Shown piece after piece: positions 1 to 64,000 of a DNA stretch of 64,000 nucleotides (the stretch's first letter is position 1; every line of letters begins with the position of its first letter). The translations under genes were made by a program, and so were the position numbers. Source of the stretch: Polaribacter sp. Hel1_33_78 (GTDB taxonomy: Bacteria; Bacteroidota; Bacteroidia; Flavobacteriales; Flavobacteriaceae); contig NZ_LT629794.1 of the NCBI RefSeq assembly GCF_900106075.1, positions 186,001 to 250,000 of the forward strand, in the 5' to 3' direction. The notes under the pieces were generated by a model. That model saw only the letters and a program-made list of their open reading frames with translations, was not told the origin of the DNA and made no database searches.

Positions 1-772
1 GATTATTTGAAATATTAAAGTCATCACTGTCTGATGAGCCCGCTATTATAAAATTATGATCGTCAGTTTCGACAATTCCTAGTGGTATTTCTGTAAATGA
101 GCCGCCAAAAAACCGGCTCCATTCTAAATTGCCAGTAAGGTCTGTTTTTATCACCCAATAATCTCCACCAGAATGGTTTACTGCAGTTGACTTTGCGTTT
201 CCCTCTCCGCCAGAACTAGAAACATCTAAGACACCAGTTATAAGAAACCCACCGTCTTTTGTCGCTAACAAAGCAGTACCAAAATCGGCGCCAGAAAACC
301 CGAATGTTTTTTCCCAAAGAAGGCTTCCTGAAGAAGAAATTTTTAACAACCAAAAATCTTGAGCACCTGCATTTGCTGAAACATCTATATCTGAACTTTT
401 ACTGTACCCTAAAACAGCAAAACCACCATCTAAGGTTTGTACAATGTCTGCGGCTCTATCATCTTCTGAGCCACCAAAAGTTTTTTGCCACTCTAGGGTG
501 TTGTCGAAAGAAAACTTTGCAACTAAATAGTCAAAAGATTCATTTGTTTTTGAATCGAAATCAAAATCGTTACTCTGCGTAAAACCAACAATAATATAAC
601 CACCATCTGTCGTTTTTTTTATAGAAGAAAAGGCTTCATTTTTAGAGCCACCCAAAGTTTCAACAAAGTCTAATTTAATGGTTGTTTCAATTACCTCAGG
701 GATACCGAACACGTCTTTTTTAGAGCAGCTGAAAAGAATAAAGAAACAAAGAACTACCCAATATTTAGTCAT
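1..772 (-). CDS. Repeat-containing lipoprotein, C-terminus beyond window
   Basis: Read on the minus strand, an open frame starts at the ATG at 772-770 and runs off the left edge, so only about 257 N-terminal residues are seen. The start is a short lipoprotein signal with lipobox LFSC followed by SKKD, typical of Flavobacteria. The rest repeats a motif of the kind TxDGGYIIVGxT about every 50 residues (TTDGGYIIVGF, TLDGGFAVLGY, TKDGGFLITGV), interleaved with W-x-K-TFGGS strands. Such repeats build beta-propellers in secreted Bacteroidetes proteins. The gene begins 3 bases after the upstream gene's stop, so the two are probably cotranscribed. Function unknown; a surface or periplasmic role is inferred. 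Confidence 0.75.
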   Translation of the reverse strand, partial: MTKYWVVLCFFILFSCSKKDVFGIPEVIETTIKLDFVETLGGSKNEAFSSIKKTTDGGYIIVGFTQSNDFDFDSKTNESFDYLVAKFSFDNTLEWQKTFGGSEDDRAADIVQTLDGGFAVLGYSKSSDIDVSANAGAQDFWLLKISSSGSLLWEKTFGFSGADFGTALLATKDGGFLITGVLDVSSSGGEGNAKSTAVNHSGGDYWVIKTDLTGNLEWSRFFGGSFTEIPLGIVETDDHNFIIAGSSDSDDFNISNN

Positions 773-775
773 TTT

Positions 776-2320
776 TTATGGGTTACTTTTTTTAATTACA
801 AAAAAACCATTGTCGATATCACTAATAATAATATTTCCACTCGGAAAATAAGGATACACATTCCAAACACCATTAAATGCTGTATTATTGTTATTTGGGT
901 ACGTGTCAAAAAATCCAACTTCATTAAAATCTTTGTTATCTCCATTCGAGACATCAATCATTCTTACACCAGCGGTATAATTTGCTTGATAATAAATATT
1001 CTCTTTTACATATCCATTGTGGTCTATGGCTGCTGTATTACCAAAATAATCGAAATGATGCGACGGATTGTCTAAGTCTGTAAAATCAAAAATGATGGAT
1101 CTTGTATTATTTCCAAAATCTCTTTCATCTAATTCATCTCCTAAGATAAAATATTTTAAATCTTCAGTAAACCACCCTTGATGCGCATAGGCTACATTAG
1201 AATAACTAATTGTAGAAATTATGGTTGGTGTTGTTTTATCCGTAATATCTGCTATTACTACTTCATTTTCATTACTACCAATTAAAATTTCTTTTCCAGT
1301 ATAATCTGTATCGGGCCCATTGTATGTAATTACTTGAGCATCATGTGAATATCCTCCTTCACTAAAACCACCTTCACTAACGGGGTTTTTTGGGTCTTGA
1401 ATATTTATAAATATTGGACCGCCGCCATAGGTAGAATTTCCGCTTGCTCCTACGATATAGGCATAACCACTCGTTTCGTTAATAACAATATTATGAGCCT
1501 TTCCAAATTCAGTGAAATTTGTATCGGCTGTAAACGTTGCCGGAGTGTTTGAAACATTTCTTAATCTAGTTAAATCAAACACTTGCATTCCGTGATTAGA
1601 AGCTTCACTGACGATGAAAGCATGATCTTTATAAACCTTAATATCCCTCCAGCTACTATTAACAGATGCTGTAGGTAACTTACCTAAGTATACAGGGTTT
1701 TCGGTATCTGTAATATCTATAAAAGCGGTACCATTATTTAACCCCATAATAGCGTATTCTTTACCATTTGTAGCATCCGTCCAGCCCCAAGAATCATTTC
1801 CCGCAGATGCAGAAAAAGTAGCTAAAGGTATATTTAACAGTAAATCATAATCATTACACGGGTACCCATTTGCAATTCCATTTTCACAAACAAATTTGTT
1901 TGTTGATGCACAGGCGTCACCAATGCCGTCATTATTTTCATCTTCTTGATTCGGGTTTGCTATGTTTGGACAGTTATCTTCACTGTCTTTTATACCGTCG
2001 TTATCACTATCATCGTCATCATTGTCGCAAGTATCACCTTTTCCGTCATTATCTACATCTGTTTGTGCAGGATTTGCAATTAAAGGACAGTTGTCATCGG
2101 TATCTAAAACACCATCATTGTCATCATCATCATCACAAAGATCTCCTATTCCGTCATTATCTGAATCTAATTGGTCTTCATTCTGTGTATCTGGGCAGTT
2201 GTCAGAAGAGTTAACTATTTGGTCATCATCTCTATCATTATTAACCTTTTCATCTGGAGAACAAGAAAAGACTAATGAAAATAAAAATAAAAAAATTATT
2301 GTTTTAAATGTCTTGAGCAT
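776..2320 (-). CDS. Choice-of-anchor B family lipoprotein with thrombospondin type 3 repeats
   Basis: A 514-residue lipoprotein: a signal peptide ends in lipobox VFSC at about residue 20. Residues 35-140 are calcium-binding thrombospondin type 3 repeats ([32 protein letters not shown]) with paired Asp and Cys. After about residue 150 comes the LVIVD-like propeller typical of the choice-of-anchor B family ([43 protein letters not shown]). The family is exported and surface-associated, with no defined activity known to me. The extremely Asp-rich part produces long antisense open frames that are artefacts. A 3-base gap to the next lipoprotein gene suggests an operon. Confidence 0.85.
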
Positions 2321-2343
2321 AATTAATTTTAATTATTAAGATG

Positions 2344-2351
2344 TAAATTTA
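2344..2351 (-). promoter_or_regulatory. Putative -7 box of the choice-of-anchor B gene
   Basis: On the minus strand this reads TAAATTTA, close to the Bacteroidetes -7 consensus TAnnTTTG, 23 bases before the ATG at 2320. No convincing -33 TTTG is seen at 17-20 bases, so support is weak. Confidence 0.3.
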
Positions 2352-2370
2352 AAGATTAACTTATAGATAA

Positions 2371-2400
2371 AATAGTTAAAAATAGTTAAAAATAGTTAAA
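2371..2400. repeat. Three perfect tandem copies of a 10-base unit
   Basis: The decamer AATAGTTAAA occurs three times head to tail, and a partial fourth copy (AAAATAGTT-like) flanks it. The period is about one helical turn. It lies 50-80 bases upstream of the choice-of-anchor B start, so a regulator could bind there, but it could equally be AT-rich slippage. Confidence 0.6.
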
Positions 2401-2713
2401 CTATTCAGTTATTTGAAAACCACTATCCAAAGTTTGGAAAAGGAGTGTAAAAGCATTATACTTTTTTAAGTGGTTATTTTTTTTTCTTATTCCAGCTTGT
2501 TTTTTAAATAGAATTTAGCACCCCAAAAATTAAAAAATTTATTTTTAAGATATTTTTAGACCAAAATTGTTTCACAAATAGTCTGACAGGCGAAGCTTTT
2601 CGTTAACAAAAAGAAAATCAGTTTTTTACGATGCATATACTTTTAATTTGCCACTAAATTCAAGTTGTTATACATCTCTTTTGAATATGCGCTATAAAAT
2701 TTAAGAATGTGCC

Positions 2714-2721
2714 TATCTTTG
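2714..2721 (+). promoter_or_regulatory. thiL -7 box, nearly leaderless promoter
   Basis: TATCTTTG matches TAnnTTTG exactly and ends only 4 bases before the thiL ATG at 2726. Transcription would then begin at or next to the start codon, giving a leaderless or nearly leaderless mRNA. Confidence 0.5.
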
Positions 2722-2725
2722 CAGT

Positions 2726-3775
2726 ATGTTAGAAGATAAAAACACACAAAAAACATCGTTAGCTGAACTTGGTGAGTTTGGTTTGATAGATCATATTACA
2801 AAATATTTTAAGGTTGAAAATTCGTCAACAGTAAGAGCTGTTGGTGATGACGCAGCTGTTTTAGATGCCTCAGAAAAACAAACGTTAGTGACCACAGATT
2901 TGTTAATAGAAGGCGTACATTTTGATTTAAGTTACATGCCGTTAAAACATTTAGGCTACAAAGCCGTAGTGGTTAATTTATCGGATGTATATGCTATGAA
3001 CGGAGTTGCAGAGCAAATTACAGTTTCTATTGCTGTTTCTAATCGATTCCCTTTAGAAGCAATTGAAGAGTTGTATGCAGGGATTCAGTTGGCGTGTGAA
3101 ACGTACAAAGTAGATTTAATTGGCGGAGATACAACATCGTCAACCAAAGGAATTTTAATTTCTGTTACCGCCATTGGGAAAGCAAACAAAGAAGATGTTG
3201 TGTATAGAAACACCGCAAAAGAAACCGATCTAATTGTGGTTACTGGTGATTTAGGTGCCGCTTATTTAGGGCTACAAGTTTTAGAAAGAGAGAAGCAAGT
3301 TTTTAAAGTAGACCCAAACAATCAGCCAGATTTAGATAATTATACCTATTTAATTGAACGTCAATTAAAACCTGAAGCACGAAATGATGTTGCGGGTTTT
3401 TTAAAAGAATTGAGTATTAAGCCAACGGCAATGATTGATATTTCTGACGGACTGTCTTCAGAACTTTTTCATATTTGTACACAAAGTAAAGTAGGCTGTA
3501 AAATCTACGAAGATAAATTGCCTTTAGACCCTCAAGTTATTTCTACCTGTGAAGAATTTGAATTAGATTCTACGATGGTTGCTTTAAGCGGTGGTGAAGA
3601 TTATGAATTGCTATTTACAGTGCCTATTGCTGATTTTGACAATATAAAAGGGAACCCAAATTTTTCTATTATAGGGCATGTTACTGCTGAAAATCAGGGT
3701 TTAAACTTAATTACAAGAGCTGGTCAAGAAATTGAATTAAAGGCGCAAGGTTGGAATGGCTTAAAGAAAGACTAG
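2726..3775 (+). CDS. thiL: Thiamine-monophosphate kinase
   Basis: ThiL phosphorylates thiamine monophosphate to thiamine pyrophosphate with ATP in the cytoplasm, the last step of cofactor synthesis. The 349-residue length is usual. Family motifs appear in order: GDDAAVLD near residue 40, TTDLLIEGVHF near 58-68, VNLSDVYAMNG near 90, GGDTTSS near 138, DISDGLSSEL near 240 and SGGEDYELLFT near 290. These form the magnesium and nucleotide site of the PurM/ThiL fold. The gene stands alone, with an exact TAnnTTTG box just upstream of the ATG. No other thiamine genes are in the window and no THI-box riboswitch is apparent. Confidence 0.96.
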   Translation: MLEDKNTQKTSLAELGEFGLIDHITKYFKVENSSTVRAVGDDAAVLDASEKQTLVTTDLLIEGVHFDLSYMPLKHLGYKAVVVNLSDVYAMNGVAEQITVSIAVSNRFPLEAIEELYAGIQLACETYKVDLIGGDTTSSTKGILISVTAIGKANKEDVVYRNTAKETDLIVVTGDLGAAYLGLQVLEREKQVFKVDPNNQPDLDNYTYLIERQLKPEARNDVAGFLKELSIKPTAMIDISDGLSSELFHICTQSKVGCKIYEDKLPLDPQVISTCEEFELDSTMVALSGGEDYELLFTVPIADFDNIKGNPNFSIIGHVTAENQGLNLITRAGQEIELKAQGWNGLKKD

Positions 3776-4069
3776 GTTTTTTTTTGGATATTTCGGTGAG
3801 CTTGTCTAGCATTAGGTTCGTTAATTATTGTTATGATAGTTTCTGAATAACCAAAATATTGGGGCATTCAGAGGGAAGTATGATCAAAGTAATTTCATGA
3901 AGTAAAACTAAAAAAAAAACAGATTACCACATCGTTTCTCTTAGCAATGATACAACCGACTGTTACTCAATTTATAGAAGCGTTAATTTGATTTTCGATC
4001 GAAGTAATGAAGCCCAAACAATGATACATGAGCGTTTAATATTTTATATCAAAACTAATTGAACGTTTT
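3776..4069. other. Non-coding spacer downstream of thiL
   Basis: This 294-base spacer lies between the convergent thiL and acetyltransferase genes. A T-run directly follows the thiL stop, but I find no stable inverted repeat before it. No coding frame or repeat is evident. It may hold gene remnants, but nothing recognisable remains. Confidence 0.5.
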
Positions 4070-4627
4070 TTACGTGAGGTTTTGCCATACATTCCTATTG
4101 ATTTCGTAGCAAATACATTTTTGGTGTTTTGGATATTTTTTTAATTTTGGATGATTAAACTCACCAACTTTTTGCATCCCTATTTTTTTCATAACGCTTT
4201 CTGATTTGCTGTTTTGTTGCGTACAAACTGAAATTATTCTATCTAAATTTAGTGAACTGAACGCAAATTCAAGACATTTTTTTGCACCTTCGGTTGCATA
4301 TCCATTTCCCCAGCTATTTTTTTTCAATCGCCATCCAATATCAGTTGCAGGTGTAAAATCAGTTTTATATTCTTGGTATGCTAAACCAATAAACCCGATG
4401 AACTCTCCCGTTTTTAAAATTTCAGTTGCAAAGTAGGTATATCCATTTTCTTGATAATGGTTTTGCAGTCTTGCAATATATTCTGAGGTTTCTTTATGCG
4501 TTAGCGATTTTGGGAAATGTTCCATCACCGCCATATCAGCATTAATTTTCGTAAATTCAGTGAGGTCCTTTTCATTCCAATTCCGAAATCCGAGTCTTTC
4601 AGATTTAAAGAGGTATTCTTTTTTCAA
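4070..4627 (-). CDS. GNAT family N-acetyltransferase (RimJ/RimL-like)
   Basis: A 185-residue protein of the GNAT_3 type. It starts with SERLGFRNWNEKDL, typical of RimJ/RimL-like enzymes, has the strand GEFIGFIGLAY and the acetyl-CoA pyrophosphate-binding turn near WGNGYATEGAKKCLEFAF (about residues 107-125). The C-terminal motif NSKSESVMKKIGMQKVGEF (about 138-157) is the usual helix and strand of the family. It probably transfers an acetyl group from acetyl-CoA to an amine, but the substrate cannot be told from sequence. It stands alone between intergenic gaps. Confidence 0.88.
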   Translation of the reverse strand: MKKEYLFKSERLGFRNWNEKDLTEFTKINADMAVMEHFPKSLTHKETSEYIARLQNHYQENGYTYFATEILKTGEFIGFIGLAYQEYKTDFTPATDIGWRLKKNSWGNGYATEGAKKCLEFAFSSLNLDRIISVCTQQNSKSESVMKKIGMQKVGEFNHPKLKKYPKHQKCICYEINRNVWQNLT

Positions 4628-4750
4628 TTTGAAGCTATTTTTTTAAACTGTGGTAAAATAATTATATAGAATATTTTATATCAAACCTTTAAGGTAGTTG
4701 ATTGTTTTTTAAAAAGTTAAGCACGCATTATTTTTTGATGGGGTATTTAT

Positions 4751-6565
4751 TTACTCAAAAACCACATCATCTAAGAAAATATCTTGTGCGGTGCCATCCG
4801 CAGAAGAAAAGAGTACCAGTCCAGATCTAATGTAAGAAAGATCTAATTTTTCGGTTTTAATCGTATACTTTTTCCATTTGGTAGAAAGTTTAATTTCAAT
4901 AGCTTTTTTTGAAGAATCAGGAAAAGGTTTGTCTTTGCCAATTAACCCAAAACCAATGGTAACTTTCACCTTTTTTTTACTTGCTTTTGCCCAGAAACTA
5001 AATGTTGTAGCTCCAGAAATATCGAAGCCACCCAACTTATCTCCCCAATTATTTGGCGGATCTACAAAACCTAAACCATACCAATTATATACTTCTTTGT
5101 AACGTATTCTTAAGGATGCTTTTCCAAAATGCACCCCTTCTGTGTGCTGTAAATCTACCTCAATATCTTTGTAATTCCCCATATAAGCAGTTGGACTAAA
5201 AGGGTTTTTCTCCCCATCTTTATAGACATAAAAAGGCAACGTTGCTTTGGCTACCAAGAATTTTTTATGTTTAGCGATTTCGTCTTCAATGAGAATCGAG
5301 TTGGAGGCAATACCTACATTATTATAGGTGTCTTTTACGGTTACATATACTTTAATACCGCCATGCTCTTTTGGTAATTTAACCTGAAAGCCATTGGTAT
5401 AATTTCCTCTAAAATTGAGTTTGTTCAATTGATCTCTGCGCTTGCGGCTTCCTGTTCTTTGATTGTAAAAGAAACTAAAACGTAAAGCTTCATTTTCAAT
5501 GTCAGAAACTTTTAAAGAAACAGGTACCCAAGTTTCACTTTTAAAAGCACCTTCCGGCAACGTAAATTCTTGAATTTCAGGAACATTATTTATCGGCTTT
5601 TTTTCGGTAAATGCTTCTCTAATTGCCCAATATTGTGGACGATAATTACCTTGGTAATGTGTAAATAACCAAGGAGCAATAAAATCTTTTCCGTCAGCAA
5701 AACTAAATACATACACTCCTAAGCAATTAGGCTTACTCTGAATCCAATTAATATATCCCTTTGCAATAGCATCATATTTTTGTGAATCAGAAGGTTCTTT
5801 TTTAACGCCGTTTTTTTCTTGTTTAATGTCCCATTCACCCGTAACTCCAAACTCAGTAATTATATAAGGTTTATCAATCTTTCTTTTTTCGAGTTCTGAA
5901 GTTAGAAAACTAGCTCCAGCGCCATAACTATTCAACCCATAAATGTCAATTGAAGGCACATATTTTTGCCACCAATCTAATCCAAAAGTCCAGGCTTCTA
6001 CTGAGGTAATAAGGTGGTTTTTATCAAGTTCTTTTATCTTTTTACAAATGGTTTCTAATAGTTTAGAATACACTTTTTTTTCAGGGTCAGTAGCCATGTT
6101 TAAGTAGACCTCATTTCCTACTCCCCAAGTTAAAATTGCAGGATGGTTTTTATACGTTTCAACAACTTTAATGGCCTCGTCATAAAGCTCTTTTTTTCCT
6201 TTTTCATTCTCTAAATAATCAAAAGAATCATCTGCTTCCATACCGGGTCTTCCATGGCGCATCCATATACCTAACATAACTTTTATTTGGTGTTTATGAG
6301 CAGCATCTAATAATTTTTTGGTGTTTTTTCCGGAACCCCAAGTTCTAATGGTATTGACTCCTAAAAAATTTAAATCTTTAAAATGTTTGTCATAATTTGC
6401 TACATCATTTTCATAGCCAAAAGTAACTCCTTTCACTTCAAAAGGATTTTCATCCACCAATAAAACCCAGGCATCATTCTCTTTTTTGATGGATGTTTGA
6501 GCGGAAATAGTATGCACAAGGAAGCAGGCACTGAACAGGATTGTGCAAAGCATTTTTTTTGTCAT
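4751..6565 (-). CDS. Secreted clan-A-like glycoside hydrolase with C-terminal carbohydrate-binding-like domain
   Basis: A 604-residue exported enzyme with a signal peptide ending near SAQ (residue 23). Residues 30-330 read as a TIM barrel like the GH2 catalytic domain or GH5: FEVKGVTFGYE, NTIRTWGSG, VMLGIWMRHGRPG. WGVGNEVY holds the likely acid/base Glu152 after Asn151, and IITEFG holds the likely nucleophile Glu238. Residues 340-440 look like a beta-sandwich; about 450-604 look like a CBM11/CIA30-like jelly roll (GLGFVDPPNNWGDKLGGFDI, DIFLDDVVF). A beta-glucan or similar marine polysaccharide is a plausible substrate, but specificity is not readable. It has no SusC/SusD neighbours. The alpha/beta hydrolase gene lies 37 bases upstream on the same strand. 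Confidence 0.8.
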   Translation of the reverse strand: MTKKMLCTILFSACFLVHTISAQTSIKKENDAWVLLVDENPFEVKGVTFGYENDVANYDKHFKDLNFLGVNTIRTWGSGKNTKKLLDAAHKHQIKVMLGIWMRHGRPGMEADDSFDYLENEKGKKELYDEAIKVVETYKNHPAILTWGVGNEVYLNMATDPEKKVYSKLLETICKKIKELDKNHLITSVEAWTFGLDWWQKYVPSIDIYGLNSYGAGASFLTSELEKRKIDKPYIITEFGVTGEWDIKQEKNGVKKEPSDSQKYDAIAKGYINWIQSKPNCLGVYVFSFADGKDFIAPWLFTHYQGNYRPQYWAIREAFTEKKPINNVPEIQEFTLPEGAFKSETWVPVSLKVSDIENEALRFSFFYNQRTGSRKRRDQLNKLNFRGNYTNGFQVKLPKEHGGIKVYVTVKDTYNNVGIASNSILIEDEIAKHKKFLVAKATLPFYVYKDGEKNPFSPTAYMGNYKDIEVDLQHTEGVHFGKASLRIRYKEVYNWYGLGFVDPPNNWGDKLGGFDISGATTFSFWAKASKKKVKVTIGFGLIGKDKPFPDSSKKAIEIKLSTKWKKYTIKTEKLDLSYIRSGLVLFSSADGTAQDIFLDDVVFE

Positions 6566-6602
6566 GGAATAAAATGATTTGAGCTTTAAAAATATTAAAT
6601 AT

Positions 6603-7382
6603 TTAGCAACTTTTTATAAATTTTTTTAAGGTTGCAATCAATTCGGATGTATTCTCAATATGACTCATATGTCCATCAGGATAAACAACAAAATCAGAAT
6701 TGGTATTTTTAGCTTCTTCTAGCGATGTTTGAAAGTCTAAAACAGGATCTTTCTCGCCAATAATGAGTAACTTTTTAAAATTGCTTTCTAATAAAATATG
6801 ATTGGTGTTTTCCCTATTTTTCATCCCTTCATTGGCAGCAATATAACCTTGAATAGAAGTTTTTAAAGCTTCCTTTTTTACGGCTTCAATTTCGTCTTTA
6901 AATTTTAACAAGTTTTTGGAATGAAATAAATTTGAAATTGACATTTTTACCATGCTTTCAAAATTATTTTTTGCCATTTTATTAGCTCTGGTTCTTAGTT
7001 TTTTGCGTTCTTCAGGGTCTTCATTAGAAGTTGAATTTACCAAACACAGCCCCTTTATTTGCACAGGGTTTGTTTTGGCGAGCGCTAAAGAAATATAACC
7101 TCCTAAAGAATGACCAACCAAAATATACTTTCTAATTTTTAAATGTTTTATTACTGCTTTGATGGTTTCTGCAAACAATTCCATAGAATGGAGATACCCT
7201 AAACAATCAGAATTTCCATGACCCAATAAATCAACCGTAATTACTCTGTTTCTTTTGCTAAGTTCTGGAGCAATATCATTCCACATGCTAGCATTCTCTA
7301 AAAACCCATGAATCAGAACTATAGCGGTACCTTTTCCTTGATCCGTATAATAAATATCCGCGTTTTTATAAGCTAAAACCAT
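6603..7382 (-). CDS. Alpha/beta-fold hydrolase
   Basis: A 259-residue cytoplasmic alpha/beta hydrolase with no signal peptide. The oxyanion-loop motif LIHGFLEN is at 24-30 and the nucleophile elbow GHSLGG holds Ser92. A late acidic residue sits in LLIIGEKDPVLD, and the catalytic His is likely in DGHMSHIEN near residue 237-240. The enzyme is probably an esterase or C-C bond hydrolase; the substrate is unknown. It shares its strand with the downstream glycoside hydrolase and may form an operon with it. A perfect -7 box 5 bases before the ATG suggests a leaderless transcript. Confidence 0.88.
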   Translation of the reverse strand: MVLAYKNADIYYTDQGKGTAIVLIHGFLENASMWNDIAPELSKRNRVITVDLLGHGNSDCLGYLHSMELFAETIKAVIKHLKIRKYILVGHSLGGYISLALAKTNPVQIKGLCLVNSTSNEDPEERKKLRTRANKMAKNNFESMVKMSISNLFHSKNLLKFKDEIEAVKKEALKTSIQGYIAANEGMKNRENTNHILLESNFKKLLIIGEKDPVLDFQTSLEEAKNTNSDFVVYPDGHMSHIENTSELIATLKKFIKSC

Positions 7383-7387
7383 AGAAA

Positions 7388-7395
7388 CAAAGATA
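7388..7395 (-). promoter_or_regulatory. -7 box directly before an alpha/beta hydrolase start
   Basis: The minus strand reads TATCTTTG, an exact TAnnTTTG, ending 5 bases before the ATG at 7382-7380. This is the same leaderless geometry as at thiL. Confidence 0.45.
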
Positions 7396-7441
7396 CCATT
7401 TGATTCGTTTTTAGAAACTTAAAACATCATAAACTATTTAC

Positions 7442-7449
7442 TATATTTG
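7442..7449 (+). promoter_or_regulatory. -7 box for the serine hydrolase-brnQ operon
   Basis: TATATTTG matches TAnnTTTG and lies 25 bases before the ATG at 7475. No clear -33 element is seen. Confidence 0.45.
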
Positions 7450-7474
7450 AGGTGAATTCAATACAACTAGTCTT

Positions 7475-9025
7475 ATGTTTTTCAAAAAAGTATCACTTCT
7501 TGTCCTATTTATAGTTTCCTTATCTATAAACGCACAAATTGATGGCAAACAGCTCGATAATTTGGTAAAAGAGACCTTACAAACTTTTGACGTTCCTGGA
7601 ATTTCTGTCGGAATTATAAAAGACGGGAAAATTGTTTACGCAAAAGGTCATGGCGTTCGTTCTTTAACCAACAAAAAAGAGATGAACGAAAACACTCTGG
7701 TTGGTGTTGCTTCTAACAGCAAAGGCTTTACTTGTTTTGCTTTGGCGATGCTGGTAGATGCAGGAAAGCTAAATTGGGATGATAAAGTAAGAAAACACAT
7801 TCCGGAATTTCAGTTATATGATGCTTGGGTAACAGCGCAATTTACTGTGAGAGATTTGGTAACGCATAGAAGCGGAATGAGCTTAGGAGCAGGAGATTTG
7901 ATGTTTTTTCCTGAAGGAAATAATTTTACATCTAAAGATGTTATTAAGAATGTAAAATATTTAAAACCTGTGAGTTCATTTAGAAGTGAGTTTACGTATA
8001 ATAACAATATGTTTATTATTGCAGGGGAAGTTTTAAAACGGGCAAGTGGTCTTTCTTGGGAAGAATTTATTGAAACTAAAATAATGAATCCTGTTGGAAT
8101 GACGCATAGTAAAGCATCTTATAATAGGGTTACAGATAGAACAAATATTATTGACGCACACACAAGAGCAGAAGGAAAAGTGATTCAAATTCCGCATGAT
8201 TGGAGTGCAACTGCAAATCCTGCTGGAGGCATTGTGAGCAACGTACATGACATGCTTACCTGGGCAAATTTTTTAATGAATGATGCCGTTACCAAAGATG
8301 GAAAACGATTATTGAGCGCGAAACAATTTCATGAATTATGGCAATTACAGACTCCTTTAAAAGTTAGAAAAAACGACAGTTATAGTGCTAATTTTAGAGG
8401 GTATGGTTTAGGTTGGTTTTTAACGGATGTAAAAGGCGGTTACAAACAAGTTTATCATACAGGAGGTCTGCTTGGCACAGTAACTCAGTTTACCATGATT
8501 CCTGATTTAGGTTTAGCCATTGTGGTATTAACCAATCAAATGAATGGAAGCGCATTTAATACCATTACAAATACGATAAAAGACACCTATTTAGGGTATG
8601 AAGATAGAGATTGGTTAAACAACTATGGAACTAAAAACGCCAATTATTTAAAATATAATGATAGCATAAAAGCAGCAGTTTTTACGAAATCAGCAATTGC
8701 TAAAACGAATAAAAACGTACCAAAAGCATCCCAAATTGTAGGTACTTATAAAGATGATTGGTTTGGAAATATTATAATTTCTAATGATGGAAAAACGTAC
8801 AGTATAAAATGTGAACGTTCTTTGAACTTAGTTGGTGAATTATTGCCATACAATCAAACAACCTTTGTTGCTAAATGGAAGAATAGAAGCTATGATGCAG
8901 ATGTATTTGTGCAATTTTATTTTGATGAAAAAGGAAATGCAACGAGCGCAAAAATGAAATACATTGCACCAATAACAGATTTTAGTTTCGATTTTCATGA
9001 CTTAAATCTTAAAAAAGTTAAATAA
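7475..9025 (+). CDS. Secreted serine hydrolase, class C beta-lactamase/DD-peptidase fold
   Basis: A 516-residue exported protein with a signal peptide ending near SINAQ (residue 21). The beta-lactamase domain (about 28-370) has the nucleophile motif S80-N-S-K83, a Tyr-Asn-Asn motif in FTYNNNM as second catalytic element, and HTGG in QVYHTGGLLG in place of the KTG box. A C-terminal DUF3471-like domain covers about 420-510. Relatives act on D-amino acid peptides or esters; true beta-lactamase activity cannot be assumed. brnQ starts 2 bases after the stop, so the two are cotranscribed, which may tie amino acid release to uptake. Confidence 0.88.
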   Translation: MFFKKVSLLVLFIVSLSINAQIDGKQLDNLVKETLQTFDVPGISVGIIKDGKIVYAKGHGVRSLTNKKEMNENTLVGVASNSKGFTCFALAMLVDAGKLNWDDKVRKHIPEFQLYDAWVTAQFTVRDLVTHRSGMSLGAGDLMFFPEGNNFTSKDVIKNVKYLKPVSSFRSEFTYNNNMFIIAGEVLKRASGLSWEEFIETKIMNPVGMTHSKASYNRVTDRTNIIDAHTRAEGKVIQIPHDWSATANPAGGIVSNVHDMLTWANFLMNDAVTKDGKRLLSAKQFHELWQLQTPLKVRKNDSYSANFRGYGLGWFLTDVKGGYKQVYHTGGLLGTVTQFTMIPDLGLAIVVLTNQMNGSAFNTITNTIKDTYLGYEDRDWLNNYGTKNANYLKYNDSIKAAVFTKSAIAKTNKNVPKASQIVGTYKDDWFGNIIISNDGKTYSIKCERSLNLVGELLPYNQTTFVAKWKNRSYDADVFVQFYFDEKGNATSAKMKYIAPITDFSFDFHDLNLKKVK

Positions 9026-9027
9026 TT

Positions 9028-10293
9028 TTGAATAAGAAAAAAGAAATTTGGATTGCAGGTTTTGCATTATTTTCGCTCTTTTTTGGCGCAGGAAATTTAA
9101 TTTTACCACCCACTTTAGGCGTAAAATCAGGCTTAGACTGGTGGATTGTTGTTATTGGTTTTGTACTAACCGCCGTAACAATTCCTATTTTGGCAATTTT
9201 TGCACACGCAAAACTGCAAGGGACTTTATACGATTTCGGGAAGAAAGTTTCTCCGTTTTTTAGCACTGTTTATTGTTTACTCATTTATACAATTGCAATT
9301 GCAATTCCTTCACCAAGAACAGCTTCTGTAACACATGAGATGGCAATTCACCCTTTTTTTGGAACAAGCTCTTTACTAACAAGTAGTATTTACTTTTTAT
9401 TGGTCTTTATTTTTGCGGTAAATCGTTCTAAAATCATCAGTTTAATTGGTAAGTTTTTAACCCCAATTATTGTTTTAATTCTATTGGTAATTATTGTAAT
9501 TGCCATTTTTACTTCTTCAGGAACCGTAAATTCATCAACATTTACAACCCCTTTTGTAGACGGAATTTTAGAAGGTTATCAAACTTTTGATGCCATTGGA
9601 GGTGTCGTTGTTGGTGCAGTAATTATAATCTCTTTAAACTTAAGAGGGCATACTTCTTTTGAAGCAAAAAAAGAGCTGATAACGAAAGCAGGATTTATTG
9701 CAGGAACAGGTTTGTTTTTAGTCTATGGAGGTTTAATTTTAAGCGGATCTTTATTCAGTGCAACATTTGCAGAAAACGCCACAAGAATTGAAGTTTTATC
9801 AGGACTAGGTACAAAAACGTTGGGTAATTTTGGAGCCGCTTTTTTAAGTATTTCTGTTGCTTTAGCATGTTTTACAACTGCAGTTGGTATTGTAACAGGA
9901 ACAGCAGATTATATCAAAGGAATTTTTAAAGGTTCTAAAACAGCCTACATTGCTACAGCTGCAATTGCTTCTGTAATCGGAATTATTGTAGGTAGTTATC
10001 AAGTAGATTTTATTATTACATTAGCGGTACCCGCATTAATGTTTTTATATCCAATTACAATTGTGTTGATTTTACTAAATATTGTCCCAAATAAATATGG
10101 TACAAAACTTGTTTTTAGAGGGGTGGTTTTGGTAACCTTTATCTTTAGTATTCCAGATTTTTTAGGATTCATCATACCCAGAGAAAACTTAACAGGAATT
10201 AAAAGTATAATTCCCCTAGCTGAATTTAGTTTGGGTTGGGTAATTCCTGCTTTTCTGGTTTTCGTTGGGTTGAATTTGATACAGAAAAAGTAA
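9028..10293 (+). CDS. brnQ: Branched-chain amino acid transport system II carrier protein
   Basis: A 421-residue inner-membrane carrier of the LIVCS family with about 12 hydrophobic segments. The N-terminal signature FALFSLFFGAGNLILPP (about residues 12-29) is diagnostic. BrnQ imports leucine, isoleucine and valine with sodium or protons. The start is a TTG at 9028, 2 bases after the preceding stop; no ATG occurs before the conserved N-terminus, so translation probably depends on coupling to the serine hydrolase gene. A perfect hairpin with T-tract follows at 10411-10440. Confidence 0.94.
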   Translation: MNKKKEIWIAGFALFSLFFGAGNLILPPTLGVKSGLDWWIVVIGFVLTAVTIPILAIFAHAKLQGTLYDFGKKVSPFFSTVYCLLIYTIAIAIPSPRTASVTHEMAIHPFFGTSSLLTSSIYFLLVFIFAVNRSKIISLIGKFLTPIIVLILLVIIVIAIFTSSGTVNSSTFTTPFVDGILEGYQTFDAIGGVVVGAVIIISLNLRGHTSFEAKKELITKAGFIAGTGLFLVYGGLILSGSLFSATFAENATRIEVLSGLGTKTLGNFGAAFLSISVALACFTTAVGIVTGTADYIKGIFKGSKTAYIATAAIASVIGIIVGSYQVDFIITLAVPALMFLYPITIVLILLNIVPNKYGTKLVFRGVVLVTFIFSIPDFLGFIIPRENLTGIKSIIPLAEFSLGWVIPAFLVFVGLNLIQKK

Positions 10294-10410
10294 CTTTTTA
10301 ATGCTCACAAAAATCTTTTTTTAGTTTATTGTTGTCTAAAATTTCTGAAATTTGTGTTTACAAAAAACAAAACAGCAAAAAAATATAGGAACTAAACTTG
10401 TGTTAAAATA

Positions 10411-10440
10411 AAAAAGACAAACAGAAATGTTTGTCTTTTT
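10411..10440. terminator. Bidirectional intrinsic terminator between brnQ and ppk2
   Basis: A perfect 13-base inverted repeat (arms 10411-10423 and 10428-10440, loop GAAA) has A-tract and T-tract ends, so it can serve both convergent genes. Confidence 0.9.
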
Positions 10441-10463
10441 CTTTATTTTATAAAAATGCGCTA

Positions 10464-11231
10464 TTAAAACTTCTCTGGCACAAAAGTTTGATAATCCATT
10501 GGAGGTCTTACGTATCCTTTACCATCTGGCAATGGAGGAAGTTCTATAGGTTTTACATCTAATTTTTCATAGGGAATTTTGCTTAAAACATGACTAATAC
10601 AATTTAGCCTAGCTTTCTTTTTATTGTCAGAATTTACCACAAACCAAGGAACTTGTTTTGTATCTGTATGTGCAAACATTTGATCTTTAGCTTTAGAATA
10701 TTCTAACCATTTAGCGCGCGATTCTAAATCCATAGGACTAAATTTCCAGCGTTTTAAAGGATTAGAAATTCGATTTTTAAAACGTCTTTCTTGTTCTTCA
10801 TCACTCACCGAAAACCAGTATTTTAAAACGATTATTCCAGACCTAACTAACATGCGTTCAAATTCGGGACAAGAACGTAAAAACTCATCATATTCATCAT
10901 TTGTACAAAACCCCATTACTTTTTCTACACCTGCTCTATTGTACCAACTTCTATCAAAAAGTGCAATTTCGCCAGCAGCGGGTAAATATTGCACATACCT
11001 TTGAAAATACCATTGTGTTTTCTCTCTCTCTGTAGGCACGCCCAAAGCAACCACTTTACAGATTCTAGGGTTTAAAGGCTCTGTAAAACGTTTAATTGTG
11101 CCACCTTTTCCAGAAGCATCTCTACCTTCGAAAATAACAACCACTTTTAAACCTTCTTTTTTTACCCATTCTTGCATGTGTACTAGTTCTATGTGTAATT
11201 TTTCAAGTTCTTTTTCGTAATTAAATTTCAT
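10464..11231 (-). CDS. ppk2: Polyphosphate kinase 2
   Basis: PPK2 transfers phosphate between polyphosphate and nucleoside phosphates in the cytoplasm. This 255-residue single-domain protein has the Walker A motif GRDASGKGG (36-44), the lid region with KTQWYFQRYVQYLP, and the Walker B segment IALFDRSWYNRAGVEKVMGFC. SPMDLESRAKWLEYSKAKDQM also matches the family. Its length and single domain fit the class that makes NTP from NDP, but class and nucleotide preference are inferred. The gene is monocistronic and convergent with brnQ. Confidence 0.94.
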   Translation of the reverse strand: MKFNYEKELEKLHIELVHMQEWVKKEGLKVVVIFEGRDASGKGGTIKRFTEPLNPRICKVVALGVPTEREKTQWYFQRYVQYLPAAGEIALFDRSWYNRAGVEKVMGFCTNDEYDEFLRSCPEFERMLVRSGIIVLKYWFSVSDEEQERRFKNRISNPLKRWKFSPMDLESRAKWLEYSKAKDQMFAHTDTKQVPWFVVNSDNKKKARLNCISHVLSKIPYEKLDVKPIELPPLPDGKGYVRPPMDYQTFVPEKF

Positions 11232-11366
11232 TTTTTTACTTTTTTCAGAATTAGATTTTATTCTGTAGGTAATTTACGAAAAATTGAAAAAAAGGAGAAT
11301 AGGTTTCTTATTTTAAATTAATTAACCTTCAAATTGGTGTTTAAGTCTTTATAAAATTAAAAGCCT

Positions 11367-11374
11367 TATTTTTG
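11367..11374 (+). promoter_or_regulatory. -7 box for an alpha/beta hydrolase gene
   Basis: TATTTTTG fits TAnnTTTG and lies 33 bases before the TTG start at 11408. A -33 element at the usual spacing is not clear. Confidence 0.45.
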
Positions 11375-11407
11375 TAAAGATTAATTACAAAATTAGACAA
11401 AAGGCAC

Positions 11408-12190
11408 TTGTTAAATTACTATTCTTATTCTCATAAAACATCCACAAAGTGGGTAACTTTTGTTCACGGAGCAGGAGGCAGTAGTTCTATTTGGTACAAA
11501 CAGGTGCGCGATTTTAAAAAACATTTTAATGTTTTAATCTTAGATTTACGAGGTCACGGAAATAGCAAGCCAAAGCTAAAAGATACCTTTAAAACAAAGT
11601 ATACTTTTGATTCTATTACTTCAGATATTGTTGAGGTTATTGACCATATTAAAATAGAAAAATCTCATTTTATTGGAATCTCTTTGGGCACAATTTTGAT
11701 TCGGAATTTAGCTGAGAAAAGACCTGATTTGGTGCAAAGTATGATTATGGGTGGTGCCATTATAAAGATGAATTTTCGCTCTCAAGTTTTAATGAAAGTG
11801 GGTAATATTTTTAAATCGGTGGTTCCTTATATGCTTTTATATAAACTCTTTGCATTTATTATTATGCCTAAGAGAAATCATAAAAAGTCGAGATTATTGT
11901 TTGTAAATGAAGCGAAGAAATTATATCAAAAAGAATTTTTACGATGGTTTAAATTGACTTCAGAAATTAATCCGTTGCTGCGATTTTTTAGAACAAAAGA
12001 TATTAAGATTCCCACATTATATGTTATGGGGGCAGAGGATCATTTGTTTTTACCCTCAATAAAAAATATTGTTTCTAAACATGTTACCTCATCCCTTTTT
12101 GTAATTGATAATTGTGGTCATGTTGTAAACGTAGAGCAACCAGAAACTTTTAATACCAAAACGATTGGTTTTATAAATTCGTTAGCATAA
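11408..12190 (+). CDS. Alpha/beta-fold hydrolase
   Basis: A 260-residue cytoplasmic alpha/beta hydrolase. The motif FVHGAGGSSSIW (18-29) forms the oxyanion hole, GISLGT holds nucleophile Ser92, VMGAEDHLF has the acidic residue, and NCGHVVNVEQP carries the catalytic His. The start is a TTG at 11408: no ATG lies between the upstream promoter box and the conserved first strand. Residues 125-170 form a hydrophobic and basic cap region. The substrate is unknown. The gene is monocistronic and closed by a perfect hairpin shared with convergent pepP. Confidence 0.87.
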   Translation: MLNYYSYSHKTSTKWVTFVHGAGGSSSIWYKQVRDFKKHFNVLILDLRGHGNSKPKLKDTFKTKYTFDSITSDIVEVIDHIKIEKSHFIGISLGTILIRNLAEKRPDLVQSMIMGGAIIKMNFRSQVLMKVGNIFKSVVPYMLLYKLFAFIIMPKRNHKKSRLLFVNEAKKLYQKEFLRWFKLTSEINPLLRFFRTKDIKIPTLYVMGAEDHLFLPSIKNIVSKHVTSSLFVIDNCGHVVNVEQPETFNTKTIGFINSLA

Positions 12191-12218
12191 AAAAAACGAG
12201 TTGTATAACTCGTTTTTT
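12191..12218. terminator. Bidirectional intrinsic terminator
   Basis: A perfect 12-base inverted repeat (12191-12202 and 12207-12218, loop GTAT) with flanking A6 and T6 lies between the convergent alpha/beta hydrolase and pepP genes. Confidence 0.9.
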
Positions 12219-12237
12219 AAGTATGTATATTTCAAGT

Positions 12238-13530
12238 TTAACCTTGCATAATGTCTTCAATTTCAGCTGCTTCAATAGGAATATTACCCATTAAATTAAA
12301 AGGTTCCCCTTTTTCTTGAATTACAACATCATCTTCTAAACGAATTCCAAAACCTTCTTTAGGTATATAAATTCCAGGCTCTACAGTAAACACATTATTT
12401 GCTTGCATTGGTTCGTGTAATAAGCCATAATCATGGGTGTCTAAACCAATGTGGTGGGAAGTTCCGTGCATGAAATATTTTTTATAAGCAGGCCAATCTT
12501 TATCTTCATTTTGAACATCAGCTTTGTCTATTAAACCTAATTTAAGTAATTCTGAGGTCATTATTTTGCCAACTTCTACATGATATTCTTTCCATAAAGT
12601 TCCTGGAAGTAGCATTTTTGTAGCTTCTTTTTTTACGTGATTTACAGCATTGTAAACTGCTTTTTGTCTGTCAGAAAATTTACCAGAAACAGGCACTGTT
12701 CTCGTTAAATCACTTTTGTAAGTCGCATATTCTGCGGCAACATCCAATAAGATTAAATCATCAGCCTTACATTGTTGATTATTTTCTATATAGTGTAATA
12801 CATTTGCGTTATTCCCTGAAGCAATAATTGGCGTGTAAGCAAATCCTTTTGAACGGTTTCTAACAAATTCATGCAATAATTCTGCTTCAATTTCATATTC
12901 CCAAACAGCTGGTTTTATAAATTTTAAAATTCTACGAAACCCTTTCTCTGTTATATTACAAGCCTGTTGCATTAAGTCTAATTCAATTGGATCTTTTACA
13001 GCGCGCAGACGTTGCAAAATAGGATTACTTTTTGCTACAGAATGTGCAGGATATTTTGCTAGCAACCATTTTGTAAAACGATCTTCACGCGTTTCTGTTT
13101 CTACATTGGCTCTATAGTGTTCATTGGTATTGATGTAAAAAGTATCACAGTAACAAGACATTTCGAAAAACACTTTCTCTAAATCTTGCAACCAGTAAAC
13201 TGTTTTAATACCGGATGTTTCAAAAGCCGCTTCTTTTGTTAATTTTTCACCCTCCCAAACAGCAATGTGATCATTGGTTTCTCTTACAAATAAAATTTCT
13301 CGCAGGTTTTCATTAGGACAATCAGGAAACAATACCAGAACACTTTCTTCTTGATTTACGCCGCTTAAATATAAAATATCTGTGTGCTGTTCAAAAGGAA
13401 TAGTACTATCTGCACTTATTGGATAAATATCATTAGAATTAAAAATCGCTAAACTATTTGGCTTCATTGCTGAAGCAAAGTTTTTGCGATTTTTTATAAA
13501 TAATTGTGAGTTAATTTTATCGTATTTCAT
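12238..13530 (-). CDS. pepP: Xaa-Pro aminopeptidase (M24B)
   Basis: This metallopeptidase removes N-terminal residues before proline. The 430-residue protein has the AMP_N domain (about 5-140), including LAIFNSNDIYP and ILYLSGVNQEESVL. The pita-bread catalytic domain has the metal ligands in order: Asp in LLDVAAEY, Asp in YKSDLTRTVP, His in HGTSHHIGLDTHD, Glu in FTVEPGIYIP and Glu in GIRLEDDVVI. It is cytoplasmic, with no signal peptide. It lies 102 bases downstream of rhlE on the same strand but has its own -7 box, so it is probably transcribed separately. Confidence 0.94.
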   Translation of the reverse strand: MKYDKINSQLFIKNRKNFASAMKPNSLAIFNSNDIYPISADSTIPFEQHTDILYLSGVNQEESVLVLFPDCPNENLREILFVRETNDHIAVWEGEKLTKEAAFETSGIKTVYWLQDLEKVFFEMSCYCDTFYINTNEHYRANVETETREDRFTKWLLAKYPAHSVAKSNPILQRLRAVKDPIELDLMQQACNITEKGFRRILKFIKPAVWEYEIEAELLHEFVRNRSKGFAYTPIIASGNNANVLHYIENNQQCKADDLILLDVAAEYATYKSDLTRTVPVSGKFSDRQKAVYNAVNHVKKEATKMLLPGTLWKEYHVEVGKIMTSELLKLGLIDKADVQNEDKDWPAYKKYFMHGTSHHIGLDTHDYGLLHEPMQANNVFTVEPGIYIPKEGFGIRLEDDVVIQEKGEPFNLMGNIPIEAAEIEDIMQG

Positions 13531-13553
13531 ACAGCTGTATTTATGTTGAAATA

Positions 13554-13561
13554 CAAAGGTA
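13554..13561 (-). promoter_or_regulatory. pepP -7 box
   Basis: The minus strand reads TACCTTTG, an exact TAnnTTTG, 23 bases before the pepP ATG at 13530. Confidence 0.45.
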
Positions 13562-13632
13562 ATAATATTTCTATTGCTATTAACTTTGAAATTACGCTGG
13601 CCTAAACTGTTTTTTAACCTTGCAGTATTTTT

Positions 13633-14952
13633 TTAGTAACGTTTCTTTTTAGGTGCTCCAGTTCTTCCTCTTCCCGAAGTAGTATCCGCCGATTTGTTCT
13701 CTCTAAAATATGCTTTACTTTTTGTTTTATTTGCTTTCGGTGAATTTGAATTTCTTGATTTATTTTTCTTCCCAAAAGAACCTTTGCTCTGTGAAGCTGC
13801 TCTTTTAGGAGGAGCTGTATCTGTTGGTTCAAAACCTTCTACAATCGTAGATTTTAATTTCTCTTTTAGTAATTTTTCTATTTCACTTTGGTATTCACTT
13901 TCTTCACTACACACCAAAGAAATTGCTTCTCCTGCCGCTCCTGCTCTTCCTGTTCTACCAATTCTATGAACGTAATCTTCTGGTACATTTGGTAGCTCAA
14001 AATTAATAACGTGAGGTAATAAAGGAATATCTAAACCACGTGCTGCAATATCTGTGGCAACTAAAATTTTGATTGTATTATCCTTAAAATTCTTTAAGGC
14101 TTTTGTTCTAGCACCTTGACTTTTATTCCCGTGAATTGCGGCAGCAGAAATTCCAGCTTTTACTAGTTTTTCAGTTAATTTATTAGCACCATGTTTTGTT
14201 CTTGTAAAGATTAAAACTTGGTTCCAATTTCCGTCTTTTATTAACTTAATAGTAAACGCTGTTTTTTTGCTTTTATCAACCTTATAAACCTTGTGTGTTA
14301 CTTTTTTTGCTGTTGAATTTTGTGGAGCCGTTTCTACAGAAACAGGATTTCTTAAAATTCCTGAAGCTAACTTTTTGATATCATTAGAAAAAGTGGCAGA
14401 GAATAGTAAGTTCTGGCGCTTTGTAGGCATAAAGCTAATGATTTTGTTAATATCTCTAACAAAACCCATATCTAACATTCTATCTGCCTCGTCGAGAATT
14501 AAAACCTCAACACGCTTAAATGAAACTGCTTTTTGATCGTGTAAGTCCAATAATCTACCCGGAGTTGCTACCAAGATATCTACACCACTTCTTAAGGTTG
14601 CAATTTGAGGTTTTGCTTTTACACCACCAAAAACAACAGCAGATCTTATGTCAACATATTTACTGTATTCTCTAATATTATCATGTACTTGTGCGGCCAA
14701 TTCTCTTGTTGGGGTTAAAACGAGTGCACGTAAAGGTCTATATTTTGGGTGCTTTGTTGCTACTAAATGCTGCAAAACAGGTAAAGTAAAACCTGCAGTT
14801 TTTCCTGTTCCTGTTTGTGCAGAAGCTAATATATCTTTTCCTTCTAAAATATGAGGAATTGCTTTTTGTTGAATTGGAGAAGGAACTGTGTATCCTTTTT
14901 CGTGAACTGCTTTCACTAAAGCATCCGATAAACCTAGGTCTTTAAATGACAT
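13633..14952 (-). CDS. rhlE: DEAD-box ATP-dependent RNA helicase, RhlE type
   Basis: A 439-residue RNA helicase for cytoplasmic RNA remodelling. Motifs in order: Q-motif region [14 protein letters not shown] (about 20-33), Walker [10 protein letters not shown] (about 44-52), [20 protein letters not shown] in [13 protein letters not shown] (about 150-162), SAT in LLFSATF, then domain 2 with [25 protein letters not shown] and [10 protein letters not shown]. The C-terminal tail from about residue 385 is basic and Ser/Asn/Lys-rich, as usual for RhlE in cold-adapted marine Flavobacteria. A -7 box lies about 40 bases upstream of the start. Confidence 0.95.
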
Positions 14953-14993
14953 TTATAATATTTAAGAAATTCTTTCTGTTCTGTATAGAAATG

Positions 14994-15001
14994 CAAATGT
15001 A
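14994..15001 (-). promoter_or_regulatory. rhlE -7 box
   Basis: The minus strand reads TACATTTG, an exact TAnnTTTG, 41 bases before the rhlE ATG. Confidence 0.4.
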
Positions 15002-15070
15002 CATTGATTAATTGTTAAGAGTCTGTAATATGCACTTTATATTATTTCATGAAATTTACCATCAAAAAAT

Positions 15071-15098
15071 AAGATGCCCTTCAGCATCTTTTAATTTT
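15071..15098 (-). terminator. Intrinsic terminator of the GlsB-like gene
   Basis: A 7-base stem (15071-15077 and 15084-15090, six-base loop) is flanked by A/T tracts on both sides. It follows the stop at 15115 of the minus-strand gene and separates it from rhlE. Confidence 0.6.
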
Positions 15099-15114
15099 TT
15101 TTAGTTCGCTTAAA

Positions 15115-15390
15115 TTAACGATTTCTTCTTCCTCTATTTCTTCCTCCCCTAATAAGCCCAAGAATAAATAAAATAATAATAGCGCCAACAGCACCAATAA
15201 TAATCTGATTTAGAATAGTATGGCCAACATTAATGGTCAATCCTAATTGAGCAAAAGCCCAACCTCCAATATAACTACCAGCAATACCTATGATAATATT
15301 TATGACTAAACCATAGCCATTGTTTTTCATAAGAGCATCAGCGATATATCCACAAATAGCACCAATAATTATTGTATATACGATTCCCAT
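15115..15390 (-). CDS. GlsB/YeaQ/YmgE-type stress-response membrane protein
   Basis: A 91-residue inner-membrane protein with three hydrophobic segments. Gly-rich stretches such as IIGAICGYIADALM, IIIGIAGSYIGGWAFAQLG and IIIGAVGAIIILFILGLI match the transglycosylase-associated (PF04226-like) family. The C-terminus is strongly basic (RGGRNRGRRNR). Members are induced by envelope or general stress; the biochemical role is unknown. It is monocistronic, between its own terminator and the divergent BNR gene. Confidence 0.88.
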   Translation of the reverse strand: MGIVYTIIIGAICGYIADALMKNNGYGLVINIIIGIAGSYIGGWAFAQLGLTINVGHTILNQIIIGAVGAIIILFILGLIRGGRNRGRRNR

Positions 15391-15522
15391 TTCCCCAAAA
15401 AATTTAATTGATTAATTATTGCTAATTTAGTGAAAAAAAATAAAATATTTTTTTTATCACTTAGGCCCATTAGAGAAGTATTCTAATCCTTTTGATAAAC
15501 TTATTAATTCAATAAACAAAAC

Positions 15523-18354
15523 ATGAAAAAAATTATACAGTATTTACTTTTTTTATTCAGCGGTATTTTAATTGCGCAACAAACAGCTAAAAGTGCTGTT
15601 TTAATTGAAAAGGCTCTTAAAGAGAAAGAAATTTTAGAAAAAACGTCTCTAGTAAAAAACGTCAACTTTACAAATATAGGTCCAACTATAATGAGTGGAC
15701 GTGTTGCAGATATTGATGTAAACCCAAATAATACCATGGAATTTTATGTGGGTTATGCCTCTGGAGGCTTGTGGTATACAAAGAATAATGGAACAACTTT
15801 TACACCAGTTTTAGATAGTTCGGCAACACAAAACGTAGGAGATATCGCTATAGATTGGAGCTCCGGAACAATTTGGGTTGGTACTGGTGAAAAAAATTCT
15901 TCTCGCTCGTCTTATGCAGGAATAGGTGTTTTAAAATCTATAGATAAAGGTAAAACTTGGAACAATGTAGGTTTGTTAGATTCTCACCACATTAGTAGAA
16001 TTCTTATTAATCCAAAGAATACAGATGAAGTAGTAATTGGAGTTATTGGTCATTTATATTCTTCGAATAAAGAAAGAGGAATTTTCAAAACTACGGATGG
16101 AGGAGAAACATGGACTAAAACTTTGTTTATTGATGAAAATACAGGTATAATTGACGTACAGCCCGCCCCAAATAACTTTGAGACTCTTTATGCTGCTTCT
16201 TGGGAAAGAAATCGTAAAGCATGGAATTTTCATGGAAATGGAAGCAAATCGGCCATTTATAAAAGTACAGATGCTGGAGATTCTTGGGTAAAAGTTTCAG
16301 ATAAAAGTGGTTTTCCAATGGGAGATGGAGTTGGTAGAATTGGGTTGGCTGTTTTTAATGAAAATATTGTTTATGCTTTGCATGATAGCCAGTTTAGAAG
16401 AAAGGGAAATACAAACAAAAAACCTTCAAGTACTTTAACGAAAGAAGATTTTAAAACAATGTCTGCTGGAACATTCTTAAATCTTACAGATAAAAAGTTA
16501 AACTCATATTTAAAAAACAACGGATTTCAGGAAAAATACAGAGCAGAGAATGTAAAACAAATGGTGAGAGTTGGTTCTGTAAAGCCAATAGATTTAGCCA
16601 AATATTTAGAAGACGCAAATTCTTTGTTATTTGACACCCCTGTTGTTGGAGCAGAAGTTTTTAAAACTATAGATGGAGGAGCGTCTTGGAAAAAAACGCA
16701 TGAAGATTATTTAGATGGGTTGTATTATTCTTATGGATATTATTTTGGTGAAATTAGAGTAGATTATCAAGATGAAAATGGAATTTATGTAATGGGAGTT
16801 CCAATTTTAAAATCGAAAAATGGAGGAAAAACATTTAAATCAATTAGTAGAGAAAATGTACATTCAGATCATCAAGCTTTATGGGTAAACCCAAAGAAAT
16901 CTGGACATATTTTAAATGGAAATGATGGAGGTTTAAACATGTCTTATGATGATGGGGACAGTTGGATAAAATTAAATAGTCCTGCTGTTGGACAATTTTA
17001 TTCTGTGTATGCAGATAATCAGAAAAATTACAAGGTATATGGAGGATTGCAAGACAACGGTGTTTGGACAGCATCACATGATGCTAAAATCAACAAACGT
17101 TGGCATCAAACAGGGCAAAATCCCTATGAATCTATTATGGGAGGTGATGGAATGCAAGTGCAAGTAGATGATAGAAATCCAAATATTGTGTATACAGGAT
17201 ATCAATTTGGAAATTATTTTCGAATTGATAGAGCATCAGGAAAAAGAACATATATTCAGCCCAAACATTCTTTAGGAGAAGCCCCGTATAGATTTAATTG
17301 GCAAACACCCATTCATTTATCAAAACACAATCAAGATATTTTATATTTAGGAGGTAATAAATTACACAGAAGTTTAAATCAAGGACATACTTGGGAAACT
17401 ATTTCGGGAGATTTATCATCTGGCGGGAAAAAAGGGAATGTAGCTTATGGAACCTTAACTACTATTTCTGAAAGTCCGTTTCAATTTGGATTATTATATG
17501 CAGGCTCAGATGATGGATTAGTGCATATTTCTAAAAACGGTGGAGGTTCTTGGTCAAAGATTTCAAATTCATTTCCAAAAGATTTATGGGTTTCTAGAAT
17601 TGTAGCCTCATCACATAAAAAAGAACGCGTTTATATAAGTTTAAACGGTTACAGATTTGATGATTTTACACCATATATTTTTATGTCTGATGATTTTGGA
17701 CAAACTTGGAAAAATATTGGAAACGCAATTCCAATAGCTTCAGTAAATGTAATTAAGGAAGACCCTGTAAACAAAAACATGTTGTATGTTGGCACAGATA
17801 ATGGGCTGTATGTTTCTTTTAATAAAGGGAACTCTTGGGAAGTTTTTTCAAGGAATTTACCGAATGTGGCTGTGCATGATTTAGTGATTCAGCCTACAGC
17901 AAAACATTTAATTATTGGCACTCATGGACGAAGTTTATACAAAGCAAACATTGCTCCTTTACAATTGCTTACGGATGATTTAGCCGAAAAATCAGCACAT
18001 TTTTTTGCAATTAATTCGATAAGAAAAAGCAACAATTGGGGAAGCTCTAGAGGTAACTGGTCTCCTCCGAATATTCCCGAAATAAATATTTCTTTCTACT
18101 CAAATGAAACGAAAAAAGTTATTGTTGATGTTTTTTCTAACGATATAAAAGTAAATTCAATCTCTGTGGACGCAGATAAAGGTTTTAATGAAGTTTTATA
18201 TGATGTTTCTTTCTCTAAAAAAGGTAGAAAAGCTTTTGTTAGTAAATACAAAGAGAGTGCTTTAAAAAATGCTAAAAACGGAAAGTATTATTTGCCAAAA
18301 GGAGTATATACTGTAAAACTGGAATCAGCTACAGGAAGGTTTGAGATATATTAG
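15523..18354 (+). CDS. Secreted BNR/VPS10-like beta-propeller protein
   Basis: A 943-residue exported protein with a signal peptide ending near LIAQQ (residue 19). The body carries sortilin/BNR-type Asp-box repeats, S-x-D-x-G-x-T/S-W, such as SIDKGKTWNN, TTDGGETWTK, STDAGDSWVK, TIDGGASWKK and MSDDFGQTWKN, along two ten-bladed propeller-like regions. GRVADIDVNPNN and IIGTHGRSLYKA are characteristic of the large Bacteroidetes 'glycosyl hydrolase/VPS10' annotation group, but no glycosidase active site is evident. About 300 residues between propellers differ from plain BNR. Function is unknown; an extracellular or periplasmic binding role is inferred. Confidence 0.82.
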   Translation: MKKIIQYLLFLFSGILIAQQTAKSAVLIEKALKEKEILEKTSLVKNVNFTNIGPTIMSGRVADIDVNPNNTMEFYVGYASGGLWYTKNNGTTFTPVLDSSATQNVGDIAIDWSSGTIWVGTGEKNSSRSSYAGIGVLKSIDKGKTWNNVGLLDSHHISRILINPKNTDEVVIGVIGHLYSSNKERGIFKTTDGGETWTKTLFIDENTGIIDVQPAPNNFETLYAASWERNRKAWNFHGNGSKSAIYKSTDAGDSWVKVSDKSGFPMGDGVGRIGLAVFNENIVYALHDSQFRRKGNTNKKPSSTLTKEDFKTMSAGTFLNLTDKKLNSYLKNNGFQEKYRAENVKQMVRVGSVKPIDLAKYLEDANSLLFDTPVVGAEVFKTIDGGASWKKTHEDYLDGLYYSYGYYFGEIRVDYQDENGIYVMGVPILKSKNGGKTFKSISRENVHSDHQALWVNPKKSGHILNGNDGGLNMSYDDGDSWIKLNSPAVGQFYSVYADNQKNYKVYGGLQDNGVWTASHDAKINKRWHQTGQNPYESIMGGDGMQVQVDDRNPNIVYTGYQFGNYFRIDRASGKRTYIQPKHSLGEAPYRFNWQTPIHLSKHNQDILYLGGNKLHRSLNQGHTWETISGDLSSGGKKGNVAYGTLTTISESPFQFGLLYAGSDDGLVHISKNGGGSWSKISNSFPKDLWVSRIVASSHKKERVYISLNGYRFDDFTPYIFMSDDFGQTWKNIGNAIPIASVNVIKEDPVNKNMLYVGTDNGLYVSFNKGNSWEVFSRNLPNVAVHDLVIQPTAKHLIIGTHGRSLYKANIAPLQLLTDDLAEKSAHFFAINSIRKSNNWGSSRGNWSPPNIPEINISFYSNETKKVIVDVFSNDIKVNSISVDADKGFNEVLYDVSFSKKGRKAFVSKYKESALKNAKNGKYYLPKGVYTVKLESATGRFEIY

Positions 18355-18383
18355 ATTTTTAATCGCTCTATACTTCTAAAGTA

Positions 18384-19649
18384 TTAAAACCTATAGCCTA
18401 TTCCGGTGTGCATGCCTATTACAAAAGGTGCTGTTTTGTCGCTATACCTATTATAAGTTTGGTAATGTTTTTTAAACATTATAGCCGTATTAAAAACAAA
18501 TCGTCTAGATAAATTATAATCAATATCTAATCCGATATTAAAACTAACACTGTAAGTTGATAAATTATTTGCTGTCGCAATTTTTTTAGTAAATAAATCT
18601 GTTTTTGCAAGAATTTCGTTTTTGTTTAAGTATAATAAACTTAAACCCCCAATAAAATTAGTTCTGAATTTTGATTTGTTATAGAGTCTGTATTTAATTT
18701 CAATTGGCAATTCTAAGTATCCAATTGTTTGGATTAAATCTGATTTTTGAGCCTCAGGTTCACCAGGGAGGTTTCGGTTGTTGTTTGAAAACCTAATAAG
18801 AACGTCAGGATCATAATTTACATTTAATAAACTATTATTTCCTTTAATTCCCTTAAGAAATAATTCCTTTGTAATGAAGCTAAGCTCTTTTGATATAATT
18901 CCTGTTTGTAAATAAACCTTATCCGATAGTTTAAATCCAATTTTATATCCAAACAATTTTGAAATTAAGCCAGATGATGGATTATCATCAAAACGACTAT
19001 CGATCACTGAGCTGTTTTTTGTAAATCGACCTGAATTTGAAAAGCCAAAAACTGGTGTAACAATCCATTTTTTTTCATTTTTAACAGGTAACGAATCTTT
19101 TTTACGCTTATGTGCTAAAGAATCAATTTTATTTATTTTTTTCTTAACCGAAATACTTTTTTTATCTTTTTGAAAACTATCATCTTTTAGAATTTCTTCT
19201 GTTTTATTATAATCATATGCTTTTTTATGGCGATTTGATTCTAATTTATTATTATCCTTTGTTTTTATTGTATTATAGTTTTGGCTATTTGATAATTCAG
19301 ATCTCTTTTCAACTGAAATATTTGAAACTGGGGAAAATATTTTCTTGGTTTTTTTATTTTTTAAGTCTTTTATTAAGTTGCTTTTCTTTTTAGTTTTAAC
19401 TTGTTCATCCTTCAATTCTTTTAAATTTGTGTTCTTGTGAAAATTTATTGGTAACTCTTTTTTAGGAGGATAAAACACTAATATAGAAATTATTAATATT
19501 ACAAAACTGATTCCAAAAACTGACCAAAAAATACGCACTCGTCTTCTTTTTCTTAACTTAGTCTCAATAGCAATCCAAACTTCAGAAGGTAGATTAACTT
19601 CAGAAGTTTGTATTTTTTTTTGGAATAATTTGTCTAAGCTAATCTGCAT
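18384..19649 (-). CDS. Anti-sigma-like inner-membrane protein with C-terminal outer-membrane barrel domain
   Basis: A 421-residue protein with unusual architecture. Residues 1-38 are cytoplasmic and contain LPSEVWIAIETKLRKRRR, placed like an anti-sigma segment. Residues about 40-62 form one membrane helix (FWSVFGISFVILIISILVFY). Residues 65-200 are a Lys/Ser/Asn-rich, low-complexity periplasmic linker. Residues about 205-421 read as beta-strands ending in GMHTGIGYRF, the terminal-Phe signature of an outer-membrane barrel. It overlaps the ECF sigma gene by 16 bases, so they are translationally linked. It may control that sigma factor; this is inference from position and topology. Confidence 0.7.
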   Translation of the reverse strand: MQISLDKLFQKKIQTSEVNLPSEVWIAIETKLRKRRRVRIFWSVFGISFVILIISILVFYPPKKELPINFHKNTNLKELKDEQVKTKKKSNLIKDLKNKKTKKIFSPVSNISVEKRSELSNSQNYNTIKTKDNNKLESNRHKKAYDYNKTEEILKDDSFQKDKKSISVKKKINKIDSLAHKRKKDSLPVKNEKKWIVTPVFGFSNSGRFTKNSSVIDSRFDDNPSSGLISKLFGYKIGFKLSDKVYLQTGIISKELSFITKELFLKGIKGNNSLLNVNYDPDVLIRFSNNNRNLPGEPEAQKSDLIQTIGYLELPIEIKYRLYNKSKFRTNFIGGLSLLYLNKNEILAKTDLFTKKIATANNLSTYSVSFNIGLDIDYNLSRRFVFNTAIMFKKHYQTYNRYSDKTAPFVIGMHTGIGYRF

Positions 19650-20122
19650 AATTTATTTATTTCAGATTCATCATTTATTTTTTTTTGTAATATTTTTCGC
19701 GCTCTATAAAGATTAGATTTTGATGTACCTATAGATATTTTGAGTAGCTCAGAAATTTCTTGATGAGAATATCCATCTAAAACATATAGGTTAAAAACTA
19801 TTTGATATTTAGGAGGCAGTTCTTTAATTAAAGATAATAGATAATCAAGATTTATATTTTTTTCATCAATATTTACAAAGACATCTTCTTCAGGTATTTG
19901 AAAATTTTCTATTGAGTCAAATTGCAATATAGATTGATTTCTGAATTTTTGAAGAGCTACATTTACAGTAACTCTTTTTAACCATCCTTCAAAAGAACCT
20001 TTGTTTTTAAATTTTGAAATATCTTTAAATATCATTATAAAACTATCTTGCAGTGTGTCTTGTGCATCTTGCTGATTTTTAGAATATTTTAGGCATACTC
20101 TGAAGAGTTTATCAGCAAACAA
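19634..20122 (-). CDS. RNA polymerase ECF-type sigma-70 factor
   Basis: The protein has sigma region 2 (LFRVCLKYSKNQQDAQDTLQ, DSFIMIFKDISKFKNKGSFE) and region 4 (LPPKYQIVFNLYVLDGYSHQ, EISELLKISIGTSKSNLYRA). The coordinates use the first canonical in-frame start, a TTG at 20122. However, the reading frame stays open upstream to 20199 and encodes DIEVLIQKCCRQNLSAQTKI, which resembles the missing first helix of region 2. The natural start is therefore probably upstream, perhaps an ATA at 20191-20189, giving 185 residues. It pairs with the downstream membrane protein, likely its regulator. Confidence 0.88.
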   Translation of the reverse strand: MFADKLFRVCLKYSKNQQDAQDTLQDSFIMIFKDISKFKNKGSFEGWLKRVTVNVALQKFRNQSILQFDSIENFQIPEEDVFVNIDEKNINLDYLLSLIKELPPKYQIVFNLYVLDGYSHQEISELLKISIGTSKSNLYRARKILQKKINDESEINKLCRLA

Positions 20123-20173
20123 GCTATAAATTTTGGTTTGTGCACTTAAATTTTGACGGCAACATTTTTGTAT

Positions 20174-20265
20174 GAGAACTTCTATATCTATAACTGATTT
20201 TTATTAAGATTAATAAGTGGTTTACTTAATTTAGTATCAATTATTTGAAATAAATAGAAGTTCTC
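20174..20265. repeat. 12-base inverted repeat at the sigma-factor 5' end
   Basis: Perfect arms GAGAACTTCTAT (20174-20185) and ATAGAAGTTCTC (20254-20265) are separated by 68 bases. One arm lies within the probable N-terminal codons of the ECF sigma gene. In the transcript the arms could pair and affect translation, or they could be an operator. No T-tract follows, so this is not a terminator. Confidence 0.55.
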
Positions 20266-20267
20266 TT

Positions 20268-20300
20268 CAAAAAAAAATACAACTCTCTTTCATGTGTTGT
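20268..20300 (-). terminator. Probable terminator of the Kelch lipoprotein gene
   Basis: On the minus strand an imperfect stem (arms 20294-20300 and 20279-20285, one mismatch) is followed by nine T, a few bases after the stop at 20312. Confidence 0.5.
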
Positions 20301-20311
20301 TTTGTGCATAT

Positions 20312-21355
20312 TTATTTTAAACTTGCTGTTAGAATTGACCATTCAGATTGTACATTTTGGCCATTACCTGGACTGCCAAATAAAATATTTATTTTATCGT
20401 CTTTCACCATCATTTGATGAATGGCTTTTAGGCCTCCTTCGGAATCTAAATTAGTTTCAATTTCTTTAAAAATATTTGTACTAGGGTCAAATGTACCAAT
20501 AAAAGAAGTTTTATCATCCGCATAAAGCCCTTTATGTCCAGCTATTAGTATGATCTCTCCATATTTATGAACATAAGTAACATCTGCTGCTGCGGTCATA
20601 CTAAGTTCTTCATAATTTAATGAATTATCTAAAGGATAAATATAAATTTTATTTGTTGCCTGAAAATCTTCATACAAAGCACCTCCAAAGACATATATTT
20701 TTTCATTTACTACTGCAGCACTGGCTCCAATCATAGTTTCAGGAGTGTCAATAATTTCTTCAAATAGTTCTTCAGAATTAATATTTAGTTTGTAAATTTT
20801 TTTATTTTCTTTCGTTGAGGTATCAGGTCGATACCCTCCTATTATGTAGGTGTTTCCATTGTCCGTTGCAATTCCAAACTTACTTAGAGTGAAATATGGG
20901 TTTTTTGCATCTATACCAAAGTAACTTCTACTTGAAGGTTCATCAACGATGTTTAAGTCGTAGGTTTTTAATTCGGTGCCACCAATTGATACAAGTTGAT
21001 TGTTACTAATGGTTAATTGTTTTGTAATAAATCCACCAGGAGAGGTGTTTTTTCTAGTTAGTTGATTTGTGTCTAGGTTTAATTTAAAAATCTCTTCTTC
21101 AGTTGTATTCCCTGAGGACTCATTTTCTCTACATGAAATATATAAGCTATTTTCTGATGTTGAACTCGTCATTCCAATATGAGGTCCTCCTAAAAGATTT
21201 GCCTCAAAAGTGTAGGCCTCTTCAAATGAAAGATTTGTTATTGGGTTTGGGTCTTCAATTATAGGGTTTGTTGTCTCATTTATAGCATTGGATTCGCAGT
21301 TGTAAAAAGATATTGAAGCAATTAATAATATTAGGGGTAAGATTATTTTTTTCAT
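20312..21355 (-). CDS. Kelch-repeat lipoprotein
   Basis: A 347-residue lipoprotein: the signal peptide ends with lipobox FYNC, placing Cys at residue 20. The mature part has Kelch-like strands ending in double glycine, such as NTYIIGGYRP and KIYVFGGALYE, plus further blades (QLVSIGGTELKTYDL, EIILIAGHKG). It probably forms a six- or seven-bladed propeller exposed on the outer membrane. No catalytic residues are recognised. Its terminator precedes the ECF sigma gene, so the two are probably separate units. Confidence 0.78.
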   Translation of the reverse strand: MKKIILPLILLIASISFYNCESNAINETTNPIIEDPNPITNLSFEEAYTFEANLLGGPHIGMTSSTSENSLYISCRENESSGNTTEEEIFKLNLDTNQLTRKNTSPGGFITKQLTISNNQLVSIGGTELKTYDLNIVDEPSSRSYFGIDAKNPYFTLSKFGIATDNGNTYIIGGYRPDTSTKENKKIYKLNINSEELFEEIIDTPETMIGASAAVVNEKIYVFGGALYEDFQATNKIYIYPLDNSLNYEELSMTAAADVTYVHKYGEIILIAGHKGLYADDKTSFIGTFDPSTNIFKEIETNLDSEGGLKAIHQMMVKDDKINILFGSPGNGQNVQSEWSILTASLK

Positions 21356-21602
21356 TTTAAACTATTTTTTTAATAATTATATGTATTAGGTGCAAATACT
21401 TTTAAAAGGTTGCGTTAAGATTTTATTTTTTTACTTTTGTTTTGAAACATGTAATTAGTAGAATAATTAATTTTTAACTGGATGAAAAATTTCAATAGCG
21501 CTTTTGGTTTTATTTTAATACCATCTTACTTCAGGGTTTTCATTAAATATTTTATCTATCTTGAATCAAGAGAATTTTAACGAAAAATCTTATTTTAAAT
21601 AC

Positions 21603-22223
21603 GTGAAAAAATCTTTCTTTTTTATTTTTTATTTAAGTGTAATTTCAATAAACGCTCAAACCAATTTTAAAAGTTTTTTTGACCTTTCAGGGCCAAAAAA
21701 AACTTGGGTTTTGTTTCATCCTTTTAAAGCAATAAAATCATTAGAAATTTCGAAAGAAGCCAAACGGATCGCAGATTCAATTAAAAAAACTAATTTGTTA
21801 GATGGGGATGCTTCTGGGGGTCAGGTAGATGCTTTTAGACACGCCTATTGGATGGCGCGCTTAAGACAAGAGATAGGTGAAAAAGCAGCTCGATCTCTTG
21901 GAAAATCTCATGAAAAAGAAAACTATTTATCATATAAAAAAAGAAAATTAGAAGACGGAATTGTACCTGACAAAAAATCTTCAGAGATGGATTTATGGAA
22001 TAATAATGAAGGCTTAAAATTGATTTCTAGAGGGAGCAAGGTTTCCAAAAAAGGACTAATTTATAGAGTAATAAATGCTATCCATCAAGGTAAAATGAAA
22101 ATTATAAAAAAGGATAAAAAAGGTCGTTTTTTAACATTTGAAGGAAAGCTTATTTCTGAAGAATATTTAATTGGAATATGGGATAATGATAAATGTTTGG
22201 TAAAATCTAATTCCAGAAATTAA
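21603..22223 (+). CDS. Secreted protein with FRHAYW/HE/MDLWNN motifs (DUF6973-like)
   Basis: I start this at the GTG at 21603, because it yields a normal signal peptide (KKSFFFIFYLSVISINAQ). A TTG at 21561 in frame would add 14 residues before it. The mature protein has a conserved block: GGQVDAFRHAYWMARLRQ, then LGKSHE, then SSEMDLWNNNEGLKL. The order FRHAYW, HE and MDLWNN recalls a family annotated DUF6973, often found as a domain in secreted or toxin-like proteins. Conserved His, Glu, Asp and Asn suggest an active site, but no reaction is known to me. It is monocistronic, just before sdhCAB. Confidence 0.65.
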   Translation: MKKSFFFIFYLSVISINAQTNFKSFFDLSGPKKTWVLFHPFKAIKSLEISKEAKRIADSIKKTNLLDGDASGGQVDAFRHAYWMARLRQEIGEKAARSLGKSHEKENYLSYKKRKLEDGIVPDKKSSEMDLWNNNEGLKLISRGSKVSKKGLIYRVINAIHQGKMKIIKKDKKGRFLTFEGKLISEEYLIGIWDNDKCLVKSNSRN

Positions 22224-22314
22224 CCCAAACTTTTTTTTAAAACCCTTTTTTTTTAAAATGGTCTTATTTATTATTTAAAATTATTCTAAATATTTGCGAA
22301 AACGATATAAAATC

Positions 22315-22346
22315 TTTGTATCGAGACCTCTTTAACCGTATTTTTG
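22315..22346 (+). promoter_or_regulatory. sdhCAB promoter, -33/-7 type
   Basis: TTTG at 22315-22318, 20 bases, then TATTTTTG at 22339-22346 matches the Bacteroidetes primary-sigma promoter. The start codon lies 27 bases downstream. Confidence 0.65.
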
Positions 22347-22373
22347 TGGTTACAATTTTAACTAAATTATACA

Positions 22374-23051
22374 ATGGGCGGATTTTTTAAATCTTCAATT
22401 GGAAGAAAAGTGGCAATGGCGCTCTCAGCGTTTTTCTTAATGTTCTTCTTACTTCAGCATTTAGCAATAAATATTTTATCAGTAATTAGTCCAGAGACTT
22501 TTAACGAAGTGTCTCATTTTATGGGAACAAATCCATTAGTGCAGTTTGCATTGCAACCTGTCTTAATCTTTGCAGTTGTTTTTCACTTTGTTATGGGGTT
22601 TATCCTAGAACTAAAAAACAGAAAAGCGAATGGTGTGAATTATGCGAAAAATAACGGAGCTGCAAATTCAACTTGGATGAGTAGAAACATGATTTGGAGT
22701 GGACTGGCAATTTTAGCTTTTGTTCTATTGCACTTTATTGATTTTTGGTTTCCAGAAATTAATACAAAATTCATTCAAGGCGATTGGTCGGGAATGATGG
22801 AAGGCGTAGAAGGTTTGCGTTATCATGAAGAATTAGTGCACAAGTTTATAGATCCAATTAGAGTTGCTGCGTACGTGGTTGCATTTGTGTTTTTAGGATT
22901 GCATTTAGCACACGGTTTTACATCCGCATTTCAGTCAATGGGTGGCACAGCGGGAAGAAAGAAAACATTACAAACTATTGGTAAAGCATATTCAATTATA
23001 GTTCCTTTAGGATTTATTTTTATTGCATTATTTCATCACCTTAACCATTAA
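22374..23051 (+). CDS. sdhC: Succinate dehydrogenase cytochrome b subunit
   Basis: A 225-residue inner-membrane subunit of the Bacteroidetes/B.-subtilis-like SdhC type with five hydrophobic segments. It holds heme-ligand His residues in LLQHLAIN, VFHFVMGF, LLHFIDFW and LGLHLAHGF. It anchors the dehydrogenase and passes electrons to menaquinone in respiration. It is the first gene of sdhCAB, 12 bases ahead of sdhA, and is preceded by a clear -33/-7 promoter. Confidence 0.95.
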   Translation: MGGFFKSSIGRKVAMALSAFFLMFFLLQHLAINILSVISPETFNEVSHFMGTNPLVQFALQPVLIFAVVFHFVMGFILELKNRKANGVNYAKNNGAANSTWMSRNMIWSGLAILAFVLLHFIDFWFPEINTKFIQGDWSGMMEGVEGLRYHEELVHKFIDPIRVAAYVVAFVFLGLHLAHGFTSAFQSMGGTAGRKKTLQTIGKAYSIIVPLGFIFIALFHHLNH

Positions 23052-23063
23052 TCTTATAAAGTT

Positions 23064-25061
23064 ATGGCTTTAGATTCAAAAGTACCTCAAGGTCCAATTA
23101 AAGATAAATGGACAGATTATAAAAATAAAATAGATTTGGTAAATCCGGCAAATAAGCGTCATATAGATGTTATTGTTGTTGGTACAGGTTTGGCAGGTGG
23201 TTCTGCTGCTGCTACATTAGCAGAGTTGGGCTATAATGTAAAAGCATTTGCTTACCAAGATTCTCCAAGAAGAGCCCATTCAATAGCCGCTCAAGGAGGA
23301 ATCAACGCAGCAAAAAATTATCAGGGAGACGGAGATTCTACGTATCGTTTATTTTATGATACCGTAAAAGGAGGAGATTATCGTTCGCGTGAAGCAAACG
23401 TTTATAGATTAGCCGAAGTTTCTGCAAATATTATAGATCAATGTGTGGCACAAGGAGTTCCTTTTGCTCGCGATTATGGTGGTTTGTTAGACAATCGTTC
23501 TTTTGGAGGTGTTTTAGTTTCTAGAACTTTTTATGCGAAAGGACAAACAGGGCAGCAACTATTATTAGGAGCCTATTCTGCAATGAATAGACAAATTGCT
23601 CGTGGTAAAATAGAAATGTTTAACAGGCATGAAATGTTAGATGTTGTTATTGTTGATGGAAAAGCTAGGGGGATTATTGCAAGAAACTTAGTTACAGGAG
23701 AAATAGAGCGTCATTCAGCACATGCAGTTGTAATTGCTTCAGGAGGATATGGAAATGTATACTTCTTGTCTACCAATGCAATGGGATCTAATGTAACTGC
23801 TGGTTGGAAAGTACATAAAAAAGGAGCTTATTTTGCAAATCCTTGTTACACACAAATTCATCCAACTTGTATTCCAAGATCGGGAGACTATCAGTCTAAA
23901 TTAACTTTGATGTCTGAGTCTTTAAGAAATGATGGTAGAATTTGGGTTCCAAAGAATTTAGAGGATGTAAAAGCAATTAAAGAAGGAAGTAAGCGACCTA
24001 CTGAATTAACAGAAGAGCAAAGAGATTATTTCTTAGAAAGACGCTATCCTGCATTTGGAAATTTAGTGCCACGTGATGTAGCATCAAGAGCAGCAAAAGA
24101 ACGTTGTGATGCAGGTTACGGGGTAAATGCAACTGGTGAAGCTGTATATTTAGATTTTTCAGCATCTTTTGAACGTTACGGAAAAGAGCAAGCGAAGATT
24201 CAAAATATATCAAATCCATCTGAAGCTAAAATCAAAGAATTAGGGCAAGGAATCGTGAAGGCTAAATATGGAAACTTATTTCAGATGTATGAGAAAATCA
24301 TTGATGAAAATCCATATGAAACTCCAATGATGATTTATCCAGCAGTTCACTACACTATGGGAGGTGTTTGGGTTGATTACAACTTAATGACTACAATTCC
24401 CGGATGTTACTGTATTGGTGAAGCAAATTTTTCTGATCACGGGGCAAATAGATTAGGAGCATCTGCACTGATGCAAGGTTTAGCAGATGGTTATTTTGTA
24501 TTGCCGTATACTATTGGAGATTATTTATCGGATGATATAAGGACAGGAAAAATATCAACACAAACCCCAGAATTTGAAGCTGCAGAAAAAGACGTTACCG
24601 ACAGAATAGCATTCTTTATCAATAATAAAGGAACTCGCTCTGTAGATTATTACCATAAAATATTAGGAAAAATTATGTGGGATAAGTGTGGAATGTCGAG
24701 AAATGAGGCAGGCTTAAAAGAAGCTATTGAAGAAATTTCTGCATTAAGAAAAGACTTTTGGCAAAATGTAAATGTTCCTGGAACAGAAACAGAGTATAAT
24801 GAGCAATTAGCAAAAGCAGGTAGAGTTGCAGATTTCCTTGAGTTAGGGGAATTGTTTGCAAAAGATGCTTTAGTAAGAGAAGAATCAGCTGGAGGACATT
24901 TTAGAGAAGAACATCAAACAGAAGACGGAGAAGCAAAGAGAATTAAAGAGTTCCAATTTGTCTCTGCTTGGGAATACAAAGGAGAACCAAAAGACGCAGT
25001 TTTACATAAAGAGGAGTTGGTTTACGAGAACATAGAAGTTAAAGAAAGAAGTTATAAATAA
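23064..25061 (+). CDS. sdhA: Succinate dehydrogenase/fumarate reductase flavoprotein subunit
   Basis: A 665-residue catalytic subunit that oxidises succinate to fumarate. The N-terminal FAD-binding fold is [19 protein letters not shown] (about 34-52). The covalent-flavin region is [14 protein letters not shown], with His as the likely FAD attachment site. The capping domain carries [12 protein letters not shown] and the catalytic Arg region [35 protein letters not shown] is a second flavin-contact block. The length is as expected for the Bacteroidetes type. It forms an operon with sdhC and sdhB. Confidence 0.96.
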
Positions 25062-25071
25062 GATAGACATT

Positions 25072-25812
25072 ATGAATTTAACACTAAAAATTTGGAGACA
25101 GAAAGACTCAAGTTCAAAGGGTCAGATGGTAGACTACAAAGTTACTGAGATTTCAGAACATATGTCCTTTTTAGAAATGATGGATGTTCTAAATGAACAG
25201 TTAGTAAACTCTGGAGAACAGCCAGTAGCTTTCGATCACGATTGTAGAGAAGGAATCTGTGGAATGTGCTCTATGTATATTAATGGTGAAGCACATGGAC
25301 CGGATAGGGGTATAACAACTTGTCAATTACACATGAGAATGTTTAAAGACGGAGATACAATTACTATAGAACCTTTTAGAGCTGCAGCATTCCCTGTAAT
25401 AAAAGATTTGGTTGTAGACAGAACCGCTTTTGATAGAATTCAGCATGCTGGTGGATATATTTCTGTGAATACATCTGGAAATACACAAGACGCAAATTCA
25501 ATTCCGATTTCTAAACACGCAGCAGACGAAGCTATGGATGCAGCAACTTGCATAGGTTGTGGGGCTTGTGTAGCAACATGTAAGAATAGCTCTGCAATGC
25601 TATTTGTGGGCGCAAAAGTATCTCAGTATGCTTTATTACCACAAGGACAAGTAGAGGCTTCAGATCGTGTGCAGAACATGGTTGCGCAAATGGATTTAGA
25701 AGGTTTTGGAAACTGTACAAATACAGGCGCTTGTGAGGTTGAATGTCCTAAGGGAATTTCTTTAGACAACATTGCAAGAATGAACAGAGAGTTAATGAAA
25801 GCTTCTATTTAA
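25072..25812 (+). CDS. sdhB: Succinate dehydrogenase/fumarate reductase iron-sulfur subunit
   Basis: A 246-residue subunit that carries electrons from FAD to the membrane anchor. The N-terminal 2Fe-2S ferredoxin domain has CREGICGMC followed by Cys in TTCQLHM. The C-terminal part has [13 protein letters not shown] (4Fe-4S) and [15 protein letters not shown] (third cluster). It ends the sdhCAB operon; a 17-base perfect hairpin follows. Confidence 0.96.
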
Positions 25813-25883
25813 TTGTTGCTCAGCATTGTGAGTTTTTACGAAGCAATCTCATAAAGGTAAACAGATAACGTTTATAATTATAA

Positions 25884-25922
25884 AATAAATCCCAAAACTA
25901 TTTTTTAGTTTTGGGATTTATT
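25884..25922 (+). terminator. Terminator of the sdhCAB operon
   Basis: A perfect 17-base inverted repeat (25884-25900 and 25906-25922) with a T5 loop lies 72 bases after the sdhB stop. The flanking T-run is short, but the stem is long and GC-richer in the centre. Confidence 0.85.
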
Positions 25923-26035
25923 ATTTGATGCTAATCTTATAAAAAAATAAATAGTGTTTGGTCTTCTAAAATTATATTATAGAACCTGATTAAAACCCCT
26001 TTTAAACAAAGTAACTTTTTAGTAATAATTCTTTT

Positions 26036-26671
26036 TTATTTCCTGCCAAAATCTGCAGGAATTTCTCCCCAAGCTTTGGTTTCCCATTTCAAAATTGGGT
26101 TGTTATAGGTGTTTTCTTCCAACCATTTTTCAGCTCTTTTTATAAGGTCTAATAAATCTTTGTTAGAAGCATCAAAAACAAGATTAGTTCTACATTGTTT
26201 CTTTTTTACCCAACTCATGGCAATTCTAGAATCAGAATAAATAGGAATGTTTGCTTTGTTTTTACTTTTTAATAAAGCAATTCCGTGTACTAAAGCTAAA
26301 AATTCACCAATGTTATTCGTCCCTTTTTTAAAAGGTCCTTTTATGAAAAGTTGTTTTTTGTTATGGGTAAGAACCCCTCTATACTCCATTTTTCCTGGAT
26401 TCCCAGAACAAGAAGCATCTACAGAAATGCTTTCTAGAATAGGATTTCCAAATTTTGCTTTTTCAAAGGAGGATAAAGATGGTTTTTTAGTGTTTTTGCC
26501 TTTATAGTCTTCGTAGTTTTTAGCAAAAGCAGTTTCAGCTTCATCTAAATTGGCAAAAGATTTGTACTGTGCGCCTTCAAAACCATCAATTTGCTTTTTG
26601 CAGACACCCCAAGAAGAAAAAATGCCTTTTTTTCTTCCATTCCAAACGACATAAAACTTTTTTTTACTCAT
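26036..26671 (-). CDS. rnhA: Ribonuclease H with N-terminal viroplasmin domain
   Basis: A 211-residue type 1 RNase H that cleaves RNA in RNA:DNA hybrids. Residues 1-50 are the viroplasmin (caulimovirus/HBD) domain: KKFYVVWNGRKKGIFSSW, then KSFANLDEAETAF, which binds hybrids. The catalytic domain (about 78-211) has Asp in SVDASCSGNPG, Glu in NNIGEFLALVHG, Asp in IPIYSDSRIAMSW and the final Asp in EIPADFGRK. It overlaps the upstream purN by 8 bases, so it is translated from the same mRNA. Confidence 0.93.
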   Translation of the reverse strand: MSKKKFYVVWNGRKKGIFSSWGVCKKQIDGFEGAQYKSFANLDEAETAFAKNYEDYKGKNTKKPSLSSFEKAKFGNPILESISVDASCSGNPGKMEYRGVLTHNKKQLFIKGPFKKGTNNIGEFLALVHGIALLKSKNKANIPIYSDSRIAMSWVKKKQCRTNLVFDASNKDLLDLIKRAEKWLEENTYNNPILKWETKAWGEIPADFGRK

Positions 26672-27236
26672 TTATATTTAAAATTACGTCTTCTATTATT
26701 TTTGGGAAGAAACGTTGTTCTAAGATATGGATTTTTTCGGCAATAATTTCAGGAGTATCTTCTTCTAAAAGAGTAGCTTTTGCTTGAAAAATGATAGCAC
26801 CCTCATCATAATTTTCATTTACATAGTGAATTGTGATGCCTGTTTCTGTTTCTTTATTTTCCTTTACAGCTCTGTGAATGTTTATTCCGTACATCCCTTT
26901 TCCACCATACTTTGGCAATAAAGCAGGATGAATATTAATGATTTTATTAGGGAAAGCGGCCACAATATTTTCAGGAATCTTCCATAAAAAACCAGCTAAA
27001 ACAATATAGTCTGCGGTTTCTTTTAAAAGATTTAAGATAGTGTATTTTTTTAAAAAATCATTTTTATTAAAACATAAGCAACTAATTTTTAACAACTTAC
27101 ATCTATCAATAACTTTTGCGTGCTCATTGTTACAAAGTACTTGAGTAACTTTAGCAGTTTTGTTTTGATTAAAAAATCGGATAATATTTTCTGCGTTCGT
27201 TCCAGAACCAGAAGCAAAAATAACGATACGCTTCAT
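26664..27236 (-). CDS. purN: Phosphoribosylglycinamide formyltransferase
   Basis: A 190-residue enzyme that transfers formyl from 10-formyl-tetrahydrofolate to GAR in purine synthesis. The N-terminal FASGSGTNAENIIRFF binds phosphate. The catalytic Asn and His lie in INIHPALLPKYGGKGMYG, and the catalytic Asp in NYDEGAIIFQAKA. The protein is cytoplasmic. It overlaps rnhA downstream. On the minus strand the -7 box TAGATTTA ends 5 bases before the ATG, so this transcript may be leaderless. Confidence 0.95.
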   Translation of the reverse strand: MKRIVIFASGSGTNAENIIRFFNQNKTAKVTQVLCNNEHAKVIDRCKLLKISCLCFNKNDFLKKYTILNLLKETADYIVLAGFLWKIPENIVAAFPNKIINIHPALLPKYGGKGMYGINIHRAVKENKETETGITIHYVNENYDEGAIIFQAKATLLEEDTPEIIAEKIHILEQRFFPKIIEDVILNINE

Positions 27237-27241
27237 TTCTA

Positions 27242-27249
27242 TAAATCTA
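27242..27249 (-). promoter_or_regulatory. purN -7 box adjacent to the start codon
   Basis: TAGATTTA on the minus strand (TAnnTTTA) lies 5 bases before the ATG at 27236-27234, the geometry also seen at thiL and at 7388-7395. Confidence 0.35.
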
Positions 27250-27367
27250 GACTACAAAAAAAGGAATAATTATTAACAAACCGATCTTTTTAAAAGGAGA
27301 TTAAAGATTTTATTTATCTTTTAGTATCATTTTTCGAGCAAAAGTTAGTTAGAATTAATAAGATTCG

Positions 27368-27375
27368 TATTTTTG
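27368..27375 (+). promoter_or_regulatory. acpP operon -7 box
   Basis: TATTTTTG lies 31 bases before the acpP ATG. A TTAG at 27345-27348 with a 19-base spacer may be a weak -33 element. Confidence 0.5.
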
Positions 27376-27406
27376 CCCCGATTTAAATTTTAAAAAACAG
27401 AAAATT

Positions 27407-27643
27407 ATGTCAGACATTGCATCAAGAGTAAAAGCTATTATCGTAGACAAATTAGGAGTAGACGACAATGAAGTAACAACAGAAGCTAGCTTCACAAACG
27501 ATTTAGGAGCAGATTCTTTAGATACTGTTGAGTTAATTATGGAATTCGAAAAAGAATTCGATATTCAAATTCCAGACGACCAAGCTGAGAACATCGGTAC
27601 CGTTGGTCAGGCAGTTAGCTATATTGAAGAAGCAAAAAAGTAA
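27407..27643 (+). CDS. acpP: Acyl carrier protein
   Basis: A 78-residue acidic helical protein that carries acyl chains on 4'-phosphopantetheine in fatty acid synthesis. The attachment motif [16 protein letters not shown] holds the modified Ser near residue 37. [16 protein letters not shown] is the usual C-terminal helix region. It leads the acpP-fabF-rnc operon, 5 bases before fabF. Confidence 0.97.
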
Positions 27644-27648
27644 TTTAT

Positions 27649-28902
27649 ATGCAGTTAAAACGAGTTGTAGTCACTGGGCTTGGCGCATTAACGCCAATTG
27701 GTAATAATATTGAAGAATATTGGAATGCATTAACTAACGGAGTTAGTGGTGCTGCTCCTATCACTTACTTTGATGCTGCCAAGTTCAAAACTCGTTTTGC
27801 ATGTGAATTAAAAAACTTTAACGTGAACGACTTTATCAATAGAAAAGACGCACGTAAAATGGATAGATTTACGCAATATGCAATGGTAGCCTCAGATGAA
27901 GCAATTGCAGATTCAAATCTAGACCTAGAAAAGATTAACAAATTACGCGTTGGTGTAATTTGGGGAGCAGGAATTGGAGGCTTAGAAACTTTTCAAAATG
28001 AAGCTTTAAATTTTGGAGCTGGAGATGGTACTCCAAGATTCAATCCGTTCTTTATCCCAAAAATGATTGCAGACATCGCTCCAGGAAATATTTCCATTAA
28101 GAATGGATTTATGGGGCCAAATTACACAACAGTTTCTGCATGTGCATCTTCAGCGAACGCTATGATAGATGCTTTAAACTATATCCGCTTAGGTACTTGT
28201 GATATTATAGTAACGGGTGGCTCTGAAGCCGCTGTTGCAATCGCTGGTGTTGGTGGTTTTAATGCCATGCACGCCTTATCAACAAGAAATGAAACCCCAG
28301 AGACAGCTTCTAGACCTTTTGATGGTGAAAGAGATGGTTTTGTATTGGGTGAAGGAGCAGGCGCTATTGTACTTGAAGAATATGAGCACGCGAAAGCGAG
28401 GGGAGCAAAAATTTATGCTGAGGTTATCGGTGGAGGAATGTCTTCTGATGCATATCATATGACAGCGCCACATCCAGAAGGAGTTGGAGTTATCGCAGTA
28501 ATGAAAAATTGCCTAGAAAATTCAGGAATTAAACCAGAAGATGTAGACCATATTAATACACACGGGACTTCTACACCTTTAGGAGATGTTGCAGAATTAA
28601 AAGCCATCTCTCAAGTTTTTGGCAGTCATGCAAAAACCATAAATATTAATTCTACAAAATCTATGACAGGGCACTTATTGGGCGCTGCAGGGGCTATAGA
28701 GTCTATTGCTGTTATTTTAGCAATGAAACATGGTATCGTACCACCAACTATAAATCATACGAAAGTAGACGAAAACATTAATCCAGAATTAAACCTTACG
28801 CTAAATAAACCTCAGAAAAGAGATATTAAAATAGCAATGAGCAATACATTTGGTTTTGGAGGTCATAATGCTTGTGTTGCCTTTAAGAAATTAGAGGAAT
28901 AA
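27649..28902 (+). CDS. fabF: Beta-ketoacyl-ACP synthase II
   Basis: A 417-residue condensing enzyme that elongates acyl-ACP with malonyl-ACP. It starts RVVVTGLGALTPIGNN. The nucleophile Cys lies in TVSACASSANAMIDA (near 163). The two catalytic His lie in NTHGTSTPLGD (near 302) and STKSMTGHLLGAAGA (near 340), and the closing Gly loop is NTFGFGGHNAC. Full length. It lies between acpP and rnc with very short gaps, a common bacterial arrangement. Confidence 0.97.
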   Translation: MQLKRVVVTGLGALTPIGNNIEEYWNALTNGVSGAAPITYFDAAKFKTRFACELKNFNVNDFINRKDARKMDRFTQYAMVASDEAIADSNLDLEKINKLRVGVIWGAGIGGLETFQNEALNFGAGDGTPRFNPFFIPKMIADIAPGNISIKNGFMGPNYTTVSACASSANAMIDALNYIRLGTCDIIVTGGSEAAVAIAGVGGFNAMHALSTRNETPETASRPFDGERDGFVLGEGAGAIVLEEYEHAKARGAKIYAEVIGGGMSSDAYHMTAPHPEGVGVIAVMKNCLENSGIKPEDVDHINTHGTSTPLGDVAELKAISQVFGSHAKTININSTKSMTGHLLGAAGAIESIAVILAMKHGIVPPTINHTKVDENINPELNLTLNKPQKRDIKIAMSNTFGFGGHNACVAFKKLEE

Positions 28903-28905
28903 CCG

Positions 28906-29643
28906 ATGAATTTTATTCGTAAAATAGTTAAATCCCATTCTCAAGAGGATCAACAATTATTTATAGAATTAAAAAAAGTACTCAATTTTTCCCCAAAAAA
29001 TATCAATAAATATAAAAAAGCATTTACGCATAGATCTGTGCAAATGTTGGATAAAAAAGGGATTCCTATTAATTACGAACGATTAGAGTTTTTAGGCGAC
29101 TCTATTTTAGGATCTGTTATTGCTTCCTACTTGTATAAAAAAGTTCCAACGGGATCAGAGGGATACCTTACTCAAATGCGTTCTAAAATAGTTAGTAGAA
29201 AGCATTTAAACGAGTTAGGCAAAGATTTAAACTTAATTCGTTTTGTAAAAAGTAATATAGATCAATCAAACGTTGGAGATAATATTCATGGCAATATTTT
29301 CGAAGCTTTAATAGGTGCTATTTATTTAGACAGAGGGTATAATTTTTGTCAGAAATTTATACACGAACATGTAATTGTGCCTTATGTTGATATCGAAAAA
29401 CTAGAAGGTAAAATAACTAGTTACAAAGGTTTGATTATAGAATGGTGTCAAAAAAAGAAGAAGAAATATAAATTTGATACTTATGAGGATTCTGGAAATG
29501 AGTCCATCAAACACTTTAGCGTTAAGTTAAGTATAAATGGAGAGCAAGTTGCTAAAGGAAGAGCAACCTCTAAAAAAAAGGCTGAAGAACAAGCTTCTAA
29601 AAGAGTCTACTATGCTTTTCAAAGTGAAATTTCTTTAGGTTAA
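28906..29643 (+). CDS. rnc: Ribonuclease III
   Basis: A 245-residue double-strand-specific RNase that processes rRNA and other RNAs. The catalytic signature ERLEFLGDSILGSVIASYLY (about 59-78) has the acidic metal ligands, and GNIFEALIGAIYLDRGY contains the second Glu/Asp set. A double-stranded RNA-binding domain follows (about 170-240), ending KGRATSKKKAEEQASKRVYY. It starts 3 bases after the fabF stop. Confidence 0.96.
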   Translation: MNFIRKIVKSHSQEDQQLFIELKKVLNFSPKNINKYKKAFTHRSVQMLDKKGIPINYERLEFLGDSILGSVIASYLYKKVPTGSEGYLTQMRSKIVSRKHLNELGKDLNLIRFVKSNIDQSNVGDNIHGNIFEALIGAIYLDRGYNFCQKFIHEHVIVPYVDIEKLEGKITSYKGLIIEWCQKKKKKYKFDTYEDSGNESIKHFSVKLSINGEQVAKGRATSKKKAEEQASKRVYYAFQSEISLG

Positions 29644-29734
29644 GTACGATAACGTTTTCGTTAAAATCCCAGAAAAACTCATAAACAATTAGTAAATTAG
29701 CATCTTGAAGATGAATTAAAACTAGTTATCAATT

Positions 29735-30205
29735 ATGCAAATTCACTCATTAGGTTTAGAAGATTTCTGTGAGGATGAATACTCATTAATTGGTATTCAT
29801 ACAGCATTAGAAGATTTCAAACTAGCCTATTTGTTGAATAAAAATTTAGGTACGAGTTTTTATAAATCTAGAGAAGATTTAAATTTTGAAAATCAGCAAA
29901 AAAAAGCATCCTTTTCAATTTTTAATTATGCCAGTACAAAGTACGATTTTGATTGGTTCTTAATTGCAAACAGCTCTAAAAGAGAAAATCAAACAGAATT
30001 GAATGAACTTCTACTAACATCAGAAACAAAGACATATTTAATACCTGAAAAGAAAAAAGTAGATTTCTTTATAAAGATTTCGGGAGATTTAGCGTATAGT
30101 TTTGTTTTGGAAACCGTAGGTAAAATAAAAAAAATAGATCAAGTAATCACTTCTTATTCAATAGATAAGAATACATTAAAGTCTAAAGACTTTTTAATAT
30201 TTTAA
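29735..30205 (+). CDS. IPExxxVDY family protein
   Basis: A 156-residue cytoplasmic protein of a Bacteroidetes-specific family named for its motif, here read as LIPEKKKVDFFIKISG (Phe for the last Tyr). SIFNYASTKYDFDWFLIANSS in the middle is also typical. No function is established. It lies 6 bases before pyk, so the two form one transcript, as is usual in Flavobacteria. A link to glycolysis is suggested only by this position. Confidence 0.85.
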   Translation: MQIHSLGLEDFCEDEYSLIGIHTALEDFKLAYLLNKNLGTSFYKSREDLNFENQQKKASFSIFNYASTKYDFDWFLIANSSKRENQTELNELLLTSETKTYLIPEKKKVDFFIKISGDLAYSFVLETVGKIKKIDQVITSYSIDKNTLKSKDFLIF

Positions 30206-30211
30206 AAAAAC

Positions 30212-31639
30212 ATGTTACACAATAAAAAAACAAAAATAGTTGCCACTTTAGGACCAGCAACAGACACAAAAGAAATTTTAACAGAATTAGCTAGAAATGG
30301 TGTAAATGTTTTTCGAATTAACTTTTCTCATGCAGATTATGAAGATGTAAAAAGAAAAGTAAAAATTATTAGAGAAATAAATGCTGAAAATGATTTTAAT
30401 ATTGCAATTCTTGGGGATTTACAAGGTCCAAAATTGCGTGTTGGAGTTATGGAAGAAGAGGTTGTTTTAGAAGATGGCGATACTTTTACATTCACTACAG
30501 AAAAATGTATTGGAACCAAAGAGAAGGCTTTTATGACGTATCAACGCTTTCCGAAAGACGTAAAAGTTGGAGAACATATTTTAGTTGACGATGGTAAGTT
30601 AATGTTTGAAGTTATGTCAACTAACAAAGAAACAGAAGTTATTGTTAAAGTAATTGTTGGTGGCGCTTTGAAGTCTAAAAAAGGTGTAAACTTACCAAAT
30701 ACAGCTATTTCTTTACCTGCATTAACAGAGAAAGATATGGCAGATGCAGTTTTTGCAATTGCACAGCACGTAGACTGGATGGCATTATCTTTTGTTAGAA
30801 CTCCTGAGGATTTAAGAATGTTGCGTGATTTAATTGCACAGCACTCTGAATATAGAATTCCTATCATTGCTAAAATAGAGAAACCAGAAGCGGTTGCAAA
30901 TATAGATTCATTAATTCCTTATTGTGATGGATTAATGGTTGCTCGTGGAGATTTAGGTGTAGAAATACCAATGCAAGATGTTCCTTTAATTCAAAAGAAA
31001 TTAGTTAGAAGAGCAAAAAGAGCAAGAATTCCTGTAATTATTGCGACTCAAATGATGGAAACAATGATAGATAACCCTGTGCCAACAAGAGCAGAGGTTA
31101 ATGATGTTGCTAATTCTATTATGGATGGTGCGGACGCTGTAATGCTTTCTGGAGAAACTTCTGTAGGTAAACACCCAATAAAAGTAATTCAAAAAATGTC
31201 TGAAATCATTAAAAGTGTAGAAAACTCTAGAATGATTAAAGTACCACATGAAGCTCCTCATATTAGAACGAATAGATTTGTTACAAAATCTATCTGTCAT
31301 CATGCAGCTTTAATGGCAAATAATACAGATGCAGCAGCAATATCAACATTAACAAATAGTGGTTATACCGCATTTCAAATTTCTGCTTGGAGACCAAGAA
31401 CACCTGTGTTAGCTTTTTCAACAGATAAAAGAATTTTAGGAAAATTAAGTCTTCTTTGGGGTGTAAAAGCATACTACTATAATAAAAACCTAACAACAGA
31501 TGATACGGTAGTAGATATTAATAATATTGCAAAAGAAAAAGGTTTTGTAAAACCTGGTGATTTAATTATCAACCTTGCATCAATGCCTGCTGAGGCTAGA
31601 GGAATGGTAAACACCTTACGTGTTTCTGAAATTGAATAA
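30212..31639 (+). CDS. pyk: Pyruvate kinase
   Basis: A 475-residue glycolytic enzyme that makes pyruvate and ATP from phosphoenolpyruvate and ADP. Motifs in order: KIVATLGPATD, VFRINFSHADY, DLQGPKLRVG, LPALTEKDMADAVFA, then the catalytic Lys in PIIAKIEKPEAVANID, MVARGDLGVEIP, TQMMETMIDNPVPTRAEVND and DAVMLSGETSVGKHP. The C-terminal allosteric domain is complete. It ends in an 18-base perfect palindromic terminator. Confidence 0.97.
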   Translation: MLHNKKTKIVATLGPATDTKEILTELARNGVNVFRINFSHADYEDVKRKVKIIREINAENDFNIAILGDLQGPKLRVGVMEEEVVLEDGDTFTFTTEKCIGTKEKAFMTYQRFPKDVKVGEHILVDDGKLMFEVMSTNKETEVIVKVIVGGALKSKKGVNLPNTAISLPALTEKDMADAVFAIAQHVDWMALSFVRTPEDLRMLRDLIAQHSEYRIPIIAKIEKPEAVANIDSLIPYCDGLMVARGDLGVEIPMQDVPLIQKKLVRRAKRARIPVIIATQMMETMIDNPVPTRAEVNDVANSIMDGADAVMLSGETSVGKHPIKVIQKMSEIIKSVENSRMIKVPHEAPHIRTNRFVTKSICHHAALMANNTDAAAISTLTNSGYTAFQISAWRPRTPVLAFSTDKRILGKLSLLWGVKAYYYNKNLTTDDTVVDINNIAKEKGFVKPGDLIINLASMPAEARGMVNTLRVSEIE

Positions 31640-31658
31640 AAGAGTCTTTCATCTTTAT

Positions 31659-31694
31659 AAAAAAAGCGTTCTAAATATTTAGAACGCTTTTTTT
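31659..31694. terminator. Bidirectional terminator between pyk and the M28 peptidase gene
   Basis: A perfect 36-base palindrome (arms 31659-31676 and 31677-31694) has A7 and T7 ends and a GCGTTCTAAA core. It serves both convergent genes. Confidence 0.92.
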
Positions 31695-31713
31695 GTGGAA
31701 TATAAATTAACGA

Positions 31714-34011
31714 TTAAATTTTTAACTTTTTACTGATGATTATTGCATCATTCGTAACAAATGGCATAGGCATCATTTCTTCTGATCTTGGGTTTATAGA
31801 AAAGTTCTGATTCTCTAATAAATCATAAGATATTTCGTTTAGAATTATATTTAATTCGTCGTCTTTATATATACTAAAAGAAATTGTTACACTTTTATCA
31901 GAATTTGCCATATAATAGATTAAAAAAGTCCCTTTTTCTACAGTATATTTTTTTCCATTATTTACAAGAGCATCATTTACTTTAAATTGATTTAGAGTTA
32001 GTTTGTTGTCTGTAATGAATTCAAATTTGTTTATTCTTCTATTGGGAACTATTTCTAATTCTAACAAGCGTTTATTCCCTATAATAGTATCAAAATCTAT
32101 ATTGATAGTTGATGAAGGAATATCTTTGTAATCTGTTTTTTTATGATAGGCAAAACGTGTGTTGTATTTGCTTTTGGTTTCAGCACTATTAATACCTCCT
32201 TTAATAGCACTTTTATCAAAAATTTGCTTTGTATACTTATCTAAAGTTGTGTCATATGTGCCAAAATACGCAGTTTGATCATCATAATTTTGAATGTAAA
32301 CAATACTATTTGGTTTTTTGTTATCTATAGAAAACCCACTATTATAAGTTGCTATAGCAAAGAAAATAATGGTTAGAAGGCTACTTAATTTTAGCATCCA
32401 AGAAGCTTTTTTCTGATTAAAAGTAAAGATCATCAACCCAAAAACTAAAGCAATTAAAACACCACTGATAAATACATTTTTTAACCCTAAACCTACAGGA
32501 AACATTTTTACTAATGGAGCAAAAATATAGATTGTTGGTATAGATAATAGGGTAAATAAAATACGTTTTGAGCGTTCTTCGATATTCATAAAAATAGCAA
32601 TCATCAAAATCAATAAAGCACAAAAAACAGGAATGATAAAAAAGCCTGCTCCTTTTAAATAAGAGCTGATGAAAAAGTTAATTACCAACCAAATAAAAAT
32701 GGGTGCTATTAATAAATTTGCTGTTTTTTCTTCTTGAGAAAAATATTTATAAATTTTTAGTAAAATTGAAAGATTTAAGAAAACAAAAGCGGTGATATAA
32801 ATGTATCCATTATAAGTAAAACCGTGCAAAATGTCATTGTATTGGGGGTGAAGCAGAAGGATTAATTTCCATAATCCAAAAGAAACTAAACCACATAATA
32901 TTATGGATGTTAAAAATGGAAGAAAACCTTTTAAAACATTTTTTAAAGAGATTTTGTTGAGTGAAAACCCAAAGAAAATTAAAATCATAAATAATATGAT
33001 GGCAATAATCAATAAGGGAGTTACCCAAGAAAAAGAATACGTAAGTAGTTTTGATAAAGGAAAATTTAGATAGACAAAATCTTCTTTAGAATCTAGATTT
33101 TCTAAATCAGAAAAAGCAAAATAATTTAAAGTAGTAGTTAAATAATCTGCTTGTTGCAAAAGCGTTTCTCTGTCTAAGCGTTCATAAGAATCTTGTGCTG
33201 TATGATAATCAAAATGATCGCCGATAAAAGCAAAATTGAAACCATTTATATTTCCGCTTTCTCTAAAAACGGTTAAATCAGTATCATTCGGTAGCTTTTT
33301 ATAGATGCTATACATTAAAGAATTTGCTGCTGGAAAGTTTGGCTTTGCAGCTAAAAACTCTGAAAGTAGTTTACTGTTTTTCCCATTAGTTTCCATTAAC
33401 ATATAACTTGGACCACCACTGCCTCTAGCTTCAAAATTTAAAACCAAGCCAATTTCTTTTGCCCAGGGATGAAGATCAACAAAAGCTTGAGCACCTAATA
33501 AACCCAATTCTTCAGCATCAGAAATTAGAATAATAATATCGTTTTTTGGTGTTTTATTTTTTGATAAGAATGCTCTTACTCCTTCTAAAATAGTTGCAAC
33601 ACCAGAGCCAGCATCACTTGCACCTAAAGAAGAATGCGGATTAGAATCATAATGAGAAAGTAGCATTAAAGCTTTTCCGTTTTCTGAGCCTTTTATTTTT
33701 GCAATAATATTTTGTACGGTTGTAGCAGCAAACCATTTTTTATTTACCGCAGTTTGAACTTGAATTTCTGTTTCTAAGCCCATTTTATTCAGTTCTTCAG
33801 CTATATATTTTTGAACATTTTTATGCTCTTTAGAACCTACGTAATGTTCTTTTAAGCTAATGTTTTTTACATGCTCAAGCGCATTGATAGTAGAAAAACC
33901 CTCTTTAGTTAAAGATTTTTCTTTTTGTAATGAAGGTTTTAAATCAGAAAAACTCCAAGAGATAACACCTAAAATTATGAGTATCGATAAGACAGAAGAT
34001 ATTTTTTTCAT
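31714..34011 (-). CDS. M28 family membrane metallopeptidase
   Basis: A 765-residue protein with an N-terminal signal anchor (3-22). A zinc aminopeptidase domain (about 35-310) has ligands His120 in SHYDS, Asp133 in GASDAGSG, Glu167/Glu168 in ISDAEELGLLG, Glu194 in NFEARGSGG and His270 in DYHTAQDS. From about 325 to 560 there are eight or nine membrane helices, followed by a soluble C-terminal domain (about 570-765). This matches the Fxna/ERMP1-like architecture in Bacteroidetes. It probably degrades peptides outside the cytoplasm. It is monocistronic and convergent with pyk. Confidence 0.9.
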   Translation of the reverse strand: MKKISSVLSILIILGVISWSFSDLKPSLQKEKSLTKEGFSTINALEHVKNISLKEHYVGSKEHKNVQKYIAEELNKMGLETEIQVQTAVNKKWFAATTVQNIIAKIKGSENGKALMLLSHYDSNPHSSLGASDAGSGVATILEGVRAFLSKNKTPKNDIIILISDAEELGLLGAQAFVDLHPWAKEIGLVLNFEARGSGGPSYMLMETNGKNSKLLSEFLAAKPNFPAANSLMYSIYKKLPNDTDLTVFRESGNINGFNFAFIGDHFDYHTAQDSYERLDRETLLQQADYLTTTLNYFAFSDLENLDSKEDFVYLNFPLSKLLTYSFSWVTPLLIIAIILFMILIFFGFSLNKISLKNVLKGFLPFLTSIILCGLVSFGLWKLILLLHPQYNDILHGFTYNGYIYITAFVFLNLSILLKIYKYFSQEEKTANLLIAPIFIWLVINFFISSYLKGAGFFIIPVFCALLILMIAIFMNIEERSKRILFTLLSIPTIYIFAPLVKMFPVGLGLKNVFISGVLIALVFGLMIFTFNQKKASWMLKLSSLLTIIFFAIATYNSGFSIDNKKPNSIVYIQNYDDQTAYFGTYDTTLDKYTKQIFDKSAIKGGINSAETKSKYNTRFAYHKKTDYKDIPSSTINIDFDTIIGNKRLLELEIVPNRRINKFEFITDNKLTLNQFKVNDALVNNGKKYTVEKGTFLIYYMANSDKSVTISFSIYKDDELNIILNEISYDLLENQNFSINPRSEEMMPMPFVTNDAIIISKKLKI

Positions 34012-34118
34012 TTGAACTAAAAGTTTTTATAAATGTATGAAATAAAAAAACTTAATTTAAATTGTTGTTTGAAAGAGAAAATACTGTAAATTTAAAAACA
34101 ACTTAAAACTATTGAAGT

Positions 34119-34589
34119 ATGGGGATTAAAAGCTTTCAAGGAAAAAGAGACGAATCTCAAGGGAAAAATGAAGAACAAATTTTAGTTTCTGATTATATGA
34201 CAAAAAAACTCATCACCTTTAAAGCTGATGATTCATTAGACCATGTTATAAACTTATTAATTAAACATAAGATTTCAGGAGGACCAGTTGTTAATGATAA
34301 AAACGATTTAATTGGTATTATTTCTGAAACAGATTGTATTAAACACATTTCTGAAAGTAAGTACTATAACATGCCTTCTGACACGAATAATACTGTTGGA
34401 AAATATATGGTTACAGATGTGGATACAATTGATCAAAACATGAATATTTTTGATGCTGCTTTTAAATTTATAAGCTCACGCAGAAGAAGGTTTCCTGTTG
34501 TAAAAAATGGAAAGTTGATAGGTCAATTAAGTCAGAAAGATGTGTTAAAAGCTGCGATTAAAGTAAAAGGGAATACTTGGAATAGTTAA
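34119..34589 (+). CDS. CBS-pair domain protein
   Basis: A 156-residue cytoplasmic protein with two CBS motifs: VSDYMTKKLITFKADDSLDH to about residue 78, and VGKYMVTDVDTIDQNMNIFD to about 145, ending SQKDVLKAAIKVK. CBS pairs bind adenosine nucleotides and commonly act as energy sensors. The basic N-terminus (SFQGKRDESQGK) is not part of the fold. No effector domain is attached. It lies before the stress island but lacks the island's dyad promoter. Confidence 0.9.
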   Translation: MGIKSFQGKRDESQGKNEEQILVSDYMTKKLITFKADDSLDHVINLLIKHKISGGPVVNDKNDLIGIISETDCIKHISESKYYNMPSDTNNTVGKYMVTDVDTIDQNMNIFDAAFKFISSRRRRFPVVKNGKLIGQLSQKDVLKAAIKVKGNTWNS

Positions 34590-34649
34590 CGTATTTTTTA
34601 GATTTTAACTTTGGTAAATGTATTATGATTAATTTTCATAAAATCTAAA

Positions 34650-35003
34650 TTAGCGTTCTTTTTTTATCAATAAAAATAGTTCGTTTTCTAAAGGCAAATA
34701 TCCTTCATCATAGATATAGAAATAAGTGTTTCCTGTTTTGGTTTTATAGATAGAAGTAAAAAAATTAAAGTCGAAACCTTTATCATATAATTTGGTTCTT
34801 GTTACTTTTGTTTTGCCTGAAATATTTAATTCTGATAAGATTTTATAATTTTTTCTGAGGCGATTATTAATATTTCTGATAAGGTTTTTACTGTCTTTGT
34901 TTACCCGATTGTTATACGCATTTCTGCAATAATCAGAACAGAATTTCTTATCTACTCTACCTTTTAATACTTCTTCGCATTCTAAACACTTTTTATCCTC
35001 CAT
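34650..35003 (-). CDS. Zinc-ribbon protein of unknown function
   Basis: I start at the ATG at 35003. An in-frame TTG 18 bases upstream falls inside the promoter. The 117-residue protein has an N-terminal zinc ribbon, CLECEEVLKGRVDKKFCSDYC (four Cys, about residues 6-26), then RNAYNNR, a basic helix and a C-terminal beta-rich part (TKLYDKGFDFNFFTSIYKT, YFYIYDEGYLPLENELFLLI). Such proteins are common and uncharacterised in Flavobacteria; nucleic acid binding is a guess. It is divergent from ssb. Confidence 0.8.
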   Translation of the reverse strand: MEDKKCLECEEVLKGRVDKKFCSDYCRNAYNNRVNKDSKNLIRNINNRLRKNYKILSELNISGKTKVTRTKLYDKGFDFNFFTSIYKTKTGNTYFYIYDEGYLPLENELFLLIKKER

Positions 35004-35007
35004 TAGA

Positions 35008-35037
35008 TAAATATACAACAAATTATCCGTTTACAAA
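35008..35037 (-). promoter_or_regulatory. Leaderless promoter of the zinc-ribbon gene
   Basis: On the minus strand a -33 TTTG (35037-35034), an 18-base spacer and a -7 TATATTTA (35015-35008) end 4 bases before the ATG. Transcription should start at the start codon. Confidence 0.55.
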
Positions 35038-35160
35038 CGACTACAAGTAATTACAACCGAAAGTAATTGTTTTTTAACCGAATAAAATTTTTGTTGTGTC
35101 GCAACTTTGCAGAGTCAAAACGAATTGACAAATACTAATAATAATTTAAAAACTTATCTT

Positions 35161-35496
35161 ATGAGTACGTTAAGAAACAAAGTACAGTTAATTGGAAACT
35201 TAGGAAACAGTCCAGAAATCATCACTTTAGACAGTGGAAAAAAATTAGCAAAGTTTTCTATTGCTACAAATGAAAGTTATAAAAATTCTCAAGGAGAAAA
35301 AGTAACGGATACACAGTGGCATAATATTATTGCCTGGAATAAAACAGCAGATATTATAGAAAAATACTTAGAAAAAGGAAATGAAGTTGCTATTGAAGGA
35401 AAACTTACTTCTAGAAGTTATGAGACTAAAGAAGGAGAAAAAAGATATGTAACAGAAGTTGTTTGCAACGAGTTACTGATGCTCGGAAATAAGTAA
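35161..35496 (+). CDS. ssb: Single-stranded DNA-binding protein, short form
   Basis: An OB-fold SSB of 111 residues starting at the ATG at 35161, where the fold begins (TLRNKVQLIGNLGNSPEIIT). An upstream in-frame TTG at 35107 lies in the promoter-like CAACTTTG and is unlikely. DTQWHNIIAWNKTADIIEKY and LEKGNEVAIEGKLTSRSYET are standard. The protein stops at NELLMLGNK, directly after the OB fold. It lacks the usual Gly-rich linker and acidic DDDIPF-like tail that recruits partner proteins. It is perhaps a second, special-purpose SSB. Confidence 0.9.
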   Translation: MSTLRNKVQLIGNLGNSPEIITLDSGKKLAKFSIATNESYKNSQGEKVTDTQWHNIIAWNKTADIIEKYLEKGNEVAIEGKLTSRSYETKEGEKRYVTEVVCNELLMLGNK

Positions 35497-35676
35497 GATC
35501 GCAGAAACCATGCGAAGGCTAGCTTATTTTTATTTAAAAGCTGTTTTGAAGATTCTAAAGATGAAAAAATAATTATCAGATCATATTTGAGCTTTGGATA
35601 ATTTGAACTTTTCTTTTTCGGAATAAGATATGATTTAAATTTTAACTATGAAAAAGCGGTTTTTAAAAATACACTC

Positions 35677-35705
35677 AAAAAGGACACTAATTTAGTGTCC
35701 TTTTT
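35677..35705 (+). terminator. Intrinsic terminator before the stress island
   Basis: A perfect 14-base inverted repeat (35677-35690 and 35692-35705) ending in a T8 tract lies about 180 bases after ssb. It isolates the downstream island from read-through. Confidence 0.85.
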
Positions 35706-35742
35706 TTTACGTTTTTAATAACTCAATTTTAAAAGGGCCTAA

Positions 35743-35786
35743 ATGATAAATATCATAGTAAAAAGAATTTAATTCAAATAGATTTA
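35743..35786 (+). promoter_or_regulatory. Island promoter A: Crp/Fnr-like dyad plus -7 box
   Basis: Dyad ATGAT-AAAT-ATCAT at 35743-35756, 22 bases, then TAGATTTA at 35779-35786. It serves the lipoprotein/D-lactate dehydrogenase operon; predicted start of RNA is near 35791, 16 bases before the ATG. There is no -33 TTTG, as expected of a class II activated promoter. Confidence 0.8.
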
Positions 35787-35806
35787 CGAGATAAAACCTA
35801 AAAGTT

Positions 35807-36445
35807 ATGAAAAATTTAATATTCATTTTAGCAATAATAATTTTTACAGGTTGCTCATCTATTAAAATAGTAGATAGTTGGAGAAGTAAAGAATACACTG
35901 ACTTTAAACCTAAAAAAGTATTAATTGTTGGAATTACGGAAAACTTAACCGCTAGAAAAATATTTGAAGAACAATTAAAAGAAAAACTAAAACAGAATGG
36001 TGTTGATGCAGCAGAAAGTTATGACCTATTTACATTAAAATTTACTACTGAAAAGCAAACTGAAGAAAATATCAAAGAAGAAGTAGAAAAAATCACTAAA
36101 AATGGTTTTGATGCTATATTAATTTCAGCAGTGAAAGGAGTGGATGAAGAAGTAATGTACAATACTAATTACTATAACAACTACTATTATAGGAGACACC
36201 CTTTTAGACGCTATTATTATTTGCATCAAGATGTATATTTTGATGGAGGATACTATAATAAGTATAAAATTTATCACGTTGAAACTTCATTATATAAACT
36301 AAAAGAGAATAATGATAAATCTTTAATTTGGGTTGCTTCAAACAAAATCATTGAACCTAACGCCATTATTACTACCGTTAATGAATATGTAGCTGTTATT
36401 ATCAAATCATTAAAAAGAGAAGGTATAATTTCTTCTAATAAGTAG
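35807..36445 (+). CDS. Lipoprotein, paralogue of the gene at 59412
   Basis: A 212-residue lipoprotein with lipobox FTGC (Cys near residue 16). After it, SSIKIVDSWRSKEY leads to the strand KKVLIVGITENLTARKIFEE and later FDAILISAVKGVDEE and IYHVETSLYKL. The segment YNNYYYRRHPFRRYYYLH is strikingly Tyr/Arg-rich. The gene at 59412 encodes a clear paralogue with the same blocks; the pair bracket the stress island. No function is known; an envelope role is implied by export. It starts the operon with the dehydrogenase 6 bases downstream. Confidence 0.8.
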   Translation: MKNLIFILAIIIFTGCSSIKIVDSWRSKEYTDFKPKKVLIVGITENLTARKIFEEQLKEKLKQNGVDAAESYDLFTLKFTTEKQTEENIKEEVEKITKNGFDAILISAVKGVDEEVMYNTNYYNNYYYRRHPFRRYYYLHQDVYFDGGYYNKYKIYHVETSLYKLKENNDKSLIWVASNKIIEPNAIITTVNEYVAVIIKSLKREGIISSNK

Positions 36446-36451
36446 TTAAAC

Positions 36452-37462
36452 ATGAAAACACTTGTATACAGCGCTAAAGATTATGAAATTCCTTATTTAG
36501 AAAAAGCGAATTGCAGAAAACATGAATTAACTTTAATAAAAGAAGCTTTATCTTCTGAATCTGCAATGAAAGCGATAGGATATGATGCTATTTCAATTTC
36601 TTCAGCGGATAAAGTTTCCTCAATTATAATAGAAAAACTTAGTGATTTTGGTGTTAAATATATTACCCTGCGTTCTGTAGGACATGATAATGTAAGTTTA
36701 CACAGCGCCCTTGAGTTCAATATTAAAGTTGCAAATACACCAGCATATTCACCATATGCTATAGCGGAGCATGCAGTAAGCTTATTATTAGCCTTAAATA
36801 GAAAACTTATAGAATCTAATCAGAGAGTGAAATCGTTTAACTTTGATTTAAATCATCTTATCGGTTTTGATTTAAACAACAAGACAGTGGGTATAATTGG
36901 AACCGGTAAAATAGGTTCTATTATGACTAAAATAATGCATGGTTTTGGGTGTGAATTATTAGGTTTTGATCTTGTTGAAAACAAAGAGTTAATTCAAAAA
37001 TATAACTTGATCTATCATTCCTTAGAAGATTTATGTAAAAATTCAGATATTATCTCGCTTCATATCCCTTTAAATAGTGATACACATCATTTAATAGACA
37101 AAAAGTTAATTGCACAAATGAAACCAGGTGTTGTCATCATAAACACTGCAAGAGGAGCCATTTTAAAAACTGAAGATATTATTAGTGGCTTAAGAAATGA
37201 AACAATTGGATTTTTAGGAATTGATGTTTATGAAAATGAAAAAGAAATCTTTTTTAGGGATCATTCTCATGATATTGTTAAAGATGAAATGCTCATTAAA
37301 TTAAATTCAATGCCCAATGTTTTAATTACAGGACATCACGCTCTATTAACGGAGGAAGCTTTAACAAATATTGCAGCTACAACAATTTATAATTTAGATT
37401 GCTGGAGTGAAAATAGAGAAACAGAAAACGAATTAACGAACACCCTAATCAATAGGGACTAA
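36452..37462 (+). CDS. ldhA: D-2-hydroxyacid dehydrogenase, probably D-lactate dehydrogenase
   Basis: A 336-residue NAD-dependent dehydrogenase of the D-lactate type, which would reduce pyruvate to D-lactate and regenerate NAD+. Features: TLRSVGHDNVSL and NTPAYSPYAIAEHAVSLLLA in the catalytic domain, the Rossmann turn GIIGTGKIGSI (about 146-156), SLHIPLNSDTHHLID, the substrate Arg in INTARGAIL, the Glu in FLGIDVYENE and the catalytic His in LITGHHALLT. Fermentative lactate formation fits oxygen limitation and the dyad promoter upstream. Exact substrate is inferred. It ends one base from the convergent L,D-transpeptidase gene. Confidence 0.86.
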   Translation: MKTLVYSAKDYEIPYLEKANCRKHELTLIKEALSSESAMKAIGYDAISISSADKVSSIIIEKLSDFGVKYITLRSVGHDNVSLHSALEFNIKVANTPAYSPYAIAEHAVSLLLALNRKLIESNQRVKSFNFDLNHLIGFDLNNKTVGIIGTGKIGSIMTKIMHGFGCELLGFDLVENKELIQKYNLIYHSLEDLCKNSDIISLHIPLNSDTHHLIDKKLIAQMKPGVVIINTARGAILKTEDIISGLRNETIGFLGIDVYENEKEIFFRDHSHDIVKDEMLIKLNSMPNVLITGHHALLTEEALTNIAATTIYNLDCWSENRETENELTNTLINRD

Positions 37463-38386
37463 CTATTTTTTCTTGTTATATCCATATATATCTTTTAAAG
37501 ATATAGTATTTCCGTTTACTGAATCTTTGACTCTTAAATCATACCTAATGGTTATTTTAGTATTAATAGGTGCATAATAATAAATTATCCATGCATGCCC
37601 TTCTTTAGAGCCAATACAGCCATTAGAATAAGCCTTTCCTAAGGTGTTTGGATTCGTGGTAGGGTGTATTAATTGACCATAGCGTAATCCATTAATTTCA
37701 GTTTCTATAAAAGGAATTTGAGGTAATTTTGTAACCTTGTTGTCATCTCTTTTTGTGACATAATATCGATGTCCACTAGCAGGATTATAGAAATCTGGAA
37801 AACGTTCGTATTTTACAATTTTACCTTTTCCTGTTTTTGTTTTTAAGTCTAAAACTCTTCCAGCCATTTTAAGATATTTTTTTTCATCTCTTCCAACCCT
37901 GATTGGAAATTTAAAAAGCTCTTTTGAGTTTTCAAAAATTCGAAGTTTAAACTCAGGGATATTTACATCTATTTTTGTGTTTTTAAAAGAGCTAAGAATT
38001 TTATTCGCTAATTTAGAGTTGGGTACAATTAGTTTATCACCTTTTCTTAAAATTATCATTTTTTTCTGATTATAAACAAAAGAATCTTTTTCTTTCATTA
38101 CATAATAATCAGTATTTTTTAATCTGTTAATTATCCATTGATTTGCTCTTACTAAAAGATGTTCTGTTAATTTGTAGGGTGTCAAAGAATCGTGTTTTGT
38201 AACAATAGAATCTAAAAATTGAAAGTAGTTTTCCACGGTAATATCTTTTTCAATCTTTATTTTTTTTGAAGAGATATTACTAAACAAAATATTTTTTATT
38301 TGAAGAGGGGCAAGTGAATATGTATAGCCAATATTAAAACATGCCATCAGAAAAATAATTACAATAAGGATAATTTTATTTTTCAT
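37463..38386 (-). CDS. L,D-transpeptidase (YkuD family)
   Basis: A 307-residue exported protein with an N-terminal hydrophobic signal (1-25). A possible LysM-like region (about 75-125) includes IILRKGDKLIVPNS. The YkuD domain (about 135-285) has IPEFKLRIFENSKELFKFPI, the His in YGQLIHPTTNPNTLG and the catalytic motif YSNGCIGSKEG with Cys. The enzyme forms 3-3 peptidoglycan crosslinks or attaches proteins. A crosslink type that resists ordinary growth enzymes fits a non-growing state. It is expressed from promoter B, divergent from the gene at 38539. Confidence 0.88.
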   Translation of the reverse strand: MKNKIILIVIIFLMACFNIGYTYSLAPLQIKNILFSNISSKKIKIEKDITVENYFQFLDSIVTKHDSLTPYKLTEHLLVRANQWIINRLKNTDYYVMKEKDSFVYNQKKMIILRKGDKLIVPNSKLANKILSSFKNTKIDVNIPEFKLRIFENSKELFKFPIRVGRDEKKYLKMAGRVLDLKTKTGKGKIVKYERFPDFYNPASGHRYYVTKRDDNKVTKLPQIPFIETEINGLRYGQLIHPTTNPNTLGKAYSNGCIGSKEGHAWIIYYYAPINTKITIRYDLRVKDSVNGNTISLKDIYGYNKKK

Positions 38387-38414
38387 TCTTTTAAGAATTA
38401 GAAACGCTCTAGCG

Positions 38415-38458
38415 CTAAGTTAAGTTTAGAAAAGAAGAAATGAAATGATAATTATCAG
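38415..38458 (-). promoter_or_regulatory. Island promoter B toward the L,D-transpeptidase gene
   Basis: On the minus strand: CTGAT-AATT-ATCAT (38458-38445), 22 bases, then TAACTTAG (38422-38415). RNA should start near 38410, 24 bases before the ATG. Confidence 0.75.
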
Positions 38459-38470
38459 CTTCATTTAAAT

Positions 38471-38514
38471 ATGACTAATATCATTTCGTTTTGATAGATT
38501 TTTAATTTCTTTTA
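38471..38514 (+). promoter_or_regulatory. Island promoter B' toward the gene at 38539
   Basis: ATGAC-TAAT-ATCAT (38471-38484; one mismatch in the far half), 22 bases, then TTCTTTTA (38507-38514). It is back to back with promoter B, the dyad centres 26 bases apart. RNA should start near 38519, 20 bases before the ATG. Confidence 0.6.
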
Positions 38515-38538
38515 CAGAAGAAATTAAGAGGTATTATT

Positions 38539-39042
38539 ATGAAAGTAGAACATTTAGAAGAGCATGTTAATGATTACAGAGAATCTATTAAAACAGTTGT
38601 TGATAAAAAAATTCAATGGAAAAGTAGTGCTAAAAAACGAATAATAAGAGTTTTAAAAAGTATTGCTAAAAGTTATAATATAGGTTGGAAGGTGCAAGAA
38701 CTTAATTGGATTTACAATAATGAAGCAGTTAATATTACATTCAATTCTTTTCCTTCAGATCTTATTGATTGTACCAATAAGGTTCCTACTTATCAATTTA
38801 TTCAAGGAGGAGCTTTAGTTTTTTCTCAATCTTACAGCGGAGACGTATATGTTATTGTCCTTTTCCCATTTGTAGAGCAATTACAAATGGAAAATATTAG
38901 TATAGAGTTGGGGTTTTACAATCCAGCAGAAATTACAGAGAAACTTATTATTGAAAAAGTAGATGAGTTTTTAAAAGAAATGATAAAATGGGAAGTTCCA
39001 TCTTATAAAACTACGTTAGGATTTCATCATAAAGAAATCTAA
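38539..39042 (+). CDS. Conserved-looking protein of unknown function
   Basis: A 167-residue soluble protein I do not recognise. It has a charged helical N-terminus (HLEEHVNDYRESIKTVVDKK), then an alpha/beta part with VQELNWIYNNEAVNITFNS, GGALVFSQSYSGDVYVIVLF and a C-terminal helix ending in basic residues. It has no signal peptide, membrane segment or obvious catalytic motif. Its own class II-like promoter B', divergent from the L,D-transpeptidase, places it in the stress regulon. Confidence 0.75.
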   Translation: MKVEHLEEHVNDYRESIKTVVDKKIQWKSSAKKRIIRVLKSIAKSYNIGWKVQELNWIYNNEAVNITFNSFPSDLIDCTNKVPTYQFIQGGALVFSQSYSGDVYVIVLFPFVEQLQMENISIELGFYNPAEITEKLIIEKVDEFLKEMIKWEVPSYKTTLGFHHKEI

Positions 39043-39067
39043 TTTTTTTTGTCGCTAAGTTTGAAGC

Positions 39068-39538
39068 TTACCGCTCTTTTTTCTCTGAATAAATTCTTTT
39101 TTTCCCTGTTATCTCAACAACACTTATTTTAAAAATAATTGAAGGATTATTTGTGTATATTTTACTAGAAAAATGACCAATTGAACTTAAACTTCTTTCT
39201 TCTTTTCTTAAGATAAGCTCTTTAATTCCCAATGCAAACTCATGTAAATATTTTTTTGCATCAGAACCAGAGATTTCTTGATAAATTCCATGAGCCAAAA
39301 CTGAGCTCCAGTTATTAATGTTTTTTATTTCTGAAATTTGAAGAGATACTCTACTGTTTTTTCTCATCGCCATTGTTTTATGCCCTTCGTCAGAATAACC
39401 GACAATAATATTTTTCTTATCAAAATAATAGGTAATTGGAACAATAAAAGGTCTGTCTTTATAAATATAAGCGAGTTGACCAATATAATTCTCTGCAAGT
39501 ATATTCATACACTCTTTTTCGTTCAAACTAGTTATCAT
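39068..39538 (-). CDS. Pyridoxamine 5'-phosphate oxidase-like flavin-binding protein
   Basis: A 156-residue split-barrel protein. It starts MITSLNEKECMNILAENYIG, then LAYIYKDRPFIVPITYYFD, with the strand NIIVGYSDEGHKTMAMRKNSRVS matching the FMN-binding blocks of the Pnp_ox_like_2 family. WSSVLAHGIYQEI is also typical. Such proteins reduce small substrates or protect against nitro or nitroso compounds; similar genes sit in low-oxygen regulons of other bacteria. The substrate is unknown. Promoter C drives it. Confidence 0.82.
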   Translation of the reverse strand: MITSLNEKECMNILAENYIGQLAYIYKDRPFIVPITYYFDKKNIIVGYSDEGHKTMAMRKNSRVSLQISEIKNINNWSSVLAHGIYQEISGSDAKKYLHEFALGIKELILRKEERSLSSIGHFSSKIYTNNPSIIFKISVVEITGKKRIYSEKKER

Positions 39539-39565
39539 AATGCGGGTTTTAAATATAACATGTAG

Positions 39566-39609
39566 CTAAATTAATTGAAATGGAATGGAAAAAAAATGAT
39601 ATGTATCAG
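39566..39609 (-). promoter_or_regulatory. Island promoter C toward the flavoprotein gene
   Basis: On the minus strand: CTGAT-ACAT-ATCAT (39609-39596), 22 bases, then TAATTTAG (39573-39566). RNA should start near 39561, 23 bases before the ATG at 39538. Confidence 0.75.
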
Positions 39610-39619
39610 TTGAGAAAAT

Positions 39620-40837
39620 TTATTTTTTGAATAATTTAAACAATGTAATTTCTGGTCTCATGCCCAGTCTTCCAGGAAAACCAACCCAACCTAAACCACG
39701 ATTAACATATAAATATTTTTCATTTTCATTATACAAACCAGCCCAATGTTTGTATTTGTATTTTATGGGGCTCCATTTCATTTTTTTGTATTGAAAACCA
39801 ACCTGCATTCCATGTGTGTGTCCAGAAAGCGTTAAGGAAATACCTGTTTTTTTTATGACTTCTTCGCGCCAATGTGTTGGATCGTGAGATAGTAGTATTT
39901 TAAAAGGAATTTCAGAGACATTTTTAAGAGCTTCTTGCAAATTCCCATATTGTTTAAAAGGTGCTTTTCCCCAGTTTTCTACTCCAATTATTGCTAGTTT
40001 ACCCTTCTTTTTTTCAATTATTTCTGATTGATTTAACAAAAGTTTAAAATCAATAGTTTTGTAAAATTCTTTTATTTTTTCAAAATTATCTTGCTTTTCC
40101 TGAGCTGAGTTCCATTCACTATAATCACCATAATCATGATTTCCTAAGATGGCATACTTACCTTTTTTAGCAATTAATTTTTTGAAAACTTTTTCCCACC
40201 CAATTAATTCCCAGGCATAATTATTAACTAAATCTCCTGTAAAAAAAATAAAATCTGGCTGTGCATCATTAATCACTTTTATGGCTTTATCTAAAATGTG
40301 ATATTTATAATTGAAGCTTCCTAAATGAATATCAGAAATTTGAATAATTTTTAAACCATTAAAAGGCTTAGGTAATTTTTTGTGTTTAATAGTAACACGA
40401 TGTACTTTAAATCTATATAAAGCTCTGAAAAAGCCATACAAGATTATAAAAAAGGGAAGAAATCCAGAACATAAACCAATTAAGGGAATAATAATTAATG
40501 ATTCTTTTTCAGAAAAAACAAAATTGGAAAAAAATAGTATTGAAATAATGACAACAAAAATTAATTTAGGAATAAAAGAAGAAATAGTTAATCCAGATAA
40601 AGAAGAAACTAGTAAGTGCTTTCTTCTGGGGTTAATATCTTCTAAAGTAACTTTTAGAAGTAGTATTAAAATAACTAAGCCTGCTGTAAAAATCCAGAAA
40701 ATAATATTTATTGCTGTTTTTAAACTTTCTGAGTTGATAAGTTGCGTAATAGATTGCAACCAATAAAAAGCTAAAATATCTACGGCTAAAATTGCTAAAC
40801 ATAAAAGGAAAATAGTAAATAATGAATAGCTTTTCAC
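39620..40837 (-). CDS. Membrane metallophosphoesterase
   Basis: A 405-residue protein with four N-terminal membrane helices (about 7-30, 40-62, 85-108, 115-140) and a cytoplasmic or periplasmic calcineurin-like phosphoesterase domain. Metal-binding motifs: QISDIHLGSF (about 167), FTGDLVNN, LGNHDYGDY, LLSHDPTHW and LSGHTHGMQVGF. YxxG-type relatives include YaeI/UDP-diacylglucosamine-like phosphodiesterases. Substrate unknown. It follows the phosphatidyltransferase gene by 6 bases, so the two form an operon, perhaps for lipid metabolism. No dyad promoter is seen. Confidence 0.87.
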   Translation of the reverse strand: MKSYSLFTIFLLCLAILAVDILAFYWLQSITQLINSESLKTAINIIFWIFTAGLVILILLLKVTLEDINPRRKHLLVSSLSGLTISSFIPKLIFVVIISILFFSNFVFSEKESLIIIPLIGLCSGFLPFFIILYGFFRALYRFKVHRVTIKHKKLPKPFNGLKIIQISDIHLGSFNYKYHILDKAIKVINDAQPDFIFFTGDLVNNYAWELIGWEKVFKKLIAKKGKYAILGNHDYGDYSEWNSAQEKQDNFEKIKEFYKTIDFKLLLNQSEIIEKKKGKLAIIGVENWGKAPFKQYGNLQEALKNVSEIPFKILLSHDPTHWREEVIKKTGISLTLSGHTHGMQVGFQYKKMKWSPIKYKYKHWAGLYNENEKYLYVNRGLGWVGFPGRLGMRPEITLFKLFKK

Positions 40838-40843
40838 AAGAAG

Positions 40844-41443
40844 TTATTTTTTGTTTTTAATGTTTTTAATTCTGCGCTCATCTTTTAATGCCCAAAAAAT
40901 ACTTTTTACATCAGAAACCCAATCATCATACATAAAGATTAAAGAAACTTCTTCTATAGTCTCTAAAATCCCAACAATAATCATTAAATAAAACAATGAA
41001 TATTCAGCGTTAAAAAATAACGACCATAGTATAAAAAAACTCTGTACTACTGCAGATATTTTTGCTAAATAGGTATGAAAAGCAGTTGCCTTTCCATATT
41101 TGTAAAATGCAAGTAACATTTGAATTATATAAGGAATAAATGCAATTAATATGATCGTTAGATTTGTTTTTATGAATTCATTTTCAAAATAAAACAAACC
41201 AATTAATCCAATAATTAAAGTTATTTGATCTCCAAAAGAATCTAGTTGAGAGCCTCTTGCAGTGGTGATTTTTAATTTTCTAGCTAAAAAACCATCAATT
41301 GCATCTGTTAAATAACTAATTAATAAAAACCATGTAAAAATTAATTGAATATCAAGCCAAATTAAAAGAAGTAAAAAGGGTGCAGCAAAAATTCTATAAA
41401 AAGAAAACCAATCTGCAATATTATAATTTTTGAAAGTTAACAT
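40844..41443 (-). CDS. CDP-alcohol phosphatidyltransferase
   Basis: A 199-residue inner-membrane enzyme with five or six helices. The family signature lies in YLTDAIDGFLARKLKITTAR ending GSQLDSFGDQIT: the pattern D-x2-D-G-x2-A-R-x8-G-x3-D-x3-D binds the metal and CDP moiety. It would join a CDP-alcohol and an alcohol to make a phospholipid. The exact product is unknown. It precedes the phosphoesterase gene. A weak half-dyad at 41463-41474 upstream does not fit the island spacing. Confidence 0.88.
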   Translation of the reverse strand: MLTFKNYNIADWFSFYRIFAAPFLLLLIWLDIQLIFTWFLLISYLTDAIDGFLARKLKITTARGSQLDSFGDQITLIIGLIGLFYFENEFIKTNLTIILIAFIPYIIQMLLAFYKYGKATAFHTYLAKISAVVQSFFILWSLFFNAEYSLFYLMIIVGILETIEEVSLIFMYDDWVSDVKSIFWALKDERRIKNIKNKK

Positions 41444-41599
41444 TTTTCAGAGTTCATTTTATTCATTTAAATCAATATGTTTTTCTGGAATTTGAACCAT
41501 TTATTTTGGTTTAGAAGCTAAAGTTACCTTTTATTTAGTTTCTCATTTTTTTATAATATAATTGGTTAAAGCAGGTTTTGTAGGTCTTCTTTGTTATAA

Positions 41600-41905
41600 T
41601 TATAGATTTTTAAAATGTCCGTAAAAAAGGAGTTTATTTTGCAAATCAGTTATTTCTTTTTTCAAAGAATTTACTTGGTTTAATAAATTATAAATTACAT
41701 CAACACCTTCTAAATTTATATTCAAATCATAATGTAATCGAATCATTTTTTCTACCTCGTTTATATGAGTTATTTTAATGTAATCTTGATTTTCTGCAAC
41801 AATGACCTCTATTAATTGGTACTCTTTTAATTCGTTCATAAAATGAATAGGAATGCAATAATGTTCACAAAATCGCTCTATAGATATTAAGTTTTGAGCT
41901 TCCAT
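41600..41905 (-). CDS. cbpM: Chaperone modulator CbpM-like (MerR-like helix-turn-helix)
   Basis: A 101-residue protein with a MerR-like N-terminal fold (LISIERFCEHYCIPIHFMNE) and a C-terminal coiled coil ([20 protein letters not shown]). CbpM proteins bind the J-domain of CbpA and restrain it. The gene starts 2 bases after the upstream cbpA-like stop, which supports the call, although sequence similarity to CbpM is modest. Confidence 0.8.
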   Translation of the reverse strand: MEAQNLISIERFCEHYCIPIHFMNELKEYQLIEVIVAENQDYIKITHINEVEKMIRLHYDLNINLEGVDVIYNLLNQVNSLKKEITDLQNKLLFYGHFKNL

Positions 41906-41907
41906 AA

Positions 41908-42792
41908 TTAGCGTTGTTTTTGTAATTCTTTAATTAGTTCTTTTTCTTTTTCGTTTAACTTGGTAGGAATTTTAAGTTCATAGGTTATATATAAATTACC
42001 AAATTGTCCTTCTTTTTTGTAAATTGGAAATCCTTTTCCTTTGAGTTTTACTTTAGTATTGTTTTGTGTTTCTGGTTTAATAGTAAGTTTTACTTTTCCA
42101 TCAAAAGTATCAACCATTAACTCGCCACCTAATAAGGCAGTGTATAAATCCAAAGCTACAGTTAAGTATAAGTTGTTATGATTTCTTTTAAACTTTGTAT
42201 TGTTTATTATTGAAAACTGAAGATATAAATCTCCATTTGGTCCGTTATTAACCCCTTTACCTCCATGCCCTTTTATTTTAATAATTTGCCCATTTTCTAC
42301 GCCGGCAGGAATCGTAATTCTTATATTTTTTCCATTTACAGTTATTACCTGTTTTTGAGTTTTATAAACATCTTTTAAATTTAATTTTAACTCAGAATTA
42401 TAATCTTGACCTCTAAATTTGGAACTGGTGCTTCTGCCAGAAGAGGCTCCACCAAACATGTTTTCAAAAATATCAGAAAAATCTTCTTGAGAATACCCAC
42501 CAGAAGTACCTTGTGAACTTCTTTCATATTGTCGCTGTCGCTGTTTTTTTTGCTCATAAGCTTCTGCATTTTGCCAATGCTCTCCATATGCATCGTATTT
42601 CTTACGATTTTCTAAATTGCTTAAAACTTCATTTGCTTCGTTAATTTCTTTGAATTTTTTTTCTGCAACTTTATCATTTGGGTTTAAATCTGGATGATAT
42701 TTTCGCGCCAATTTTCTATACGCCTTTTTAATGTCAGCTTCAGAAGCATTTTTGGGAATTCCTAAAATTTTATAATAATCTACAGACGCCAT
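41908..42792 (-). CDS. cbpA: DnaJ-family co-chaperone, CbpA type
   Basis: A 294-residue co-chaperone for DnaK. The J-domain (1-70) has the HPD motif in [12 protein letters not shown] Gly/Phe-type linker (about 80-125) precedes the two C-terminal substrate-binding domains ([37 protein letters not shown]). The zinc-finger domain of DnaJ is missing, as in CbpA. It is paired with cbpM and driven by promoter D; CbpA in other bacteria serves stationary phase and starvation. Confidence 0.92.
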
Positions 42793-42827
42793 TGCAGGTG
42801 TTTTTTAAGTGTTTAAACAACACGCTA

Positions 42828-42871
42828 TAAAAGTATTGGAATTAGATTTTAGATAAAATGAGAATTATCAG
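42828..42871 (-). promoter_or_regulatory. Island promoter D toward cbpA-cbpM
   Basis: On the minus strand: CTGAT-AATT-CTCAT (42871-42858; one mismatch in the near half), 22 bases, then TACTTTTA (42835-42828). RNA should start near 42823, 31 bases before the ATG. Confidence 0.72.
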
Positions 42872-42886
42872 TTTACAATAAATTTT

Positions 42887-43561
42887 TTATGTAATAATTT
42901 TACCGTCTTCCATAGTAATTATTCTATCTGTTCTTTTTGCAAAATCTTCATTATGCGTAACAACTAGAAGTGATAAATTTTGTTCATTACTCAGTTGTTT
43001 AAAAATATTAAAAACATTATCTGAATTATGGCTATCTAAATTCCCTGTAGGTTCATCTCCCATAATTATAGAAGGGTTATTTATTAAAGCTCTAGCAATG
43101 GCAACTCTTTGTTTTTCGCCCCCAGATATTTGTGAAGCTTTTTTATTAAGTAAATGCTCTATGTTCAGCATTTTCAATTTTAGTATTGCATCATGTTCTA
43201 TTTCTTGAAAAGATTTTTCTCCTAATTTTTTAGCAGGAAGCATTATGTTTTCTAGTACAGAAAATTCTGATAGTAAGTAATGAAACTGAAAAACAAAACC
43301 AATATGTTTATTTCTTAAATATGACAAACTATCTTTACTATCTCCAGAAATTAATTTGTTATCTAAATACAATTCGCCGTCATAATCGGTATCCATAGTT
43401 GATAAAATATACAATAAAGTCGATTTCCCACAACCCGACTTCCCCATAATAGAAGCAAATTCGCCCTTTTTAATTTTAAAACTAATATTCTTAAGCACAT
43501 GAAAAAGCAGAGGCTTTTTAAAATATTTATTAATATGTTTTGCTTCTAATACACTATTCAT
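42887..43561 (-). CDS. ABC transporter ATP-binding protein (MacB/LolD type)
   Basis: A 224-residue ATPase with Walker A GKSGCGKSTLL (about 40-50), Q-loop FVFQFHYLL, signature QISGGEKQRVAIARAL, Walker B SIIMGDEPTGNLD and the H-loop VVTHNEDF. These match the LolD/MacB exporter class, which moves lipoproteins, peptides or drugs from the inner membrane outward. It follows the permease with 1 base between, and the operon begins at promoter E with the WG-repeat gene. Confidence 0.93.
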   Translation of the reverse strand: MNSVLEAKHINKYFKKPLLFHVLKNISFKIKKGEFASIMGKSGCGKSTLLYILSTMDTDYDGELYLDNKLISGDSKDSLSYLRNKHIGFVFQFHYLLSEFSVLENIMLPAKKLGEKSFQEIEHDAILKLKMLNIEHLLNKKASQISGGEKQRVAIARALINNPSIIMGDEPTGNLDSHNSDNVFNIFKQLSNEQNLSLLVVTHNEDFAKRTDRIITMEDGKIIT

Positions 43562-43562
43562 T

Positions 43563-44824
43563 TTACTGACCTCTTATAATTTTAACTGGATCTATTTTCT
43601 TTGCTTTTTGTGAAGGCAGATAACCTGCAAAAAAAGTTGATATGATGGCAAAAACAATCCCAATAAAATAAAACCATGGATTAAAATTTATTGGATACGT
43701 TTCTATTGTAGGTAGCGCTTCTGTTTTAAAAGGAATTGTATTAATAATATTTGTAAAAATAAGACCTGTAAGTAAACCAAGAAATCCACCTACAATTCCA
43801 ATAATCATGGCTTGACTCATAAAGATCATTTGCACATCTTTACCCGAGAAACCGATTGCTTTTAAAATAGCAATATCATTCATTTTTTCATAGATAAGCA
43901 TGTTTAGAATGTTATAAATACCAAAACCTGCGACTACTAATAAAGTAAAAGAAACTGCATATGTTATTAGGTTTCTAATAGATGTACCTGTATCAAATTG
44001 TGCATTTGCGGTCTTAATATCTACTGCCGTGAGGTTAAATTGTTGCTCAATTTTTTTTGCGAAGGGTAAAGCACTATCTATGTTGTAAAGTTTTAAATTA
44101 ATATCTGTAATATAATTTTTGGTTTCTCCTAAAATAGTTTGTGCGGTTTTAATATTTGTAAAGCTTTGAATAGCATCTAAATCTGCAATTCCGCTTTGAT
44201 AAATTCCAACAATTTTAAGCGGAAATATATTTCCTTTTATCGTACTTATTTGAACTCTATCGCCCACTGACAAAGACATTTTTTTTGCAACTCCAGAACC
44301 AATTAATATCCCGTTTTCTGTGTTTTTTAAATCTTCAGGAGATCCTTTAATTACATAATCTTTAAAATTAAAAAGTCTAGATTCTTCTAATGGGTTTATG
44401 CCTGTTATGTTTCCTCCAAGCTCTATAGACCCTGCAATGTAAAAGATGCTTGCTTTTATTTGAGGAATTGCTCCTTTAACATTTTTATCATTATTTAAAT
44501 AATTAATAATTGGTAATGCATTATGTATTTTTTTTGACTTAATTTTGGTTTAATAGAGTGTACTATATTAAAACTGTTTTTATAGGTTTCATATAAAGAA
44601 ATAGGTTGTTTTTTTGAGGGTTCAATTTCATTATAGACATGTATATGTGGTGTTTGGTTTAGAATTAAATCATCTAACATACTATTTAAACCGGTCATAA
44701 AACTAACCAAAGTAATATAAGCTGCAATACCAAAAGTAACTCCTAATGCAGCAACTGCAGTTTGCTTTATTTTAGTTAACAAATGTATCTTAGCGATGTT
44801 TAATATGATAATCCAGTTTACCAT
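43563..44824 (-). pseudogene. MacB/FtsX-like ABC permease split by a one-base frameshift
   Basis: Two adjoining frames make one permease of about 420 residues. The N-terminal half (44824-44495) holds the first helix (LLTKIKQTAVAALGVTFGIA, AYITLVSFMTG). The C-terminal half, open without stop from 44532 to 43563, has the MacB periplasmic domain and three FtsX helices. The break is at an A8 tract on the coding strand (T8 at 44528-44535): one more A restores the frame (KLSQKK then IHNALPIINYL). This could be a natural inactivation, slippage-based switching or a base-calling error. Neighbouring ATPase and fusion genes are intact. Confidence 0.85.
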
Positions 44825-45939
44825 TATTTTGGTTTGTAAATTGTTGTGGTTTTTGAGATTCCAGAGAGAACTTCTAAAAACTCCATGTTTTGTAATCCAA
44901 TTGAAACTTCAACAACACCCTTATCAGTTTTTACTTTGCTCAAGTCAATAAGATATTCTTTTGGTATTGTTAAGGCAGAATCTTTCTTAGAAATAATAAT
45001 ATTAGCTTCTCCAGATAAACCTGGATATAATTTTTTTGGAGCTTTATCAAACAAAGCTTCTACTTTAAAAGTTTGATTTCTGGCATCTTTTACAGGATAT
45101 ATTTTAGATACTTTTCCGCTAAAAATATCTCCTCTATAAGCATCTAAACTAATAATTACTTCTTGATTTTTGGTTATTTTTACAATGTCAACTTCATCTA
45201 CCAACATTTCTATAATAAAATTTGTTGCACTGCCAATGGTGGCTAAAGATTCCATAATAGATACAATTTCTCCAGGTTCTTTATGAAGCGCATATACTTT
45301 GCCATTAATTTTACTTTTTACAGTAAAATCTTTGGTATTTATTAACGAGGATTTATAATTGTTTTCAGCTTGCTTTAGAACTGTAAGTAGTTGTTTTTCT
45401 GTTCTGTAATAGTTGCTTTTTATGAATTGTAAATTATTTGATGATAACTCATAATTTAACTTTTTTGAATCGTATTCTACCTGGGATCCAATTTTTTGCT
45501 TCCATAGATTACGCTGTCTAATAAAATTTATTGAATCGTTTTTAAGTTTAATTTTAGCAGCGATAATTTCATCTTCAATGCTATTTAAAACAGCAGCATT
45601 TCCGTTAAAGTTAGCTTTAGCTTGTTGCAAAGATAGTTTTGCATTTTTGGTATTTAATTTTGGGGTGTTATTAACAACTTGTAGGATAGAGCTTCCGTTA
45701 AAAACTAAATGATCTTCTTCCACTAAATTTTTTTCTAGAATTCCAGCGACAGAAGCGTAAACCTGATATAAACTGTCTGGCTGAATAATAACTGAAGTGT
45801 AAACAGACTCAGTGATGCTTCTATATTTAGGTAAAATTTTCTCTTTTTTAGTAGAACAATTAATACAAAGAATTACAAAAAATAAAGGCCAATGATTCAT
45901 AATGCCAGAAACCGTTTCTAAATTTACATTAGCTTTCAT
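44824..45939 (-). CDS. HlyD/MacA-like membrane fusion lipoprotein
   Basis: A 371-residue efflux adaptor. Coordinates use the first ATG, but an in-frame ATG at 45900 gives a more normal lipoprotein signal (NHWPLFFVILCINC, Cys at residue 15). The body has a barrel-sandwich start (VYASVAGILEKNLVEEDHLV), a coiled-coil hairpin (about 100-200, LQQAKANFNGNAAVLNSIED) and the second lipoyl half (INGKVYALHKEPGEIV). It would link the ABC permease to the outer membrane. Its stop overlaps the permease start by one base. Confidence 0.87.
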   Translation of the reverse strand: MKANVNLETVSGIMNHWPLFFVILCINCSTKKEKILPKYRSITESVYTSVIIQPDSLYQVYASVAGILEKNLVEEDHLVFNGSSILQVVNNTPKLNTKNAKLSLQQAKANFNGNAAVLNSIEDEIIAAKIKLKNDSINFIRQRNLWKQKIGSQVEYDSKKLNYELSSNNLQFIKSNYYRTEKQLLTVLKQAENNYKSSLINTKDFTVKSKINGKVYALHKEPGEIVSIMESLATIGSATNFIIEMLVDEVDIVKITKNQEVIISLDAYRGDIFSGKVSKIYPVKDARNQTFKVEALFDKAPKKLYPGLSGEANIIISKKDSALTIPKEYLIDLSKVKTDKGVVEVSIGLQNMEFLEVLSGISKTTTIYKPK

Positions 45940-45974
45940 TGTTTAAGAATTTATTGCTATTTGGTATCTTTTAT

Positions 45975-46577
45975 TTATTCTTTAATTTTTTTAATTATTA
46001 TTTTATTGTCTTTTCCTAAGGCAGAAAATAAATTTTCTGCAATAATCTTACTGGATATTTTTGGGGGTTTATTTATGTAATTCCTTGAAAGGGCAAGACC
46101 TTTTGGTTCTGTTAATTTGCGGATAATTATTCCGGATTTATTAATTATAACTTCTGTAGATTCATATCTTACTGTTTGTTTATCCAATATGTTATTTTTA
46201 CCTAAAATCTCTTTATAAAGTTCAATGGCAATGGCAAATTCTTCATCAAAATTAGTAGCATTTAAAAATTGAGGTTCAATTATAGTTGTACCAGATGTAT
46301 CAATATATCCAAAATAAGAGATTCCATCTTTTTTTTCTGAAATTAAACATCTTTCATTTATGAAAACGGGATACTTTTTATTGTTAGTTTCTGTTAAAAC
46401 TAAATTATCTCTAAAGTCTATGACAATATTTCCTTTCAGATTGATAAAGGCCCATTGATTTCCTTTTTTTACTGCGGAAAAGCCTTCGTTATAAGGAGAA
46501 ATATAATCAAGTTTATCTTTGATTTGAGAAAATCCTAAAAATGGGATTAAAATAAATAATATTATTATTTTTTTCAT
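45975..46577 (-). CDS. Exported WG-repeat protein
   Basis: A 200-residue protein with signal peptide MKKIIILFILIPFLGFSQ and WG-type repeats: GNQWAFINLKGNIVI (about 39-53), then YFGYIDTSGTTIIEPQF (about 92-108), and a degenerate third copy. WG repeats are common in secreted Bacteroidetes proteins with no assigned activity. It is the first gene after promoter E and lies 35 bases upstream of the membrane fusion gene, so it probably belongs to the exporter operon. Confidence 0.78.
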   Translation of the reverse strand: MKKIIILFILIPFLGFSQIKDKLDYISPYNEGFSAVKKGNQWAFINLKGNIVIDFRDNLVLTETNNKKYPVFINERCLISEKKDGISYFGYIDTSGTTIIEPQFLNATNFDEEFAIAIELYKEILGKNNILDKQTVRYESTEVIINKSGIIIRKLTEPKGLALSRNYINKPPKISSKIIAENLFSALGKDNKIIIKKIKE

Positions 46578-46604
46578 TGCGACTATATTTTACAGTTTAG
46601 AACA

Positions 46605-46648
46605 TAAAATTACTTAAGAAAAACAGGTAATAAAATGATATTCATCAT
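46605..46648 (-). promoter_or_regulatory. Island promoter E toward the WG-repeat/ABC exporter operon
   Basis: On the minus strand: ATGAT-GAAT-ATCAT (46648-46635), 22 bases, then TAATTTTA (46612-46605). RNA should start near 46600, 23 bases before the ATG. Confidence 0.8.
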
Positions 46649-46699
46649 GTTAAAACAAAAAAAGTGGTCTTTTTTATTCCGCTATAAGTATGTTAAAAT

Positions 46700-47095
46700 T
46701 TAGATGTTTCCTAAATTTAGGATCATGTTTTTTAATTTATCGCTTACTTTTTTAGCAATATTTTCCAGGTTATTATTTTTAACAGATTGCATAGAAATTA
46801 GCGGGTTAATTGCTGCGACTTCAATTTTATTTTCATCAATTTCTTGCACAATAATATTGCATGGGAGCATTGTTCCAATTTTATCTTCAGCTTGCAAAGC
46901 TTTGTATGCAAGAGCAGGATTACAAGCACCTAATATTTTATATTTTTTAAAATCGACATTCAGTTTTTTCTTTAATGTTTGTTGTATGTCAATTTCAGTT
47001 AAAACCCCAAAACCTTCTTCTTTTAATAATGCTATTACTTTTTTAATAACAGTATTAAAATTTCCAAAAACTATTTTATGATGATAGTAACTCAT
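46700..47095 (-). CDS. DUF302 domain protein
   Basis: A 131-residue protein matching the DUF302 family: VIKKVIALLKEEGFGVLTEI, then DIQQTLKKKLNVDFKKYKIL, then GACNPALAYKALQAEDKIGT and LPCNIIVQE. Ends of the fold resemble small heat-stable periplasmic or cytoplasmic domains seen next to redox and stress genes. No signal peptide is present. Function unknown. Its start overlaps the TerB-like gene's stop by one base, so the pair is translated together from promoter F. Confidence 0.85.
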   Translation of the reverse strand: MSYYHHKIVFGNFNTVIKKVIALLKEEGFGVLTEIDIQQTLKKKLNVDFKKYKILGACNPALAYKALQAEDKIGTMLPCNIIVQEIDENKIEVAAINPLISMQSVKNNNLENIAKKVSDKLKNMILNLGNI

Positions 47096-47508
47096 TATGT
47101 TGTTTTTTTAAGTTCTAGACTAAGTTTTGCAACCAACATTAATTCTGATTTGTTTAAACCAGAAACAGAGGAAGCTATTCTACTCGCAGTTTTTAAAATA
47201 AGGCTATTAATAGCTCCGGTAAATAAAGAAGGATGCTCTTTTTTAAAATCTAAAAACTCTGTGTAACAGGTTTTAGAATCAGAAAAACCTTCATTATTTA
47301 GCCAATCAAATACAGTTTCTATTTGATAAGCTGCATCCGTGTGAAAATCATCATCAACAGGATCAACTTTAGTCCATTTATTTTTTACAGTTTCTTTTAA
47401 AGCATTGAATTCTGCCTCATCTACATGATTGTCTGCAGCAGCAATTGCGTAAAACAATTTACCAAGGTTTTGGTAGAAATCCATTATTGTTTCTTGTGAA
47501 GGTTTCAT
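47095..47508 (-). CDS. TerB-like helical protein
   Basis: A 137-residue all-helical protein. LGKLFYAIAAADNHVDEAEF and NALKETVKNKW match the TerB/tellurite-resistance fold, with Asp/Glu residues that may bind metal. EMLVAKLSLELKK-like residues close the helix bundle (ELMLVAKLSLELKK). TerB-fold proteins act at membranes in stress responses, but no reaction is known. It is first in the operon with the DUF302 gene, expressed from promoter F. Confidence 0.75.
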   Translation of the reverse strand: MKPSQETIMDFYQNLGKLFYAIAAADNHVDEAEFNALKETVKNKWTKVDPVDDDFHTDAAYQIETVFDWLNNEGFSDSKTCYTEFLDFKKEHPSLFTGAINSLILKTASRIASSVSGLNKSELMLVAKLSLELKKTT

Positions 47509-47531
47509 ATCAAACTATTTATAAGTTGTTA

Positions 47532-47575
47532 TAAAATTAAAGTACTGTATGTTCTTAAATTATGATAAAAATCAG
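47532..47575 (-). promoter_or_regulatory. Island promoter F toward the TerB-like/DUF302 operon
   Basis: On the minus strand: CTGAT-TTTT-ATCAT (47575-47562), 22 bases, then TAATTTTA (47539-47532). RNA should start near 47527, 19 bases before the ATG. The dyad also lies upstream of the histidine kinase, but the plus-strand spacing does not fit. Confidence 0.8.
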
Positions 47576-47656
47576 TATTCATATTAATATTTGTTTAAAA
47601 AGTACTATTTTTATTGAGACATTAGAACTTCTAAAATTGCATAAACTTCTAAAGAG

Positions 47657-49162
47657 ATGCTAAACAAAGAGCAGGATATTTTTAACGTACTTTTTGAAGC
47701 TGTTTCAGAAGGTGTTATAGTTGTTGACGATCAGCAAAAAATAGTTTCTATTAATTCTTCTATCGAAAAAATGTTTGGGTATGAAAAAGATGAGCTTGTT
47801 CATGAAAAACTGAACATTTTAATACCTAAAAATTATCACGCAGGTCATGGTGATCATTTTAAGAGCTTTTTGAACAAGAAAGAGAAAAGGCAAATGGGTA
47901 AAGGGCGCCATTTGTATGGCGCTAGAAAGAATGGGGATATTTTTCCTTTAGAAGCAGGTTTAAATCCATTTAAAATTTATGGAAAAACTTTTATAATGGC
48001 CTTAATTATAGATGTTTCTGAGAGAAAAAAGGCAGAAGAAGAATTGATTCATTGGGCAAATATTTTTAATGAATCTTTAAATGAGATCTATATTTTTAGT
48101 TCTGACACATACAAATTTATTAATGTCAATCTTGGTGCACAAAAAAATATTGGTTACGATTTAACCGAATTAAAAAGTTTGACTCCTTTGGATATCAAGC
48201 CAGATTATACAGAAGCTCAATTTAGAAAAAAGGTACAACCTTTGCTAGAGAAAAAAGAAGATAAACTTATTTTTGAAACTGTACATCTGCGTAAAAATGG
48301 CACAAAATATCCTGTAGAAATACATCTGCAGTTGTCTTCTTTTAAAGGAAAAGAAGTTTTTGTTGCTATAATTTTAGATATTACAGAAAGAAAAAATTAT
48401 ACGAAAAAATTAGAGAACACCGTTGATCAACGAACTATAGAGCTTAAAAAAGCACTTGCTAAAGAGCAAGAATTGAATGAATTAAAAACAAAATTTTTAT
48501 CATTAGTTTCTCATGAGTTTAAAACGCCTTTAAGTGGTATTTTAACATCTACAATATTATTAGGCAAATATAAATTAACAGAACAGCAAGAAAAAAGGGA
48601 AAAACATTTAGAAACGATTACCAATAAAGTTCATTATTTAAATAATATTTTAAATGACTTTCTATCCGTTGAAAAACTAGAAACGGGTAAAATAAAATAT
48701 AAATATGATAATTTTAAATTAAGCAAAGTTGTAGATGAAGTTATTTACAATGCTAACATGCTTCTAAAAGTGGGTCAAAAAATTAAGTATCCAGAAAATA
48801 TTGATGAAATTTCATTAACACAAGATGAAAAAACTATTGAATTATCACTTTCTAATTTAGTAAACAATGCTATCAAATATTCTCCAGAAAATTCGGTAAT
48901 CGAAATTGGTATTAAACAAGATGCATTTCACACTACCTTCAATATAAAAGATAACGGAATGGGGATTCCTGAAGCAGATCAAAAAAACATATTTAATCGT
49001 TATTTTAGAGCAGAAAATGCTTTGTTAACGCAAGGAACTGGAATCGGATTAAACATTATAAAAAGCCATTTAGAAAATATAGGTGGAACCATAACTTTTG
49101 AAAGTAAAGAGAATATTGGGTCCACTTTTGTTATGAAAATTATTAATGAAGTATTACTATGA
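47657..49162 (+). CDS. PAS-domain sensor histidine kinase, FixL-like
   Basis: A 501-residue soluble kinase with no membrane segment. PAS1 (about 8-125) contains ILIPKNYHAGHGDHFKSF with His64, and GKGR with Arg84: the same 20-residue spacing as the heme His and Arg of FixL. PAS2 covers about 130-250. A coiled coil leads to the dimerisation helix LSLVSHEFKTPLSG with phospho-acceptor His285, then N box LVNNAIKYSPEN, DNGMGIPEADQ and GTGIGLNIIKSH. It overlaps the response regulator gene by 4 bases (ATGA). Heme binding is a hypothesis; many non-heme PAS domains share part of this motif. Confidence 0.92.
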   Translation: MLNKEQDIFNVLFEAVSEGVIVVDDQQKIVSINSSIEKMFGYEKDELVHEKLNILIPKNYHAGHGDHFKSFLNKKEKRQMGKGRHLYGARKNGDIFPLEAGLNPFKIYGKTFIMALIIDVSERKKAEEELIHWANIFNESLNEIYIFSSDTYKFINVNLGAQKNIGYDLTELKSLTPLDIKPDYTEAQFRKKVQPLLEKKEDKLIFETVHLRKNGTKYPVEIHLQLSSFKGKEVFVAIILDITERKNYTKKLENTVDQRTIELKKALAKEQELNELKTKFLSLVSHEFKTPLSGILTSTILLGKYKLTEQQEKREKHLETITNKVHYLNNILNDFLSVEKLETGKIKYKYDNFKLSKVVDEVIYNANMLLKVGQKIKYPENIDEISLTQDEKTIELSLSNLVNNAIKYSPENSVIEIGIKQDAFHTTFNIKDNGMGIPEADQKNIFNRYFRAENALLTQGTGIGLNIIKSHLENIGGTITFESKENIGSTFVMKIINEVLL

Positions 49163-50208
49163 AAAAAATATTATTAATAGAAGATGATGTAGTTTTAAGA
49201 GAAAATACTGCAGAACTTTTAGAGTTATCAAACTATGAAGTTATAACCGCAGCTAATGGAAAAATAGGAGTAGAAATTGCGGATATTAATTTACCAGATC
49301 TTATTGTTTGTGATATTATGATGCCAGAATTAGATGGTTATGGAGTGCTTGAAGCACTATCAAAAAATAATAAAACAAAACATACATCTTTTATTTTTTT
49401 ATCTGCAAAAACAGAAAGAAAGGATGTTAGAAAAGGAATGAATTTAGGAGCTGATGACTATATAACGAAGCCTTTTTCTGAGGATGAACTTATTAGTGCT
49501 ATCGAAAGCAGATTAGCAAAAGCATCTATTTTAAAAGATATTAGAGAGTATAAAGAAGAAATAAAAGAAGAAAGAGACGAACTAAGAAGCCTTAATGATT
49601 TAAAGAATTATTTTGATGATAATGGTGAAACTTTTCATTTTTCTAAAGATAAAGCCATCTATCAAGAAGGAAACAACTCTAATTATATTTATTTAATAAT
49701 TAGCGGACTCGTAAAGTGTCATAAACTAGATGAACAAGGAAAACAACTTACAACTGCTTTATATCAGGAAGATAATTTGTTTGGGTATACTTCTTTTACC
49801 CAAAATTTAGCCTACCAAGAATCTGCTACTGCGATTAAAGAAACAGTATTAGTAGGTTTGTCTAAAAATGTATTAACGAGTGTTTTAAACAAAAACCATA
49901 AAGTAACTCTAGAATTAATAGAGTTATTGACGGAGGATTTAGCAGGAGTAAAAAATCAACTGTTACAAATGGCTTATAGTTCTGTAGGTAAAAAAACAGC
50001 GAAAACAATTTTAAAATTTGCAGAAAAATTAAATCATAAACCTGAGGATCAAATTAAAATTTCTAGAAACGATCTAGCCAGTGTGGCAGGCATTGCAACA
50101 GAAACATTAATAAGAACAATGTCTAACTTTAAAAAACAAGGTCTCATAGAAATTGATGGAAGAACTATTAGAATTTTAGATTTAGAAAAGCTACAAGAAA
50201 TCTGCTAG
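49159..50208 (+). CDS. Response regulator fused to a Crp/Fnr-type transcription factor
   Basis: A 349-residue protein. The receiver domain (1-120) has phospho-acceptor Asp52 (VCDIMMPELDG), acidic Asp9/Asp10, a Ser in FLSAKT and Lys104 in YITKPF. A coiled linker (about 120-145) leads to a cyclic-nucleotide-type sensor fold (about 150-265, AIYQEGNNSNYIYLIISGLV). A Crp helix-turn-helix follows (about 270-345): NDLASVAGIATETLIRTMSN with Glu315 and Arg319 at the DNA-contact positions of Crp/Fnr. No Fnr-type Cys cluster is present. It is the best candidate to bind the island dyads, under control of the kinase encoded just upstream. Confidence 0.93.
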   Translation: MKKILLIEDDVVLRENTAELLELSNYEVITAANGKIGVEIADINLPDLIVCDIMMPELDGYGVLEALSKNNKTKHTSFIFLSAKTERKDVRKGMNLGADDYITKPFSEDELISAIESRLAKASILKDIREYKEEIKEERDELRSLNDLKNYFDDNGETFHFSKDKAIYQEGNNSNYIYLIISGLVKCHKLDEQGKQLTTALYQEDNLFGYTSFTQNLAYQESATAIKETVLVGLSKNVLTSVLNKNHKVTLELIELLTEDLAGVKNQLLQMAYSSVGKKTAKTILKFAEKLNHKPEDQIKISRNDLASVAGIATETLIRTMSNFKKQGLIEIDGRTIRILDLEKLQEIC

Positions 50209-50233
50209 ATACTCATAGAACACAAGCTAGATT

Positions 50234-50277
50234 ATGATTAATATCATATTTTAGAATACAATGAAACTATAAATTTG
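50234..50277 (+). promoter_or_regulatory. Island promoter G toward the first Usp operon
   Basis: ATGAT-TAAT-ATCAT (50234-50247), 22 bases, then TAAATTTG (50270-50277). RNA should start near 50282, 18 bases before the ATG at 50300. Confidence 0.82.
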
Positions 50278-50299
50278 TCTACATACAAAGATGAATTTA

Positions 50300-51142
50300 A
50301 TGAAAACGATTTTATTACCAACAGATTTTTCGGATAACTCGTGGAATGCTATAGAGTATGCTCTTAATTTTTATAAGGAAATTAATTGTAATTTTTATCT
50401 TTTACATGTTAACAAAGTAAGCAATATAGTAACTAACGATTATCCATATATCCCTGATCAAGATGTTATTCAAGACGTCTATATAAAACCTGCAAAAACA
50501 CAGTTAAAGGAACTTTTAAAAAAAATAGCAAAAAAATTCCCAAGTAATAAAAAGCATAACTTTTACACTTTAACAGATTATAATTTCTTTATAGAATCTC
50601 TAAGAAAACATATTAAAGAGAAAAAAGTAGATATGATTGTTATGGGAACCAAAGGAGCATCTGGGCTTAGTAAATTTATTATAGGCAGTAATGCAGGTGA
50701 TGTTATTACAAAAGTAAAGTGTACAACTTTAGTTGTGCCAGAAAATGCAAAGTTTAAAAAGATAGAAGAAGTTACTTTCCCAACAGATTTTTCGCTTTCT
50801 AATAATCTACAAATATTAGAACCTATTACTAAAATTTTAGAGAAAAATAATGCGATGTTAAGTATATTAAATATTGGTAAAAAACCCCCAGTATTAAATG
50901 CCGAACAGCAAAAAAACAAAGAATTATTAGAAGATTATTTTTTTAATTGTAAACACGATTTTTATTTTTTAACAAATAAAAAAGTAGAAGATGCAGTGCA
51001 ATGTTTTGTGGAAAGTAGACATGTAGATATTATTGCAATGGTTGCAAAAAATCTCAATTATTTTCAACAAATATTATTTCATACTAAAGTAGAGGAAATA
51101 AGTTATCATACAGATATACCTTTTTTAGTGCTTCATGAGTAA
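50300..51142 (+). CDS. Universal stress protein, two Usp domains (copy 1)
   Basis: I start at the ATG at 50300 (KTILLPTDFSDNSWNAIEYA), as in the paralogues; an in-frame ATG at 50291 would leave a leader of only 9 bases. The 280-residue protein has two tandem Usp folds. The first ends with the ATP motif G-x2-G-x9-G-S in MGTKGASGLSKFIIGS; the second (from about VTFPTDFSLSNNLQILEP) lacks it. Usp proteins bind nucleotides and aid survival of growth arrest. It leads an operon with a membrane protein and hpf. Confidence 0.93.
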   Translation: MKTILLPTDFSDNSWNAIEYALNFYKEINCNFYLLHVNKVSNIVTNDYPYIPDQDVIQDVYIKPAKTQLKELLKKIAKKFPSNKKHNFYTLTDYNFFIESLRKHIKEKKVDMIVMGTKGASGLSKFIIGSNAGDVITKVKCTTLVVPENAKFKKIEEVTFPTDFSLSNNLQILEPITKILEKNNAMLSILNIGKKPPVLNAEQQKNKELLEDYFFNCKHDFYFLTNKKVEDAVQCFVESRHVDIIAMVAKNLNYFQQILFHTKVEEISYHTDIPFLVLHE

Positions 51143-51153
51143 AAAATTATATT

Positions 51154-51540
51154 ATGGATAGTTCAATTTTTTTAGCAAAGTTTTGGGGTTATTATTTACT
51201 TATATTTTTTATTATTTTAAGTTTTAACCCAAAAAGGATTAGGCAAATATTTGCTGATCTAAAAGATGAGAAGTTTCTTATTATCTTGTCTTTTTTATCA
51301 ATAATCATAGGATTGCTTAATATTTTAGTTCATAATATTTGGGAATCTAATTGGAAACTAATAATCACATTAATAGGCTGGGCTGCATTATTTATAGGTT
51401 TAGCACTTTTTATTTTTCCAAAAAGGACAACAGATTGGTTAACGTTTTTAAACATAAAACTAATTCAAGTAATTTATACACTTCTTTTTCTGGTAGGCTT
51501 ATTTCTTTTAAATATAGCTTACTCAATAATACCTTTCTAA
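51154..51540 (+). CDS. Small four-helix membrane protein
   Basis: A 128-residue integral membrane protein of unknown function, with hydrophobic segments at about 9-24, 41-60, 70-88 and 100-122, joined by short charged loops (SFNPKRIRQIFADLKDEKF, FPKRTTDWLTF). No family motif is recognised. It sits 11 bases after the first Usp gene and 38 bases before hpf, in the same operon. Confidence 0.8.
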   Translation: MDSSIFLAKFWGYYLLIFFIILSFNPKRIRQIFADLKDEKFLIILSFLSIIIGLLNILVHNIWESNWKLIITLIGWAALFIGLALFIFPKRTTDWLTFLNIKLIQVIYTLLFLVGLFLLNIAYSIIPF

Positions 51541-51578
51541 TTTTTAGAATTGATTTATGAATTTAAAACCTTAAGAAA

Positions 51579-51881
51579 ATGACAATAAATATTCAATTTG
51601 TAAATATGTCAACAAGTGAAACTATGGAGGCATATACCGTAAAAAAATTAAAACCTTTATCTAAAAAGTATGATTCGATAATAAAAGCCACTGTGTTTTT
51701 TAAAAAAGAGAACAGTCATAAAGAAAAAGAAATAATTTGTGAAATAGAACTAAGTGCTGCTGGGCCAAGATTGTTTGCTTCTTCTAATGAAAAAAATTAT
51801 GAACTTGCAGTAAAAAACACAATAACAGATTTAGAAACGCAGCTTAAAAAGAGAAAAGGAATTGTAAAACCATATATGTAG
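51579..51881 (+). CDS. hpf: Ribosome hibernation promoting factor, short form
   Basis: A 100-residue HPF/RaiA-type protein: INIQFVNMSTSETMEAYTVK, then KLKPLSKKYDSIIKATVFF, then the strand EIICEIELSAAGPRLFASSN and the helix YELAVKNTITDLETQLKKRK. It binds the decoding centre of the 30S subunit and stalls idle ribosomes. The C-terminal dimerisation domain of long HPF is absent. It lies last in the operon of promoter G, so ribosome shutdown is tied to the island's signal. Confidence 0.92.
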   Translation: MTINIQFVNMSTSETMEAYTVKKLKPLSKKYDSIIKATVFFKKENSHKEKEIICEIELSAAGPRLFASSNEKNYELAVKNTITDLETQLKKRKGIVKPYM

Positions 51882-51905
51882 TTTTAAATTACAAATTTTT
51901 TTAAG

Positions 51906-51949
51906 CTGATGTATGTCATTGTTTTTTATCGTGCTCAAAGGTAACTTTG
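51906..51949 (+). promoter_or_regulatory. Island promoter H toward Usp copies 2 and 3
   Basis: CTGAT-GTAT-GTCAT (51906-51919; one mismatch in the near half), 22 bases, then TAACTTTG (51942-51949). RNA should start near 51954, 20 bases before the ATG at 51974. This position shows that the in-frame TTG at 51947 is not the start codon. Confidence 0.8.
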
Positions 51950-51973
51950 AGTAAATCTTTAAAAACATTCATA

Positions 51974-52822
51974 ATGAAAAAAATACTAATTCCGATTGAT
52001 TTTTCTGAAAACGCAATAAATGCGGTTAATTATGCTTTGGCATTGTTTAAAGATGAATTTTGCAAGTTTTATATTTTACATGCATATCAAGAAGATATTT
52101 ATTTAAGTACTGTTCCAATTACTAGAGAAGTGATTAAAGAGGTTATTAGAGCAGTTGGAAAGGATTCACAATTACAATTAAAAAATACACTAAAGCAAAT
52201 TAAAAAGCTTTCACATAACTCTAAGCATGTATTTAAAATTATATCGGCCAATAACATTCTTGTAGATGAGGCAGATAGAGTTGTCGAAGAAAAAAATATA
52301 GATCTTATTGTTATGGGAACTCGTGGCAAAACAAATAATAAAAAATTAACTTTTGGAAGCCATACACTTCAAGTTTTAAAATATGTTAAATGTCCAGTTT
52401 TGGTTATTCCAGAAAGTTATACTTATAAAGAACCAGATCATATTCTTTTTGCTACAGACTATAGTATACCCTATCAACAAAGAGAGTTAGAACTTTTAGG
52501 TGAAATAGCATCTGATAATAATTCAATAGTAGATTTATTATACATTTCAGAAGGTAATCATTTATCTCTTAGACAAGAAAGGAACCAGTCTTTTATTAAA
52601 GAAAACCTCAGAAATACAAAGGTTCATTTTAAAATAACAAAAGATAAAAATATTTCGAATGAAATTTATAGATACATAAAAGATTACGAAACTGATCTTT
52701 TAGTTATGATAAATAGAAGACATTCTTTTTTAGAAAATATTCTATTTCAAGATAATGTAGATAAAATAGGTTTATCTATAAATATTCCTTTTTTGGCCCT
52801 ACAAAATATGAGACGTAATTAA
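51974..52822 (+). CDS. Universal stress protein, two Usp domains (copy 2)
   Basis: Starts at the ATG at 51974 (KKILIPIDFSENAINAVNYA); an in-frame TTG at 51947 lies inside the -7 box. The 282-residue protein has the ATP motif in MGTRGKTNNKKLTFGSHT. The second domain begins near DHILFATDYSIPYQQRELEL and has no ATP motif. It is the first gene of an operon with copy 3, which starts 22 bases after its stop. Confidence 0.92.
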   Translation: MKKILIPIDFSENAINAVNYALALFKDEFCKFYILHAYQEDIYLSTVPITREVIKEVIRAVGKDSQLQLKNTLKQIKKLSHNSKHVFKIISANNILVDEADRVVEEKNIDLIVMGTRGKTNNKKLTFGSHTLQVLKYVKCPVLVIPESYTYKEPDHILFATDYSIPYQQRELELLGEIASDNNSIVDLLYISEGNHLSLRQERNQSFIKENLRNTKVHFKITKDKNISNEIYRYIKDYETDLLVMINRRHSFLENILFQDNVDKIGLSINIPFLALQNMRRN

Positions 52823-52844
52823 TAAGATACTAAAAACAGCTACT

Positions 52845-53687
52845 ATGAAAAATATTCTTTTACCGACAGATTTTTCAGACAATTCATGGAATGCCATTCA
52901 ATATGCAGTTGAATTATTTAAAGATGAAAAATGTAATTTCTTTCTATTGAACACATATACTCCTATGATTTATAATGTAGAGTTCATGGAAGTAAATACT
53001 GCAAAGTTTGGTTTAATTGATGCCATGAGAGAAACATCAAAAAATAACCTAAATAAAGTTCAGCAGAAAATTGAAAATAAGTTTAACAATCCAAACCATA
53101 GTTTTAGTAAAATTTCTTCATTTAACACTTTAACTAATGAGATACAAGAGCTGCATGAGGGTAATGTAATGGATCTTATTGTTATGGGAACTAAAGGAGC
53201 ATCTGGTTTAAAAGAAGTCTTATTTGGATCTAATACAGTGCATGTAATTAAAAATGCAAAATGCCCAGTTTTAGCGGTACCTAGTGAGTTTGTTTTTGAA
53301 TCTCCTCGCGAAATATTATTTCCATCAGATTATGAAGTTTCTTTTAATGAAAAACTACTAAAGCAAATTTTAGATATTACGAATTTCTATAATTCAAGAG
53401 TTCATATTTTAAATGCTTCATATGGTTATGATTTATCTGAAAAGCAAGAAAAAAATAAAGAAAAATTAGAGGGATTATTTAAAAAAGTTGCCCATTTATT
53501 TCATAGTGTGAGTAATCAAAATGTAACAGAAGCAATTTCTAATTTTCAATTAAAAGTCCGGATTAACCTATTAGTTTTGATTAATAACAAACATTCTTTT
53601 TTTGAAAATCTTTTCTTTAAATCAACAATTAATCAAATAGGTTTTCACTTAAATATTCCTCTCCTAGTAATACCCTCTAAATTATAG
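52845..53687 (+). CDS. Universal stress protein, two Usp domains (copy 3)
   Basis: A 280-residue Usp protein beginning KNILLPTDFSDNSWNAIQYA. The first domain has MGTKGASGLKEVLFGSNT, matching G-x2-G-x9-G-S. The second starts near EILFPSDYEVSFNEKLLKQI and is degenerate at the nucleotide site. The sequence is closest in appearance to copy 1, so recent duplication is likely. It has no promoter of its own and shares promoter H with copy 2. Confidence 0.92.
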   Translation: MKNILLPTDFSDNSWNAIQYAVELFKDEKCNFFLLNTYTPMIYNVEFMEVNTAKFGLIDAMRETSKNNLNKVQQKIENKFNNPNHSFSKISSFNTLTNEIQELHEGNVMDLIVMGTKGASGLKEVLFGSNTVHVIKNAKCPVLAVPSEFVFESPREILFPSDYEVSFNEKLLKQILDITNFYNSRVHILNASYGYDLSEKQEKNKEKLEGLFKKVAHLFHSVSNQNVTEAISNFQLKVRINLLVLINNKHSFFENLFFKSTINQIGFHLNIPLLVIPSKL

Positions 53688-53705
53688 ATTTACTTGGTTT
53701 TGAAA

Positions 53706-53749
53706 CTGATTAATATCCTGGTTTAAATGAGTATTCAAACTTAATTTTA
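53706..53749 (+). promoter_or_regulatory. Island promoter I toward Usp copy 4
   Basis: CTGAT-TAAT-ATCCT (53706-53719; one mismatch in the near half), 22 bases, then TAATTTTA (53742-53749). RNA should start near 53754, 21 bases before the ATG. Confidence 0.78.
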
Positions 53750-53774
53750 AGGTTTAACTTTTAAAATAGATTCT

Positions 53775-54605
53775 ATGCAAAAGAAAATATTGTTGTCTAC
53801 AGATTTTTCTGATAATGCATGGAATTCTATTATTTATGGATTAAAACTCTTTAGTAGTGAAACATGTAAATTTTATATACTTCATGCTATTCAGATAAAA
53901 AGTCCAACCATGTCAAGTTTTTCTAATAGGTTTTCAAAAACAGTGCGTGAAACTGCTATGAATGATTTATTGGATTTAAAACAAATGATAGAAAGAGTTA
54001 ATGCAAATGCAAACCATAGTTTTGAAATAATTTTAAGCACTCAAAAATTAAAAACAGCTATCGAGTCAGCGGTTAAAAAGCATCAAATAGAAATGGTTGT
54101 CATGGGGACCAAGGGAGCAATTGGAGCAAAACAAGTCTTTTTTGGTAGCAATACTGTTAGTGTTATTAGCAAAATGAGACTTTGTCCAATTTTAACAGTT
54201 CCAGATAATTTTGAGTTTGTAGCTCCAAAACAAATAGTTTTCCCTACAGATTTTAATCGTTTTTTTGACGAGAAAGAACTGAAACCATTAATAGATATTG
54301 CAAATTTATACAATTCAAAAATAAGTATTCTTCATATTAACAATGAAGAATATTTAAATGAAGTTGAAAAGTACAATTCTAAAATACTCAAAAGTTATTT
54401 AAAAGAATATGAGCATACCCTTTATTTGATTCTGAATTACACAAAAAAAACAGAAGAAGTTAATAATTTTATAATGGACCTAAAAATAAATCTGCTTGTT
54501 TTGGTAAATTATAAACACAGTCTTATAGAAAAGATCATAAAAGAACCGATTATAAAAAAAATCGGTTTTCATCCGATCGTTCCTTTTCTGGTCATTCCAG
54601 AATAA
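53775..54605 (+). CDS. Universal stress protein, two Usp domains (copy 4)
   Basis: A 276-residue Usp protein starting QKKILLSTDFSDNAWNSIIY. The nucleotide motif is MGTKGAIGAKQVFFGSNT in the first domain. The second domain begins near QIVFPTDFNRFFDEKELKPL and lacks the motif. It is monocistronic, with its own dyad promoter I. Confidence 0.92.
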   Translation: MQKKILLSTDFSDNAWNSIIYGLKLFSSETCKFYILHAIQIKSPTMSSFSNRFSKTVRETAMNDLLDLKQMIERVNANANHSFEIILSTQKLKTAIESAVKKHQIEMVVMGTKGAIGAKQVFFGSNTVSVISKMRLCPILTVPDNFEFVAPKQIVFPTDFNRFFDEKELKPLIDIANLYNSKISILHINNEEYLNEVEKYNSKILKSYLKEYEHTLYLILNYTKKTEEVNNFIMDLKINLLVLVNYKHSLIEKIIKEPIIKKIGFHPIVPFLVIPE

Positions 54606-54649
54606 CTGATATATATCATTGTTAAGCTAATAATACTTCTTTAGCTTTA
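54606..54649 (+). promoter_or_regulatory. Island promoter J toward Usp copy 5 operon
   Basis: CTGAT-ATAT-ATCAT (54606-54619), a perfect dyad, 22 bases, then TAGCTTTA (54642-54649). RNA should start near 54654, 22 bases before the ATG at 54676. It probably drives five genes to 58642. Confidence 0.85.
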
Positions 54650-54675
54650 GATTAATAAATTTAAAAAATATTTTG

Positions 54676-55530
54676 ATGAGATATAAAATATTATTACCAA
54701 CAGATTTCTCAAAAAATTCTTTACATGCTATAAAATATGCTTTAGAACTCTATAAAAATGATAATTGTGATTTTTATATTTTAAATGTTTTTTATGCCAC
54801 TGGAAATATAGCAGAAAGTCTAACGCATTTAGAACCAGGAAGTGAGTTACATGAAATGGCAAAAATAGAATCCGAAAATGGTTTAAAAAACATTGTTGAT
54901 AGGCTGAAGACTCAAGGATATAAAAATAAAAAGCATCAGTTTAAAACAGTTTCGACTTTTAACAACCCATTAGAAGCAATTAAAAATATTGTTGAAAAAA
55001 AAGATATCGAAATGATCGTAATGGGTACTAAAGGAATAACTAACTCTAAACTCCTAGCCTATGGTAATACAGCAATTTATGTGATGGAAAAGGTAAGAAA
55101 TTGTCCAGTAATTGTAGTTCCTGAAAAAGCAAAACAGCATTTACCAAAGGAAATCGTATTTCCAACAAGTTATAAAACACATTATAAGCGGCGCGAATTA
55201 AATTATCTAATAGATATTGCTAAAAAATGTGAAGCTAAAATTGCTGTTTTACATATTTTAGAAGAGGAGAATTTAGATGAAAATCAAAAAGAAAAACAGC
55301 AAATGCTTAAAGAGATTTTTGAAGGTGTAAACTATTCTTTTCACGAATTAGGCAATAATTCGATAGAATCTGCAATAAATATTTTTATTGAGAGTAGAGA
55401 TAGTGATATGGTAGCATTTATAAATAAAAAGCATACTTTCTTCGGCAGTATTTTAAGACAACCTTTAGTAAAAGAGATGGGATTTAATTCTAAAGTTCCA
55501 ATACTAGTGATGCACGATTTAAGAAACTAA
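54676..55530 (+). CDS. Universal stress protein, two Usp domains (copy 5)
   Basis: Starts at the ATG at 54676 (RYKILLPTDFSKNSLHAIKY); a TTG directly before it is less likely. The 284-residue protein has a first-domain motif MGTKGITNSKLLAYGNTA with Asn replacing the usual Ser after the last Gly, so ATP binding may be weaker. The second domain begins near EIVFPTSYKTHYKRRELNYL. It opens an operon with the following four genes. Confidence 0.9.
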   Translation: MRYKILLPTDFSKNSLHAIKYALELYKNDNCDFYILNVFYATGNIAESLTHLEPGSELHEMAKIESENGLKNIVDRLKTQGYKNKKHQFKTVSTFNNPLEAIKNIVEKKDIEMIVMGTKGITNSKLLAYGNTAIYVMEKVRNCPVIVVPEKAKQHLPKEIVFPTSYKTHYKRRELNYLIDIAKKCEAKIAVLHILEEENLDENQKEKQQMLKEIFEGVNYSFHELGNNSIESAINIFIESRDSDMVAFINKKHTFFGSILRQPLVKEMGFNSKVPILVMHDLRN

Positions 55531-55541
55531 AAACAGACAAG

Positions 55542-55946
55542 ATGATAAATACAGGAATTTGGCTAGATAAAAACAAGGCACTTATTGTTTCACTAACAGA
55601 AGAAACAGAAGTCTTTAAAACAATTATATCAAACGTAGAAAATTTTCATATTCATGGAGGATCCGGAACACGTTTTAAAGGAGGTCCGCAAGATGTTGTG
55701 CAAGACAGCAAATATTTAGAAAGAGAAAAACATCAATTTAAAGTTTATTTTAAAGAGATAGCATCAGAAATAGAAGGTTCAGATGGAATTCTAATTTTTG
55801 GCCCAGCAGAAGTAAAAGATAAATTTAAAAAAGAATTAGAAAGCTCATATGAAGAAATTAATGTAAAAGTTAAAGATGTTCAAACGGCTGATAGTATGAC
55901 AGATAATCAGGTAAAAGCTTGGGCAAGAGACTACTTTAAAACTTAG
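55542..55946 (+). CDS. Small protein with GPAEVK motif, possibly eRF1/pelota-fold
   Basis: A 134-residue soluble protein starting NTGIWLDKNKALIVSLTEET, with a Gly-rich block (HIHGGSGTRFKGGPQDVVQD), a helix YLEREKHQFKVYFKEIASEI and the strand-turn GILIFGPAEVKDKFKKELE. The last block resembles the GPGEAK turn of bacterial relatives of eRF1/pelota domain 2 or 3. That could mean ribosome or tRNA-related action, but no activity can be claimed. Overlap with HPF in the same regulon makes a translation role interesting. It is the second gene of the promoter J operon. Confidence 0.65.
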   Translation: MINTGIWLDKNKALIVSLTEETEVFKTIISNVENFHIHGGSGTRFKGGPQDVVQDSKYLEREKHQFKVYFKEIASEIEGSDGILIFGPAEVKDKFKKELESSYEEINVKVKDVQTADSMTDNQVKAWARDYFKT

Positions 55947-55975
55947 TTTTTTAATTCATTTTTTTTGTTTTCAAT

Positions 55976-56827
55976 ATGAATGATAAAGACATAAATATCA
56001 TAAAGTATTCTGGGAAAAAAGTAAAATTTTCTAGCAACAAGCTATACACTTCATTAAAACGAACTGGAGCAGAAGACGCTATTGTAAATCAAATTATAAA
56101 TAGGGTAATAAGCGAGTTGTATGAGGGTATTTCAACAAAAGAAATTTATAACAGAGCATTTGCATTACTTAAAAAAAAGGAAAGTCATTTAGCCTCTAAA
56201 TATAAATTGAAAAAAGCAATTTATGAATTAGGTCCAACAGGTTTTCCTTTCGAAAGGTTTGTTGCTGCTATTTTAAAATATTCTGGGTTTAATATCGAAG
56301 TAGGAAAAACTTTAAATGGTAAATGCGTTACACACGAAATAGATGTTATTGCAAACAAAAACAATGAAACCACAATTATAGAATGTAAGTTTCATGGTGA
56401 GCAAGGTTTAAACTGTAATGTTAAAATTCCTTTATACATTAACTCTCGTTATACGGATGTTAAAACGCATTGGGAAAAAAACAATAAAACAAGGAATATA
56501 TTAGCAAAAGGTTGGGTTGTGACAAATACAAGATTTACAGCAGATGCAATAAAATATGGAAATTGTTGTGGACTATATTTGTTAAGTTGGGATTATCCAA
56601 AGAATAATGCCTTAAAAGATAGAATAGATCGTTTAGGATTGTACCCCATAACTGTCTCTACATTACTTACGAAAAGAGAAAAACAATTTTTGTTAAATAG
56701 AAATGTAGTTTTATGCAGAGATTTAATAGATGACGTTTTTTACTTTGATCATTTAGGGATTTCTAACATAAGAAAAGAAAAAATTCTAAATGAAATTAAG
56801 CAATTGTGTACTAATAAAAATCATTAA
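55976..56827 (+). CDS. ATP-cone fused to a PD-(D/E)xK nuclease-like domain
   Basis: A 283-residue protein. The ATP-cone (about 4-92) has IIKYSGKKVKFSSNKLYTSL and RAFALLKKKESHLASKYKLK; this domain binds ATP/dATP as a regulator in ribonucleotide reductase and NrdR. Residues about 95-215 form a Mrr-like restriction-nuclease fold with Asp in HEIDVIANKNN and Glu-x-Lys in TTIIECKFHGE, plus a downstream GWVVTNTRFTADAIKYG strand. A helical C-terminus resembles a helix-hairpin-helix. It may be a nucleotide-gated nuclease; this is inference. It is cotranscribed with the beta-CASP gene 3 bases later. Confidence 0.82.
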   Translation: MNDKDINIIKYSGKKVKFSSNKLYTSLKRTGAEDAIVNQIINRVISELYEGISTKEIYNRAFALLKKKESHLASKYKLKKAIYELGPTGFPFERFVAAILKYSGFNIEVGKTLNGKCVTHEIDVIANKNNETTIIECKFHGEQGLNCNVKIPLYINSRYTDVKTHWEKNNKTRNILAKGWVVTNTRFTADAIKYGNCCGLYLLSWDYPKNNALKDRIDRLGLYPITVSTLLTKREKQFLLNRNVVLCRDLIDDVFYFDHLGISNIRKEKILNEIKQLCTNKNH

Positions 56828-56830
56828 ACA

Positions 56831-58204
56831 ATGGAACATTTTGCGAAAGTCAAATTTTTGGGAGCTTCTGGGGTTGTAACAGGCTCTAAATTTCTTATTG
56901 AAACTTCAGAGAAAAACATACTTATAGATTGTGGGATGTTTCAAGGATTAAAAGAACTAAGGGAACTTAATTGGAAAGATTTGTCTGTTAATGTTAGAGA
57001 TATAGATGTTGTACTTTTAACACATGGCCATTTAGATCATGTTGGTTATTTACCAAGATTAGTAAAACAAGGATATACAGGGAAAATTATAGGCACAGCG
57101 CCAACATTGGCAATTGCACAAATCATATTGAATGATAGTGCTAAAATTCATGAAGAAGAAGCAGAAAAAGCAAATAGAGAGCATTATTCTTCGCATAAAA
57201 TTGCTTTACCTTTTTACACACTTAAAGAAGCAGAGAAGACCATTAATCAATTTGAAGTAGAAATAGAAAATAAGTGGATTGTTTTATCTGAAAACATTTC
57301 ATATCGTTTTCAATATAATGGACATATTATTGGTGCAACTTTTATAGAAATAGATATTAAAGGAAAGCGTTTTGTATTTTCTGGAGATATTGGTAGAAGT
57401 AATGATTTTCTTTTAGAAAATCCAAAAACACCAGAATGGGCAGATTTTTTATTTATTGAAAGTACTTATGGAAATAGATTGCATCCAAAAGAAGATGTTG
57501 AAGATAGACTTGCAACAATAATTATAGATACTATTTTTAATAAAGGAAATCTTATTATTCCAAGTTTTGCTGTTGAACGTTTGCAAACACTTATGTATAT
57601 TTTATGGAAATTGTACAAGAAAAACAAGATTCCAAATATTCCAATTTTTGTTGATAGTCCCATGGGAAATAGAGTTTTAGATGTTTTTAACCGTTTCCCA
57701 AAATGGCATAAATTACCTCAAGAAGAATATAATGAAATGTGTAATCACATAAATATTATTCAATCATATAAAGAAACATGGGAAACAATCGATGATAAAA
57801 GATCTAAAATTATAATTGCTGGAAGCGGAATGGTAACAGGAGGTAGAGTACTTACGTATCTGCAGCAACTTATAGGCGAGCCCTCAACAACAGTTTTGTT
57901 AGTTGGTTTTCAGGCAGAAGGCACTCGTGGAAGACAACTTTTGGAAGGCGCACATGAAATTCGTTTTTATGGTAAATATTATCCTGTAAAAGCCGCCGTA
58001 AAAAACTTAGGAAGTTTGTCTGCTCATGCAGATCAGCAAGAACTATTAAACTGGATGAAAGACATTAAAAATATTCCAGAAAAAGTTTTTTTAATTCATG
58101 GAGAGCCAACAGCTATAGACGCTTTTCGAGTAAAAATAAAAGACACCTATAATTGGGATGCAACGATTCCAAAATTAGAAAGTGTTGAAGAACTTGTAAT
58201 CTAA
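56831..58204 (+). CDS. Metallo-beta-lactamase/beta-CASP RNase-like protein
   Basis: A 457-residue cytoplasmic metallohydrolase. Zinc motifs: HGHLDHVGYLPRL (about 63-75), His in YNGHIIGATF, Asp in FSGDIGRS. Beta-CASP elements follow: ESTYGNR, SFAVERLQ, FVDSPMGNRV, IAGSGMVTGG, and the terminal SAHADQQELL and FLIHGEPTA. No KH domain. These enzymes process or degrade RNA, like TTHA0252 and CPSF-type proteins. It follows the ATP-cone nuclease in the promoter J operon. Confidence 0.93.
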   Translation: MEHFAKVKFLGASGVVTGSKFLIETSEKNILIDCGMFQGLKELRELNWKDLSVNVRDIDVVLLTHGHLDHVGYLPRLVKQGYTGKIIGTAPTLAIAQIILNDSAKIHEEEAEKANREHYSSHKIALPFYTLKEAEKTINQFEVEIENKWIVLSENISYRFQYNGHIIGATFIEIDIKGKRFVFSGDIGRSNDFLLENPKTPEWADFLFIESTYGNRLHPKEDVEDRLATIIIDTIFNKGNLIIPSFAVERLQTLMYILWKLYKKNKIPNIPIFVDSPMGNRVLDVFNRFPKWHKLPQEEYNEMCNHINIIQSYKETWETIDDKRSKIIIAGSGMVTGGRVLTYLQQLIGEPSTTVLLVGFQAEGTRGRQLLEGAHEIRFYGKYYPVKAAVKNLGSLSAHADQQELLNWMKDIKNIPEKVFLIHGEPTAIDAFRVKIKDTYNWDATIPKLESVEELVI

Positions 58205-58219
58205 GTAATATATAATAAA

Positions 58220-58642
58220 ATGGAAACAAAAAATATTTTTAAAAGCTTTAATGAAAACAAATCGATTGAAGAATTAAAGTATAATATGCTTCAATTTAAA
58301 ACAAGATTAGAAGAATTAATTATTGAATGTAAATTTTTTAAGAAGCTTATAGAAGCATCAATTTATAAGTCAAATTCAATTAATTTATTTGAAAACTTAG
58401 AGAAGTTTAAAAAAGATATGAATTGTTTAGAAAAAGAAACTTTAGAGTTATTAAAAGATATTAATTCGCATTCAAACTCAATTACAAATAAAATTGAATG
58501 TGAAGACTTGGTTTGTGATAATTTTTTCATTGGAAGTCACGATAGATTGGAGGAAAAAATTCACAAGTTATTTATTAAATCTATGAATTTAAAATTCAAA
58601 TGGTTTCAATATTTAGAAAGTGTATTCAGAGTTAAATTTTAA
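58220..58642 (+). CDS. Helical protein of unknown function
   Basis: A 140-residue, mostly helical protein with no signal or membrane segment. Charged amphipathic stretches such as SIEELKYNMLQFKTRLEELI and EKFKKDMNCLEKETLELLKD suggest coiled coils. I do not recognise it. It starts 16 bases after the beta-CASP gene and is the last gene of the promoter J operon. It is broadly similar in length and character to the protein at 58951. Confidence 0.7.
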   Translation: METKNIFKSFNENKSIEELKYNMLQFKTRLEELIIECKFFKKLIEASIYKSNSINLFENLEKFKKDMNCLEKETLELLKDINSHSNSITNKIECEDLVCDNFFIGSHDRLEEKIHKLFIKSMNLKFKWFQYLESVFRVKF

Positions 58643-58656
58643 ATTATTCTTTCAAA

Positions 58657-58700
58657 CTGATAAAGATCATTTTGTTAAACGGTATTCCTTTATAACTTAG
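58657..58700 (+). promoter_or_regulatory. Island promoter K toward the last operon
   Basis: CTGAT-AAAG-ATCAT (58657-58670), 22 bases, then TAACTTAG (58693-58700), the same box as in promoter B. RNA should start near 58705, only 7 bases before the ATG at 58712. Confidence 0.75.
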
Positions 58701-58711
58701 TGAGGGAAAAA

Positions 58712-58903
58712 ATGAAGGCTCTAAACATAAAGAATTTGGCAGTAATTCTTTTAATCTTTTCAAATGCTATTGATAGAAAAGAAATGTTAAAAGCTGCTGA
58801 TAAAAATGGTGTTTTAAACTTGAATCTTCGACAAAATAAAGTAGAAAATGAACAACCAAAAAAATTATTGAGGTTGTTTAAGTACTATTTGTTTGGTAGT
58901 TAA
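58712..58903 (+). CDS. Small protein of unknown function
   Basis: A 63-residue protein starting KALNIKNLAVILLIFSNAID, with a hydrophobic run too short for a confident membrane helix, then RKEMLKAADKNGVLNLNLRQ and a basic C-terminus. I start at the ATG at 58712 with GAGGG upstream; an in-frame GTG lies at 58700, inside the -7 box. Unknown function. First gene of the promoter K operon. Confidence 0.55.
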   Translation: MKALNIKNLAVILLIFSNAIDRKEMLKAADKNGVLNLNLRQNKVENEQPKKLLRLFKYYLFGS

Positions 58904-58950
58904 GATTTTAGTACAGTTTTTAACTAGGTAATAAATTTAAAAATAATATT

Positions 58951-59400
58951 ATGAAAGCAACACAGACACACACAAATTTCGTAAAATGGTTGAGTGCAGA
59001 GGATATGCACAATGATTCTAAAGAATGGGTTTTAGAACTTGAATTTTTAAATGATGAATATCTTTTTTTTGAAGATTTAATGAGATCTTATACACTTCAG
59101 CTAATTGATTTGCAAGATTATTCTAAAAATAAAAAAATTATTGAGGCAATTGGTAATTCTAGAAAGGAGAATGACAATTTAAAAGAGTTAATAAGAGAGC
59201 ATGAAAATAAACTTGAAATTTTAATTGATGGAGTTGACCAGCCAAATGAAGAGGAAGCATATAAAAATGGACATAAATCACTTTTAATTTCGTTTAAAAA
59301 TCATTTAAAAGAACATAAAGAACTGAAGTATAGTTTATTTGGCATAATAAAAGAAATTAAGAAAAAAGAAAAACAAAAAAGGTTAATAAATGTTGAATAA
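58951..59400 (+). CDS. Coiled-coil protein of unknown function
   Basis: A 149-residue soluble protein. WLSAEDMHNDSKEWVLELEF and LNDEYLFFEDLMRSYTLQLI lead into long charged helices (NDNLKELIREHENKLEILID, FKNHLKEHKELKYSLFGIIK). No catalytic motif is seen. It lies 11 bases before the lipoprotein gene at 59412 and shares the promoter K transcript. Confidence 0.7.
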   Translation: MKATQTHTNFVKWLSAEDMHNDSKEWVLELEFLNDEYLFFEDLMRSYTLQLIDLQDYSKNKKIIEAIGNSRKENDNLKELIREHENKLEILIDGVDQPNEEEAYKNGHKSLLISFKNHLKEHKELKYSLFGIIKEIKKKEKQKRLINVE

Positions 59401-59411
59401 AAACACAAAGG

Positions 59412-60050
59412 ATGAAAAGTTTTCTTTTTTTATTATTTACATTATTAACGAGCTGCAGTTCTATAGAACTTGTAGAGATGTGGAAAAATCCAAAAATAGA
59501 TTCACTTTCTGTATCTAAAGTTTTAATTGTTGGTATGACTTCAAATATGGAAGCTAGAAAACAATTTGAAGAAAAGCTAAAAAAAGAATTCGAATCTAGA
59601 GATATTGAAGCTGTAATGAGTTTAGATTTATTTGAACCAACATTTACAGCTGAAAAAAAATCTAAACAAGAGTTAAGAATTGTGGAACAAATTTTAGCAA
59701 CTAGTTATTTTGATGCTATTTTATTTACAAAAATTAAAGGAATAGAAAACAAAATAGTTTATTCAGAAACATTTAAGCAAAAGGATTATTTAGATATAAA
59801 GTTTAAAGATGATTATTATTTAAATCAAGAAATTTTTTACAATCCAGAGTATTATAGAAAGTTTAATATTTACCATGCAGAAACCTCATTATATTGTATT
59901 TGTCCCATAAAAGAGCGCGAATTAATTTGGAAAGGATATATAGATATTGTTGATCCAATTTCGATTCAAGAAACAGTAAATGATTATATAAACCTACTAG
60001 TATTTGTTTTGGAAGAAGAAAACCTTTTAAAGAAAAAAGACATAGAATAA
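59412..60050 (+). CDS. Lipoprotein, paralogue of the gene at 35807
   Basis: A 212-residue lipoprotein with lipobox LTSC followed by SSIELVEMWKNPKI. It shares with the protein at 35807 the blocks KVLIVGMTSNMEARKQFEEK, SLDLFEPTFTAEKKS, YFDAILFTKIKGIENK and FNIYHAETSLY. It lacks the Tyr/Arg-rich insert of that copy and has a shorter acidic segment instead. Function unknown; an outer-membrane role is inferred. It closes the island; a strong terminator follows. Confidence 0.8.
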   Translation: MKSFLFLLFTLLTSCSSIELVEMWKNPKIDSLSVSKVLIVGMTSNMEARKQFEEKLKKEFESRDIEAVMSLDLFEPTFTAEKKSKQELRIVEQILATSYFDAILFTKIKGIENKIVYSETFKQKDYLDIKFKDDYYLNQEIFYNPEYYRKFNIYHAETSLYCICPIKERELIWKGYIDIVDPISIQETVNDYINLLVFVLEEENLLKKKDIE

Positions 60051-60310
60051 AGATTTTTAAAAAACACCTGTAGAAAAATTGTTAAGAAAAATAAGAATCC
60101 GTCCATTTGTGGACGGATTCTTTTACGTTTTGAGAATCTACTGCCGATTGTATCCATAAATAGATGTTTTTAAAGGGAAAGCTATTTTAGGATGGACTAT
60201 AAATAGTTTAAAAAAGGACAATGCTAAATAATCGTCTTTTTTATTCTAAAGAAAATTCATAGTTTCGAAACTTCATTACATTATTTCTAATTTAAAAATG
60301 TCAACAAGCT
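60051..60310. other. Intergenic boundary after the stress island
   Basis: This 260-base region contains the terminator at 60093-60122 and otherwise no feature I can support. No dyad promoter precedes the GH3 gene. Confidence 0.55.
60093..60122 (+). terminator. Intrinsic terminator closing the stress island
   Basis: A perfect 13-base inverted repeat with GC-rich core (60093-60105 and 60110-60122, loop TTTG) is followed by a short T-run, 42 bases after the last lipoprotein stop. Confidence 0.88.
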
Positions 60311-62542
60311 ATGAAAATAAAATTTAATCAAAGGTTATTTCTAATTATTGTAATCTCATGTTTTTATGTCAACTACGCAAGCGCTCAACATAAAGAAGTA
60401 GATATTCAATTAACAGCTACGAAATTAACTTCAATAGCACTAGATGCTAAAATCGATAGTATTATAAAAATACTGACGTTAGAAGAGAAAATAGCAATGA
60501 CACATGCGCAATCTAAATTTAGTACAAAAGGTGTTGCAAGATTGGGAATACCAGAAATTTGGATGTCAGATGGTCCCCATGGAGTGAGAGAAGAAATTAG
60601 TTGGGATTCTTGGAGTCATGCAGAATGGACAAATGATTCAATTACAGCCTTTCCTGCATTAACAGCCTTGGCGGCGACATTTAACCCAGAATTATCTGCG
60701 AACTATGGTTCTAGTATTGGTGAAGAAGCTAGATATAGAAAGAAAGATGTGCTTTTAGGTCCGGGCATAAATATATACCGAACACCAATGAACGGTAGAA
60801 ATTTTGAATATTTGGGGGAAGATCCTTATTTGGCTGCAACCATGGTTGTTCCTTACATAAAGGGAGTTCAAAAAAATGGTGTTGCTGCTTGTGTAAAGCA
60901 TTTTGCATTAAATAATCAAGAACATTGGAGAGACAAAATTAATGTAGAATTAAGTGATAGAGCACTATATGAAATTTATTTACCCGCTTTTAAGGCAGCA
61001 GTTAAAGAAGCAAAAGTGTGGTCTATAATGGGCGCATACAATAAGATTAGAGGGCAATATGCCTGCCATAATGAATTACTATTAAATAAAATTTTAAAGA
61101 CGGATTGGAGTTTTGATGGTGTTGTAATTAGCGATTGGAGCGGAGCGCATACAACAGAAGAGTCTGCAAAATACGGTTTAGATATAGAAATGGGAACAGG
61201 AACAGATGGTTTAGGGACTTCAACCGCAAACCACTATGATAATTATTATTTAGCAAAACCATTTTTAAAAGCAATTAAAAAAGGAGTTTTAAGCGAAGAT
61301 TTATTGGATGATAAAGTTCGAAGAATTTTACGATTAATGTACAGAACCAATTTAAGTTTTAATAGGCCTTTAGGGAAACTTAATAATAAAGAACACCATG
61401 AAGTTGCATTAAATGTTGCAACTGAAGGAATTGTATTATTAAAAAATGAAGATGATTTTTTCCCAATTAAAGATGATAAAACAATTACAATAGCAGTAAT
61501 TGGTGAAAACGCAACGAGAGTTATGGCTCCCGGCGGGGGATCATCAGAATTAAAACCTCAGTTTGAAATTTCTCCTTTAGAAGGGATAAAAAAAAGGTTT
61601 AAGAATGCAAAAATTATTCATACGATGGGGTATTCTTCTGGTCCATCTGTTTATGATGAAGTAATTCCAACTAAATTAGATCAAGATTCATTGTACGTGA
61701 AAGCTATTAAAATTGCTAAAAAAGCAGATGTTGTTCTTTTTATTGGGGGTTTAAATAAAAATCATTTACAAGATTGTGAAGGAGACGATAGAGAAATATT
61801 TCAACTTCCTTATCAACAAGAAAAACTAATTAACGGAATGCACGAAGTAAATAAAAATATAGGTTTTCTTTTATTAACTGGTAATGCAGTAGAAATGTCT
61901 TGGTTACCTAAAACGAAAGGGGTTTTACAAACTTGGTATTTAGGAAGTATGGCGGGAGAAGCAATTGCTCAAATTATTTCTGGAGATAAAAATCCTTCAG
62001 GAAAATTACCTTTTTCATTTCCTAAAAAATTAAAAGATAATGCCGCGCATTTTTATGGAGAAACTTCTTATCCAGGAGTAAATATGACTCAACATTATAA
62101 AGAAGATATTTTAGTAGGATACAGATGGTTTGATACTAAAAAAATAGCACCTCAATATGCTTTTGGATATGGATTGTCTTATACAAATTTTAAACTTTCT
62201 GATATTAAAACAGATAAAAATGTATATTCTTTAACAGATAAAATTACCGTTCATTGCACTGTTACAAATAACGGAAATAGACAAGGGGCTGAGGTTATAC
62301 AAGTATATATTGGCAAATTAAATTCTGATGTAAAAAGAGCCTTAAAAGAATTAAAAGGATTTAAAAAAGTATTCTTAAAAAGTTATAAAAAGGAGACTGC
62401 AAAAATAGAAATCAATGTTTCAGATTTAGCTTTTTATAATGAGAAAATTTCAGACTGGGCAGTTGAAAAAGGGACTTATTCCATCTATGTAGGAAATGCA
62501 TCAGACAGCATATCAGAAATAATAAAAGTAACAATAAAATAA
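60311..62542 (+). CDS. bglX: Glycoside hydrolase family 3 beta-glucosidase-like enzyme
   Basis: A 743-residue exported enzyme with a signal peptide to about residue 25 (NYASAQ). The GH3 N-terminal barrel has MSDGPHGVREE, GRNFEYLGEDPYLA, VAACVKHFALNNQEHWRDKI and the nucleophile Asp275 in VVISDWSGAH. The C-terminal sandwich has ILLKNEDD-like IVLLKNEDDFFPI, GGGSSELKP and PFSFPKKLKDN. A fibronectin-like domain (about 640-743) closes it. It probably hydrolyses beta-linked glucosides in the periplasm. It lies between the stress island and the molybdenum hydroxylase genes and has no Sus neighbours. Confidence 0.9.
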   Translation: MKIKFNQRLFLIIVISCFYVNYASAQHKEVDIQLTATKLTSIALDAKIDSIIKILTLEEKIAMTHAQSKFSTKGVARLGIPEIWMSDGPHGVREEISWDSWSHAEWTNDSITAFPALTALAATFNPELSANYGSSIGEEARYRKKDVLLGPGINIYRTPMNGRNFEYLGEDPYLAATMVVPYIKGVQKNGVAACVKHFALNNQEHWRDKINVELSDRALYEIYLPAFKAAVKEAKVWSIMGAYNKIRGQYACHNELLLNKILKTDWSFDGVVISDWSGAHTTEESAKYGLDIEMGTGTDGLGTSTANHYDNYYLAKPFLKAIKKGVLSEDLLDDKVRRILRLMYRTNLSFNRPLGKLNNKEHHEVALNVATEGIVLLKNEDDFFPIKDDKTITIAVIGENATRVMAPGGGSSELKPQFEISPLEGIKKRFKNAKIIHTMGYSSGPSVYDEVIPTKLDQDSLYVKAIKIAKKADVVLFIGGLNKNHLQDCEGDDREIFQLPYQQEKLINGMHEVNKNIGFLLLTGNAVEMSWLPKTKGVLQTWYLGSMAGEAIAQIISGDKNPSGKLPFSFPKKLKDNAAHFYGETSYPGVNMTQHYKEDILVGYRWFDTKKIAPQYAFGYGLSYTNFKLSDIKTDKNVYSLTDKITVHCTVTNNGNRQGAEVIQVYIGKLNSDVKRALKELKGFKKVFLKSYKKETAKIEINVSDLAFYNEKISDWAVEKGTYSIYVGNASDSISEIIKVTIK

Positions 62543-62647
62543 AACATGGTATTTAATTTTAGTCAAGATGCATTCAAACTATTTGTAGGTTAGAATAAAG
62601 AAGAAATAAATTTTGTAACTTTCAACATCAATATAAAATTACTCTCT

Positions 62648-63109
62648 ATGTCTAACTACACGATACATGTCAACGGAAAAGAACGCTTTGTAACGGCAGA
62701 TGCGGATACACCTCTGTTATGGGTTTTAAGAGATGAACTTAACTTAGTAGGTACTAAATTTGGTTGTGGAATTGCACAATGTGGTGCTTGCACTGTTCAT
62801 TTAGATGGAGTTGCCACAAGAAGTTGCCAAATGCAAGTTTCTATCATAGAGGATGCAAAAATTACTACAATCGAAGGTTTGTCTGACGATGGTAAACACC
62901 CGGTACAAGAAGCTTGGAAAGAACTTGACGTGCCACAATGTGGTTATTGCCAAGCAGGACAAATTATGACGGCAACAGCATTCTTGAAGGAGAATAAAAA
63001 TCCTTCAGAAGAAGAAATTAGAGTAGCAATGCATGGAAATATTTGTAGATGTGCGTCTTATAATAGAATTGAAAGAGCGGTAAAAGTTGCTGTAGAAAAA
63101 ATGTCTTAA
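62648..63109 (+). CDS. 2Fe-2S subunit of a molybdenum hydroxylase
   Basis: A 153-residue iron-sulfur subunit of the isoquinoline/aldehyde oxidoreductase class. The plant-type ferredoxin cluster is GCGIAQCGACTVHLDG then TRSCQMQV (about 39-62), and the second cluster site is CGYCQAGQIMTA with NICRCASYNRI (about 98-143). It passes electrons from the molybdopterin subunit encoded next. Start chosen at the ATG at 62648. The substrate is unknown. Confidence 0.93.
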   Translation: MSNYTIHVNGKERFVTADADTPLLWVLRDELNLVGTKFGCGIAQCGACTVHLDGVATRSCQMQVSIIEDAKITTIEGLSDDGKHPVQEAWKELDVPQCGYCQAGQIMTATAFLKENKNPSEEEIRVAMHGNICRCASYNRIERAVKVAVEKMS

Positions 63110-63128
63110 TTAACGAAACTACTCAAAA

Positions 63129-64000
63129 ATGAAATCTCAAAAAATAGATAATTTTAGCAGAAGAAATTTCTTAAAAACTTCGATTTTAGCAAGTGGTGGA
63201 ATGTTAATTGGTTTTAATTTGCTCACAGCATGCAAGCCAGAGGCAGTAATGCCTGTAGATATTGAAAGTTTAAATTTCAATGATTTTAATGCTTTTATAA
63301 AAATTTCTAATGATGGTTATATCACTATTTTTTCTCCAAATCCAGAAATTGGTCAAGGTGTAAAAACATCAATGCCTATGATTATTGCAGAAGAATTAGA
63401 TGTGGAATGGAGCAAAGTTAGTGTAATTCAAGGGGTATTAGATACCAAAAATTTTAAAAGACAAATCGCAGGAGGAAGTCAATCAATACGTTCAAGTTGG
63501 GATGCTTTTAGACAAACGGGAGCAACTGCCAAACAAATGTTAGTAAATGCTGCTGCCATAAAATGGAATGTAGATGCATCAACTTGCAAAGCATCAAAAG
63601 GAATTATAACAAATGCAAATGGTGATAAACTTGGTTATGGCGAAGTTGTAAAAGAAGCAGCGTTATTGGAAGTTCCTGAAGACGTAAAACTAAAAGAAAT
63701 TAAAGATTATACTATAATTGGGCAAGAAATTGTTAATGTAGATATGGATAAAATTATTTTTGGGAAACCACTTTTTGGCTTGGATTATAAGGCAGAAGGA
63801 ATGGTATATGCTTCTGTTTTAAGACCACCAATTTTTGGACAAAAATTGGAAAGTTTTGATGCTTCTGAAGCAAAGAAAATTAATGGTGTTTTAGATGTTA
63901 TAACAATTGGCGAAAAAGTAAGAAAGTATATCCAGTTGGGTAAGAAGAACTGGACATTTAAATTGTCTGAAACAGATAAAGTTGTTGTAATTGCAGAAAA
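63129..64000 (+). CDS. Molybdopterin-binding subunit of an aldehyde/isoquinoline oxidoreductase, truncated by the window end
   Basis: About 290 residues are visible, starting at the ATG at 63129. An N-terminal twin-arginine signal (SRRNFLKTSILASGGMLIG) with a following Cys (LLTACKPE) targets it, folded with its cofactor, to the periplasm or outer face. The first catalytic domain shows ITIFSPNPEIGQGVKTSMPM, AEELDVEWSKVSV and the GGSQSIRSSWDAFRQTGATA turn that binds molybdopterin. This layout matches the IorB-type single-chain large subunit. It lies 19 bases after the iron-sulfur subunit gene and runs off the right edge. Confidence 0.9.
   Translation, partial: MKSQKIDNFSRRNFLKTSILASGGMLIGFNLLTACKPEAVMPVDIESLNFNDFNAFIKISNDGYITIFSPNPEIGQGVKTSMPMIIAEELDVEWSKVSVIQGVLDTKNFKRQIAGGSQSIRSSWDAFRQTGATAKQMLVNAAAIKWNVDASTCKASKGIITNANGDKLGYGEVVKEAALLEVPEDVKLKEIKDYTIIGQEIVNVDMDKIIFGKPLFGLDYKAEGMVYASVLRPPIFGQKLESFDASEAKKINGVLDVITIGEKVRKYIQLGKKNWTFKLSETDKVVVIAE

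Follow-up and report, generated by a model that had tools for sequence, protein, structure and literature searches.

A fixed-spacing, probable activator-type promoter of Flavobacteriaceae, likely shared by a receiver-Crp fusion and Fnr-type regulators

The window, a stretch of 64,000 nucleotides from the genome of Polaribacter sp. Hel1_33_78, contains a histidine kinase gene directly before the gene of REC-Crp1, a fusion of receiver, cNMP-fold and Crp helix-turn-helix, and both are surrounded by genes whose upstream regions share one promoter layout (Table 1). The label of the lipoprotein-like gene behind promoter 1 comes from a by-eye reading and an NCBIfam match below cut-off, and 52845-53687 was named a universal stress protein from likeness to its neighbours, the others being covered by the Pfam scan. 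The place of promoter 8 is occupied in 71 of 78 relatives' loci.

Table 1. Promoters and genes discussed in the text (positions in the window; dyad start to box end for promoters)
Feature	Position	Strand	Description
Promoter 1	35743..35786	+	ATGAT-N4-ATCAT, N22, TAGATTTA; ahead of lipoprotein-like gene 35807-36445 and 2-hydroxyacid dehydrogenase gene 36452-37462
Promoter 2	38415..38458	-	ahead of L,D-transpeptidase (YkuD) gene 37463-38386
Promoter 3	38471..38514	+	divergent from promoter 2, back to back; ahead of 38539-39042, function unknown
Promoter 4	39566..39609	-	ahead of pyridoxamine-phosphate-oxidase-like gene 39068-39538
Promoter 5	42828..42871	-	ahead of DnaJ 41908-42792 and MerR_2 41600-41905
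Promoter 6	46605..46648	-	ahead of WG-repeat gene 45975-46577; perhaps also HlyD, FtsX and ABC genes 42887-45939 (presumed operon extent)
Promoter 7	47532..47575	-	ahead of 47095-47508 (function unknown) and DUF302 46700-47095
Histidine kinase	47657..49162	+	501 aa, two PAS domains
REC-Crp1	49159..50208	+	349 aa; proposed activator
Promoter 8	50234..50277	+	immediately 3' of the REC-Crp1 gene; ahead of universal stress protein 1
Promoter 9	51906..51949	+	ahead of universal stress proteins 2 and 3
Promoter 10	53706..53749	+	ahead of universal stress protein 4
Promoter 11	54606..54649	+	ahead of universal stress protein 5, followed by 55542-55946 and by genes of an ATP-cone/Mrr-like protein and a beta-CASP metallo-hydrolase (presumed operon extent)
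Promoter 12	58657..58700	+	ahead of small ORF 58700-58903 and 58951-60050
Universal stress protein genes	50291-51142, 51947-52822, 52845-53687, 53775-54605, 54673-55530	+	
RaiA/HPF-like gene	51579-51881	+	within 50291..55530

An earlier note had described twelve promoters on both strands with a single 44-base layout, and its coordinates and strands were right for all twelve. The dyad TGAT-N4-ATCA is exact in eight of them and carries a single mismatch in four, the gap of 22 bases between dyad and box is invariant (12/12), and the half-sites are asymmetric as described, with C (8/12) or A (4/12) as the outer base and T at the end of the near half throughout. The box turned out to be slightly looser than the claimed TAnnTTTA, with TAnnTTTR in eight promoters, TAnnTTAG in three and TTCTTTTA, the weakest of the set, in promoter 3. 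The asymmetry is common to relatives (outer C or A and inner T each in 155 of 160 sites), the outer base being C in 93, A in 62, T in 4 and G in 1. The sigma-A -7 box of another flavobacterium, F. psychrophilum, is mapped at -12 to -5 (PMC9723704); transferred to the present boxes this position would place the dyad centre at -41.5, which supports, by inference from that species, the class II position proposed before.

Of the 41 gaps compared within the window, gap 22 has five pairs of exact dyad and exact box, and three others have one pair each. With one mismatch per side, gap 22 gave 17 matches and the other 40 gaps a mean of about 4.6, while 20 second-order Markov windows averaged 2.35 at gap 22 and never exceeded 5; dyads alone numbered 67 against 47 expected, a value reached in 0 of 100 shuffles. 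The 12 relaxed matches at gap 36 would fit the view that TGAT/ATCA words and T-rich boxes coincide by accident in AT-rich DNA. As the relaxed motif is noisy inside the window alone, relatives were needed to settle the spacing. In the loci of 80 relatives, gap 22 occurred 160 times and each of the others between 5 and 45 at most seven times; with a relaxed dyad the counts were 317 and at most six (other gaps from 12 to 32), and a site was present in 80 of 80 loci. These histograms refute chance co-occurrence, the probability of which is negligible also from the family-wide count of 825 matches versus 8 in the reversed control (199 genomes), and the single preferred gap backs the proposed rigid coupling of operator and -7 box. 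Among the five Polaribacter loci nearest to this one, four seemed empty under the strict motif because the site behind the fusion reads ATGACCAATATCAT, which the relaxed dyad recovers. Only 15 of 397 gap-22 sites lie inside an ORF of at least 120 aa, and 350 have the ATG of an ORF of at least 60 aa within 150 nt (median 24 nt). Sites with other gaps are placed almost as promoter-like (3/70 in ORFs, 49/70 near an ATG), probably in part through dyads shared with gap-22 sites, so that placement is weaker evidence than spacing.

The claim that no such promoter exists outside the island is true inside the window and false genome-wide, as the genome contains 16 strict matches (reversed control 0), of which five lie in the window and 11 outside; a gene start within 200 bases is missing for two of the 16. 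These matches, and a further island of the motif at 502-526 kb (the second motif island), rule out an island-only regulon, and what had been taken for a regulon of twelve island promoters is a promoter class spread across genome and family, also in genomes without the fusion. The model scan of the own genome covered 150 of 9969 first-look candidates and is no census. In genomes without the fusion the motif stands ahead of the classical low-oxygen genes ccoNO, hemN and pta (assignments above NCBIfam cut-offs), and also ahead of genes for universal stress proteins, RaiA-like, CBS and cytochrome c proteins and Rrf2.

Motif counts track the presence of the fusion, in agreement with the suggested association with a Crp-fused regulator, and they are associated with Fnr as well. 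With the own genome excluded, and ignoring kinship beyond the sampling of mostly one genome per genus, the mean number of sites per genome was 7.14 with either fusion type plus Fnr (n=65), 4.54 with the fusion only (n=39; other Fnr-like paralogues are possible there), 2.24 with Fnr only (n=71) and 0.39 with neither (n=23). At most ten candidates per genome were scored in the fusion search, so some fusions may be missed. Within the genus, genomes at least 90% complete averaged 6.1 sites with the fusion (n=13) and 1.8 without it (n=31), the latter value shifting from 1.4 when the 13 of 58 genomes below 90% were dropped. The contrast drawn earlier with the Fnr dyad was overstated, because the box is also present in genomes that have Fnr but lack the fusion. 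The outer base separates fusion (C) from Fnr (A) only as a weak trend, not usable as a rule (C at 308 of 641 sites in genomes with the fusion and at 61 of 168 in the others; Fisher p 0.007). The boxes of Fnr-only genomes, found before ccoNO and hemN, would even allow that Fnr-type iron-sulphur proteins alone use all boxes and that the fusion is a neighbour with another target, and the own genome keeps an intact Fnr-like paralogue at 290 kb with four well-placed cysteines (Cys 21, 24, 29 and 123), which could read the same boxes. We regard this explanation as improbable in view of the fusion-only mean, with the caveat on paralogues given above, the sites near the fusion gene in every one of the 80 loci, and the own-genome count of 16, which ranks fifth among 199 genomes although the fnr adjoining a P-type ATPase is interrupted in this assembly.

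REC-Crp1 has cysteines only at 51, 187 and 349; an Fnr-type N-terminal Fe-S cysteine cluster is absent from the protein, the N-terminus being the receiver domain. The Arg-Ser pair, which binds the phosphate of cAMP in CRP, is likewise absent, YQESA facing RTSSA of the Crp/Fnr-family structure 3h3u. FixK was the best Crp-family NCBIfam model among the matches listed (67.5 bits versus 62.9 for CRP) at a score below the FixK cut-off of 300, and REC-Crp1 is fused to its receiver and not a stand-alone protein of the FixK type under FixJ control. PAS1 of the kinase has its best PDB match in FixL (1d06, E 3.7e-13), followed by DosP, and H64 and R84 fall on positions of the FixL haem pocket; by the residue roles of FixL we take them to be the proximal haem-ligand histidine and the haem-pocket arginine. 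The kinase alignment has 76 rows (5 of 80 loci yielded no kinase row); H64 is conserved in 74 of them, compared with 53.5 for the median PAS1 column, and R84 in 62. A histidine at this place of a PAS domain can also occur without haem, and the NCBIfam FixL model gave 92.2 bits, below its cut-off of 850; PAS1 is FixL-like in sequence and probably carries haem. A fusion that reads the boxes in response to redox state, nitric oxide, starvation or light instead of oxygen, with PAS1 free of haem, is less likely but keeps a real chance: many targets are general survival genes, and the second motif island has the same promoter layout beside a kinase whose first 633 aa lack FixL as top match, but FixL and DosP are the nearest solved structures to PAS1 of the first kinase, its histidine position is unusually well kept, and the shared boxes precede low-oxygen genes.

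In the second island about 11 dyads accompany a paralogue of the regulator, the second fusion. The first 633 aa of its partner kinase match other PAS domains first (FixL 2.9e-6 over residues 125-305), and haem sensing by this kinase was therefore rejected. A recognition-helix difference as the origin of the two operator types was considered and not adopted: both fusion types keep ExxIR (one ExxVR), and it is mainly the residue before I that varies, L or F versus A (79 and 16 helices; 80 and 20 loci), and the second fusion of the own genome also differs one position before E. Four structured non-coding RNAs of a 480-bp repeat stand in tandem in the same island and may be driven from the same promoter type; three Rfam matches were obtained for the RNA, none near its gathering score.

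From all this we consider it likely that the motif represents a promoter class of the Flavobacteriaceae with a class II activator, with REC-Crp1 as the main activator in the island, a kinase responding to low oxygen and boxes shared with Fnr. A Crp/Fnr-family dimer on (C/A)TGAT-N4-ATCAT, which takes the place of the -33 element, would aid sigma-A polymerase on the TAnnTTTR -7 box. In the island this dimer would most likely be REC-Crp1, phosphorylated by the PAS kinase encoded just upstream, and since PAS1 is FixL-like and probably haem-bearing, the kinase would be active as oxygen falls. What the computation shows is the layout with its fixed gap, its placement before genes, its link with both regulators and the FixL likeness of PAS1; binding, activation, phosphotransfer, haem and oxygen sensing are steps that we infer. 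As Fnr-type proteins would read the same boxes, the fusion may serve as an additional key, controlled by phosphorylation, to a regulon of the Fnr type, and it may have gathered around itself survival genes such as those for universal stress proteins, a ribosome hibernation factor, a chaperone and an L,D-transpeptidase. Our best reading is a FixL-J-K-like cascade collapsed into two proteins that share Fnr boxes. In its full form, with a haem-PAS kinase and a receiver-Crp protein on the Fnr box, no intermediate transcription step and a later duplication yielding the second system, whose operator is shifted (best form CTGACC-TA-GGTCAT), it is tentative and falls a little short of an even chance.

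Flavobacteria are abundant polymer degraders of the sea, and their low-oxygen regulation seems little described; among the open-licence papers listed, none had the motif or the regulator as its subject, judged by title and abstract. One regular expression captures the promoter class, so its matches can serve directly as candidate targets, and the layout predicts transcription starts to single-base precision. Genomes with both regulators, either or none provide a natural four-state comparison. If the collapsed cascade is real, the fusion would illustrate in simple form how a cascade of three steps can be shortened and how the sites of an older regulator are taken over.

Class II promoters of the E. 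coli type have the Fnr consensus TTGAT-N4-ATCAA. The island promoters resemble them in the TGAT-N4-ATCA core, the predicted centre at -41.5, the proposed Crp/Fnr-family activator and the low-oxygen genes in relatives, but differ in the outer bases, which are C/A and T where the Fnr consensus has T and A, in the coupling of the dyad to a Bacteroidota TAnnTTTR box and in the proposed regulator, a receiver fusion that lacks the cysteine cluster of Fnr. Hypoxia regulons of the Anr and DosR type resemble the proposed one in joining several universal stress protein genes with survival functions under a regulator that responds to low oxygen; their regulators and promoters are different. With the FixL-FixJ-FixK system of Alphaproteobacteria (PMC4999443, PMC6710368) the Polaribacter system shares a FixL-like PAS kinase, a Crp/Fnr activator without Fe-S cluster and boxes apparently common with Fnr; it differs in that its sequences stay below the FixL and FixK family cut-offs and that separate FixJ and FixK are absent, receiver and Crp output lying in one protein so that the transcriptional step is missing. 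With one fnr broken, the fusion may be replacing Fnr, as FixK is proposed in these sources to have taken over FnrN sites in Caulobacterales. Finally, the TAnnTTTG-type box at -12 to -5 is that of Bacteroidota sigma-A promoters (PMC9723704), to which the island adds an activator dyad at a fixed distance upstream, over the -33 region.

The twelve sites that the earlier note had placed between window positions 35743 and 58700 all read as claimed, with the 22-base gap in 12/12, and its dyads stood as well (eight exact, four with one mismatch); the box, given there as TAnnTTTA, divided into TAnnTTTR at eight sites, TAnnTTAG at three and TTCTTTTA at one. The distance from the box to the first ATG of the gene was 11 to 35 bases. 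The dyad word alone occurred 67 times in the window against 47 expected, a count matched by 0 of 100 shuffles, and a search for exact dyad plus exact box returned gap 22 five times and three other gaps once each. With one mismatch allowed per side, 17 pairs had gap 22, the remaining 40 gaps having a mean of about 4.6 and a maximum of 12. At window 38445-38484 a divergent gene pair carries two back-to-back dyads; the divergent pairs near genome 871,149-871,222 (locus L046) and 2,706,296-2,706,369 (locus L052) have a single shared dyad with a box on either side. As a separate observation, an ABC-transporter permease at window 43563-44824 is split over two frames, and it is a single 420-aa frame in 16/16 relatives compared.

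Scanning named genomes with the receiver-Crp fusion protein gave at least 530 relatives, of which the best 80 were used. Going by their record titles, these belong to genera of Flavobacteriaceae or are bins from Flavobacteriales or Bacteroidia, and Polaribacter comes closest with 82-85% identity. Exact dyad and exact box were found together 160 times at gap 22 and at most seven times at any other gap from 5 to 45; with a relaxed dyad there were 317 sites at gap 22, at most six at other gaps from 12 to 32, and a site in every one of the 80 loci. The 20 loci with the second fusion type gave 80 gap-22 sites in 19 loci and at most two at other gaps. A site lay directly behind the fusion gene and ahead of the first universal stress protein (USP) gene in 71/78 loci. 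The half-site asymmetry of the earlier note was recovered in the relatives, with outer C or A in 155/160 and inner T in 155/160; a symmetric dimer does not explain it, and the inner T would be at position -35, beside the expected seat of sigma region 4. Among 397 gap-22 sites (100 loci), 15 fell within an ORF of at least 120 aa and 350 had an ATG within 150 bases (median 24). Placement contributes little that spacing does not already show, because the 70 sites at other gaps (8-36) scored similarly (3 inside such ORFs, 49 near an ATG), probably in part through dyads that they share with gap-22 sites.

Across the source genome, one contig of 3,227,823 bases in which the window occupies 186,001-250,000, the strict pattern matched 16 times and its reversed control 0 times. 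Only five of the 16 lie inside the window, so the claim that such promoters are confined to the island does not hold. An ATG of an ORF of at least 50 aa followed the box by 13-39 bases in 14 of the 16, and none was found at that distance for the matches at 839309 and 2307853. When the gap was allowed to vary (8-38 after ATCA) there were 43 matches, with 8 for the reversed control, and a sequence-only model built from the twelve sites ranked all of them, by construction, within its top 15 places, with further places outside. Strict sites outside the window precede, among others, a rhodanese/metallo-lactamase protein, a type III sulfide:quinone reductase with DsrC, and a BON protein; weaker ones, with at least one departure, precede a VIT transporter, an ArsP_1 permease, another USP and the P-type ATPase beside fnr, which we take to be CcoI-like. 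At L050:3600-5723 (genome 2,384,600) a gap-22 promoter stands ahead of the reductase gene, a DsrC-like gene and a third that is DsrE-like by eye, and the rhodanese/metallo-lactamase gene at genome 370,482 is also behind a gap-22 promoter. Sulfide handling may be part of the regulon.

The boxes might also be read by the intact Fnr-like protein (290 kb), in place of or beside the fusion. Counting the source genome, 199 genomes of the family had 825 strict matches against 8 reversed. A full-length fusion of either type was present in at least 105/199, from the best candidates (up to 10 per genome) and leaving out one genome with receiver-only matches (G002), and an Fnr resembling the one beside the P-type ATPase in 137/199. 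With the own genome excluded, mean strict counts were 7.14 with both regulators (n=65), 4.54 with the fusion only (n=39), 2.24 with Fnr only (n=71) and 0.39 with neither (n=23); genus means were 6.1 with fusion (n=13) against 1.4 without (n=44), or 1.8 (n=31) once genomes under 90% complete were dropped, and the p values of both the family and the genus comparison ignore shared ancestry. Five fusion-less genomes, all with Fnr, held 23 strict sites on 20 stretches, and ten downstream proteins scanned there comprised cbb3 oxidase subunit I/II, HemN and phosphate acetyltransferase (all above NCBIfam cut-offs), cytochrome c, Rrf2, two CBS proteins, a USP, a RaiA-like protein and one whose LysR-type HTH match stayed below cut-off. 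A sample of the phylum gave the motif in 19/20 family members (own included), 2/2 of another family of the order, 13/28 others of the class and 10/148 beyond it, there as single matches. One complete 2.6-Mb genome of the genus (G106) has Fnr, no fusion found and zero strict motifs.

Beside the P-type ATPase, fnr has an open frame of 120 aa here and of at least 225 aa in all other rows among the matches listed; the interruption may be a true loss or an assembly error. Since the query frame starts early, stops flagged in some relatives' rows are taken to precede the true start. The gene ahead of the intact Fnr-like gene has a rubredoxin-like end by eye. The authors of PMC4999443 proposed for Caulobacterales that FixK, once acquired, assumed control of Fnr sites, with Fnr being lost afterwards.

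Features located outside the window (L numbers denote loci; genome coordinates in brackets)
Feature	Position	Detail
Interrupted fnr beside P-type ATPase	L012:1483-2157 (1,660,440-1,661,114)	open frame 120 aa
Intact Fnr-like gene	L055:3766-4518 (289,765-290,517)	C21, C24, C29, C123
Repeat array	L043:7452-9333 (519,452-521,333)	480-bp unit, ~3.9 copies, 96% identity

A second island at 502,536-526,013 holds about 11 dyads in the same layout (no more than one mismatch in dyad and box), or 15 sites reaching 530,004 with a looser dyad; they surround a second pair of kinase and receiver-Crp fusion (521,796-525,588). The base following TGAT/TGAC is C in 9/11 of these dyads versus 0/12 in the first island, and in the relatives' loci in 36/80 sites near the second fusion type versus 38/317 near the first (p 4e-10), where CTGACCTAGGTCAT recurs near the second type. 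Each 480-bp repeat unit comprises a gap-22 promoter, about 400 nt with no frame above about 35 aa on the promoter strand, and a strong hairpin with a T-run at its end; its RNA is predicted to fold much more stably than 100 shuffled versions (z -7.35), and none of its three Rfam matches came near the gathering score. Another genome of the genus (G247) contains a 74% relative, spanning 239 bases and preceded by a CTGACCCAGATCAT-N22-TACATTTG promoter. In a further genome that has the second fusion type, a CTGACCTAGGTCAT promoter near 14,757 (-) of locus L171 is followed by a stretch lacking ORFs that leads into a hairpin-like repeat and may encode another non-coding RNA.

Activators centred at -41.5 are called class II. 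The sigma-A box of F. psychrophilum lies at -12 to -5 according to PMC9723704. If the box here sits as in that species, the dyad centre would fall at -41.5, the class II place. The Crp part of the fusion matches Crp/Fnr structures, its best Crp-family NCBIfam model among the matches listed is FixK (67.5 bits, below cut-off), and from its sequence the cAMP pocket looks lost. The kinase ahead of it has two PAS domains, the first of which (PAS1) best matched, among solved structures, FixL 1d06 (E 3.7e-13), followed by DosP and lower-scoring others. Its H64 aligns with the second His of FixL YRHEHDGY and is kept in 74/76 rows (75 of the 80 relatives' loci and the window; median PAS1 column 53.5), and R84 in 62/76.

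Among the papers listed by literature searches, which covered open-licence papers, none has the combination, the family-wide spacing rule or the two operator types as its subject; the parts are already known. The system is assigned neither to FixL/FixK nor to Fnr and is kept apart from both, because each has defining features that it lacks. It would run from kinase to receiver to Crp output to box, every step from binding onward being what we infer, and so would combine the components of FixL-FixJ-FixK in a chain one step shorter.
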